Of a stretch of 64,000 nt of DNA, positions 1 through 64,000 are shown piece by piece. The notes under the pieces were generated by a model. The model was not told where the DNA came from. It did no database searches and saw only the letters and a program-made list of their open reading frames with translations. Where the stretch lies: contig CAMPDV010000312.1 of the NCBI GenBank assembly GCA_946699065.1, positions 1 through 64,000 on the forward strand. The letters run 5' to 3'. The translations under genes were made by a program, and so were the position numbers. This stretch comes from Loxodes magnus. Taxonomy: Eukaryota; Ciliophora; Karyorelictea; Loxodida; Loxodidae. Numbering within the stretch: position 1 is the first letter of the stretch; every line of letters starts with the position of its first letter.

Positions 1-3000
1 AAGCATACTCATTAAAACTGAATATCTATCTTCTTTTCTTACTTCACTTCTTCACTATTCTAAATACTTATTACTTCTCAAAGCATACTCTTTAAAACTG
101 AAATTCTATCTTCTTTTCTTACTTTACTTCTTCACTTTTCAAAATACTTATTACTTCTCAAAGCATACTCTTTAAAACTGAAATTCTATCTTTTTTTCTT
201 ACTTCACTTCTTCACTTTTCTAAACACTTATTACTTCTCAAAGCATACTCCTTAAAACTGAAATTCTATCTTCTTTTCTTACTTTACTTCTTCACTTTTC
301 AAAATACTTATTACTTCTCAAAGCATACTCCTTAAAACTGAAATTCTATTTTTTTTTCTTACTTTACTTCTTCACTTTTCAAAATACTTATTACTTCTCA
401 AAGCATACTCTTTAAAACTGAAATTCTATCTTTTTTTCTTACTTCACTTCTTCACTTTTCAAAATACTTATTACTTCTCAAAGCAAACTCCTTAAAACTG
501 AATATCTATCTTCTTTTCTTACTTTACTTCTTCACTTTTCTAAATACTTATTACTTCTCAAAACATACTCCTTAAAACTGAAATTCTATCTTCTTTTCTT
601 ACTTCACTTCTTCACTTTTAGAAATACTTATTACTTCTCAAAGCATAATACTTAAAACTGAAATTCTATCTTTTTTTCTTACTTTACTTCTTCACTTTTC
701 AAAATACTTATTACTTCTCAAAGCATACTCCTTAAAACTGAAATTCTATCTTCTTTTCTTACTTTACTTATTCACTTTTCAAAATACTTATTACTTCTCA
801 AAGCATACTCATTAAAACTGAAATTCTATCTTCTTTTCTTAATTCACTTCTTCACTTTTCAAAATACTTATTACTTCTCAAAGCATACTCCTTAAAACTG
901 AAATTCTATCTTCTTTTCTTACTTTACTTCTTCACTTTTCAAAATACTTATTACTTCTCAAAGCATACTCCTTAAAACTGAAATTCTATTTTTTTTTCTT
1001 ACTTTACTTCTTCACTTTTCAAAATACTTATTACTTCTCAAAGCAAACTCCTTAAAACTGAAATTCTATCTTCTTTTCTTACTTTACTTCTTCACTTTTC
1101 AAAATACTTATTACTTCTCAAAGCATACTCCTTAAAACTGAAATTCTTTCTTTTTTTCTTACTTTACTTCTTCACTTTTCAAAATACTTATTACTTCTCA
1201 AAGCATACTCCTTAAAACTGAAATTCTATCTTCTTTTCTTACTTCACTTCTTCACTTTTCTAAATACTTATGCCTTCTCAAAACATAATACTTAAAACTG
1301 AAATTCTATCTTTTTTTCTTACTTTACTTCTTCACTTTTCTAAATACTTATTACTTCTCAAAGCATACTCCTTAAAACTGAAATTCTATCTTCTTTTCTT
1401 ACTTTACTTCTTCACTTTTCAAAATACTTATTACTTCTCAAAGCATACTCCTTAAAACTGAAATTCTTTCTTCTTTTATTAATTTACTTCTTCACTTTTC
1501 AAAATACTTATTACTTCTCAAAGCATACTCATTAAAACTGAAATTCTATCTTCTTTTCTTACTTCACTTCTTCACTTTTCAAAATACTTATTACTTCTCA
1601 AAGCATACTCCTTAAAACTGAAATTCTATCTTCTTTTCTTACTTTACTTCTTCACTTTTCTAAATACTTATTACTTCTCAAAGCAAACTCTTTAAAACTG
1701 AAATTCTATCTTCTTTTCTTACTTTACTTCTTCACTTTTCAAAATACTTATTACTTCTCAAAGCATACTCCTTAAAACTGAAATTCTATCTTCTTTTCTT
1801 ACTTTACTTCTTCACTTTTCAAAATACTTATTACTTCTCAAAGCATACTCCTTAAAACTGAAATTCTATCTTCTTTTCTTACTTTACTTATTCACTTTTC
1901 AAAATACTTATTACTTCTCAAAGCATACTCATTAAAACTGAAATTCTATCTTCTTTTCTTACTTCACTTCTTCACTTTTCTAAATACTTATGCCTTCTCA
2001 AAACATAATACTTAAAACTGAAATTCTATCTTCTTTTCTTACTTTACTTATTCACTTTTCAAAATACTTATTACTTCTCAAAGCAAACTCCTTAAAACTG
2101 AAATTCTATCTTCTTTTCTTACTTTACTTATTCACTTTTCAAAATACTTATTACTTCTCAAAGCATACTCATTAAAACTGAAATTCTATCTTCTTTTCTT
2201 ACTTCACTTCTTCACTTTTCTAAATACTTATGCCTTCTCAAAACATAATACTTAAAACTGAAATTCTATCTTTTTTTCTTACTTTACTTCTTCACTTTTC
2301 AAAATACTTATTACTTCTCAAAGCATACTCCTTAAAACTGAAATTCTATCTTCTTTTCTTACTTTACTTATTCACTTTTCAAAATACTTATTACTTCTCA
2401 AAGCATACTCCTTAAAACTGAAATTCTATCTTCTTTTCTTACTTTACTTATTCACTTTTCAAAATACTTATTACTTCTCAAAGCATACTCATTAAAACTG
2501 AAATTCTATCTTCTTTTCTTACTTCACTTCTTCACTTTTCTAAATACTTATTACTTCTCAAAACATACTCCTTAAAACTGAAATTCTATCTTCTTTTCTT
2601 ACTTTACTTCTTCACTTTTCTAAATACTTATTACTTCTCAAAGCAAACTCTTTAAAACTGAAATTCTATCTTCTTTTCTTACTTTACTTCTTCACTTTTC
2701 AAAATACTTATTACTTCTCAAAGCATACTCCTTAAAACTGAAATTCTATCTTCTTTTCTTACTTTACTTCTTCACTTTTCAAAATACTTATTACTTCTCA
2801 AAGCATACTCCTTAAAACTGAAATTCTATCTTCTTTTCTTACTTTACTTCTTCACTTTTCTAAATACTTATGCCTTCTCAAAACATAATACTTAAAACTG
2901 AAATTCTATCTTTTTTTCTTACTTTACTTCTTCACTTTTCAAAATACTTATTACTTCTCAAAGCATACTCTTTAAAACTGAAATTCTTTCTTTTTTTCTT

Positions 3001-4160
3001 ACTTTACTTCTACACTTTTCTAAATACTTATTACTTCTCAAAACATAATACTTAAAACTGAAATTCTATCTTTTTTTCTTACTTTACTTCTTCACTTTTC
3101 AAAATACTTATTACTTCTCAAAGCATACTCATTAAAACTGAAATTCTATCTTCTTTTCTTACTTTACTTATTCACTTTTCAAAATACTTATTACTTCTCA
3201 AAGCATACTCATTAAAACTGAAATTCTATCTTCTTTTCTTACTTCACTTCTTCACTTTTCTAAATACTTATGCCTTCTCAAAACATAATACTTAAAACTG
3301 AAATTCTATCTTCTTTTCTTACTTTACTTCTTCACTTTTCAAAATACTTATTACTTCTCAAAGCATACTCCTTAAAACTGAAATTCTATCTTCTTTTCTT
3401 ACTTTACTTCTTCACTTTTCAAAATACTTATTACTTCTCAAAGCATACTCCTTAAAACTGAAATTCTATCTTCTTTTCTTACTTTACTTATTCACTTTTC
3501 AAAATACTTATTACTTCTCAAAGCATACTCCTTAAAACTGAAATTCTATCTTCTTTTCTTACTTTACTTCTTCACTTTTCAAAATACTTATTACTTCTCA
3601 AAGCATACTCATTAAAACTGAAATTCTATCTTCTTTTCTTACTTTACTTATTCACTTTTCAAAATACTTATTACTTCTCAAAGCATACTCATTAAAACTG
3701 AAATTCTATCTTCTTTTCTTACTTCACTTCTTCACTTTTCTAAATACTTATGCCTTCTCAAAACATAATACTTAAAACTGAAATTCTATCTTCTTTTCTT
3801 ACTTCACTTCTTCACTTTTCTAAATACTTATGCCTTCTCAAAACATAATACTTAAAACTGAAATTCTATCTTCTTTTCTTACTTTACTTATTCACTTTTC
3901 AAAATACTTATTACTTCTCAAAGCAAACTCCTTAAAACTGAAATTCTATCTTCTTTTCTTACTTTACTTCTTCACTTTTCAAAATACTTATTACTTCTCA
4001 AAGCCTACTCCTTAAAACTGAAATTCTATCTTTTTTTCTTACTTCACTTCTTCACTTTTAGAAATACTTATTACTTCTCAAAGCATACTCCTTAAAACTG
4101 AAATTCTATCTTCTTTTCTTACTTCACTTCTTCACTTTTAGAAATACTTATTACTTCTCA
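1..4160. repeat. Higher-order satellite block 1 (52 monomers)
   Basis: The order of variant monomers from about position 1 recurs from 4,161: the same AATATCTATC and TTCACTATTC variants open both blocks, and the TGCC-type monomers at 1,270/5,430, 1,990/6,150, 2,230/6,390 and 2,870/7,030 are all 4,160 bp apart. Small local differences exist, for example 1,561-1,840 against 5,721-6,000. The left boundary is set by the window edge. Confidence 0.8.
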
Positions 4161-7100
4161 AAGCAAACTCCTTAAAACTGAATATCTATCTTCTTTTCTT
4201 ACTTCACTTCTTCACTATTCTAAATACTTATTACTTCTCAAAGCATACTCTTTAAAACTGAAATTCTATCTTCTTTTCTTACTTTACTTCTTCACTTTTC
4301 AAAATACTTATTACTTCTCAAAGCATACTCTTTAAAACTGAAATTCTATCTTTTTTTCTTACTTCACTTCTTCACTTTTCTAAATACTTATTACTTCTCA
4401 AAGCATACTCCTTAAAACTGAAATTCTATCTTCTTTTCTTACTTTACTTCTTCACTTTTCAAAATACTTATTACTTCTCAAAGCATACTCCTTAAAACTG
4501 AAATTCTATTTTTTTTTCTTACTTTACTTCTTCACTTTTCAAAATACTTATTACTTCTCAAAGCATACTCTTTAAAACTGAAATTCTATCTTTTTTTCTT
4601 ACTTCACTTCTTCACTTTTCAAAATACTTATTACTTCTCAAAGCAAACTCCTTAAAACTGAATATCTATCTTCTTTTCTTACTTTACTTCTTCACTTTTC
4701 TAAATACTTATTACTTCTCAAAACATACTCCTTAAAACTGAAATTCTATCTTCTTTTCTTACTTCACTTCTTCACTTTTAGAAATACTTATTACTTCTCA
4801 AAGCATAATACTTAAAACTGAAATTCTATCTTTTTTTCTTACTTTACTTCTTCACTTTTCAAAATACTTATTACTTCTCAAAGCATACTCCTTAAAACTG
4901 AAATTCTATCTTCTTTTCTTACTTTACTTATTCACTTTTCAAAATACTTATTACTTCTCAAAGCATACTCATTAAAACTGAAATTCTATCTTCTTTTCTT
5001 AATTCACTTCTTCACTTTTCAAAATACTTATTACTTCTCAAAGCATACTCCTTAAAACTGAAATTCTATCTTCTTTTCTTACTTTACTTCTTCACTTTTC
5101 AAAATACTTATTACTTCTCAAAGCATACTCCTTAAAACTGAAATTCTATTTTTTTTTCTTACTTTACTTCTTCACTTTTCAAAATACTTATTACTTCTCA
5201 AAGCAAACTCCTTAAAACTGAAATTCTATCTTCTTTTCTTACTTTACTTCTTCACTTTTCAAAATACTTATTACTTCTCAAAGCATACTCCTTAAAACTG
5301 AAATTCTTTCTTTTTTTCTTACTTTACTTCTTCACTTTTCAAAATACTTATTACTTCTCAAAGCATACTCCTTAAAACTGAAATTCTATCTTCTTTTCTT
5401 ACTTCACTTCTTCACTTTTCTAAATACTTATGCCTTCTCAAAACATAATACTTAAAACTGAAATTCTATCTTTTTTTCTTACTTTACTTCTTCACTTTTC
5501 TAAATACTTATTACTTCTCAAAGCATACTCCTTAAAACTGAAATTCTATCTTCTTTTCTTACTTTACTTCTTCACTTTTCAAAATACTTATTACTTCTCA
5601 AAGCATACTCCTTAAAACTGAAATTCTTTCTTCTTTTATTAATTTACTTCTTCACTTTTCAAAATACTTATTACTTCTCAAAGCATACTCATTAAAACTG
5701 AAATTCTATCTTCTTTTCTTACTTCACTTCTTCACTTTTCTAAATACTTATTACTTCTCAAAACATACTCCTTAAAACTGAAATTCTATCTTCTTTTCTT
5801 ACTTTACTTCTTCACTTTTCTAAATACTTATTACTTCTCAAAGCAAACTCTTTAAAACTGAAATTCTATCTTCTTTTCTTACTTTACTTCTTCACTTTTC
5901 AAAATACTTATTACTTCTCAAAGCATACTCCTTAAAACTGAAATTCTATCTTCTTTTCTTACTTTACTTCTTCACTTTTCAAAATACTTATTACTTCTCA
6001 AAGCATACTCCTTAAAACTGAAATTCTATCTTCTTTTCTTACTTTACTTATTCACTTTTCAAAATACTTATTACTTCTCAAAGCATACTCATTAAAACTG
6101 AAATTCTATCTTCTTTTCTTACTTCACTTCTTCACTTTTCTAAATACTTATGCCTTCTCAAAACATAATACTTAAAACTGAAATTCTATCTTCTTTTCTT
6201 ACTTTACTTATTCACTTTTCAAAATACTTATTACTTCTCAAAGCAAACTCCTTAAAACTGAAATTCTATCTTCTTTTCTTACTTTACTTATTCACTTTTC
6301 AAAATACTTATTACTTCTCAAAGCATACTCATTAAAACTGAAATTCTATCTTCTTTTCTTACTTCACTTCTTCACTTTTCTAAATACTTATGCCTTCTCA
6401 AAACATAATACTTAAAACTGAAATTCTATCTTTTTTTCTTACTTTACTTCTTCACTTTTCAAAATACTTATTACTTCTCAAAGCATACTCCTTAAAACTG
6501 AAATTCTATCTTCTTTTCTTACTTTACTTATTCACTTTTCAAAATACTTATTACTTCTCAAAGCATACTCCTTAAAACTGAAATTCTATCTTCTTTTCTT
6601 ACTTTACTTATTCACTTTTCAAAATACTTATTACTTCTCAAAGCATACTCATTAAAACTGAAATTCTATCTTCTTTTCTTACTTCACTTCTTCACTTTTC
6701 TAAATACTTATTACTTCTCAAAACATACTCCTTAAAACTGAAATTCTATCTTCTTTTCTTACTTTACTTCTTCACTTTTCTAAATACTTATTACTTCTCA
6801 AAGCAAACTCTTTAAAACTGAAATTCTATCTTCTTTTCTTACTTTACTTCTTCACTTTTCAAAATACTTATTACTTCTCAAAGCATACTCCTTAAAACTG
6901 AAATTCTATCTTCTTTTCTTACTTTACTTCTTCACTTTTCAAAATACTTATTACTTCTCAAAGCATACTCCTTAAAACTGAAATTCTATCTTCTTTTCTT
7001 ACTTTACTTCTTCACTTTTCTAAATACTTATGCCTTCTCAAAACATAATACTTAAAACTGAAATTCTATCTTTTTTTCTTACTTTACTTCTTCACTTTTC

Positions 7101-7760
7101 AAAATACTTATTACTTCTCAAAGCATACTCTTTAAAACTGAAATTCTTTCTTTTTTTCTTACTTTACTTCTACACTTTTCTAAATACTTATTACTTCTCA
7201 AAACATAATACTTAAAACTGAAATTCTATCTTTTTTTCTTACTTTACTTCTTCACTTTTCAAAATACTTATTACTTCTCAAAGCATACTCATTAAAACTG
7301 AAATTCTATCTTCTTTTCTTACTTTACTTATTCACTTTTCAAAATACTTATTACTTCTCAAAGCATACTCATTAAAACTGAAATTCTATCTTCTTTTCTT
7401 ACTTCACTTCTTCACTTTTCTAAATACTTATGCCTTCTCAAAACATAATACTTAAAACTGAAATTCTATCTTCTTTTCTTACTTCACTTCTTCACTTTTC
7501 TAAATACTTATGCCTTCTCAAAACATAATACTTAAAACTGAAATTCTATCTTCTTTTCTTACTTTACTTATTCACTTTTCAAAATACTTATTACTTCTCA
7601 AAGCAAACTCCTTAAAACTGAAATTCTATCTTCTTTTCTTACTTTACTTCTTCACTTTTCAAAATACTTATTACTTCTCAAAGCATACTCCTTAAAACTG
7701 AAATTCTATCTTCTTTTCTTACTTCACTTCTTCACTTTTAGAAATACTTATTACTTCTCA
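4161..7760. repeat. Higher-order satellite block 2 (45 monomers)
   Basis: This block begins with the monomer carrying both AATATCTATC and TTCACTATTC. The same opening monomer is seen again at about 7,761, giving a 3,600-bp block. It is shorter than block 1 by seven monomers, as expected from unequal exchange in whole-monomer steps. From 7,761 to 12,535 a third, more rearranged block follows, which shares markers with this one at 3,600-bp spacing (5,430/9,030). Confidence 0.75.
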
Positions 7761-10700
7761 AAGCAAACTCCTTAAAACTGAATATCTATCTTCTTTTCTT
7801 ACTTCACTTCTTCACTATTCTAAATACTTATTACTTCTCAAAGCATACTCTTTAAAACTGAAATTCTATCTTCTTTTCTTACTTTACTTCTTCACTTTTC
7901 AAAATACTTATTACTTCTCAAAGCATACTCTTTAAAACTGAAATTCTATCTTTTTTTCTTACTTCACTTCTTCACTTTTCTAAATACTTATTACTTCTCA
8001 AAGCATACTCCTTAAAACTGAAATTCTATCTTCTTTTCTTACTTTACTTCTTCACTTTTCAAAATACTTATTACTTCTCAAAGCATACTCCTTAAAACTG
8101 AAATTCTATCTTCTTTTCTTACTTCACTTCTTCACTTTTCAAAATACTTATTACTTCTCAAAGCATACTCTTTAAAACTGAAATTCTATCTTTTTTTCTT
8201 ACTTCACTTCTTCACTTTTCAAAATACTTATTACTTCTCAAAGCAAACTCCTTAAAACTGAATATCTATCTTCTTTTCTTACTTTACTTCTTCACTTTTC
8301 TAAATACTTATTACTTCTCAAAACATACTCCTTAAAACTGAAATTCTATTTTTTTTTCTTACTTTACTTCTTCACTTTTCAAAATACTTATTACTTCTCA
8401 AAGCATAATACTTAAAACTGAAATTCTATCTTTTTTTCTTACTTTACTTCTTCACTTTTCAAAATACTTATTACTTCTCAAAGCATACTCCTTAAAACTG
8501 AAATTCTATCTTCTTTTCTTACTTTACTTATTCACTTTTCAAAATACTTATTACTTCTCAAAGCATACTCATTAAAACTGAAATTCTATCTTCTTTTCTT
8601 AATTCACTTCTTCACTTTTCAAAATACTTATTACTTCTCAAAGCATACTCCTTAAAACTGAAATTCTATCTTCTTTTCTTACTTTACTTCTTCACTTTTC
8701 AAAATACTTATTACTTCTCAAAGCATACTCCTTAAAACTGAAATTCTATCTTCTTTTCTTACTTCACTTCTTCACTTTTCTAAATACTTATTACTTCTCA
8801 AAGCAAACTCCTTAAAACTGAAATTCTATCTTCTTTTCTTACTTTACTTCTTCACTTTTCAAAATACTTATTACTTCTCAAAGCATACTCCTTAAAACTG
8901 AAATTCTTTCTTTTTTTCTTACTTTACTTCTTCACTTTTCAAAATACTTATTACTTCTCAAAGCATACTCCTTAAAACTGAAATTCTATCTTCTTTTCTT
9001 ACTTCACTTCTTCACTTTTCTAAATACTTATGCCTTCTCAAAACATAATACTTAAAACTGAAATTCTATCTTTTTTTCTTACTTTACTTCTTCACTTTTC
9101 TAAATACTTATTACTTCTCAAAGCATACTCCTTAAAACTGAAATTCTATCTTCTTTTCTTACTTTACTTCTTCACTTTTCAAAATACTTATTACTTCTCA
9201 AAGCATACTCCTTAAAACTGAAATTCTTTCTTCTTTTATTAATTTACTTCTTCACTTTTCTAAATACTTATTACTTCTCAAAGCATACTCATTAAAACTG
9301 AAATTCTATCTTCTTTTCTTACTTCACTTCTTCACTTTTCTAAATACTTATTACTTCTCAAAACATACTCCTTAAAACTGAAATTCTATCTTCTTTTCTT
9401 ACTTCACTTCTTCACTTTTCTAAATACTTATGCCTTCTCAAAACATAATACTTAAAACTGAAATTCTATCTTTTTTTCTTACTTTACTTCTTCACTTTTC
9501 AAAATACTTATTACTTCTCAAAGCATACTCATTAAAACTGAAATTCTATCTTCTTTTCTTACTTTACTTCTTCACTTTTCAAAATACTTATTACTTCTCA
9601 AAGCATACTCCTTAAAACTGAAATTCTATCTTCTTTTCTTACTTTACTTCTTCACTTTTCAAAATACTTATTACTTCTCAAAGCATACTCCTTAAAACTG
9701 AAATTCTATCTTCTTTTCTTACTTTACTTATTCACTTTTCAAAATACTTATTACTTCTCAAAGCATACTCATTAAAACTGAAATTCTATCTTCTTTTCTT
9801 ACTTCACTTCTTCACTTTTCTAAATACTTATGCCTTCTCAAAACATAATACTTAAAACTGAAATTCTATCTTCTTTTCTTACTTTACTTATTCACTTTTC
9901 AAAATACTTATTACTTCTCAAAGCATACTCCTTAAAACTGAAATTCTATCTTCTTTTCTTACTTTACTTATTCACTTTTCAAAATACTTATTACTTCTCA
10001 AAGCATACTCATTAAAACTGAAATTCTATCTTCTTTTCTTACTTCACTTCTTCACTTTTCTAAATACTTATGCCTTCTCAAAACATAATACTTAAAACTG
10101 AAATTCTATCTTTTTTTCTTACTTTACTTCTTCACTTTTCAAAATACTTATTACTTCTCAAAGCATACTCCTTAAAACTGAAATTCTATCTTCTTTTCTT
10201 ACTTTACTTATTCACTTTTCAAAATACTTATTACTTCTCAAAGCATACTCCTTAAAACTGAAATTCTATCTTCTTTTCTTACTTTACTTATTCACTTTTC
10301 AAAATACTTATTACTTCTCAAAGCATACTCATTAAAACTGAAATTCTATCTTCTTTTCTTACTTCACTTCTTCACTTTTCTAAATACTTATGCCTTCTCA
10401 AAGCATACTCCTTAAAACTGAAATTCTATCTTCTTTTCTTACTTTACTTATTCACTTTTCAAAATACTTATTACTTCTCAAAGCATACTCCTTAAAACTG
10501 AAATTCTATCTTCTTTTCTTACTTTACTTATTCACTTTTCAAAATACTTATTACTTCTCAAAGCATACTCCTTAAAACTGAAATTCTATCTTCTTTTCTT
10601 ACTTCACTTCTTCACTTTTCAAAATACTTATTACTTCTCAAAGCATACTCCTTAAAACTGAAATTCTATTTTTTTTTCTTACTTTACTTCTTCACTTTTC

Positions 10701-12535
10701 TAAATACTTATTACTTCTCAAAGCATACTCCTTAAAACTGAAATTCTATCTTCTTTTCTTACTTCACTTCTTCACTTTTCTAAATACTTATTACTTCTCA
10801 AAACATAATACTTAAAACTGAAATTCTATCTTCTTTTCTTACTTTACTTATTCACTTTTCAAAATACTTATTACTTCTCAAAGCATACTCATTAAAACTG
10901 AAATTCTATCTTCTTTTCTTACTTCACTTCTTCACTTTTCTAAATACTTATGCCTTCTCAAAACATAATACTTAAAACTGAAATTCTATCTTCTTTTCTT
11001 ACTTTACTTATTCACTTTTCAAAATACTTATTACTTCTCAAAGCATACTCCTTAAAACTGAAATTCTATCTTCTTTTCTTACTTTACTTATTCACTTTTC
11101 AAAATACTTATTACTTCTCAAAGCATACTCATTAAAACTGAAATTCTATCTTCTTTTCTTACTTCACTTCTTCACTTTTCTAAATACTTATGCCTTCTCA
11201 AAACATAATACTTAAAACTGAAATTCTATCTTTTTTTCTTACTTTACTTCTTCACTTTTCAAAATACTTATTACTTCTCAAAGCATACTCCTTAAAACTG
11301 AAATTCTATCTTTTTTTCTTACTTTACTTCTTCACTTTTCTAAATACTTATTACTTCTCAAAGCATACTCCTTAAAACTGAAATTCTATCTTCTTTTCTT
11401 ACTTTACTTCTTCACTTTTCAAAATACTTATTACTTCTCAAAGCATACTCCTTAAAACTGAAATTCTATCTTCTTTTCTTACTTTACTTATTCACTTTTC
11501 AAAATACTTATTACTTCTCAAAGCATACTCATTAAAACTGAAATTCTATCTTCTTTTCTTAATTCACTTCTTCACTTTTCAAAATACTTATTACTTCTCA
11601 AAGCATACTCCTTAAAACTGAAATTCTATCTTCTTTTCTTACTTTACTTATTCACTTTTCAAAATACTTATTACTTCTCAAAGCATACTCCTTAAAACTG
11701 AAATTCTATCTTCTTTTCTTACTTCACTTCTTCACTTTTCAAAATACTTATTACTTCTCAAAGCATACTCCTTAAAACTGAAATTCTATTTTTTTTTCTT
11801 ACTTTACTTCTTCACTTTTCTAAATACTTATTACTTCTCAAAGCATACTCCTTAAAACTGAAATTCTATCTTCTTTTCTTACTTTACTTCTTCACTTTTC
11901 AAAATACTTATTACTTCTCAAAGCATACTCCTTAAAACTGAAATTCTATCTTCTTTTCTTACTTCACTTCTTCACTTTTCTAAATACTTATGCCTTCTCA
12001 AAACATAATACTTAAAACTGAAATTCTATCTTCTTTTCTTACTTCACTTCTTCACTTTTCAAAATACTTATTACTTCTCAAAGCATACTCCTTAAAACTG
12101 TATATCTATCTTCTTTTCTTACTTTACTTCTTCACTTTTCAAAATACTTATTACTTCTCAAAGCAAACTCCTTAAAACTGAAATTCTATCTTCTTTTCTT
12201 ACTTTACTTCTTCACTTTTCAAAATACTTATTACTTCTCAAAGCCTACTCCTTAAAACTGAAATTCTATCTTTTTTTCTTACTTCACTTCTTCACTTTTA
12301 GAAATACTTATTACTTCTCAAAGCATACTCCTTAAAACTGAAATTCTATCTTCTTTTCTTACTTCACTTCTTCACTTTTCAAAATACTTATTACTTCTCA
12401 AAGCATACTCTTTAAAACTGAAATTCTATCTTTTTTTCTTACTTCACTTCTTCACTTTTCAAAATACTTATTACTTCTCAAAGCAAACTCCTTAAAACTG
12501 AATATCTATCTTCTTTTCTTACTTCACTTCTTCAC

Positions 12536-12780
12536 TTAAATGCTAACTTCTTTTATATGCTTACTACTTTAAACTGAAATTCTATCTTCTTTTCTTACTT
12601 TACTTCTTCACTTAAATACTAACTTTTTTTATTTGCTCACTACTTTAAACTGAAATTCTATCTTTTTTTCTTTCTTTACTTCTTTACTTAAATACTAACT
12701 TCTTTTATATGCTTACTCCTTAAAATTGAACTTCTATCTTCTATTCTTACTATACTTCTTCACTTTTGTAATATCTCAGA
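12536..12780. repeat. Degenerate edge of the satellite
   Basis: The 80-bp register is lost here. About three shorter units of roughly 65-75 bp keep the core TTTAAACTGAAATTCTATC and CTTACTTTACTTCTTCACTT but replace the rest with AAATACTAACTTCTTTTAT. Decay at the array margin is expected when homogenisation by unequal exchange is weakest at the edges. Confidence 0.8.
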
Positions 12781-13005
12781 TCATCTTTTTTTTTCAACAC
12801 TTCATTTTTTCTTTATTTTTTTTTATGTTCTTTTTTTTCTTTATTTCACGTGGAATTCAATCTATTTATTTATAATTTTTTATTATTAACTTTCATATTT
12901 TTAATAAAAATGTTCTTTTACTTCTTTTGTCGATTTTTTTTATTTTGCAAAAAATTATATTTTTACTTTTCTTATATTCTATTTTAAAGTTTTATGAATT
13001 TCGGA
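12781..13005. other. T-rich non-coding stretch
   Basis: Extremely T-rich on the plus strand, with long T runs. No protein motif, RNA gene or repeat unit was recognised on either strand. Confidence 0.5.
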
Positions 13006-13250
13006 CTGCAGCCACTTGTAGTTTACATTCTCAACACTGCCTTCATTTGATTTCGTGGATACCCTTTTGCATTAGAAAAGCAGCTGCCATTGAGTTCCAT
13101 TGCTATGAGCATTCAGGCTTCAACCCCTACCAGGAGTGGATAATCAAGAGGAAAGTGTTTTTTTGCAAAGGTTGACTTTTACTAAGGATTCTCACTTCAG
13201 GAAAGGAACTTTTTCCTAGCCATAAAACCAGAAAGTATGATTCAGAAGAT
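13006..13250. other. Relatively GC-rich island of unknown nature
   Basis: About 245 bp of near-balanced composition in a strongly AT-rich neighbourhood (for example the stretch around CCCCTACCAGGAGTGG). One plus-strand frame (12,927-13,175) is open in the standard code for 82 codons and is rich in Cys and His in its middle part, but the spacing matches no zinc-finger family I can name. Other frames are equally open under the reassigned code, so open length is not evidence. It may be a remnant exon or mobile-element piece. Confidence 0.3.
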
Positions 13251-13494
13251 CAATTTTACTCCAACCATCTTTTTATTTATCATTTCTTACTTTTCTTTGT
13301 ATATTTTTATTTTCTTTATTTTATCATTATTTTTGAAATATTTCTTCTAAGTATATTTATTTTTCATCTTTTATTAACTCTAAAAATCAAAATATTTCAT
13401 TACCCAAAATTCAAAAAAATTTGCACAACCCAAAATCATAACATTTCGAAACCAAAATCAAAAATTATATCATTCATCTTATTTAATCCTATTT

Positions 13495-13690
13495 TTTCTC
13501 AAAACCCTTTTATATTTTGAAATTTTTTTTGAAGATTTGTTTCTTTCTGACTTTTATCCATCCCGATTTCTCCCAGCTTGTTCCGTCCGAAAAAAGTCTT
13601 GCAGTGTAAAAAGCTGAGCAAAAAAACAAAATTAAATTTTTCACGATTTAGTGCTTTAAATACTCTTATTCGCCTTTCATTTAGCTCTAA
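13495..13690. repeat. Dispersed ~190-bp repeat, copy 1
   Basis: This pairs with 14,015-14,205. Both copies share CAAAA(C/T)CCTTTTATATTTT near the start, then a more GC-rich core with CTTGTTCCGTCC, then AGTGTAAAA(A/C)GCTGAGCAAAAAA. Similarity is partial, so this is an old duplication or two copies of a small dispersed element. In this copy, AGCTT just before the core and AAGCT just after it could pair as a short stem. No gene was recognised in it. Confidence 0.65.
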
Positions 13691-13729
13691 AAATTTAAAA
13701 ATACCAAAACCCAATTCTTAAAATTTTTA

Positions 13730-13995
13730 TCATGCACCAAAATCGAAAATTTTCAAATCAAAAAAAAAACAAAAACTTGCAAAACCAAAACTTAAATCTT
13801 CAAAACCAAAAACATAATCAAAAGTTTTCAAATCCAAAATCGGAAATTTTCAAAACCAAAATCAAAAAAATTCAAAATCAAAAAAATTCAAAATCAAAAT
13901 CAAAAAATTCAAAACCAATATAAAAAAAAATCAAAACCAATATAAAAAAAACAAAACAAAAATTAAAAAAAATAAAACCAAAATTAATAAAATAG
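13730..13995. repeat. Low-complexity CAAAACC/AAAATC tract
   Basis: Irregular runs of CAAAACCAAAATC, CAAAATC and AAAAAAC on the plus strand. The motif is too irregular for a telomere and has no constant period. It is open in frame for about 63 codons (N, Q, K only), which is a composition effect. Confidence 0.7.
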
Positions 13996-14014
13996 TATCA
14001 AATTTTTTTATTCA

Positions 14015-14205
14015 CATTTTTTTCAAAATCCTTTTATATTTTAAAATTTTTTCTTAAAAAAATTTATTCCTTTTTTACCCTCTACTAATCCCGAAATCCG
14101 CCAACTTGTTCCGTCCCAACTCAGCCCTATAGTGTAAAACGCTGAGCAAAAAAAGGCTTTGACGTTTTTCGCCATTTTCAGCGCTTCTAGCTCATGAAAA
14201 TTAAT
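14015..14205. repeat. Dispersed ~190-bp repeat, copy 2
   Basis: Second copy of the element at 13,495-13,690. It keeps CTTGTTCCGTCC and GTGTAAAACGCTGAGC. Here CTCAGC and GCTGAG flank a 15-nt stretch and could form a six-pair stem, so the stem potential is kept although its sequence differs between copies. That fits a small structured RNA or a short transposon end, but neither can be assigned. Confidence 0.65.
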
Positions 14206-14317
14206 CTGCTACACATTAAATGCAGTACGTTAAATTTTTCCTATCGTAAAAACACATATTGCTACTTAAAAATAGTAACAAACGTAATTAAATTTTATAA
14301 CAAATTTAAAAAAACTT

Positions 14318-14720
14318 TGCGCTTACACGTAACTCAAAAATTTTTCTAAGACTATAATATAAAATTAAAAAATTTTTAGCTCTAGCACATAACTCGAAAA
14401 TTTTCCTAACACTTGAAAATTTAAATTATTTAGCTTAGTACATACTTCAAAAATTTTCCTAACGCCGGAAAAATTTAAATATTTTTACTCTAGTGCATAC
14501 CTCAAAAATTTTTTCTGTCTCTGAAAAATTTAAAATTTTTAGCTCTGGTACGTACTTCGAAAAAATTTCTAACACTAGAAAAATTTAAGATTTATTAACT
14601 CTGGTACATACCTCAAAAATTTTTTCTAACTCTGAAAAATTTAAAATTTTTAGCTCTGGTACATAACTCAAAAAATTTTCGAACACTTGAAAATTTTTAG
14701 TTACTCTAACACTTGATTTT
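14318..14720. repeat. Tandem array of ~55-bp palindromic units (about 7 copies)
   Basis: Units are variations on GCTCTGGTACATACCTC, then AAAAATTTTTTCTAAC, then TCTGAAAAATTTAAAATTTTTA. Unit starts lie near 14,320, 14,378, 14,432, 14,487, 14,541, 14,597 and 14,652. Each unit carries self-complementary AAAATTTT blocks on both sides of a CTAACxCT core, so each could fold as a hairpin. The array lies just past the 3' end of the minus-strand RING-WD40 gene. Confidence 0.75.
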
Positions 14721-14920
14721 AAAATTAAATTAAAAAAATTATTAATAAAAATAACTAAGTTCAGAAAAAAAAGACTTAGGAAAAATTACAAACTTTACAA
14801 ATTTTAAACTTTAGTTGTAATAATAATATTAAATGTAAGAACATACTTAATTAGAATAAAGACTTAGGAAAATTTAAATTCTTAAATGCAATAAAATTAA
14901 ATAGTTTAAATTCATAAAGA
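14721..14920. other. AT-rich 3' flank of the RING-WD40 gene
   Basis: No coding or RNA feature was recognised. Because all three stop codons are also sense codons here, the exact 3' end of the neighbouring minus-strand gene cannot be fixed, and part of this stretch may be its 3' UTR. Confidence 0.4.
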
Positions 14921-17511
14921 TCACCTGATGTATCTCTATTTTTCCTCCACACTCATTATAGTATTAACCATTTCACAATTCTAAAAACGCAATCCATAGT
15001 CAGCATATACTTTGCTCCAATCAGTCTAAAATAAATGTGGTGTGATAAATTTGAACTTACCTATTATTAGTTATTAGTATCTACTCCATTCAATAACCTT
15101 CCTATGTTCCATCTTCTAATGTTGTAATCTTTTGCTTAGTTATTCCAACGAGCTCCATTACTTGATACCAGTCATTAGTTGTCCCTAGATAATGATAAAC
15201 TACCCACACTGTCCGTATGACCCATAAGTACACAGATACACTATCCATTATTGATATTTCAGATTCTTAAGGTCTTGTCATGTGATCCAGATAAAATAAG
15301 CTTATTGTCCATTGAAAAAATAACTGATTCCACATGTGAAGTATGTCCCGAAAAGATCTTTGCACATTACTATGTCTTATAGTTCCATAGTCTCACCGTA
15401 TTATCATAACTTCCCGATACGATGAACTCTGAATCACTGGATATAGCCACAGCATATACATAACTAGTGTGACCACTCATGGTCTTACAGGTACCTGTCT
15501 TGACGTCCCATGGTATCACCGTATTATCATAACTTCCCGATACGATGAACTCTGAATCACTGGATATAGCCACAGATCATACATAACTAGGTTGACCACT
15601 CATGGTCTTACAGGTACCTGTCTTGACGTCCCATAGTCTCACCGTATTATCATTACTTCCCGATACGATGAACTCTGAATCACTGGATATAGCCACAGAT
15701 CATACATAACTAGGTTGACCACTCATGGTCTTACAGGTACCTGTCTTGACGTCCCATAGTCTCACCGTATTATCATAACTTCCCGATACGATGAACTCTG
15801 AATCACTGGATATTGCCACAGCATATGCATTACTAGTGTGACCACTCATGGTCTTACAGGTACCTGTCTTGATATTGTAGAGTCTGAGAGTTTTGTCAGA
15901 CGATCCAGATACTATTAAGTTAGCATCTGATGAGATGGCCACGGAAGTGACACGATTAGAGTGTCCAGTGTATATGTGTGGGTGTTCGGATGAGATTGAG
16001 GTAAGGTTAGCGTTTGCAAAATCGCAGTTTATAAATTTGGTATTGCGGAAGTTGGCGGTAGTTAGGTTGGAGTTTGAGAAATTGCAGGATGCGAATGTGG
16101 TGTCAGAGATGTCCGAGTTAATAAAATCAGTATTTGAGTAGTTTTAATTCACGAATTAGAAGTTCATGAAGTTCAATAAAGTTACACCGTTTGAAGCTGC
16201 TTACGATATTCCTTGTTGAGATCTACACAACTAGATTATCTAATATAACTTGACATGAATTTATTAGTCAGCTACTTATGGTAATTATAATAGAATTTAT
16301 ATTTAGTTAATCAAACCTGGCTTATTTAACGGATTGTTTTTCAAATTTTATATGTTGAAATTCTCTTCCTTTATCTAGTTTAGGAACTTATTTAAATTCT
16401 CGAACGTTAAATTTGAGAAATCTTATATTACGTACTTGATCAAGTTTTATTACTCTTAACATACTTAAATTACTTGGATTTCATTCTTGAAATCATTCTA
16501 TATATTCACTACTCTTTACTCTAATGCTTAAACTAACTCTCTGGTTTATATTATTTATTTTTCTTTTTATGATAGAACTAACTTAACTAAAGAATCTTTA
16601 ACTTGAATTTATTATTATTGCTATTATTAATCTATTACTTAATCTTAATTTTGGTTTTGATTATTTTAAGATTCTTATTTAATTTAACGATCATTATTTT
16701 TTGCACTTATCTAACCTTATTGTTAAACAACATGTTTTGATACTTAAAAACATCCTCTTATCACTTTAAATTGCTTGAAATACTTTTCTACTAACTAGTC
16801 TATCTTACTTAATGTTAAGAACTAACCATTGTCATTTTCTCTTAAATATGCAAACAGATTGAACATACATGTTTGAATATTATTTCTTAAAGTTTAAATG
16901 TCCATTTGTTGGTTCTACTCTCTCTTAAAATTTTCTATCTCTCGCAATATTTGCTAAAATTATTCATGAGCTTTACCATTTTATCCTTAGTTTTATTACT
17001 ACTAACTCGTCGCTAAGACCTATTACTATTACACTTGATTTGTGGCTTGAAGAGTAGATAAACGATTCAATAAATTCATTATTTTACTGTTACTAAGAGA
17101 AATTGAATTGATTAAAGTCTTAAATACTTACTGAACCGATAACGACTGTATATGTTTTATAAGCTGATCGCTGTCGTATATTATCTTTTTTATCATATGA
17201 AATTGATTCTATTTCTAATCATATTAGTACTATAACCACTTAAACTACTCATTGATTTGCACTTGATCAATTATCTCTTCTTATTGCTGCTATACTTCTT
17301 AATGAACATGCTCTTAAACTTGATACCCTTGTAACTCTTCAGGATTTATGTCATAGACTTAACGATGTACTTTGCATTTGATTTCTTAAGTAAATTAATA
17401 AACTGCTTTAAGACAAATTAAACATGAAATACAACCACATGGTATTTGCTTAGCTACTCTCTCGTCTTAATCGAATTGCTTTTTACAGTTTGGACACTGA
17501 TTGCTATCCAT
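14921..17511 (-). CDS. RING finger - coiled coil - pentapeptide - seven-blade WD40 protein
   Basis: Read with TAA/TAG as Gln and TGA as Trp, one frame runs from ATG at 17,511 to 15,061 (817 codons), plus a likely short last exon (15,025-14,921). Order: RING finger, residues 6-49, with C6-x2-C9, C25-x-C27-x2-C30-x2-C33 and C46-x2-H49; Gln/Lys/Glu-rich helical region to about 440; pentapeptide repeats about 447-506 (F or L every fifth residue); WD40 from residue 516. There are exactly seven blades, enough for a closed propeller. Blades 2-5 are near-identical to each other and to the giant array at 25-64 kb; blades 1, 6 and 7 are private. RING proteins of this layout (TRIM-like) are usually E3 ubiquitin ligases whose propeller binds the target; that role is inferred. 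The start is the first ATG ahead of the zinc ligands. I saw no frameshift, so it is probably functional. Confidence 0.88.
15026..15060 (-). other. Candidate 35-nt intron in the RING-WD40 gene
   Basis: On the minus strand the segment starts GTAAGTTC and ends TTTATTTTAG, matching GT-AG introns with a strong 5' site. It follows a TAA TAA TAG run. Joining its flanks keeps an open frame that reads protein-like (T-D-W-S-K-V-Y, then a helix-like stretch ending in E-E-K-Q-R-Y-I-R before a TGA at 14,921-14,923). The unspliced frame is also open under the reassigned code, so openness does not decide. The TAA TAA TAG run could instead be the real end of translation. Confidence 0.5.
15385..15872 (-). repeat. 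Four array-type WD40 blades inside the RING-WD40 gene
   Basis: This 488-bp stretch matches the 123-bp array family; at 15,385 and 15,872 identity with the array stops abruptly. Reading order (minus strand): S-N-A-Y-A blade with S-Y-D-N; Q-P-S-Y-V-W blade with S-N-D-N; Q-P-S-Y-V-W blade with S-Y-D-N and V-I-P-W; H-T-S-Y-V-Y blade with S-Y-D-N. The order of the first two, followed by another Q-P-S-Y-V-W blade, occurs in the array, for example at about 31,870-32,150. The two Trp here are TGA. The length is within 4 nt of four units, as expected if blades are exchanged in whole-unit steps. Confidence 0.9.
15995..16175 (-). other. Pentapeptide-repeat segment linking coiled coil and propeller
   Basis: Residues about 447-506 show the A/N-(D/N)-(L/F)-x-x rhythm: N-F-M-N-F, then N-T-D-F-I, N-S-D-I-S, T-T-F-A-S, C-N-F-S-N, S-N-L-T-T, A-N-F-R-N, T-K-F-I-N, C-D-F-A-N and A-N-L-T-S. 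Such repeats fold as a right-handed quadrilateral beta-helix. It directly precedes blade 1 (G-H-S-N-R-V). Confidence 0.85.
17362..17496 (-). other. RING-type zinc-finger segment of the RING-WD40 protein
   Basis: The ligand pattern is C-x2-C-x15-C-x-C-x2-C-x2-C-x12-C-x2-H, which fits the RING spacing rule. Two points depart from the commonest form: ligand 4 is Cys (motif P-C-G-C) where His is usual, and the last ligand is His. TAA and TAG lie within the segment as Gln (after F13, and before the E-I-K that precedes C46), so the finger is invisible in a standard translation. Confidence 0.8.
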
Positions 17512-17864
17512 TTATAAATATTAAAAGACAATTTAGTATATAGAAACTAATTATATTGAAATAAAAATTGATAAATTATTTTTATTATTTAAAAAAAAGA
17601 TTTAACATAAAAAAAATAAAAAATTTTAAAATAGAATTTTAAATATTAATAAGATACTCGAAATATTTTAGTATTATGAATTTAAAAAAAATTAAAAATT
17701 AAAACTTAAAGAAATATATAAAACTAAAATGTAAATAATTAAAAGTCAAATTCTAAAATATAATATAAGAATATTCTAAAAATATTATAATTAAGAAAAA
17801 AAAAATAAAGAAATATGATATCATAAAAAAAAATTCCAATATATAATTATAATATTTTAATGAC
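17512..17864. promoter_or_regulatory. AT-rich upstream region of the RING-WD40 gene
   Basis: About 350 bp of nearly pure A/T between the gene's ATG and the gag-like fragment. It must hold the promoter of the minus-strand gene, if the gene is expressed. I see no specific box that I can defend. Confidence 0.4.
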
Positions 17865-17880
17865 TTAAGTACAAAGAGAT
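17865..17880 (+). repeat. 16-bp direct repeat, left copy
   Basis: TTAAGTACAAAGAGAT, apart from the base before it, is found again at 18,706-18,721. The pair brackets the gag-like fragment and may be a target-site duplication or a transposon end. Confidence 0.6.
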
Positions 17881-18700
17881 GGTAAAAAAGATGGCGGAAT
17901 GGAACAAAGACTTTCTAGACTAAAAGGCTTCTCGTAGCTCCTTAGATCAATCTTTCCAGCTCTAATGAACTCCAACGAAGACAAAAAAGAAATAATATTG
18001 TAAAATCTCAGAAGAAAAATAATATCCATCCAAGATTTCAAAAAAAAAGATACACCTTTGAGCAACTTATGAACATAGATAAAAAGTCTCTTGTTTAAAT
18101 CATTTTTGATAACATTGATAAGGTAGAGAACCTCGAACATTACGTCATAAGTTTACAATAAGACTTATAAGATCATATCTAGGACGAGAGACCTCATAAT
18201 GAATTTGTGACCAAAGATGATATTAACAACAGATATTAAGAAATAGAATGCGATATAGTAAGAATTGATGAATAAATTGGAACAGATTTCTTAAAGTATG
18301 AAAACGCATTTTAATAAATAACGGAATTAAAAAAGAGACTAGGAAAATTAGAGGAATAAGATCTAAAAAGAACTAATGATTCAATGGTAATAGAAGAATA
18401 ACCTATGACGACAGAAAAAATTTTCAAGAAAAAATGTTATATATGCGGCAGTTTATTCCACTTATGAAAAAAATTGTAGGAGGAATTGGTAAATTAAAAA
18501 AAATATTTGGAAAGAACTGACAAATTTTTATCCTTCCTCGGATGGTTAGCTTTGAAGAAAAAAGAAAACTCCAAGACCATTCGGAAAGCTCGGAAGTGAA
18601 CTTGGGTGGAGACACCGGCGAGTTCGAGACCCTGTAAAAGGTAATGCAGGAAGTTATGGACCTATTAAGGAAACATTCCATTATCCATAAAATTTTTAAT
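17881..18700 (+). pseudogene. Broken gag/ORF1-like fragment with zinc-knuckle remnant
   Basis: Plus-strand reading with the reassigned code gives protein-like segments in successive frames. An N-terminal part contains M-E-Q-R-L-S-R-L-K-G-F; after a long A run near 18,045 the frame changes to E-Q-L-M-N-I-D-K-K-S-L-V and a long charged coiled-coil-like stretch rich in E/D/K/Q. Near 18,436 there is C-Y-I-C-G-S-L-F-H, the first three ligands of a CCHC knuckle, after which the frame changes again and continues to about 18,700. Coiled coil followed by a CCHC knuckle is the usual layout of LINE ORF1 and gag proteins. The last Cys ligand is missing. With at least two frame changes it is probably dead. 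It runs opposite to the LINEs at 20.5-25.1 kb. Confidence 0.5.
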
Positions 18701-18705
18701 TTAAT

Positions 18706-18721
18706 TTAAGTACAAAGAGAT
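18706..18721 (+). repeat. 16-bp direct repeat, right copy
   Basis: Second copy of TTAAGTACAAAGAGAT, 841 bp from the left copy. It is followed by an A-rich run on the plus strand, as would be expected just beyond an inserted retro-copy, but an A-rich context is common here. Confidence 0.6.
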
Positions 18722-19234
18722 AAAAAAAGAAAGAAAAATAAATAAAAATTATTATATATTGCGAATCACCTCTTTATCACTCAGCACTTTCGTAATTAAT
18801 ATTTAAAATTAAGAAAAATGTTTACATGTTTCTTGTTATAATTTTATTAATCCAATGAGATATATCACCTTCAATAAATGTGAAATATTCTTAATAAAGA
18901 TTATTCTCGACTCTTAACTTAGATGTACTTGTCTTCTTAAATAAAAAAATTTAGAAAAAAATAATTATTAAGTTGTAGTATGACCGTAAGTAAAACGTTT
19001 TTACATCTTGTGAGAATTCTTAAGAAAGTTAGGGTTATCTCTTCCTAACTTGTCCACTGTTTTTTGTGGTGACAATTTATTGTGAGAGATTACTTGTTAT
19101 GTAGTATACACTACACCAAATGTTCATTGATTATCCTGACAACTGACGACATTCATTTTTTTAATATAAATATTATTATGGAAATTTAACAAATTATAGC
19201 TATCAACAAAAACATATTAAAAATAAATTAATAT
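18722..19234. other. AT-rich stretch without recognised gene
   Basis: No motif, RNA gene or repeat was recognised on either strand. Confidence 0.4.
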
Positions 19235-19495
19235 ATGAAAATAATATTTGTATATATATTCGATGAGAAATTATTAAAAAAAATATATAAATTAAACAAA
19301 AAATGTTTTATAAAATCACAAAAAAAATTTATAAAACTTATATATTATAAGAATAAGAATGAAAATACTTTATTTATAACCACGTCATCTTTAAAAAAAA
19401 AAAAAATTCTTATTAAACTTAACAATAACTTCCCAATGAACCAGAAAAAAATGAAATGCTTCTTAAATATTCGAAACTTTAATATCAGAGACTAA
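19235..19495 (+). CDS. Doubtful small open frame
   Basis: An 86-codon frame starts at ATG and is Lys/Asn/Ile-rich, as any AT-rich random frame would be. Under the reassigned code the TAA at its end would be Gln and the frame would continue, so its length says nothing. No domain or motif was recognised. Kept only as a possible hypothetical gene. Confidence 0.12.
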   Translation: MKIIFVYIFDEKLLKKIYKLNKKCFIKSQKKFIKLIYYKNKNENTLFITTSSLKKKKILIKLNNNFPMNQKKMKCFLNIRNFNIRD

Positions 19496-19652
19496 GCTTA
19501 AAACATAAAAAATAACCAAATGTCACAAAAAGTCGAAGTAATTACAACTGAAAAAAAATATATAAATAAAAACAGATAGTTTAATTCATGTTTAACCTAA
19601 ATTAAGAATTTATAAAGACTAATAACTGATTAAATAAAATAAAATCGAGATA

Positions 19653-20021
19653 TTAACTATTAAAATTTAAATAGGGTGGAAAGCCCTTTCCTTCGGATGT
19701 TGCTTGGAGGTCCAGCAAGGCAAATAAAAAATAAGCGCAGATGGAGGATAAATCGGAGAAAGAGAAATCAATGACAAGAGAAAGACGATGTAACAAGCTG
19801 AAGAACTCTGAATGCCAGGAGGAAACTTTCTTCATTATAGGTCGGGGAAGTGTACCCGTAATTGCATATTGCATTCCTATGCTTTGGAAGGAAAAACTAC
19901 TGGGACGTACTGCAGGAAGAGAAAACAAGGACAGAGAGACATTAATTTTTTTTTCAACATTAAATAAAATTAATTTAAAGAGCTTCGCATCAACGAGAGT
20001 GCTACGCGCTCTATAATCCAA
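19653..20021. other. GC-richer island of unknown nature
   Basis: About 370 bp with clearly higher GC than its surroundings. It is open on both strands in the standard code (91 codons plus, 122 codons minus). A plus-strand alternative frame (about 19,812-19,940) has Cys/His spacing (G-K-C-T-R-N-C then Y-C-R-K) that hints at a zinc-binding element, but I cannot match it to a family. Its right edge is an A/T palindrome at 20,023-20,045 (TTTATTTAAATAAATAAA). It may be an exon remnant or a mobile-element internal region. Confidence 0.3.
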
Positions 20022-20045
20022 TTTATTTATTTAAATAAATAAATT

Positions 20046-20460
20046 AAAAAAATAACAATAAAACTTTACTTCCATTAAAGAAAATTAAATGCTTTTTGAA
20101 GTACTTCATAAGATCAAACCAACAACACTTAAAGCATGCAAACAAATCAGATAGAAATTAATATAAGACCACAAAAAAATAAAAATAAGCAAAAATTATA
20201 AACTCAAATGGCTACAATAGAGAAAAAACAGAAAAAATGATGATTGAAAAAGGAAATTATCAGAAATCTTAAAAGAAAAAGAAATAAACAATAAAAAATT
20301 AAATCTGTTTTAGATGATAAAAGGCATATAAATCGACAACATAAGAAAGTTATAAATGAAACGAAAAAAAATCGAAGTTTAAAAGTAATTAAAAAATAAG
20401 TGTAGAAATGAACAAGCGATTAAGATCAAAAAATCAAAAAAAAACTATAATTGCTGAAGA
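20046..20460. other. A-rich stretch, possible basic-protein remnant
   Basis: Strongly A-rich on the plus strand. One plus-strand frame reads as Lys/Asn/Gln-rich peptide with C-F-R-W-Q-K, faintly like the start of a zinc knuckle whose second Cys is lost. The evidence is too weak to call a gene. Confidence 0.2.
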
Positions 20461-20469
20461 AAGAGTTTA

Positions 20470-20506
20470 TGAATGAATGAATTAATTAACCAATCAATTA
20501 ATTTAT
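20470..20506. repeat. Tetranucleotide (ATTC/TTAA) tail beside LINE B
   Basis: GAATGAATGAATTAATTAAC and following AATTAATTT lie just past the 3' end of LINE B in its own orientation. LINEs without poly(A) often end in short tandem repeats; LINE A has a similar TTAA run at 21,757-21,775. Confidence 0.5.
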
Positions 20507-20509
20507 GTG

Positions 20510-21757
20510 GTTTCATCATAAATTAAGAGAAAATCAAAAGTAAGGGTATTCTTGGAAATTATCTTATCAGACCAGAATCTTCTAAATTTTCTTCCATTTA
20601 TTCTAATTTTTCTTCCAATAGATTCATTATATCCTAATCTGAATAATTAGATTCAATCTCCATCATTAGGTCTTTTTAAAACAGTAGAATTCTATTTCTA
20701 TCAATTACTTTTCCAACTCTTTCATTTGTCTTTAGATAGTTAAGCTATCTGTTAGTCTTTTCTGAGGGTATCGCAAGTTCCTTTCCACATTTTCTTAGAA
20801 TTGTTATAAAGTTGCTAAATAATATTTTTATTTTTGTCCTCTTGATAAATGATTATAAATTCAAATATGCTCATTGGATCCTGCTCTATAGTCTTTACCG
20901 TTTTTTTCTAATAAGGAAGAATTTTTTAAATATAACCCTATTTTATTTTCTTTTATATATCTTGCAGAAAATTTTTAATGTGACAATCTATTTCTTTTCT
21001 TTTGATTACTTGTAGAGTTCGTATCAGATTTTCGAATTTGTAATTTCCTCACACTATTTCTTCAAGCCTGAGTTTAAGAAGGCTTATTTTTATTAGTTAT
21101 TACTGATATTTACGTTCTCGATATTTTCTATTAACTATTCTCTTTCTTCTTTGTATTATCTGCAATCTTCTATTATATGGCCCTCATCTTCCTTTCTATA
21201 ATTGCAGAATTAGCATGCTTCAATCTCTATTAGATTTCTTTCTTTCATTGCCTATGCTGCTCCATTACATTTGGCCCGTTGCCTAAATAAGTATCATATT
21301 TCCTGTTTTCTGTGTTTGTTGAATCTTGGATAGTTTGGTATTCCTTGTATGAATTGTTCAATTAATTCAGTCTAATTTTTTGCAGGTGATCATATTCTAC
21401 ATTCGTGTAATGGAATTTACATCATTATGGAACTTTATCGCTTTTTATCATTAATTTTCCATCTATTCCTTTTCATTTTTCTTGTATTATTATTTCGTCA
21501 TTGAGCTGTAGTGCCTCCATTACCTTTCTTGAGTTATGTTTCAAATATATACTTATTCCTCTTTGTTAATTGACATATTCATCCATCCAATGTTGATTCT
21601 TAGTTTAGGAGTAATTTTCTTCTGAACATTAACATACGTTAACACATATAGTATTGTAGTTTAAGAAAATGCAGTTCATTCTCCAGGATTTCGTTTTATG
21701 CGCAAAAAGGTCCATCTATTACAGCTCTTAATGATCTAAGCTGCATGATTTCCAATT
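20510..21757 (-). pseudogene. LINE B: 3' part of a non-LTR retrotransposon ORF2
   Basis: Minus-strand translation with TAA/TAG as Gln and TGA as Trp yields the region downstream of a LINE reverse transcriptase. It opens with E-I-M-Q-L-R-S-L-R-A-V-I-D-G at about 21,755 and continues through a helical region (S-R-K-V-M-E-A-L-Q-L-N-D-E). A terminal zinc knuckle C-Q-F-C-x8-G-H-x5-C follows (about 21,210-21,155), then a long charged tail ending in E-E-K-L-E-Q-M-E-E-N-L-E-D near 20,545. At least two frame changes (about 21,500 and about 21,390) make it non-functional as read. Endonuclease and RT core are missing: 5' truncated, exactly where LINE A's tail begins. TGA again reads well as Trp (E-I-W-Y, S-K-I-W-Y, I-Q-W-A). 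Confidence 0.8.
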
Positions 21758-21775
21758 TATTAATTAATTAATTTA
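21757..21775. repeat. TTAA-type tail at the LINE A / LINE B junction
   Basis: TTATTAATTAATTAATTTAAA lies exactly between the end of LINE A and the first recognisable codons of LINE B. It is best explained as the 3' terminal repeat of LINE A. Confidence 0.5.
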
Positions 21776-22189
21776 AATATAATATTTTCAATATTTAAGA
21801 ATAGTGAGACATAGTTGCAATAGATATCGCTTAGACTATAAATATTAAAAATATGTTGAAAGATAAAAGTTTGCAAATGTCAATCAAGTTTCTTCTTGCT
21901 CTTTCACTATCATATATTTTTATTTATTTTCTTGATTAAATTTTTCTTTTTTTCCCTCTAGAAGCTCTTCTAACAACTCATCTTGTAGTTTAAACATTTC
22001 AAGACGCTTTTTGAGTAATTTGAAATTAAAATTTTTGATTAATTTGTCTATTTTAGGAATTTGATTTTTTGAAAGATGTTTGCTTATATAGTTTTAGTCA
22101 TAAAGAATTAGTTTCTTTTTGTCTTTTTCTTTAAGAGCTTTATGACTTTCGAATTCCTCAATAATATCTGCATAGTATTAGCATTCAAA

Positions 22190-24400
22190 AATATGATCAG
22201 TTTCATCAAAGTCTTAGCCACATAAACAAATAATGCTATATCTAACGTTAATGTAGAGATTACTGAGTTCTTATTGAAAATTAAAAGAAAAATTTCTTAG
22301 TCTATAGATGGAAATAGTCTCTCTAATATAGTGTTTATTATATTTAGTGTAAGTATTTTCAGGAAATACACTTTAATTATTTTCTAGTTAGTCTATAATT
22401 ATTTTTGCTATTAGCATAAGTGTATTTCTAGAGAGACATTCCATTAAGAATTTATGTTTTATTTTTTATTCCGTGAGTTTATAAAAATCCATATTATTCT
22501 AAACATGTGACATGTCAAAATTATACAATACGATATATTTCTTTATATGTTTCTAGTATGGTAAATTAAATTTAGTGCATTTTTCTAATAAAAAAGCAGT
22601 GTCTGAGTTAGGATTTTCTTTGCTGTATTATATTAATTTTTAATAAAAGTGCATTAAATTTGGAGTTACCTTATGTGTAAAAGGAAGCCAGTTTAGATCA
22701 ATAAAGCATAAATCATTGAATGTGAATTCTTAAGATCTAAACACCTATCTTGAAATAAACCTTTACATTTTGCTATCTTGCTTTTTATTCCTTTAATTTC
22801 AGAAATAGTAGCTCACGGAGTAATATCACTTCCATATTAAACTTTGAGCAAAATAAAAGTTCTATAAAGAATTTTGAAGCTGAGAGGGGATACTAAAACA
22901 TATTTAGAAAGTATTACAGTAACTTTTTAAATAGCTACTCTGTGTTTGGTAGCTACTGCTGTACAATGTAATTTTAACTTTTATTTTATTCCTAACTAAT
23001 ATCCTAAATAGTTAACTTCATCTTTTTAAACAATTGAATTCCATTGAACTTTAGAGTAATAGAAGGTTATCTTTTTTTTCATTTATTTTTTTTCAAGAAT
23101 TCTATTACTTCACATTTATCTACATTAATTGTAAGTTTTACTCAATCAAAAACTGTAGATGTAGCTTATAATACTTTTTAGGCATTTTTCTAGGAAGAGG
23201 ACAATTGGATTAAGTCGTCAGCAAAGGCTCGTACTACGAAAGTTTTAGATAAGATTTGAAATCCTGATTTCTTCTGATTATCTTCTAAATATCTTATAAC
23301 AATATAATAGTATAAAATTGCAAGTACAGGTGCATGACTACTTCCTTATAATACTTCATTGTTATATTTAGTTGTTCTTGTAAGATATCCATAAATTATA
23401 AACTTCGCATCAACATTATCATAAAAAGATTCTAGTGCCAATATTAGGTCCAAAGGTAACCTAAGTCTTCTAAGATGGCCAAAAAGTAATTTTCTAGATA
23501 TGCTATCAAACATTTTTTCTACATCTATTAAAGTAGCAATTAATTACTTTTTATGAGATCATCTACGATGCAAGTCTATAATTTACTAAATTGTTCAAAT
23601 TTGCTAAATAGTGGAGCGTTTACGAATAAATCCAAATTAGGCTGGATGCAAAATGTTTCGTTCATAAATATAATGTTAAAATCTTTATGTTAGTGCTTTA
23701 TCATAAATTTTAAGTAGACAGTTCAATAAAGTGATAGGTCGTCAATTATATCAATTAATTTTGTTTCCCTTTTTAAAAATCGGAAGAATGCTTATTTTTT
23801 TCATTGCATTAGGTATTTTAAATGTTCTAAGCATGTTATTAATGAAACTTGTAATAATTTAATGCAAATCCTAATCTCCATATTTAATAAGCTCAGCTTT
23901 AGGCCTCATTACCTGTAGCTTTATTATTTGCAAGCTAAGATATAATTTTTTTAATTTCAAATCACGTAAAAAGAGGTATATTTTATAAATGACTTAATTC
24001 CTAATTTAAGATAAAAGATTTATTTCTAAATATTCCATCTATTTTTTTATTTGAGAAGTTAAAATCTATCTTACTTATTTTAGAATGTTTATCAAAAACG
24101 TTAGTTTCCCAATTTTCAAATTGCTGTTATTAGTTAAAGTTAAAATTCATCTAATTACGAAATTTAAGGTTTATTAGATTCTTAGCTTGTTTAAACATTA
24201 TTTAAGCCTTATTTTTTAGATCTTTATGTTTTTCCTTAGCTTTTTATCTTTTTCATTTCCAAAATTTGTGAAGATAATGCTTAAAAGATTAAATTTTAAG
24301 CTAGTAAAATTTAGTAACTTCTTTTTTATGCCGTCCATACAAAGCTAATGGGTTCTAATATGCAAAATTATACTTTTTGCTTGAACAAAAAACGTAGCAA
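22190..24400 (-). pseudogene. LINE A reverse transcriptase and C-terminal zinc knuckle
   Basis: Read with the reassigned code. Before the RT fingers: I-S-Q-L-A-N-N-K-A-T-G-N-E (about 23,940). After a frame change at about 23,905: P-K-A-E-L-I-K-Y-G, then F-K-K-G-N, then Y-N-W-R-P-I-T-L-L-N with TGA as the W of N-W-R-P-I (23,742-23,744). Next Q-F-G-F-I-R-K-R-S-T, A-T-L-I-D-V-E-K-M-F-D-S-I, V-L-Q-G-S-S-H-A-P, and the catalytic F-A-D-D-L (DD at 23,214-23,219). Then F-D-W-V-K-L-T-I-N with TGA as W, and, past another frame change, Y-L-G-Y-Q-L-G-I-K. The C-terminus carries C-L-C-x7-H-x4-C. All key RT motifs survive; the unbroken core is about 280 codons. Confidence 0.88.
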
Positions 24401-24449
24401 AGTAACTTGGCAATTGATAATAGTTTTTTCTTTGATTTTAAGATACAAC

Positions 24450-25090
24450 CACAATCTAAGCATCATAACTAATAAGATCAAAGATGAATAGATACAAAAT
24501 GTCAACATCTTTTTAATAAAGTTACTAGAATTTATAAAATTATCAAAAAAATAGTTTAATAAAAGTTTCTCGTGTTCAGATTCTATAAGTTAAAAATTTT
24601 AAAGAGTAATCGTTATTTTTAATCTTATTCACTTCTTTTTAAATTATAATTAAATATAATACTTAGTAGAAAATTATCAATAAAACAACCCCAATCTTGG
24701 ATAAATTTATAGTCAACGAAATCATGAGAATTTAAATGTTAAGTTGCAATAAGAAGTCAATACAATAGCAATAATATTTGCTCTTTAAAAAAATGTGTTG
24801 GACTCAATATCATTAAAATCTATTAATTCATTTGCTTCTATAAAGTCTTGTAATCTTTAAGTATAAATATTGATTTGTGATGACTTATTACCATAGTAAG
24901 GAAGTAAAGCATAAAAGTCGTCAAAAAATATAATAGGGTTCGTTCGAATTTTTTTTTTTAATTAAGGAATTCATATGCAATGTCATTAAAAATCTTAATT
25001 ATTGATTTGTAGGCAAAAAACATAATGCCATTATAAAATTTCAAACTATTACGCTTAAAATAGTCCAGGAAGATTTGAAAATCAATTATT
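24450..25090 (-). pseudogene. LINE A endonuclease (APE-type) remnant
   Basis: The frame around 24,935-24,790 reads N-P-I-I-F-F-D-D-F-Y-A, then N-K-S-S-Q-I-N-I-Y-T-Q-R-L-Q-D-F-I and N-E-L-I-D-F-N. This matches the I-I-x-G-D-F-N-A ... N-x-x-G-x-x-L-x-x-F-I ... L-x-x-x-N block of LINE AP-endonucleases. The catalytic G-D-F-N is altered to D-D-F-Y, so activity is unlikely. The upstream half of the domain is absent or unrecognisable. Confidence 0.6.
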
Positions 25091-25117
25091 TTCAACAAAA
25101 ACAAAATTAATTTTTAA

Positions 25118-26875
25118 CTAATGACCCACTATACTCATAATGCTAAAGATACCTCTCAAGACGTTCCATAGTCTCACCGTTTTATCATAACTTCCCGATA
25201 CGATGAACTCTGAATCACTGGATATAGCCACAGATAATACAGAATTAGTGTGACCACTCATGGTCTTACAGGTACCTGTCTTGACGTCCCATAGTATCAC
25301 CGTCTTATCTCCACTTCCCGATACGATGAACTCTGAATCACAGGATATAGCCACAGATAATACATAACTAGTGTGACCACTCATGGTCTTACAGGTACCT
25401 GTCTTGACGTCCCATAGTCTCACCGTATTATCTAAACTTCCCGATACGATGAACTCTGAATCACTGGATATAGCCACAGCATTTACACAACTAGTGTGAC
25501 CATTCATGGTCTTACAGGTACCTGTCTTGACGTCCCATAGTCTCACCGTCTTATCTCCACTTCCCGATACGATGAACTCTGAATCACTGGATATAGCCAC
25601 AGATCATACACAACTAGTTTGACCACTCATGGTCTTACAGGTACCTGTCTTGACGTCCCATAGTCTCACCGTCTTATCTCCACTTCCCGATACGATGAAC
25701 TCTGAATCACTGGATATAGCCACAGATAATACATAACTAGTTTGACCACTCATGGTCTTACAGGTACCTGTCTTGACGTCCCATAGTCTCACCGTATTAT
25801 CATAACTTCCCGATACGATGAACTCTGAATCACTGGATATTGCCACAGCATATGCATTACTAGTGTGACCACTCATGGTCTTACAGGTACCTGTCTTGAC
25901 GTCCCATAGTATCACCGTATTATCTCCACTTCCCGATACGATGAACTCTGAATCACTGGATATAGCCACAGCATTTACACAACTAGTGTGACCATTCATG
26001 GTCTTACAAGTACCTGTCTTGACGTCCCATAGTCTCACCGTATTATCATAACTTCCCGATACGATGAACTCTGAATCACTGGATATAGCCACAGCATATA
26101 CATAACTAGTGTGACCACTCATGGTCTTACAGGTACCTGTCTTGACGTCCCATAGTCTCACCGTCTTATCTCCACTTCCCGATACGATGAACTCTGAATC
26201 ACAGGATATAGCCAAAGCATTTACACAACTAGTGTGAACACTCCTGATCTTACAGATATCTGTCTTGACGTCCCATGGTATCACCGTCTTATCTCCACTT
26301 CCCGATACGATGAACTCTGAATCACTGGATATAGCCACAGCATATACATAACTAGTTTGACCACTCATGGTCTTACAGGTACCTGTCTTGACGTCCCATA
26401 GTCTCACCGTATTATCATAACTTCCCGATACGATGAACTCTGAATCACTGGATATTGCCACAGCATATGCATTACTAGTGTGACCACTCATGGTCTTACA
26501 GGTACCTGTCTTGACGTCCCATAGTATCACCGTATTATCTCCACTTCCCGATACGATGAACTCTGAATGACTGGATATAGCCACAGCATTTACACAACTA
26601 GTGTGACCATTCATGGTCTTACAAGTACCTGTCTTGACGTCCCATAGTCTCACCGTATTATCATAACTTCCCGATACGATGAACTCTGAATCACTGGATA
26701 TAGCCACAGATAATACAGAATTAGTGTGACCACTCATGGTCTTACAGGTACCTGTCTTGACGTCCCATAGTCTCACCGTATTATCATTACTTCCCGATAC
26801 GATGAACTCTGAATCACAGGATATAGCCAAAGCATTTACACAACTAGTGTGACCATTCATGGTCTTACAGATACC
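25118..26875 (-). pseudogene. WD40 array, 3' segment ending in a cut blade
   Basis: Fourteen blades in a frame shifted from segment 3 by a 1-bp loss in the unit at about 26,876 (GATACCGGCTTGACATCCC instead of GATACCTGTCTTGACGTCCC). The last unit diverges after R-L-W-N to V-L-R-G-I-F-S-I-M-S-I-V-G-H and stops where LINE A begins. W-N followed by I-F-S ... G-H recalls blade 5 of the RING-WD40 gene (W-N-Y-K-T ... K-I-F-S-G-H), so this was probably the C-terminal end of a similar gene, cut off by the LINE. Confidence 0.6.
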
Positions 26876-26876
26876 G

Positions 26877-29800
26877 GCTTGACATCCCATAGTCTCACCG
26901 TTTTATCTCCACTTCCCGATACGATGAACTCTGAATTACTGGATATAGCCACAGATAATACATAACTAGTGTGACCACTCATGGTCTTACAGGTACCTGT
27001 CTTGACGTCCCATAGTATCACCGTATTATCTCCACTTCCCGATACGATGAACTCTGAATCACTGGATATAGCCACAGATAATACATAACTAGTGTGACCA
27101 CTCATGGTCTTACAGGTACCTGTCTTGACGTCCCATAGTATCACCGTATTATCTCCACTTCCCGATACGATGAACTCTGAATCACTGGATATAGCCACAG
27201 ATAATACATAACTAGTGTGACCACTCATGGTCTTACAGGTACCTGTCTTGAAGTCCCATAGTCTCACCGTCTTATCTCCACTTCCCGATACGATGAACTC
27301 TGAATCACTGGATATAGCCACAGCATATACATAACTAGTGTGACCACTCATGGTCTTACAGGTACCTGTCTTGACGTCCCATAGTCTCACCGTCTTATCT
27401 GCACTTCCCGATACGATGAACTCTGAATCACTGGATATAGCCACAGCTGATACATAATCTGTGTGACCACTCATGGTCTTACAGGTACCTGTCTTGACGT
27501 CCCATAGTCTCACCGTATAATCTGCACTTCCCGATACGATGAACTCTGAATCACTGGATATAGCCACAGATCATACATAACTAGGTTGACCACTCATGGT
27601 CTTACAGGTACCTGTCTTGACGTCCCATAGTCTCACCGTATTATCTGCACTTCCCGATACGATGAACTCTGAATCACAGGATATAGCCACAGATAATACA
27701 GAATTAGTGTGACCACTCATGGTCTTACAGGTACCTGTCTTGACGTCCCATGGTATCACCGTCTTATCTCCACTTCCCGATACGATGAACTCTGAATCAC
27801 TGGATATAGCCACAGCATATACATAATGTGTGTTACCACTCATGGTCTTACAGGTACCTGTCTTGACGTACAATAGTCTCACCGTATTATCATAACTTCC
27901 CGATACGATGAACTCTGAATCACTGGATATAGCCACAGATCATACATAACTAGGTTGACCACTCATGGTCTTACAGGTACCTGTCTTGACGTCCCATAGT
28001 CTCACCGTCTTATCTGCACTTCCCGATACGATGAACTCTGAATCACTGGATATAGCCACAGATCATACATAACTAGGTTGACCACTCATGGTCTTACAGG
28101 TACCTGTCTTGACGTCCCATAGTCTCACCGTATTATCTCCCCTTCCCGATACGATGAACTCTGAATCACTGGATATAGCCACAGATAATACATAACTAGT
28201 GTGACCACTCATGGTCTTACAGGTACCTGTCTTGACGTCCCATAGTATCACCGTATTATCTCCACTTCCCGATACGATGAACTCTGAATCACTGGATATA
28301 GCCACAGATAATACATAACTAGTGTGACCACTCATGGTCTTACAGGTACCTGTCTTGAAGTCCCATAGTCTCACCGTCTTATCTCCACTTCCCGATACGA
28401 TGAACTCTGAATCACTGGATATAGCCACAGCATATACATAACTAGTGTGACCACTCATGGTCTTACAGGTACCTGTCTTGACGTCCCATAGTCTCACCGT
28501 CTTATCTCCACTTCCCGATACGATGAACTCTGAATCACTGGATATAGCCACAGATCATACATAACTAGGTTGACCACTCATGGTCTTACAGGTACCTGTC
28601 TTGACGTCCCATAGTCTCACCGTATTATCATTACTTCCCGATACGATGAACTCTGAATCACTGGATATAGCCACAGATCATACATAACTAGGTTGACCAC
28701 TCATGGTCTTACAGGTACCTGTCTTGACGTCCCATAGTCTCACCGTATTATCATAACTTCCCGATACGATGAACTCTGAATCACTGGATATTGCCACAGC
28801 ATATGCATTACTAGTGTGACCACTCATGGTCTTACAGGTACCTGTCTTGACGTCCCATAGTATCACCTTATTATCTCCACTTCCCGATACGATGAACTCT
28901 GAATCACTGGATATAGCCACAGATAATACAGAATTAGTGTGACCACTCATGGTCTTACAGGTACCTGTCTTGACGTACAATAGTCTCACCGTATTATCAT
29001 AACTTCCCGATACGATGAACTCTGAATCACTGGATATAGCCACAGCATTTACACAACTAGTGTGACCATTCATGGTCTTACAGGTACCTGTCTTGACGTC
29101 CCATAGTCTCACCGTCTTATCTCCACTTCCCGATACGATGAACTCTGAATCACTGGATATAGCCACAGATCATACACAACTAGTTTGACCACTCATGGTC
29201 TTACAGGTACCTGTCTTGACGTCCCATAGTCTCACCGTATTATCATTACTTCCCGATACGATGAACTCTGAATCACTGGATATAGCCACAGATCATACAT
29301 AACTAGGTTGACCACTCATGGTCTTACAGGTACCTGTCTTGACGTCCCATAGTCTCACCGTATTATCATAACTTCCCGATACGATGAACTCTGAATCACT
29401 GGATATTGCCACAGCATATGCATTACTAGTGTGACCACTCATGGTCTTACAGGTACCTGTCTTGACGTCCCATAGTATCACCGTATTATCTCCACTTCCC
29501 GATACGATGAACTCTGAATGACTGGATATAGCCACAGCATTTACACAACTAGTGTGACCATTCATGGTCTTACAAGTACCTGTCTTGACGTCCCATAGTC
29601 TCACCGTATTATCATAACTTCCCGATACGATGAACTCTGAATCACTGGATATAGCCACAGATAATACAGAATTAGTGTGACCACTCATGGTCTTACAGGT
29701 ACCTGTCTTGACGTCCCATAGTCTCACCGTATTATCTGCACTTCCCGATACGATGAACTCTGAATCACAGGATATAGCCAAAGCATTTACACAACTAGTG

Positions 29801-32800
29801 TGAACACTCCTGATCTTACAGATACCTGTCTTGACGTCCCATAGTCTCACCGTATTATCATAACTTCCCGATACGATGAACTCTGAATCACTGGATATTG
29901 CCACAGCATATACAGAACTAGTGTGACCACTCATGGTCTTACATGTACCTGTCTTGACGTCCCATGGTATCACCGTCTTATCTCCACTTCCCGATACGAT
30001 GAACTCTGAATCACTGGATATAGCCACAGATAATACAGAATTAGTGTGACCACTCATGGTCTTACAGGTACCTGTCTTGACGTCCCATAGTCTCACCGTA
30101 TTATCATAACTTCCCGATACGATGAACTCTGAATCACTGGATATAGCCACAGCTGATACATAATCTGTGTGACCACTCATGGTCTTACAGGTACCTGTCT
30201 TGACGTCCCATAGTCTCACCGTATAATCTGCACTTCCCGATACGATGAACTCTGAATCACTGGATATAGCCACAGATCATACATAACTAGGTTGACCACT
30301 CATGGTCTTACAGGTACCTGTCTTGACGTCCCATAGTCTCACCGTATTATCATAACTTCCCGATACGATGAACTCTGAATCACTGGATATAGCCACAGAT
30401 AATACAGAATTAGTGTGACCACTCATGGTCTTACAGGTACCTGTCTTGACGTCCCATGGTATCACCGTCTTATCTCCACTTCCCGATACGATGAACTCTG
30501 AATCACTGGATATAGCCACAGCATATACAGAACTAGTGTGACCACTCATGGTCTTACATGTAGCTGTCTTGACGTCCCATAGTCTCACCGTCTAATCATT
30601 ACTTCCCGATACGATGAACTCTGAATCACTGGATATAGCCACAGCATATACATAACTAGTGTGACCACTCATGGTCTTACAGGTACCTGTCTTGACGTCC
30701 CATAGTCTCACCGTATTATCATAACTTCCCGATACGATGAACTCTGAATCACTGGATATAGCCACAGCATATACATAACTAGTGTGACCACTCATGGTCT
30801 TACATGTACCTGTCTTGACGTCCCATAGTCTCACCGTATTATCATAACTTCCCGATACGATGAACTCTGAATCACTGGATATAGCCACAGATAATACAGA
30901 ATTAGTGTGACCACTCATGGTCTTACAGGTACCTGTCTTGACGTCCCATAGTCTCACCGTCTTATCTCCACTTCCCGATACGATGAACTCTGAATCACTG
31001 GATATAGCCACAGATAATACACAACTAGTGTGACCACTCATGGTCTTACAGGTACCTGTCTTGACGTACAATAGTCTCACCGTATTATCATAACTTCCCG
31101 ATACGATGAACTCTGAATCACTGGATATAGCCACAGATAATACAGAATTAGTGTGACCACTCATGATCTTACAGATACCTGTCTTGACGTCCCATAGTAT
31201 CACCTTATTATCTCCACTTCCCGATACGATGAACTCTGAATCACTGGATATAGCCACAGATAATACATAACTAGTGTGACCACTCATGGTCTTACAGGTA
31301 CCTGTCTTGACGTCCCATAGTCTCACCGTATTATCATAACTTCCCGATACGATGAACTCTGAATCACTGGATATAGCCACAGATAATACAGAATTAGTGT
31401 GACCACTCATGGTCTTACAGGTACCTGTCTTGACGTCCCATAATCTCACCGTCTAATCTGCACTTCCCGATACGATGAACACTGAATCACTGGATATAGC
31501 CACAGATATTTTTGAAGCTGTGTGACCACTCATGGTCTTACAGGTACCTGTCTTGACGTCCCATAGTCTCACCGTCTTATCTGCACTTCCCGATACGATG
31601 AACTCTGAATCACTGGATATAGCCACAGATCATACATAACTAGGTTGACCACTCATGGTCTTACAGGTACCTGTCTTGACGTCCCATAGTCTCACCGTAT
31701 TATCATTACTTCCCGATACGATGAACTCTGAATCACTGGATATAGCCACAGATCATACATAACTAGGTTGACCACTCATGGTCTTACAGGTACCTGTCTT
31801 GACGTCCCATAGTCTCACCGTCTTATCTGCACTTCCCGATACGATGAACTCTGAATCACTGGATATAGCCACAGATCATACATAACTAGGTTGACCACTC
31901 ATGGTCTTACAGGTACCTGTCTTGACGTCCCATAGTCTCACCGTATTATCATTACTTCCCGATACGATGAACTCTGAATCACTGGATATAGCCACAGATC
32001 ATACATAACTAGGTTGACCACTCATGGTCTTACAGGTACCTGTCTTGACGTCCCATAGTCTCACCGTATTATCATAACTTCCCGATACGATGAACTCTGA
32101 ATCACTGGATATTGCCACAGCATATGCATTACTAGTGTGACCACTCATGGTCTTACAGGTACCTGTCTTGACGTCCCATAGTCTCACCGTCTTATCTCCA
32201 CTTCCCGATACGATGAACTCTGAATCACTGGATATAGCCACAGCATATACATAACTAGTGTGACCACTCATGGTCTTACAGGTACCTGTCTTGACGTCCC
32301 ATGGTATCACCGTCTTATCTCCACTTCCCGATACGATGAACTCTGAATCACTGGATATAGCCACAGCATTTACACAACTAGTGTGACCATTCATGGTCTT
32401 ACAGGTACCTGTCTTGACGTCCCATAGTCTCACCGTCTTATCTCCACTTCCCGATACGATGAACTCTGAATCACTGGATATAGCCACAGATCATACACAA
32501 CTAGTTTGACCACTCATGGTCTTACAGGTACCTGTCTTGACGTCCCATAGTCTCACCGTATTATCATAACTTCCCGATACGATGAACTCTGAATCACTGG
32601 ATATAGCCACAGATAATACAGAATTAGTGTGACCACTCATGGTCTTACAGGTACCTGTCTTGACGTCCCATGGTATCACCGTCTTATCTCCACTTCCCGA
32701 TACGATGAACTCTGAATCACTGGATATAGCCACAGCATATACAGAACTAGTGTGACCACTCATGGTCTTACATGTAGCTGTCTTGACGTCCCATAGTCTC

Positions 32801-35800
32801 ACCGTCTAATCATTACTTCCCGATACGATGAACTCTGAATCACTGGATATAGCCACAGCATATACATAACTAGTGTGACCACTCATGGTCTTACAGGTAC
32901 CTGTCTTGACGTCCCATAGTCTCACCGTATTATCATAACTTCCCGATACGATGAACTCTGAATCACTGGATATAGCCACAGCATATACATAACTAGTGTG
33001 ACCACTCATGGTCTTACAGGTACCTGTCTTGACGTCCCATAGTCTCACCGTATTATCATAACTTCCCGATACGATGAACTCTGAATCACTGGATATAGCC
33101 ACAGCATATACATAACTAGTGTGACCACTCATGGTCTTACAGGTACCTGTCTTGACGTACCATAGTCTCACCGTATAATCATAACTTCCCGATACGATGA
33201 ACTCTGAATCACTGGATATAGCCACAGATAATACACAACTAGTGTGACCACTCATGGTCTTACAGGTACCTGTCTTGACGTACAATAGTCTCACCGTATT
33301 ATCATAACTTCCCGATACGATGAACTCTGAATCACTGGATATAGCCACAGATAATACAGAATTAGTGTGACCACACATGATCTTACAGATACCTGTCTTG
33401 ACGTCCCATAGTATCACCTTATTATCTCCACTTCCCGATACGATGAACTCTGAATCACTGGATATAGCCACAGCTGATACATAATCTGTGTGACCACTCA
33501 TGGTCTTACAGGTACCTGTCTTGACGTCCCATAGTCTCACCGTATAATCTGCACTTCCCGATACGATGAACTCTGAATCACTGGATATAGCCACAGATCA
33601 TACATAACTAGGTTGACCACTCATGGTCTTACAGGTACCTGTCTTGACGTCCCATAGTCTCACCGTATTATCATAACTTCCCGATACGATGAACTCTGAA
33701 TCACTGGATATAGCCACAGATAATACAGAATTAGTGTGACCACTCATGGTCTTACAGGTACCTGTCTTGACGTCCCATGGTATCACCGTCTTATCTCCAC
33801 TTCCCGATACGATGAACTCTGAATCACTGGATATAGCCACAGCATATACATAATGTGTGTTACCACTCATGGTCTTACAGGTACCTGTCTTGACGTCCCA
33901 TAGTCTCACCGTATTATCATAACTTCCCGATACGATGAACTCTGAATCACTGGATATAGCCACAGATAATACAGAATTAGTGTGACCACTCATGGTCTTA
34001 CAGGTACCTGTCTTGACGTCCCATAGTCTCACCGTCTAATCTGCACTTCCCGATACGATGAACACTGAATCACTGGATATAGCCACAGATATTTTTGAAG
34101 CTGTGTGACCACTCATGGTCTTACAGGTACCTGTCTTGACGTCCCATAGTCTCACCGTCTTATCTGCACTTCCCGATACGATGAACTCTGAATCACTGGA
34201 TATAGCCACAGATCATACATAACTAGGTTGACCACTCATGGTCTTACAGGTACCTGTCTTGACGTCCCATAGTCTCACCGTATTATCATTACTTCCCGAT
34301 ACGATGAACTCTGAATCACTGGATATAGCCACAGATCATACATAACTAGGTTGACCACTCATGGTCTTACAGGTACCTGTCTTGACGTCCCATAGTCTCA
34401 CCGTATTATCATAACTTCCCGATACGATGAACTCTGAATCACTGGATATTGCCACAGCATATGCATTACTAGTGTGACCATTCATGGTCTTACAGGTACC
34501 TGTCTTGACGTCCCATAGTCTCACCGTCTAATCTGCACTTCCCGATACGATGAACACTGAATCACTGGATATAGCCACAGATATTTTTGAAGCTGTGTGA
34601 CCACTCATGGTCTTACAGGTACCTGTCTTGACGTCCCATAGTCTCACCGTCTTATCTGCACTTCCCGATACGATGAACTCTGAATCACTGGATATAGCCA
34701 CAGATCATACACAACTAGTTTGACCACTCATGGTCTTACAGGTACCTGTCTTGACGTCCCATAGTCTCACCGTATTATCATTACTTCCCGATACGATGAA
34801 CTCTGAATCACAGGATATAGCCAAAGCATTTACACAACTAGTGTGAACACTCCTGATCTTACAGATACCTGTCTTGACGTCCCATAGTCTCACCGTTTTA
34901 TCTCCACTTCCCGATACGATGAACTCTGAATTACTGGATATAGCCACAGCATTTACACAACTAGTGTGACCACTCATGGTCTTACAGGTACCTGTCTTGA
35001 CGTCCCATAGTCTCACCGTATTATCATAACTTCCCGATACGATGAACTCTGAATCACTGGATATTGCCACAGCATATGCATTACTAGTGTGACCATTCAT
35101 GGTCTTACAGGTACCTGTCTTGACGTCCCATAGTCTCACCGTCTAATCTGCACTTCCCGATACGATGAACACTGAATCACTGGATATAGCCACAGATATT
35201 TTTGAAGCTGTGTGACCACTCATGGTCTTACAGGTACCTGTCTTGACGTCCCATAGTCTCACCGTCTTATCTGCACTTCCCGATACGATGAACTCTGAAT
35301 CACTGGATATAGCCACAGATCATACATAACTAGGTTGACCACTCATGGTCTTACAGGTACCTGTCTTGACGTCCCATAGTCTCACCGTATTATCTGCACT
35401 TCCCGATACGATGAACTCTGAATCACAGGATATAGCCAAAGCATTTACACAACTAGTGTGAACACTCCTGATCTTACAGATACCTGTCTTGACGTCCCAT
35501 AGTCTCACCGTTTTATCTCCACTTCCCGATACGATGAACTCTGAATTACTGGATATAGCCACAGCATTTACACAACTAGTGTGACCACTCATGGTCTTAC
35601 AGGTACCTGTCTTGACGTCCCATAGTCTCACCGTCTTATCTCCACTTCCCGATACGATGAACTCTGAATCACTGGATATAGCCACAGCATATACATAACT
35701 AGTGTGACCACTCATGGTCTTACAGGTACCTGTCTTGACGTCCCATAGTCTCACCGTATAATCATTACTTCCCGATACGATGAACTCTGAATCACTGGAT

Positions 35801-38800
35801 ATAGCCACAGCATATACACAACTAGTGTGACCACTCATGGTCTTACAGGTACCTGTCTTGACGTCCCATAGTCTCACCGTCTTATCTCCACTTCCCGATA
35901 CGATGAACTCTGAATCACTGGATATAGCCACAGATAATACATAACTAGTGTGACCACTCATGGTCTTACAGGTACCTGTCTTGAAGTCCCATAGTCTCAC
36001 CGTCTTATCTCCACTTCCCGATACGATGAACTCTGAATCACTGGATATAGCCACAGCATATACATAACTAGGTTGACCACTCATGGTCTTACAGGTACCT
36101 GTCTTGACGTCCCATAATATCACCGTCTTAACTCCACTTCCCGATACGATGAACTCTGAATCACTGGATATAGCCACAGCTGATACATAATCTGTGTGAC
36201 CACTCATGGTCTTACAGGTACCTGTCTTGACGTCCCATAGTCTCACCGTATAATCTGCACTTCCCGATACGATGAACTCTGAATCACTGGATATAGCCAA
36301 AGCATTTACACAACTAGTGTGAACACTCCTGATCTTACAGATACCTGTCTTGACGTCCCATAGTCTCACCGTATTATCATAACTTCCCGATACGATGAAC
36401 TCTGAATCACTGGATATAGCCACAGATAATACAGAATTAGTGTGACCACTCATGGTCTTACAGGTACCTGTCTTGACGTCCCATGGTATCACCGTCTTAT
36501 CTCCACTTCCCGATACGATGAACTCTGAATCACTGGATATAGCCACAGCATATACAGAACTAGTGTGACCACTCATGGTCTTACATGTACCTGTCTTGAC
36601 GTCCCATAGTCTCACCGTATTATCATAACTTCCCGATACGATGAACTCTGAATCACTGGATATAGCCACAGATAATACAGAATTAGTGTGACCACTCATG
36701 GTCTTACAGGTACCTGTCTTGACGTACAATAGTCTCACCGTATTATCATAACTTCCCGATACGATGAACTCTGAATCACTGGATATAGCCACAGCATATA
36801 CAGAACTAGTGTGACCACTCATGGTCTTACATGTACCTGTCTTGACGTCCCATAGTCTCACCGTATTATCATAACTTCCCGATACGATGAACTCTGAATC
36901 ACTGGATATAGCCACAGATAATACAGAATTAGTGTGACCACTCATGGTCTTACAGGTACCTGTCTTGACGTCCCATAGTCTCACCGTCTTATCTCCACTT
37001 CCCGATACGATGAACTCTGAATCACTGGATATAGCCACAGATAATACACAACTAGTGTGACCACTCATGATCTTACAGATACCTGTCTTGACGTCCCATA
37101 GTATCACCTTATTATCTCCACTTCCCGATACGATGAACTCTGAATCACTGGATATAGCCACAGATCATACACAACTAGTTTGACCACTCATGGTCTTACA
37201 GGTACCTGTCTTGACGTCCCATAGTCTCACCGTATTATCATAACTTCCCGATACGATGAACTCTGAATCACTGGATATAGCCACAGATAATACAGAATTA
37301 GTGTGACCACTCATGGTCTTACAGGTACCTGTCTTGACGTCCCATGGTATCACCGTCTTATCTCCACTTCCCGATACGATGAACTCTGAATCACTGGATA
37401 TAGCCACAGCATATACAGAACTAGTGTGACCACTCATGGTCTTACATGTAGCTGTCTTGACGTCCCATAGTCTCACCGTCTTATCTGCACTTCCCGATAC
37501 GATGAACTCTGAATCACTGGATATAGCCACAGCTGATACATAACTAGTGTGACCACTCATGGTCTTACAGGTACCTGTCTTGACGTCCCATAGTCTCACC
37601 GTATTATCATAACTTCCCGATACGATGAACTCTGAATCACTGGATATAGCCACAGCATATACATAACTAGTGTGACCACTCATGGTCTTACATGTACCTG
37701 TCTTGACGTCCCATAGTCTCACCGTATTATCATAACTTCCCGATACGATGAACTCTGAATCACTGGATATAGCCACAGATAATACAGAATTAGTGTGACC
37801 ACTCATGGTCTTACAGGTACCTGTCTTGACGTCCCATAGTCTCACCGTCTTATCTCCACTTCCCGATACGATGAACTCTGAATCACTGGATATAGCCACA
37901 GATAATACACAACTAGTGTGACCACTCATGGTCTTACAGGTACCTGTCTTGACGTACAATAGTCTCACCGTATTATCATAACTTCCCGATACGATGAACT
38001 CTGAATCACTGGATATAGCCACAGATAATACAGAATTAGTGTGACCACTCATGATCTTACAGATACCTGTCTTGACGTCCCATAGTATCACCTTATTATC
38101 TCCACTTCCCGATACGATGAACTCTGAATCACTGGATATAGCCACAGATAATACATAACTAGTGTGACCACTCATGGTCTTACAGGTACCTGTCTTGACG
38201 TCCCATAGTCTCACCGTATTATCATAACTTCCCGATACGATGAACTCTGAATCACTGGATATAGCCACAGATCATACATAACTAGGTTGACCACTCATGG
38301 TCTTACAGGTACCTGTCTTGACGTCCCATAGTCTCACCGTATTATCATAACTTCCCGATACGATGAACTCTGAATCACTGGATATTGCCACAGCATATGC
38401 ATTACTAGTGTGACCACTCATGGTCTTACAGGTACCTGTCTTGACGTCCCATAGTCTCACCGTCTTATCTCCACTTCCCGATACGATGAACTCTGAATCA
38501 CTGGATATAGCCACAGCATATACATAACTAGTGTGACCACTCATGGTCTTACAGGTACCTGTCTTGACGTCCCATGGTATCACCGTCTTATCTCCACTTC
38601 CCGATACGATGAACTCTGAATCACTGGATATAGCCACAGCATTTACACAACTAGTGTGACCATTCATGGTCTTACAGGTACCTGTCTTGACGTCCCATAG
38701 TCTCACCGTCTTATCTCCACTTCCCGATACGATGAACTCTGAATCACTGGATATAGCCACAGATCATACACAACTAGTTTGACCACTCATGGTCTTACAG

Positions 38801-41800
38801 GTACCTGTCTTGACGTCCCATAGTCTCACCGTATTATCATAACTTCCCGATACGATGAACTCTGAATCACTGGATATAGCCACAGATAATACAGAATTAG
38901 TGTGACCACTCATGGTCTTACAGGTACCTGTCTTGACGTCCCATGGTATCACCGTCTTATCTCCACTTCCCGATACGATGAACTCTGAATCACTGGATAT
39001 AGCCACAGCATATACAGAACTAGTGTGACCACTCATGGTCTTACATGTAGCTGTCTTGACGTCCCATAGTCTCACCGTCTAATCATTACTTCCCGATACG
39101 ATGAACTCTGAATCACTGGATATAGCCACAGCATATACATAACTAGTGTGACCACTCATGGTCTTACAGGTACCTGTCTTGACGTCCCATAGTCTCACCG
39201 TATTATCATAACTTCCCGATACGATGAACTCTGAATCACTGGATATAGCCACAGCATATACATAACTAGTGTGACCACTCATGGTCTTACAGGTACCTGT
39301 CTTGACGTCCCATAGTCTCACCGTATTATCATAACTTCCCGATACGATGAACTCTGAATCACTGGATATAGCCACAGCATATACATAACTAGTGTGACCA
39401 CTCATGGTCTTACAGGTACCTGTCTTGACGTACCATAGTCTCACCGTATAATCATAACTTCCCGATACGATGAACTCTGAATCACTGGATATAGCCACAG
39501 ATAATACACAACTAGTGTGACCACTCATGGTCTTACAGGTACCTGTCTTGACGTACAATAGTCTCACCGTATTATCATAACTTCCCGATACGATGAACTC
39601 TGAATCACTGGATATAGCCACAGATAATACAGAATTAGTGTGACCACACATGATCTTACAGATACCTGTCTTGACGTCCCATAGTATCACCTTATTATCT
39701 CCACTTCCCGATACGATGAACTCTGAATCACTGGATATAGCCACAGCTGATACATAATCTGTGTGACCACTCATGGTCTTACAGGTACCTGTCTTGACGT
39801 CCCATAGTCTCACCGTATAATCTGCACTTCCCGATACGATGAACTCTGAATCACTGGATATAGCCACAGATCATACATAACTAGGTTGACCACTCATGGT
39901 CTTACAGGTACCTGTCTTGACGTCCCATAGTCTCACCGTATTATCATAACTTCCCGATACGATGAACTCTGAATCACTGGATATAGCCACAGATAATACA
40001 GAATTAGTGTGACCACTCATGGTCTTACAGGTACCTGTCTTGACGTCCCATGGTATCACCGTCTTATCTCCACTTCCCGATACGATGAACTCTGAATCAC
40101 TGGATATAGCCACAGCATATACATAATGTGTGTTACCACTCATGGTCTTACAGGTACCTGTCTTGACGTCCCATAGTCTCACCGTATTATCATAACTTCC
40201 CGATACGATGAACTCTGAATCACTGGATATAGCCACAGATAATACAGAATTAGTGTGACCACTCATGGTCTTACAGGTACCTGTCTTGACGTCCCATAGT
40301 CTCACCGTCTAATCTGCACTTCCCGATACGATGAACACTGAATCACTGGATATAGCCACAGATATTTTTGAAGCTGTGTGACCACTCATGGTCTTACAGG
40401 TACCTGTCTTGACGTCCCATAGTCTCACCGTCTTATCTGCACTTCCCGATACGATGAACTCTGAATCACTGGATATAGCCACAGATCATACATAACTAGG
40501 TTGACCACTCATGGTCTTACAGGTACCTGTCTTGACGTCCCATAGTCTCACCGTATTATCATTACTTCCCGATACGATGAACTCTGAATCACTGGATATA
40601 GCCACAGATCATACATAACTAGGTTGACCACTCATGGTCTTACAGGTACCTGTCTTGACGTCCCATAGTCTCACCGTATTATCATAACTTCCCGATACGA
40701 TGAACTCTGAATCACTGGATATTGCCACAGCATATGCATTACTAGTGTGACCATTCATGGTCTTACAGGTACCTGTCTTGACGTCCCATAGTCTCACCGT
40801 CTAATCTGCACTTCCCGATACGATGAACACTGAATCACTGGATATAGCCACAGATATTTTTGAAGCTGTGTGACCACTCATGGTCTTACAGGTACCTGTC
40901 TTGACGTCCCATAGTCTCACCGTCTTATCTGCACTTCCCGATACGATGAACTCTGAATCACTGGATATAGCCACAGATCATACACAACTAGTTTGACCAC
41001 TCATGGTCTTACAGGTACCTGTCTTGACGTCCCATAGTCTCACCGTATTATCATTACTTCCCGATACGATGAACTCTGAATCACAGGATATAGCCAAAGC
41101 ATTTACACAACTAGTGTGAACACTCCTGATCTTACAGATACCTGTCTTGACGTCCCATAGTCTCACCGTTTTATCTCCACTTCCCGATACGATGAACTCT
41201 GAATTACTGGATATAGCCACAGCATTTACACAACTAGTGTGACCACTCATGGTCTTACAGGTACCTGTCTTGACGTCCCATAGTCTCACCGTATTATCAT
41301 AACTTCCCGATACGATGAACTCTGAATCACTGGATATTGCCACAGCATATGCATTACTAGTGTGACCATTCATGGTCTTACAGGTACCTGTCTTGACGTC
41401 CCATAGTCTCACCGTCTAATCTGCACTTCCCGATACGATGAACACTGAATCACTGGATATAGCCACAGATATTTTTGAAGCTGTGTGACCACTCATGGTC
41501 TTACAGGTACCTGTCTTGACGTCCCATAGTCTCACCGTCTTATCTGCACTTCCCGATACGATGAACTCTGAATCACTGGATATAGCCACAGATCATACAT
41601 AACTAGGTTGACCACTCATGGTCTTACAGGTACCTGTCTTGACGTCCCATAGTCTCACCGTATTATCTGCACTTCCCGATACGATGAACTCTGAATCACA
41701 GGATATAGCCAAAGCATTTACACAACTAGTGTGAACACTCCTGATCTTACAGATACCTGTCTTGACGTCCCATAGTCTCACCGTTTTATCTCCACTTCCC

Positions 41801-44800
41801 GATACGATGAACTCTGAATTACTGGATATAGCCACAGCATTTACACAACTAGTGTGACCACTCATGGTCTTACAGGTACCTGTCTTGACGTCCCATAGTC
41901 TCACCGTCTTATCTCCACTTCCCGATACGATGAACTCTGAATCACTGGATATAGCCACAGCATATACATAACTAGTGTGACCACTCATGGTCTTACAGGT
42001 ACCTGTCTTGACGTCCCATAGTCTCACCGTATAATCATTACTTCCCGATACGATGAACTCTGAATCACTGGATATAGCCACAGCATATACACAACTAGTG
42101 TGACCACTCATGGTCTTACAGGTACCTGTCTTGACGTCCCATAGTCTCACCGTCTTATCTCCACTTCCCGATACGATGAACTCTGAATCACTGGATATAG
42201 CCACAGATAATACATAACTAGTGTGACCACTCATGGTCTTACAGGTACCTGTCTTGAAGTCCCATAGTCTCACCGTCTTATCTCCACTTCCCGATACGAT
42301 GAACTCTGAATCACTGGATATAGCCACAGCATATACATAACTAGGTTGACCACTCATGGTCTTACAGGTACCTGTCTTGACGTCCCATAATATCACCGTC
42401 TTAACTCCACTTCCCGATACGATGAACTCTGAATCACTGGATATAGCCACAGCTGATACATAATCTGTGTGACCACTCATGGTCTTACAGGTACCTGTCT
42501 TGACGTCCCATAGTCTCACCGTATAATCTGCACTTCCCGATACGATGAACTCTGAATCACTGGATATAGCCAAAGCATTTACACAACTAGTGTGAACACT
42601 CCTGATCTTACAGATACCTGTCTTGACGTCCCATAGTCTCACCGTATTATCATAACTTCCCGATACGATGAACTCTGAATCACTGGATATAGCCACAGAT
42701 AATACAGAATTAGTGTGACCACTCATGGTCTTACAGGTACCTGTCTTGACGTCCCATGGTATCACCGTCTTATCTCCACTTCCCGATACGATGAACTCTG
42801 AATCACTGGATATAGCCACAGCATATACAGAACTAGTGTGACCACTCATGGTCTTACATGTACCTGTCTTGACGTCCCATAGTCTCACCGTATTATCATA
42901 ACTTCCCGATACGATGAACTCTGAATCACTGGATATAGCCACAGATAATACAGAATTAGTGTGACCACTCATGGTCTTACAGGTACCTGTCTTGACGTAC
43001 AATAGTCTCACCGTATTATCATAACTTCCCGATACGATGAACTCTGAATCACTGGATATAGCCACAGCATATACAGAACTAGTGTGACCACTCATGGTCT
43101 TACATGTACCTGTCTTGACGTCCCATAGTCTCACCGTATTATCATAACTTCCCGATACGATGAACTCTGAATCACTGGATATAGCCACAGATAATACAGA
43201 ATTAGTGTGACCACTCATGGTCTTACAGGTACCTGTCTTGACGTCCCATAGTCTCACCGTCTTATCTCCACTTCCCGATACGATGAACTCTGAATCACTG
43301 GATATAGCCACAGATAATACACAACTAGTGTGACCACTCATGATCTTACAGATACCTGTCTTGACGTCCCATAGTATCACCTTATTATCTCCACTTCCCG
43401 ATACGATGAACTCTGAATCACTGGATATAGCCACAGATCATACACAACTAGTTTGACCACTCATGGTCTTACAGGTACCTGTCTTGACGTCCCATAGTCT
43501 CACCGTATTATCATAACTTCCCGATACGATGAACTCTGAATCACTGGATATAGCCACAGATAATACAGAATTAGTGTGACCACTCATGGTCTTACAGGTA
43601 CCTGTCTTGACGTCCCATGGTATCACCGTCTTATCTCCACTTCCCGATACGATGAACTCTGAATCACTGGATATAGCCACAGCATATACAGAACTAGTGT
43701 GACCACTCATGGTCTTACATGTAGCTGTCTTGACGTCCCATAGTCTCACCGTCTTATCTGCACTTCCCGATACGATGAACTCTGAATCACTGGATATAGC
43801 CACAGCTGATACATAACTAGTGTGACCACTCATGGTCTTACAGGTACCTGTCTTGACGTCCCATAGTCTCACCGTATTATCATAACTTCCCGATACGATG
43901 AACTCTGAATCACTGGATATAGCCACAGCATATACATAACTAGTGTGACCACTCATGGTCTTACATGTACCTGTCTTGACGTCCCATAGTCTCACCGTAT
44001 TATCATAACTTCCCGATACGATGAACTCTGAATCACTGGATATAGCCACAGATAATACAGAATTAGTGTGACCACTCATGGTCTTACAGGTACCTGTCTT
44101 GACGTCCCATAGTCTCACCGTCTTATCTCCACTTCCCGATACGATGAACTCTGAATCACTGGATATAGCCACAGATAATACACAACTAGTGTGACCACTC
44201 ATGGTCTTACAGGTACCTGTCTTGACGTACAATAGTCTCACCGTATTATCATAACTTCCCGATACGATGAACTCTGAATCACTGGATATAGCCACAGATA
44301 ATACAGAATTAGTGTGACCACTCATGATCTTACAGATACCTGTCTTGACGTCCCATAGTATCACCTTATTATCTCCACTTCCCGATACGATGAACTCTGA
44401 ATCACTGGATATAGCCACAGATAATACATAACTAGTGTGACCACTCATGGTCTTACAGGTACCTGTCTTGACGTCCCATAGTCTCACCGTATTATCATAA
44501 CTTCCCGATACGATGAACTCTGAATCACTGGATATAGCCACAGATCATACATAACTAGGTTGACCACTCATGGTCTTACAGGTACCTGTCTTGACGTCCC
44601 ATAGTCTCACCGTCTAATCTGCACTTCCCGATACGATGAACACTGAATCACTGGATATAGCCACAGATATTTTTGAAGCTGTGTGACCACTCATGGTCTT
44701 ACAGGTACCTGTCTTGACGTCCCATAGTCTCACCGTATTATCATAACTTCCCGATACGATGAACTCTGAATCACTGGATATAGCCACAGATAATACAGAA

Positions 44801-47800
44801 TTAGTGTGACCACTCATGGTCTTACAGGTACCTGTCTTGACGTCCCATAGTCTCACCGTCTTATCTCCACTTCCCGATACGATGAACTCTGAATCACTGG
44901 ATATAGCCACAGATAATACACAACTAGTGTGACCACTCATGGTCTTACAGGTACCTGTCTTGACGTACAATAGTCTCACCGTATTATCATAACTTCCCGA
45001 TACGATGAACTCTGAATCACTGGATATAGCCACAGATAATACAGAATTAGTGTGACCACTCATGATCTTACAGATACCTGTCTTGACGTCCCATAGTATC
45101 ACCTTATTATCTCCACTTCCCGATACGATGAACTCTGAATCACTGGATATAGCCACAGATAATACATAACTAGTGTGACCACTCATGGTCTTACAGGTAC
45201 CTGTCTTGACGTCCCATAGTCTCACCGTATTATCATAACTTCCCGATACGATGAACTCTGAATCACTGGATATAGCCACAGATCATACATAACTAGGTTG
45301 ACCACTCATGGTCTTACAGGTACCTGTCTTGACGTCCCATAGTCTCACCGTCTAATCTGCACTTCCCGATACGATGAACACTGAATCACTGGATATAGCC
45401 ACAGATATTTTTGAAGCTGTGTGACCACTCATGGTCTTACAGGTACCTGTCTTGACGTCCCATAGTCTCACCGTCTTATCTGCACTTCCCGATACGATGA
45501 ACTCTGAATCACTGGATATAGCCACAGATCATACATAACTAGGTTGACCACTCATGGTCTTACAGGTACCTGTCTTGACGTCCCATAGTCTCACCGTATT
45601 ATCATTACTTCCCGATACGATGAACTCTGAATCACTGGATATAGCCACAGATCATACATAACTAGGTTGACCACTCATGGTCTTACAGGTACCTGTCTTG
45701 ACGTCCCATAGTCTCACCGTATTATCATAACTTCCCGATACGATGAACTCTGAATCACTGGATATTGCCACAGCATATGCATTACTAGTGTGACCACTCA
45801 TGGTCTTACAGGTACCTGTCTTGACGTCCCATAGTATCACCGTCTTATCTCCACTTCCCGATACGATGAACTCTGAATCACTGGATATAGCCACAGCATA
45901 TACATAACTAGTGTGACCACTCATGGTCTTACAGGTACCTGTCTTGACGTCCCATGGTATCACCGTCTTATCTCCACTTCCCGATACGATGAACTCTGAA
46001 TCACTGGATATAGCCACAGCATTTACACAACTAGTGTGACCATTCATGGTCTTACAGGTACCTGTCTTGACGTCCCATAGTCTCACCGTCTTATCTCCAC
46101 TTCCCGATACGATGAACTCTGAATCACTGGATATAGCCACAGATCATACACAACTAGTTTGACCACTCATGGTCTTACAGGTACCTGTCTTGACGTCCCA
46201 TAGTCTCACCGTATTATCATTACTTCCCGATACGATGAACTCTGAATCACTGGATATAGCCACAGATCATACATAACTAGGTTGACCACTCATGGTCTTA
46301 CAGGTACCTGTCTTGACGTCCCATAGTCTCACCGTATTATCTGCACTTCCCGATACGATGAACTCTGAATCACAGGATATAGCCAAAGCATTTACACAAC
46401 TAGTGTGAACACTCCTGATCTTACAGATACCTGTCTTGACGTCCCATAGTCTCACCGTTTTATCTCCACTTCCCGATACGATGAACTCTGAATTACTGGA
46501 TATAGCCACAGCATTTACACAACTAGTGTGACCACTCATGGTCTTACAGGTACACGTCTTGACGTCCCATAGTCTCACCGTATTATCATTACTTCCCGAT
46601 ACGATGAACTCTGAATCACTGGATATAGCCACAGATCATACATAACTAGGTTGACCACTCATGGTCTTACAGGTACCTGTCTTGACGTCCCATAGTCTCA
46701 CCGTATAATCATTACTTCCCGATACGATGAACTCTGAATCACTGGATATAGCCACAGCATATACACAACTAGTGTGACCACTCATGGTCTTACAGGTACC
46801 TGTCTTGACGTCCCATAGTCTCACCGTCTTATCTCCACTTCCCGATACGATGAACTCTGAATCACTGGATATAGCCACAGATAATACATAACTAGTGTGA
46901 CCACTCATGGTCTTACAGGTACCTGTCTTGAAGTCCCATAGTCTCACCGTCTTATCTCCACTTCCCGATACGATGAACTCTGAATCACTGGATATAGCCA
47001 CAGCATATACATAACTAGGTTGACCACTCATGGTCTTACAGGTACCTGTCTTGACGTCCCATAATATCACCGTCTTAACTCCACTTCCCGATACGATGAA
47101 CTCTGAATCACTGGATATAGCCACAGCTGATACATAATCTGTGTGACCACTCATGGTCTTACAGGTACCTGTCTTGACGTCCCATAGTCTCACCGTATTA
47201 TCATAACTTCCCGATACGATGAACTCTGAATCACTGGATATAGCCACAGATAATACAGAATTAGTGTGACCACTCATGGTCTTACAGGTACCTGTCTTGA
47301 CGTCCCATGGTATCACCGTCTTATCTCCACTTCCCGATACGATGAACTCTGAATCACTGGATATAGCCACAGCATATACAGAACTAGTGTGACCACTCAT
47401 GGTCTTACATGTACCTGTCTTGACGTCCCATAGTCTCACCGTATTATCATAACTTCCCGATACGATGAACTCTGAATCACTGGATATAGCCACAGATAAT
47501 ACAGAATTAGTGTGACCACTCATGGTCTTACAGGTACCTGTCTTGACGTCCCATGGTATCACCGTCTTATCTCCACTTCCCGATACGATGAACTCTGAAT
47601 CACTGGATATAGCCACAGATCATACATAACTAGGTTGACCACTCATGGTCTTACAGGTACCTGTCTTGACGTCCCATAGTCTCACCGTATTATCATTACT
47701 TCCCGATACGATGAACTCTGAATCACTGGATATAGCCACAGATCATACATAACTAGTGTGACCACTCATGGTCTTACAGGTACCTGTCTTGACGTCCCAT

Positions 47801-50800
47801 AGTCTCACCGTATTATCATAACTTCCCGATACGATGAACTCTGAATCACTGGATATAGCCACAGATAATACAGAATTAGTGTGACCACTCATGGTCTTAC
47901 AGGTACCTGTCTTGACGTCCCATAGTCTCACCGTCTTATCTCCACTTCCCGATACGATGAACTCTGAATCACTGGATATAGCCACAGCATATACATAATG
48001 TGTGTTACCACTCATGGTCTTACAGGTACCTGTCTTGACGTACAATAGTCTCACCGTATTATCATAACTTCCCGATACGATGAACTCTGAATCACTGGAT
48101 ATAGCCACAGATCATACATAACTAGGTTGACCACTCATGGTCTTACAGGTACCTGTCTTGACGTCCCATAGTCTCACCGTCTTATCTGCACTTCCCGATA
48201 CGATGAACTCTGAATCACTGGATATAGCCACAGATCATACATAACTAGGTTGACCACTCATGGTCTTACAGGTACCTGTCTTGACGTCCCATAGTCTCAC
48301 CGTATTATCATAACTTCCCGATACGATGAACTCTGAATCACTGGATATAGCCACAGATAATGCATAACTAGTGTGACCACTCATGGTCTTACAGGTACCT
48401 GTCTTGACGTCCCATAGTATCACCGTATTATCTCCACTTCCCGATACGATGAACTCTGAATCACTGGATATAGCCACAGATAATACATAACTAGTGTGAC
48501 CACTCATGGTCTTACAGGTACCTGTCTTGAAGTCCCATAGTCTCACCGTCTTATCTCCACTTCCCGATACGATGAACTCTGAATCACTGGATATAGCCAC
48601 AGATAATACAGAATTAGTGTGACCACTCATGGTCTTACAGGTACCTGTCTTGACGTCCCATGGTATCACCGTCTTATCTCCACTTCCCGATACGATGAAC
48701 TCTGAATCACTGGATATAGCCACAGATCATACATAACTAGTGTGACCACTCATGGTCTTACATGTACCTGTCTTGACGTCCCATAGTCTCACCGTATTAT
48801 CATAACTTCCCGATACGATGAACTCTGAATCACTGGATATAGCCACAGATAATACAGAATTAGTGTGACCACTCATGGTCTTACAGGTACCTGTCTTGAC
48901 GTCCCATAGTCTCACCGTATTATCATAACTTCCCGATACGATGAACTCTGAATCACTGGATATAGCCACAGATAATACAGAATTAGTGTGACCACTCATG
49001 GTCTTACAGGTACCTGTCTTGACGTCCCATGGTATCACCGTCTTATCTCCACTTCCCGATACGATGAACTCTGAATCACTGGATATAGCCACAGCATTTA
49101 CACAACTAGTGTGACCACTCATGGTCTTACAGGTACCTGTCTTGACGTCCCATAGTCTCACCGTCTTATCTCCACTTCCCGATACGATGAACTCTGAATC
49201 ACTGGATATAGCCACAGATCATACACAACTAGTTTGACCACTCATGGTCTTACAGGTACCTGTCTTGACGTCCCATAGTCTCACCGTATTATCATTACTT
49301 CCCGATACGATGAACTCTGAATCACTGGATATAGCCACAGATCATACATAACTAGGTTGACCACTCATGGTCTTACAGGTACCTGTCTTGACGTCCCATA
49401 GTCTCACCGTATTATCATAACTTCCCGATACGATGAACTCTGAATCACTGGATATTGCCACAGCATATGCATTACTAGTGTGACCACTCATGGTCTTACA
49501 GGTACCTGTCTTGACGTCCCATAGTATCACCTTATTATCTCCACTTCCCGATACGATGAACTCTGAATGACTGGATATGGCCACAGCATTTACACAACTA
49601 GTGTGACCATTCATGGTCTTACAAGTACCTGTCTTGACGTCCCATAGTCTCACCGTATTATCATAACTTCCCGATACGATGAACTCTGAATCACTGGATA
49701 TAGCCACAGCATATACATAACTAGTGTGACCACTCATGGTCTTACAGGTACCTGTCTTGACGTCCCATAGTCTCACCGTATTATCTGCACTTCCCGATAC
49801 GATGAACTCTGAATCACAGGATATAGCCAAAGCATTTACACAACTAGTGTGAACACTCCTGATCTTACAGATACCTGTCTTGACGTCCCATAGTCTCACC
49901 GTTTTATCTCCACTTCCCGATACGATGAACTCTGAATTACTGGATATAGCCACAGCATTTACACAACTAGTGTGACCACTCATGGTCTTACAGGTACCTG
50001 TCTTGACGTCCCATAGTCTCACCGTATTATCTGCACTTCCCGATACGATGAACTCTGAATCACTGGATATAGCCACAGCATATACATAACTAGTGTGACC
50101 ACTCATGGTCTTACAGGTACCTGTCTTGACGTCCCATGGTATCACCGTCTTATCTCCACTTCCCGATACGATGAACTCTGAATCACTGGATATAGCCACA
50201 GATAATACAGAATTAGTGTGACCACTCATGGTCTTACAGGTACCTGTCTTGACGTCCCATGGTCTCACCGTATTATCTCCACTTCCCGATACGATGAACT
50301 CTGAATCACTGGATATAGCCACAGCATATACAGAACTAGTGTGACCACTCATGGTCTTACAGGTACCTGTCTTGACGTCCCATAGTCTCACCGTCTTATC
50401 TCCACTTCCCGATACGATGAACTCTGAATCACTGGATATAGCCACAGCATATACATAACTAGTGTGACCACTCATGGTCTTACAGGTACCTGTCTTGACG
50501 TCCCATAGTATCACCTTATTATCATAACTTCCCGATACGATGAACTCTGAATCACTGGATATAGCCACAGATCATACATAACTAGGTTGACCACTCATGG
50601 TCTTACAGGTACCTGTCTTGACGTCCCATAGTCTCACCGTATAATCTGCACTTCCCGATACGATGAACTCTGAATCACTGGATATAGCCACAGATTATAC
50701 ATAACTAGGTTGACCACTCATGGTCTTACAGGTACCTGTCTTGACGTCCCATAGTCTCACCGTATTATCATAACTTCCCGATACGATGAACTCTGAATCA

Positions 50801-53800
50801 CTGGATATAGCCACAGATAATACAGAATTAGTGTGACCACTCATGGTCTTACAGGTACCTGTCTTGACGTCCCATGGTATCACCGTCTTATCTCCACTTC
50901 CCGATACGATGAACTCTGAATCACTGGATATAGCCACAGCATATACAGAACTAGTGTGACCACTCATGGTCTTACATGTACCTGTCTTGACGTCCCATAG
51001 TCTCACCGTATTATCATAACTTCCCGATACGATGAACTCTGAATCACTGGATATAGCCACAGATAATACAGAATTAGTGTGACCACTCATGGTCTTACAG
51101 GTACCTGTCTTGACGTCCCATAGTCTCACCGTCTTATCTCCACTTCCCGATACGATGAACTCTGAATCACTGGATATAGCCACAGATAATACATAACTAG
51201 TGTGACCACTCATGGTCTTACAGGTACCTGTCTTGACGTCCCATAGTCTCACCGTATTATCATAACTTCCCGATACGATGAACTCTGAATCACTGGATAT
51301 AGCCACAGATAATACAGAATTAGTGTGACCACTCATGGTCTTACAGGTACCTGTCTTGACGTCCCATAGTCTCACCGTCTTATCTCCACTTCCCGATACG
51401 ATGAACTCTGAATCACTGGATATAGCCACAGCTGATACATAATCTGTGTGACCACTCATGGTCTTACAGGTACCTGTCTTGACGTCCCATAGTCTCACCG
51501 TCTTATCTCCACTTCCCGATACGATGAACTCTGAATCACTGGATATAGCCACAGATCATACATAACTAGGTTGACCACTCATGGTCTTACAGGTACCTGT
51601 CTTGACGTCCCATAGTCTCACCGTATTATCTCCACTTCCCGATACGATGAACTCTGAATCACTGGATATAGCCACAGCATATACATAACTAGTGTGACCA
51701 CTCATGGTCTTACAGGTACCTGTCTTGACGTCCCATAGTCTCACCGTCTTATCTCCACTTCCCGATACGATGAACTCTGAATCACTGGATATAGCCACAG
51801 CATATACAGAACTAGTGTGACCACTCATGGTCTTACATGTACCTGTCTTGACGTCCCATAGTCTCACCGTCTAATCATTACTTCCCGATACGATGAACTC
51901 TGAATCACTGGATATAGCCACAGCATATACATAACTAGTGTGACCACTCATGGTCTTACAGGTACCTGTCTTGACGTCCCATAGTCTCACCGTTTTATCA
52001 TAACTTCCCGATACGATGAACTCTGAATCACTGGATATAGCCACAGATCATACACAACTAGTTTGACCACTCATGGTCTTACAGGTACCTGTCTTGACGT
52101 CCCATAGTCTCACCGTCTTATCTCCACTTCCCGATACGATGAACTCTGAATCACTGGATATAGCCACAGCATATACATAACTAGTGTGACCACTCATGGT
52201 CTTACAGGTACCTGTCTTGACGTCCCATAGTCTCACCGTATTATCATAACTTCCCGATACGATGAACTCTGAATCACTGGATATAGCCACAGCATATACA
52301 TAACTAGTGTGACCACTCATGGTCTTACAGGTACCTGTCTTGACGTCCCATAGTCTCACCGTATTATCATAACTTCCCGATACGATGAACTCTGAATCAC
52401 TGGATATAGCCACAGATAATACAGAATTAGTGTGACCACTCATGGTCTTACAGGTACCTGTCTTGACGTCCCATGGTATCACCGTCTTATCTCCACTTCC
52501 CGATACGATGAACTCTGAATCACTGGATATAGCCACAGCATATACAGAACTAGTGTGACCACTCATGGTCTTACATGTACCTGTCTTGACGTCCCATAGT
52601 CTCACCGTATTATCATAACTTCCCGATACGATGAACTCTGAATCACTGGATATAGCCACAGATAATACAGAATTAGTGTGACCACTCATGGTCTTACAGG
52701 TACCTGTCTTGACGTCCCATGGTATCACCGTCTTATCTCCACTTCCCGATACGATGAACTCTGAATCACTGGATATAGCCACAGATCATACATAACTAGG
52801 TTGACCACTCATGGTCTTACAGGTACCTGTCTTGACGTCCCATAGTCTCACCGTATTATCATTACTTCCCGATACGATGAACTCTGAATCACTGGATATA
52901 GCCACAGATCATACATAACTAGTGTGACCACTCATGGTCTTACAGGTACCTGTCTTGACGTCCCATAGTCTCACCGTATTATCATAACTTCCCGATACGA
53001 TGAACTCTGAATCACTGGATATAGCCACAGATAATACAGAATTAGTGTGACCACTCATGGTCTTACAGGTACCTGTCTTGACGTCCCATGGTATCACCGT
53101 CTTATCTCCACTTCCCGATACGATGAACTCTGAATCACTGGATATAGCCACAGATCATACATAACTAGGTTGACCACTCATGGTCTTACAGGTACCTGTC
53201 TTGACGTCCCATAGTCTCACCGTATTATCATTACTTCCCGATACGATGAACTCTGAATCACTGGATATAGCCACAGATCATACATAACTAGTGTGACCAC
53301 TCATGGTCTTACAGGTACCTGTCTTGACGTCCCATAGTCTCACCGTATTATCATTACTTCCCGATACGATGAACTCTGAATCACTGGATATAGCCACAGA
53401 TCATACATAACTAGGTTGACCACTCATGGTCTTACAGGTACCTGTCTTGACGTCCCATAGTCTCACCGTATTATCATAACTTCCCGATACGATGAACTCT
53501 GAATCACTGGATATTGCCACAGCATATGCATTACTAGTGTGACCACTCATGGTCTTACAGGTACCTGTCTTGACGTCCCATAGTATCACCTTATTATCTC
53601 CACTTCCCGATACGATGAACTCTGAATGACTGGATATGGCCACAGCATTTACACAACTAGTGTGACCATTCATGGTCTTACAAGTACCTGTCTTGACGTC
53701 CCATAGTCTCACCGTATTATCATAACTTCCCGATACGATGAACTCTGAATCACTGGATATAGCCACAGCATATACATAACTAGTGTGACCACTCATGGTC

Positions 53801-55868
53801 TTACAGGTACCTGTCTTGACGTCCCATAGTCTCACCGTATTATCTGCACTTCCCGATACGATGAACTCTGAATCACAGGATATAGCCAAAGCATTTACAC
53901 AACTAGTGTGAACACTCCTGATCTTACAGATACCTGTCTTGACGTCCCATAGTCTCACCGTTTTATCTCCACTTCCCGATACGATGAACTCTGAATTACT
54001 GGATATAGCCACAGCATTTACACAACTAGTGTGACCACTCATGGTCTTACAGGTACCTGTCTTGACGTCCCATAGTCTCACCGTATTATCTGCACTTCCC
54101 GATACGATGAACTCTGAATCACTGGATATAGCCACAGCATATACATAACTAGTGTGACCACTCATGGTCTTACAGGTACCTGTCTTGACGTCCCATGGTA
54201 TCACCGTCTTATCTCCACTTCCCGATACGATGAACTCTGAATCACTGGATATAGCCACAGATAATACAGAATTAGTGTGACCACTCATGGTCTTACAGGT
54301 ACCTGTCTTGACGTCCCATGGTCTCACCGTATTATCTCCACTTCCCGATACGATGAACTCTGAATCACTGGATATAGCCACAGCATATACAGAACTAGTG
54401 TGACCACTCATGGTCTTACAGGTACCTGTCTTGACGTCCCATAGTCTCACCGTCTTATCTCCACTTCCCGATACGATGAACTCTGAATCACTGGATATAG
54501 CCACAGCATATACATAACTAGTGTGACCACTCATGGTCTTACAGGTACCTGTCTTGACGTCCCATAGTATCACCTTATTATCATAACTTCCCGATACGAT
54601 GAACTCTGAATCACTGGATATAGCCACAGATCATACATAACTAGGTTGACCACTCATGGTCTTACAGGTACCTGTCTTGACGTCCCATAGTCTCACCGTA
54701 TAATCTGCACTTCCCGATACGATGAACTCTGAATCACTGGATATAGCCACAGATTATACATAACTAGGTTGACCACTCATGGTCTTACAGGTACCTGTCT
54801 TGACGTCCCATAGTCTCACCGTATTATCATAACTTCCCGATACGATGAACTCTGAATCACTGGATATAGCCACAGATAATACAGAATTAGTGTGACCACT
54901 CATGGTCTTACAGGTACCTGTCTTGACGTCCCATGGTATCACCGTCTTATCTCCACTTCCCGATACGATGAACTCTGAATCACTGGATATAGCCACAGCA
55001 TATACAGAACTAGTGTGACCACTCATGGTCTTACATGTACCTGTCTTGACGTCCCATAGTCTCACCGTATTATCATAACTTCCCGATACGATGAACTCTG
55101 AATCACTGGATATAGCCACAGATAATACAGAATTAGTGTGACCACTCATGGTCTTACAGGTACCTGTCTTGACGTCCCATAGTCTCACCGTCTTATCTCC
55201 ACTTCCCGATACGATGAACTCTGAATCACTGGATATAGCCACAGATAATACATAACTAGTGTGACCACTCATGGTCTTACAGGTACCTGTCTTGACGTCC
55301 CATAGTCTCACCGTATTATCATAACTTCCCGATACGATGAACTCTGAATCACTGGATATAGCCACAGATAATACAGAATTAGTGTGACCACTCATGGTCT
55401 TACAGGTACCTGTCTTGACGTCCCATAGTCTCACCGTCTTATCTCCACTTCCCGATACGATGAACTCTGAATCACTGGATATAGCCACAGCTGATACATA
55501 ATCTGTGTGACCACGCATGGTCTTACAGGTACCTGTCTTGACGTCCCATAGTCTCACCGTATTATCATAACTTCCCGATACGATGAACTCTGAATCACTG
55601 GATATAGCCACAGATAATACATAACTAGTGTGACCACTCATGGTCTTACAGGTACCTGTCTTGACGTCCCATAGTCTCACCGTATTATCATAACTTCCCG
55701 ATACGATGAACTCTGAATCACTGGATATAGCCACAGATAATACAGAATTAGTGTGACCACTCATGGTCTTACAGGTACCTGTCTTGACGTCCCATAGTCT
55801 CACCGTCTTATCTCCACTTCCCGATACGATGAACTCTGAATCACTGGATATAGCCACAGATAATACAT
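26877..55868 (-). CDS. WD40 array, open segment 3 (29 kb without frame change)
   Basis: About 236 consecutive blades with no length change; every boundary I compared is an exact multiple of 123 bp. Dozens of codons would be stops in the standard code: mostly TGA at residue 7 (V-W-S-V-A-I-S), TAG at residue 25 (D-Q-T-V), and TAA at residue 7 in two copies (50,695 and 54,754). If translated as one piece it would be over 9,600 residues. More plausible alternatives are a gene trimmed by somatic DNA processing, or an untranslated reservoir of blades. Contains the 6,273-bp perfect tandem duplication and other block repeats listed separately. Confidence 0.55.
31957..38340 (-). repeat. 51-unit block duplication, copy 1
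   Basis: This recurs at an offset of exactly 6,273 bp (51 x 123). The blade order and deduced blades are identical across eight successive landmarks (32,487, 32,802, 33,594, 34,032, 34,524, 35,139, 37,161, 38,268 against the same plus 6,273). The left limit is the S-N-D-N/S-Y-D-N difference at about 31,955 against 38,227; the right limit lies at about 38,340. I found no difference between the copies by eye, including the marker units with K-I-S. The duplication is either very recent or recently converted, or is an assembly repeat error. Confidence 0.85.
38230..44613 (-). repeat. 51-unit block duplication, copy 2
   Basis: Second copy of the block at 31,957-38,340, directly adjoining it with about 110 bp of shared unit overlap. 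Just past it, 44,614-45,350 repeats a shorter run of the same blades (the H-T-A-S-K-I unit followed by N-S-V-L/S-Y-D-N and so on), which points to repeated slippage at this spot. Confidence 0.85.
49235..51452 (-). repeat. 18-unit block, copy 1
   Basis: Matches 53,294-55,511 at an offset of 4,059 bp (33 x 123). The two long open stretches 49,342-50,568 and 53,401-54,627 encode the same 408 residues. Both copies carry the rare in-frame TAA (50,695 and 54,754), the rare V-R-P-W blade and the private A-to-G change TGGATATGGCC. The copies part at CCACTCATGG against CCACGCATGG on the right. Confidence 0.8.
53294..55511 (-). repeat. 18-unit block, copy 2
   Basis: Second copy of 49,235-51,452; see that entry. 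The 33-unit offset is not tandem: other blades fill the gap, so the copies were separated by later exchange or made by conversion. Confidence 0.8.
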
Positions 55869-55869
55869 A

Positions 55870-56851
55870 CTAGTGTGACCACTCATGGTCTTACAGGTAC
55901 CTGTCTTGACGTCCCATAGTCTCACCGTATTATCATAACTTCCCGATACGATGAACTCTGAATCACTGGATATAGCCACAGCATATACATAACTAGTGTG
56001 ACCACTCATGGTCTTACAGGTACCTGTCTTGACGTACCATAGTCTCACCGTATTATCATAACTTCCCGATACGATGAACTCTGAATCACTGGATATAGCC
56101 ACAGATAATACAGAATTAGTGTGACCACTCATGGTCTTACAGGTACCTGTCTTGACGTCCCATGGTATCACCGTCTTATCTCCACTTCCCGATACGATGA
56201 ACTCTGAATCACTGGATATAGCCACAGCATATACAGAACTAGGTTGACCACGCATGGTCTTACAGGTACCTGTCTTGACGTCCCATAGTCTCACCGTATT
56301 ATCATAACTTCCCGATACGATGAACTCTGAATCACTGGATATAGCCACAGATAATACAGAATTAGTGTGACCACTCATGGTCTTACAGGTACCTGTCTTG
56401 ACGTCCCATGGTATCACCGTCTTATCTCCACTTCCCGATACGATGAACTCTGAATCACTGGATATAGCCACAGCATATACAGAACTAGGTTGACCACGCA
56501 TGGTCTTACAGGTACCTGTCTTGACGTCCCATAGTCTCACCGTATTATCATAACTTCCCGATACGATGAACTCTGAATCACTGGATATAGCCACAGATAA
56601 TACATAACTAGTGTGACCACTCATGGTCTTACAGGTACCTGTCTTGACGTCCCATAGTCTCACCGTATTATCATAACTTCCCGATACGATGAACTCTGAA
56701 TCACTGGATATAGCCACAGATAATACAGAATTAGTGTGACCACTCATGGTCTTACAGGTACCTGTCTTGACGTCCCATAGTCTCACCGTCTTATCTCCAC
56801 TTCCCGATACGATGAACTCTGAATCACTGGATATAGCCACAGATAATACAT
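55870..56851 (-). CDS. WD40 array, open segment 2 (shifted frame)
   Basis: Eight blades between two identical 1-bp deletions. Relative to the usual AATACATAACTAG, one A is lost (AATACATACTAG) at about 55,869 and about 56,852. The two sites are 983 bp apart (8 x 123 minus 1), so one deletion arose first and was then copied by tandem duplication. The segment is intact in its own frame. Continuous translation across it would need frameshifting, correction of an assembly error, or separate use of segments. Confidence 0.5.
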
Positions 56852-56852
56852 A

Positions 56853-59800
56853 CTAGTGTGACCACTCATGGTCTTACAGGTACCTGTCTTGACGTCCCAT
56901 AGTCTCACCGTATTATCATAACTTCCCGATACGATGAACTCTGAATCACTGGATATAGCCACAGCATATACATAACTAGTGTGACCACTCATGGTCTTAC
57001 AGGTACCTGTCTTGACGTCCCATAGTCTCACCGTATTATCATAACTTCCCGATACGATGAACTCTGAATCACTGGATATAGCCACAGATAATACAGAATT
57101 AGTGTGACCACTCATGGTCTTACAGGTACCTGTCTTGACGTCCCATGGTATCACCGTCTTATCTCCACTTCCCGATACGATGAACTCTGAATCACTGGAT
57201 ATAGCCACAGCATATACAGAACTAGGTTGACCACGCATGGTCTTACAGGTACCTGTCTTGACGTCCCATAGTCTCACCGTATTATCATAACTTCCCGATA
57301 CGATGAACTCTGAATCACTGGATATAGCCACAGATAATACAGAATTAGTGTGACCACTCATGGTCTTACAGGTACCTGTCTTGACGTCCCATAGTCTCAC
57401 CGTCTTATCTCCACTTCCCGATACGATGAACTCTGAATCACTGGATATAGCCACAGATAATACATAACTAGTGTGACCACTCATGGTCTTACAGGTACCT
57501 GTCTTGACGTCCCATAGTCTCACCGTATTATCATAACTTCCCGATACGATGAACTCTGAATCACTGGATATAGCCACAGATAATACAGAATTAGTGTGAC
57601 CACTCATGGTCTTACAGGTACCTGTCTTGACGTCCCATGGTATCACCGTCTTATCTCCACTTCCCGATACGATGAACTCTGAATCACTGGATATAGCCAC
57701 AGCATATACAGAACTAGGTTGACCACGCATGGTCTTACAGGTACCTGTCTTGACGTCCCATAGTCTCACCGTATAATCTCAACTTCCCGATACGATGAAC
57801 TCTGAATCACTGGATATAGCCACAGATAATACAGAATTAGTGTGACCACTCATGGTCTTACAGGTACCTGTCTTGACGTCCCATGGTATCACCGTCTTAT
57901 CATGACTTCCCGATACGATGAACTCTGAATCACTGGATATAGCCACAGATGATACATAACTAGTGTGACCACTCATGGTCTTACAGGTACCTGTCTTGAC
58001 GTCCCATAGTCTCACCGTATTATCTGCACTTCCCGATACGATGAACTCTGAATCACTGGATATAGCCACAGCATATACATAACTAGTGTGACCACTCATG
58101 GTCTTACAGGTACCTGTCTTGACGTCCCATAGTCTCACCGTATTATCATAACTTCCCGATACGATGAACTCTGAATCACTGGATATAGCCACAGATCATA
58201 CACAACTAGTTTGACCACTCATGGTCTTACAGGTACCTGTCTTGACGTCCCATAGTCTCACCGTATTATCATAACTTCCCGATACGATGAACTCTGAATC
58301 ACTGGATATTGCCACAGCATATACAGAACTAGTGTGACCACTCATGGTCTTACAGGTACCTGTCTTGACGTCCCATAGTCTCACCGTATTATCATAACTT
58401 CCCGATACGATGAACTCTGAATCACTGGATATAGCCACAGCATATACATAACTAGTGTGACCACTCATGGTCTTACAGGTACCTGTCTTGACGTCCCATA
58501 GTCTCACCGTATTATCATAACTTCCCGATACGATGAACTCTGAATCACTGGATATAGCCACAGCATATACAGAACTAGGTTGACCACGCATGGTCTTACA
58601 GGTACCTGTCTTGACGTCCCATAGTCTCACCGTATTATCATAACTTCCCGATACGATGAACTCTGAATCACTGGATATAGCCACAGATAATACAGAATTA
58701 GTGTGACCACTCATGGTCTTACAGGTACCTGTCTTGACGTACAATAGTCTCACCGTATTATCATAACTTCCCGATACGATGAACTCTGAATCACTGGATA
58801 TAGCCACAGATAATACAGAATTAGTGTGACCACTCATGGTCTTACATGTACCTGTCTTGACGTCCCATAGTCTCACCGTCTAATCTCAACTTCCCGATAC
58901 GATGAACTCTGAATCACTGGATATAGCCACAGCATATACAGAACTAGTGTGACCACTCATGGTCTTACAGGTACCTGTCTTGACGTCCCATAGTCTCACC
59001 GTATTATCATAACTTCCCGATACGATGAACTCTGAATCACTGGATATAGCCACAGATAATACAGAATTAGTGTGACCACTCATGGTCTTACAGGTACCTG
59101 TCTTGACGTCCCATAGTCTCACCGTCTTATCTCCACTTCCCGATACGATGAACTCTGAATCACTGGATATAGCCACAGATAATACATAACTAGTGTGACC
59201 ACTCATGGTCTTACAGGTACCTGTCTTGACGTCCCATAGTCTCACCGTATTATCATAACTTCCCGATACGATGAACTCTGAATCACTGGATATAGCCACA
59301 GATAATACAGAATTAGTGTGACCACTCATGGTCTTACAGGTACCTGTCTTGACGTCCCATGGTATCACCGTCTTATCTCCACTTCCCGATACGATGAACT
59401 CTGAATCACTGGATATAGCCACAGCATATACATAACTAGTGTGACCACTCATGGTCTTACAGGTACCTGTCTTGACGTCCCATAGTCTCACCGTATTATC
59501 ATAACTTCCCGATACGATGAACTCTGAATCACTGGATATAGCCACAGCATATACATAACTAGTGTGACCACTCATGGTCTTACAGGTACCTGTCTTGACG
59601 TACCATAGTCTCACCGTATTATCATAACTTCCCGATACGATGAACTCTGAATCACTGGATATAGCCACAGATAATACAGAATTAGTGTGACCACTCATGG
59701 TCTTACAGGTACCTGTCTTGACGTCCCATAGTCTCACCGTCTTATCTCCACTTCCCGATACGATGAACTCTGAATCACTGGATATAGCCACAGCTGATAC

Positions 59801-62800
59801 ATAATCTGTGTGACCACTCATGGTCTTACAGGTACCTGTCTTGACGTCCCATAGTCTCACCGTATTATCATAACTTCCCGATACGATGAACTCTGAATCA
59901 CTGGATATAGCCACAGATAATACAGAATTAGTGTGACCACTCATGGTCTTACAGGTACCTGTCTTGACGTCCCATAGTCTCACCGTCTTATCTCCACTTC
60001 CCGATACGATGAACTCTGAATCACTGGATATAGCCACAGCATATACAGAACTAGTGTGACCACTCATGGTCTTACAGGTACCTGTCTTGACGTCCCATAG
60101 TCTCACCGTATTATCATAACTTCCCGATACGATGAACTCTGAATCACTGGATATAGCCACAGATAATACAGAATTAGTGTGACCACTCATGGTCTTACAG
60201 GTACCTGTCTTGACGTCCCATGGTATCACCGTCTTATCTCCACTTCCCGATACGATGAACTCTGAATCACTGGATATAGCCACAGATAATACAGAATTAG
60301 TGTGACCACTCATGGTCTTACAGGTACCTGTCTTGACGTCCCATAGTCTCACCGTATTATCATAACTTCCCGATACGATGAACTCTGAATCACTGGATAT
60401 AGCCACAGATAATACATAACTAGTGTGACCACTCATGGTCTTACAGGTACCTGTCTTGACGTCCCATAGTCTCACCGTCTTATCTCCACTTCCCGATACG
60501 ATGAACTCTGAATCACTGGATATAGCCACAGCATATACATAACTAGTGTGACCACTCATGGTCTTACAGGTACCTGTCTTGACGTCCCATAGTCTCACCG
60601 TATAATCTCCACTTCCCGATACGATGAACTCTGAATCACTGGATATAGCCACAGCATATACAGAACTAGGTTGACCACGCATGGTCTTACAGGTACCTGT
60701 CTTGACGTCCCATAGTCTCACCGTATTATCATAACTTCCCGATACGATGAACTCTGAATCACTGGATATAGCCACAGATAATACAGAATTAGTGTGACCA
60801 CTCATGGTCTTACAGGTACCTGTCTTGACGTCCCATAGTCTCACCGTATTATCATAACTTCCCGATACGATGAACTCTGAATCACTGGATATAGCCACAG
60901 ATAATACAGAATTAGTGTGACCACTCATGGTCTTACAGGTACCTGTCTTGACGTCCCATAGTCTCACCGTCTTATCTCCACTTCCCGATACGATGAACTC
61001 TGAATCACTGGATATAGCCACAGCATATACAGAACTAGTGTGACCACTCATGGTCTTACAGGTACCTGTCTTGACGTCCCATAGTCTCACCGTATTATCA
61101 TAACTTCCCGATACGATGAACTCTGAATCACTGGATATAGCCACAGATAATACAGAATTAGTGTGACCACTCATGGTCTTACAGGTACCTGTCTTGACGT
61201 CCCATGGTATCACCGTCTTATCTCCACTTCCCGATACGATGAACTCTGAATCACTGGATATAGCCACAGATAATACAGAATTAGTGTGACCACTCATGGT
61301 CTTACAGGTACCTGTCTTGACGTCCCATAGTCTCACCGTATTATCATAACTTCCCGATACGATGAACTCTGAATCACTGGATATAGCCACAGATAATACA
61401 TAACTAGTGTGACCACTCATGGTCTTACAGGTACCTGTCTTGACGTCCCATAGTCTCACCGTCTTATCTCCACTTCCCGATACGATGAACTCTGAATCAC
61501 TGGATATAGCCACAGCATATACATAACTAGTGTGACCACTCATGGTCTTACAGGTACCTGTCTTGACGTACCATAGTCTCACCGTATTATCATAACTTCC
61601 CGATACGATGAACTCTGAATCACTGGATATAGCCACAGATAATACAGAATTAGTGTGACCACTCATGGTCTTACAGGTACCTGTCTTGACGTACAATAGT
61701 CTCACCGTATTATCATAACTTCCCGATACGATGAACTCTGAATCACTGGATATAGCCACAGATAATACAGAATTAGTGTGACCACTCATGGTCTTACAGG
61801 TACCTGTCTTGACGTCCCATAGTCTCACCGTATTATCATAACTTCCCGATACGATGAACTCTGAATCACTGGATATAGCCACAGATAATACCTAATTAGT
61901 GTGACCACTCATGGTCTTACAGGTACCTGTCTTGACGTACAATAGTCTCACCGTATTATCATAACTTCCCGATACGATGAACTCTGAATCACTGGATATA
62001 GCCACAGCATATACATAACTAGTGTGACCACTCATGGTCTTACAGGTACCTGTCTTGACGTACCATAGTCTCACCGTTTTATCTCCACTTCCCGATACGA
62101 TGAACTCTGAATCACTGGATATAGCCACAGATCATACAGAACTAGGTTGACCACGCATGGTCTTACAGGTACCTGTCTTGACGTACCATAGTCTCACCGT
62201 ATTATCATAACTTCCCGATACGATGAACTCTGAATCACTGGATATAGCCACAGCATATACATAACTAGTGTGACCACTCATGGTCTTACAGGTACCTGTC
62301 TTGACGTACCATAGTCTCACCGTATAATCATAACTTCCCGATACGATGAACTCTGAATCACTGGATATAGCCACAGCATATACAGAACTAGTGTGACCAC
62401 TCATGGTCTTACAGGTACCTGTCTTGACGTCCCATAGTCTCACCGTATTATCATAACTTCCCGATACGATGAACTCTGAATCACTGGATATAGCCACAGA
62501 TAATACATAACTAGTGTGACCACTCATGGTCTTACAGGTACCTGTCTTGACGTACCATAGTCTCACCGTATAATCATAACTTCCCGATACGATGAACTCT
62601 GAATCACTGGATATAGCCACAGCATATACAGAACTAGTGTGACCACTCATGGTCTTACAGGTACCTGTCTTGACGTCCCATAGTCTCACCGTATTATCAT
62701 AACTTCCCGATACGATGAACTCTGAATCACTGGATATAGCCACAGATAATACATAACTAGTGTGACCACTCATGGTCTTACAGGTACCTGTCTTGACGTC

Positions 62801-64000
62801 CCATAGTCTCACCGTATTATCATAACTTCCCGATACGATGAACTCTGAATCACTGGATATAGCCACAGATAATACAGAATTAGTGTGACCACTCATGGTC
62901 TTACATGTACCTGTCTTGACGTCCCATAGTCTCACCGTCTAATCATTACTTCCCGATACGATGAACTCTGAATCACTGGATATAGCCACAGCATATACAT
63001 TACTAGTGTGACCACTCATGGTCTTACAGGTACCTGTCTTGACGTCCCATAGTCTCACCGTCTTATCATAACTTCCCGATACGATGAACTCTGAATCACT
63101 GGATATAGCCACAGCTGATACATAATCTGTGTGACCACTCATGGTCTTACAGGTACCTGTCTTGACGTCCCATAGTCTCACCGTATTATCATAACTTCCC
63201 GATACGATGAACTCTGAATCACTGGATATAGCCACAGATAATACAGAATTAGTGTGACCACTCATGGTCTTACAGGTACCTGTCTTGACGTCCCATAGTC
63301 TCACCGTCTAATCATTACTTCCCGATACGATGAACTCTGAATCACTGGATATAGCCACAGCATATACAGAACTAGTGTGACCACTCATGGTCTTACAGGT
63401 ACCTGTCTTGACGTCCCATAGTCTCACCGTATTATCATAACTTCCCGATACAATGAACTCTGAATCACTGGATATTGCCACAGCATATACATAATGTGTG
63501 TTACCACTCATGGTCTTACAGGTACCTGTCTTGACGTCCCATAGTCTCACCGTATTATCATAACTTCCCGATACGATGAACTCTGAATCACTGGATATAG
63601 CCACAGATAATACATAACTAGTGTGACCACTCATGGTCTTACAGGTACCTGTCTTGACGTACCATAGTCTCACCGTCTTATCATAACTTCCCGATACGAT
63701 GAACTCTGAATCACTGGATATAGCCACAGCATATACAGAACTAGTGTGACCACTCATGGTCTTACAGGTACCTGTCTTGACGTACCATAGTCTCACCGTA
63801 TTATCATAACTTCCCGATACGATGAACTCTGAATCACTGGATATAGCCACAGATAATACAGAATTAGTGTGACCACTCATGGTCTTACAGGTACCTGTCT
63901 TGACGTCCCATAGTCTCACCGTCTTATCTCCACTTCCCGATACGATGAACTCTGAATCACTGGATATAGCCACAGATAATACACAACTAGTGTGACCATT
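56853..64000 (-). CDS. WD40 array, open segment 1 (runs in from the right edge)
   Basis: With TAA/TAG as Gln and TGA as Trp the frame is open for about 7.1 kb, roughly 58 blades. In-frame TAG, TGA or TAA occur only at blade-surface codons, for example S-W-D-Q at about 58,880 (TGA and TAG in one blade), S-W-D-Y at about 57,778, and H-T-N-Q at 61,896. Blades here are dominated by N-S-V-L, S-Y-V-L and S-S-V-Y types with S-Y-D-N and S-G-D-K. The 5' end of any gene lies outside the window, so its N-terminal domain is unknown; by analogy with the gene at 14.9-17.5 kb it could be RING plus pentapeptide. Confidence 0.6.
59985..60970 (-). repeat. 8-unit internal duplication in array segment 1
   Basis: Blade order from about 59,000 to 61,500 repeats with a 984-bp step (8 x 123): the S-S-V-Y/S-G-D-K, N-S-V-L/S-Y-D-N, V-I-P-W and S-Y-V-L/S-Y-D-N series at about 60,000 reappears at about 60,985. 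The same eight-unit step is seen at 55,869/56,852, so eight units is a favoured exchange length in this part. Confidence 0.6.

What the first reader, a model, noticed from the sequence alone, without database searches (positions are those of the whole stretch)
15385..64000. Candidate receptor-diversification system: expressed propeller plus a 39-kb reservoir of variable blades
Blades 2-5 of the RING gene (488 bp, about four units) are the same sequence family as the adjacent array of about 316 units, with sharp homology borders at 15,385 and 15,872. Blades 1, 6 and 7 and everything upstream are private. Gene and array are on the same strand about 10 kb apart. Blade 4 of the gene (S-Y-D-N with V-I-P-W) is a pairing I did not find in the array, suggesting a shuffled product. 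This is the layout expected if the array donates blades to the gene by conversion or unequal exchange.
Basis: inference. Interest (0 to 1): 0.9.

Follow-up and report, generated by a model that had tools for sequence, protein, structure and literature searches.

The report
Hypervariable propeller genes beside blade arrays
In the genome of a single-celled ciliate, a large family of propeller-shaped, probably recognition-type proteins swaps the parts that should touch their targets, and several of these genes lie beside huge unread stocks of such parts; it looks like a home-made diversity system, but what it recognises and whether the swapping is directed are not yet known.

Summary
The window is contig C312 of a 705.7-Mb assembly that fits Loxodes magnus (macronuclear assembly 706 Mbp). 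The gene is RING-like, pentapeptide, then a 7-blade WD40 propeller. Blades 2-5 share the unit of an array read continuously to 94 kb and present at every spot sampled to 360 kb. Two copies have their longest exact match in their own sampled array (341 and 190 bp); a third ties; a fourth does not have its best hit in cis. The gene belongs to a family (93 pattern matches) whose blade backbone is homogenised while top-face codons diversify, as in fungal HNWD genes. Two diverged paralogs (C40, C1198) also have blade arrays about 9.5 kb upstream on the same strand, so gene plus array is a recurring layout. Blade exchange is well supported. The array looks untranslated and its young variants neutral. 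Directed or somatic donation is possible but not shown.

The parts
14953..17511 (-). RING-like / pentapeptide / 7-blade WD40 gene (ATG at 17,511; 3' end uncertain; the first in-frame TGA after the last blade is at 14,953-14,955)
   Evidence: translation with TAA/TAG=Q, TGA=W; Pfam WD40 7 stretches, E 7.1e-66; AlphaFold2 model of residues 501-800, pLDDT 88.8; best Foldseek hit 5yzv, TM 0.91
17365..17496 (-). RING-like cysteine cluster
   Evidence: Pfam zf-RING_UBOX E 0.055 and zf-RING_2 E 0.075, both below the curated cut-off: weak, RING is inferred
15994..16170 (-). pentapeptide repeats
   Evidence: Pfam PF13599 E 1.9e-6 (below its cut-off) over this stretch and PF00805 E 2.2e-6 (above its cut-off) within it
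15844..15966 (-). blade 1 (type shared with another set of genes)
   Evidence: 17 alleles absent from 1,885 array units; its pattern occurs at 13 other places at up to 2 mismatches
15385..15872 (-). exchangeable tract: end of blade 1 to most of blade 5, array-type
   Evidence: TRF; 0 private alleles in blades 2-4; 6.6-11% different between three copies of the locus
15532..15872 (-). 341-bp stretch identical to three places of the window's array
28510..28850 (-). candidate donor 1 (exact 341 bp; the 488-bp tract 28,363-28,850 differs from the gene at 10 sites)
31831..32171 (-). candidate donor 2 (exact 341 bp)
45484..45824 (-). candidate donor 3 (exact 341 bp)
25160..64000 (-). WD40-blade array, 123-bp units; continues to at least 94 kb and, by spot samples, to 360 kb of the 360,915-base contig
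56826..56947 (-). 122-bp (frameshifted) array unit; an identical one at 55,843-55,964 and a different one at 26,816-26,937
   Evidence: the array is not one open frame
15112..15348 (-). blades 6-7, not array type

Best explanation
This is one member of a large family of hypervariable WD40-propeller proteins in a karyorelict ciliate (Loxodes magnus by assembly size, code and content). Blades 2-5 of the family evolve in concert: ectopic gene conversion moves pieces of about 0.1-0.5 kb among genes and between a gene and the blade array that lies 8-10 kb upstream of several members. Selection keeps the codons at the top face of the propeller diverse. The arrays are untranslated satellites made of the same blade pool; they collect new mutations neutrally and serve as local donors, at least opportunistically. 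Shown: copies of the locus with near-identical upstream flank and N part but different blades; shared alleles; long exact gene-array matches; recurrence of gene plus array; diversity at contact codons; homogenised backbone. Inferred: that the exchange is gene conversion (seven blades and no indels between 17,511 and 15,100), that it runs mainly from array to gene, that the arrays are not translated, and that the protein is a recognition receptor, perhaps an E3 ligase.
For: Three contigs with the same locus: codons 1-350 identical, blades 1-5 pN 0.112-0.143; differences by segment. All 18 blades 2-4 of six family members have 0 alleles absent from 1,885 array units of the C312 group. Six copies, blades 2-4: codons 10, 12, 31, 32, 33, 35, 36 have pN 0.40 and pS 0.18; the other codons pN 0.028 and pS 0.024; the private tail pN 0.051 and pS 0.149: an older family under purifying selection with homogenised backbone and diversified contact codons. 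C40 is 9% different from C312 in the N part, 35 of 246 in the tail, 5 of 288 in the blade backbone. A 144-bp exact block lies in blades 1-2 of C2904 and blades 4-5 of C859. Longest exact array matches 341, 190, 113 bp. Array beside C40, C1198 and C859 as well. The four most diverse array codons are 10, 35, 12, 33; 10, 33 and 35 are D-1, R1-2 and R1 in the sense of PMC3419727 (passages); the quartet has the spacing (2, 16, 2) of the selected codons 7, 9, 25, 27 of Podospora WD40 units (PMC1805685, PMC2873952; passages). Array variants with up to 3 carriers are 17 of 61 synonymous (22% expected without selection) and lie in 32 codons; those with more than 20 carriers 6 of 55. 93 family pattern matches, reversed-pattern control 0.
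Against: Over whole blades pN does not clearly exceed pS in the three-copy comparison (pS 0.097-0.163); the excess is at contact codons, a set fixed after seeing the array. The neighbouring 80-bp satellite has equally clustered variation (Gini 0.82 against 0.80), so clustering alone proves nothing. The deficit of synonymous common variants is borderline (P 0.05). Only 3 of 9 whole blade units of the three locus copies have an exact copy in the sampled arrays (C312 2 of 3, C2904 1 of 3, C652 0 of 3; about 231 kb then sampled, 254 kb). C652 ties and C859 does not prefer its own array. Array samples per contig were unequal. No transcript or protein evidence.
Confidence: 0.72

Rival explanations
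1. Dedicated donor system: the arrays are maintained archives of silent cassettes that are donated to the gene by directed conversion, like lamprey VLR or Borrelia vls, possibly at each macronuclear development.
For: Gene plus upstream array on one strand at C312, C652, C2904, C859 and the diverged paralogs C40 and C1198; long cis matches in two copies; none of 1,885 array units carries the gene-private alleles of blade 1 or blade 5, as expected of one-way flow; array diversity sits at contact codons; 1,596 of 1,885 units keep D11, W17 and H30; four near-identical gene copies in a strain described as probably diploid and isolated from single cells (PMC11441545, passages).
Against: Young array variants look neutral; large satellites are ordinary in this genome (231 of 706 Mbp, PMC11441545 section 8); the layout may be shared simply because the loci are duplicates; no array seen for C1881 in a capped list; no recombination signal or enzyme identified.
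Confidence: 0.2
2. Plain satellite: the arrays are by-products of unequal crossing-over from blade DNA and do not influence the genes; gene diversity comes only from exchange among paralogs.
For: Satellites are abundant; higher-order repeat of 6,273 bp; blades are shuffled among genes.
Against: The C312 gene shares 341 bp exactly with its array but at most 62 bp with the five other gene copies compared; C2904 shares 190 bp with its array and at most 144 bp with a gene; the gene-array pairing recurs.
Confidence: 0.14
3. Old balanced alleles: the versions are long-lived alleles kept by balancing selection, changed by ordinary mutation rather than exchange.
For: Allorecognition loci often show this (recalled); blade divergence of 7-11% would be allele-like.
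Against: No difference in codons 1-350 and 400-490 immediately beside; alleles shared across paralogs and blocks at other blade positions.
Confidence: 0.05
4. Assembly artefact: Falcon primary contigs of an unphased diploid with satellites misassembled; the versions are consensus errors.
For: The authors name misassembly of tandem repeats (PMC11441545 section 8); the last 600 bases of C652 hold units in the opposite orientation.
Against: The gene lies 7.6 kb from the array in sequence that aligns well between contigs; all three versions are seven-blade frames without indels in 15,100-17,511.
Confidence: 0.05
5. The array is itself a giant coding gene.
For: 1,885 of 1,943 unit spacings are 123 bp.
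Against: 58 of 1,943 are not; a frameshifted unit occurs twice; the 5' edge on C74 shows no recognisable start domain in three frames read by eye; the 80-bp non-coding satellite also keeps its length.
Confidence: 0.02

Closest known systems
Podospora anserina HNWD/NWD genes (HET-D, HET-E, HET-R; WD40 units with high internal conservation)
   Same: near-identical WD40 units, concerted evolution within and between loci, diversity at the same four top-face codons (spacing 2, 16, 2), shuffled units (PMC1805685, PMC2873952, PMC12222747; passages)
   Different: no NACHT or HET domain in the Pfam lists seen; pentapeptide and RING-like part instead; seven blades in the copies read; 93 pattern matches (alleles may be counted twice) against a family of 10; megabase-class arrays of the same unit beside several genes; a ciliate
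Borrelia vls and lamprey VLR donor-cassette systems
   Same: an expressed-type gene beside an array of untranslated copies of its variable part; donor stretches in cis (search listings and starts of abstracts only; the rest recalled)
   Different: a satellite of 123-bp units rather than discrete cassettes; directed donation not shown; exchange among many paralogs as well
Tetrahymena LRR genes with tandem arrays of 90-bp exons
   Same: a ciliate, a repeat-protein family expanding through exact-length units, non-LTR elements nearby (PMC6564038, passages)
   Different: there the units are exons of LRR genes; no untranslated satellite of the variable part appears in the passages seen
Highly repetitive WD40 proteins (Hu et al. 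2017)
   Same: conserved repeats with diverse hotspot positions (PMC5587647, passages)
   Different: single proteins in the passages seen; no pool or satellite mentioned there
RING-coiled-coil-WD40 E3 ligases such as COP1 (recalled)
   Same: domain order
   Different: no sequence relation tested; RING match below cut-off; coiled coil not tested

Membership tests
WD40 propeller proteins | WD40 repeats forming a closed propeller | tested here: met
   7 stretches, E 7.1e-66; model pLDDT 88.8, pTM 0.87; TM 0.91 to 5yzv
HNWD-type WD40 with high internal conservation | near-identical repeats with diversity at the two codon pairs of the top face | tested here: met
   top four codons by diversity 10, 35, 12, 33; this quartet is the best of 41 cyclic placements; published codons 7, 9, 25, 27
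HNWD-type WD40 with high internal conservation | concerted evolution within and between loci | tested here: met
   backbone pS 0.024 against tail pS 0.149 over six copies
HNWD family proper (fungal NLR) | NACHT (and HET) domain N-terminal to the WD40 domain | tested here: not met
   residues 1-510 scanned: no such domain at E up to 1; so it works like HNWD but is not a member
RING E3 ligase | RING finger above the family cut-off | tested here: inconclusive
   E 0.055 and 0.075, below cut-off
donor-cassette conversion system (vls / VLR type) | untranslated copies of the variable part next to the gene | tested here: met
   also at C40, C1198 and C859; that they are untranslated is inferred from frameshifts
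donor-cassette conversion system (vls / VLR type) | donor tracts from the cis array found in the gene | tested here: inconclusive
   clear in 2 of 3 copies (341, 190 bp), tie in 1; C859 prefers C1059 and C2904 to its own array
donor-cassette conversion system (vls / VLR type) | conversion within a clone or somatic lineage, with its machinery | not testable with these tools
   no reads, strains or micronuclear assembly held
satellite DNA | long tandem array with higher-order repeats and neutral variation | tested here: met
   array through 94 kb and at 9 of 9 further spots; 6,273-bp higher-order repeat; variants with up to 3 carriers 17 of 61 synonymous

The most novel reading that the evidence does not exclude
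A unicellular eukaryote with an adaptive-like repertoire: about a hundred RING-like/WD40 recognition genes whose contact blades are rewritten by directed conversion, several of them with their own upstream blade archive of tens to hundreds of kilobases as donor, so that blades change within a clone, perhaps at each macronuclear development. Four near-identical gene copies with different blades in a strain reported as probably diploid and isolated from single cells leave this open.
Probability: 0.17. Interest if true: 0.95.

Novelty: new variant of a known kind. Interest (0 to 1): 0.82.

Why it matters
If right, the fungal way of making recognition diversity (WD40 units in concerted evolution, with variation at the same four contact codons) arose again in a ciliate, in a protein with another effector end and in a much larger gene family. 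The paired arrays lay out a receptor's blade pool in thousands of copies and make exchange between a gene and its neighbouring array directly measurable with existing long reads. It would also give karyorelict ciliates a concrete gene family for the study of recognition.

Tried and rejected
Giant coding array: rejected (58 of 1,943 spacings not 123 bp; no start domain seen at the C74 edge). Exact unit length as proof of coding: rejected, because the neighbouring 80-bp satellite keeps its length too. Clustering of variation as proof of selection: rejected for the same reason (Gini 0.82 against 0.80); I rely on which codons vary. Unequal crossing-over into the gene: disfavoured, since seven blades are seen in the six copies read and the 7.6 kb between gene start and array is present in the three locus copies. 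Targeted hypermutation: disfavoured, since variants with up to 3 carriers lie in 32 codons and none at 10, 33 or 35, though at those three codons most bases are already common. My own earlier reading that paralogs have no array (from, where 40 of 880 candidates were scored) was wrong: searches show arrays beside C40, C1198 and C859; I raised the odds of a dedicated donor system from 0.12 to 0.20, lowered the plain satellite from 0.22 to 0.14 and raised the novel case from 0.12 to 0.17 for that reason. Named relatives: a protein search gave 17 hits, all at 22-39% identity. Literature: no paper held has both 'Loxodes' and 'WD40'; the other searches for such a system listed nothing of the kind in the titles and abstract starts seen; only open-licence PMC papers are held. 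Genome-wide cis tests with the blades of C2904 and C652 were asked for and never answered.
Full report
WHERE IT IS. The window is G000:C312:1-64000 of an assembly of 705,730,643 bases. Loxodes magnus has a macronuclear assembly of 706 Mbp, 231 Mbp of it tandem repeats, and a code in which TAA and TAG are sense and TGA is W or stop (PMC11441545, passages and section 8; that TAA and TAG mean Q is recalled). The window fits: its gene reads with TAA/TAG=Q and TGA=W, and it holds two large arrays. The name is inferred; the assembly bears none.

THE GENE. On the minus strand from 17,511: a RING-like cysteine cluster (below Pfam cut-offs), a Q-rich middle part (coiled coil by eye, not tested), pentapeptide repeats and WD40 repeats (E 7.1e-66). 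A model of residues 501-800 has pLDDT 88.8 and matches WD40 propellers in the PDB, TM 0.91.

THE ARRAY. From 25,160 the same 123-bp unit is repeated: 315 units parsed in the window, 106 distinct. It is continuous to 94 kb, and nine of nine 600-base spots from 110 to 360 kb are array. The unit search (237 matches, about 150 listed, 40 of 1,731 candidates scored) listed nine contigs. Of 20 ten-kilobase pieces fetched from eight of them, 19 were array throughout and one, C2904:10000-19999, from 10,685 on. C74 shows the far edge at about 144.9 kb, with no start domain recognised upstream. Of 1,943 unit spacings, 1,885 are 123 bp.

C652 and C2904 carry the same locus. In 17,512-25,160 the pairs differ by 7, 9 and 14 substitutions plus small indels; codons 1-350 do not differ. 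Blades 2-5 differ by 32, 54 and 48 of 488 bases, and 15,873-16,035 by 52, 30 and 32 of 162. All three read as seven blades. In blades 1-5, residues at unit positions 10, 33 and 35 vary in 12 of 15 slots against 41 of 190 elsewhere. Other runs of difference (16,458-16,411; 15,283-15,209; 15,105-14,940) are outside the array-type tract and suggest further exchange with paralogs; so the 3' side of the gene is not constant in all copies.

DONORS. All alleles of blades 2-4 occur in the array, while blade 1 and blade 5 carry alleles that none of 1,885 units has. The longest exact match is in the own sampled array for C312 (341 bp; at most 159 elsewhere) and C2904 (190; at most 116); the C2904 value rose from 161 to 190 when a further 10 kb of its array was fetched as a test. 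C652 ties (113 and 112). For a fourth near-identical copy, C859, the best array hits lie on C1059 and C2904, then on C859 itself, against a strict cis rule. Exact whole units were found for 3 of 9 blade units. Samples per contig were unequal, 10-69 kb, 254 kb in all.

WHAT VARIES. The four most diverse codons of the array unit are 10, 35, 12 and 33, with 57% of all diversity, the best of 41 cyclic placements of this quartet. Codons 10, 33 and 35 are D-1, R1-2 and R1, the binding hotspots of the WD40 top face (PMC3419727, passages). Podospora WD40 units have codons 7, 9, 25 and 27 under positive selection: the same spacing. Array variants with up to 3 carriers are 17 of 61 synonymous, as without selection; those with 4-20 carriers 14 of 59; those with more than 20 carriers 6 of 55 (borderline, P 0.05), 19 of these 55 at codons 10, 33 and 35. 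So the standing diversity looks made under selection in translated genes and then stored, decaying neutrally, in the array. All four combinations exist at 296 of 683 site pairs and mean r2 is 0.007-0.038: blades are heavily recombined. Against: the 80-bp satellite next door is as clustered.

THE FAMILY. The N-terminal part has 40 scored matches of 556 candidates at 75-100% identity, four of them 99% or more. A pattern across the blade 1 border occurs at 93 places on 88 contigs, reversed-pattern control 0; in an unphased diploid assembly both alleles may be counted. The blade part of three further members was read (C859, C1881, C40), all with intact blades in the stretch read. In blades 2-4 of six copies, codons 10, 12, 31-33, 35 and 36 have pN 0.40 and pS 0.18, the others pN 0.028 and pS 0.024, the private tail pN 0.051 and pS 0.149. 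A 144-bp block is shared between blades 1-2 of C2904 and blades 4-5 of C859. The C312 blade 1 type occurs at 13 other places.

THE LAYOUT RECURS. With C40 blades as query (40 of 751 candidates scored, about 150 of 160 matches listed) the list holds many matches on C40:1,147,149-1,198,111 (+), upstream of the C40 gene at 1,207,725 (+), and on C1198:15,126-29,821 (-), upstream of the C1198 gene at 4,130-5,637 (-); spacing follows the 123-bp unit. The nearest listed matches are 9.6 and 9.5 kb from the gene starts, against 7.6 kb in C312. These lists hold C40 and C1198 arrays but none of the C312 group, and the list for C312 blades the reverse: arrays look locus-specific, within capped lists. C859 has array matches at 33.8-46.0 kb, and C1059 is a further array contig. 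With C1881 blades no array was listed (40 of 880 candidates scored; 41 rows on 40 contigs).

CONCLUSION. A large family of hypervariable propeller proteins is diversified by blade exchange and by selection on contact residues. Several members lie beside upstream satellites of the same blades and exchange with them. Whether donation is directed, whether it is somatic, and what the proteins recognise remain open.

Noticed in passing
window 1-12767: An 80-bp satellite of about 160 units (94% match) runs off the contig start downstream of the gene; C652 starts with the same satellite.
   Followed up: partly
93 pattern matches: Family genes tend to face contig ends with their 3' side: minus-strand hits have a median coordinate of 9.8 kb (59 of 66 below 45 kb), plus-strand hits 108 kb (27 hits); C103 and C121 each have a minus hit at low and a plus hit at high coordinate (contig lengths not obtained). 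This suggests a subtelomeric or satellite-flanked home.
   Followed up: partly
window 23100-23753 (-): Reverse transcriptase domain (RVT_1, E 6.4e-26) of a retroelement between gene and array.
   Followed up: no
G000:C652:205790-206389 and C2245 ends: The last 600 bases of C652 hold array units in the opposite orientation to the rest; the two ends of C2245 also differ in orientation. Inversion or misassembly.
   Followed up: no
L073 (C74:150001-153000, +): A diverged WD40 gene with TGA at W positions about 5 kb beyond the far edge of the array, not of array type.
   Followed up: no
window 32806-33594 and 39079-39867: Higher-order repeat of 6,273 bp (51 units) with matching unit series; the 80-bp satellite shows one of 4,160 bp (1405-1922 and 5565-6082).
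   Followed up: partly
G000:C1059, about 94-141 kb (+): A further blade array contig, holding the best array hits of the C859 gene; whether a family gene lies beside it was not checked.
   Followed up: no
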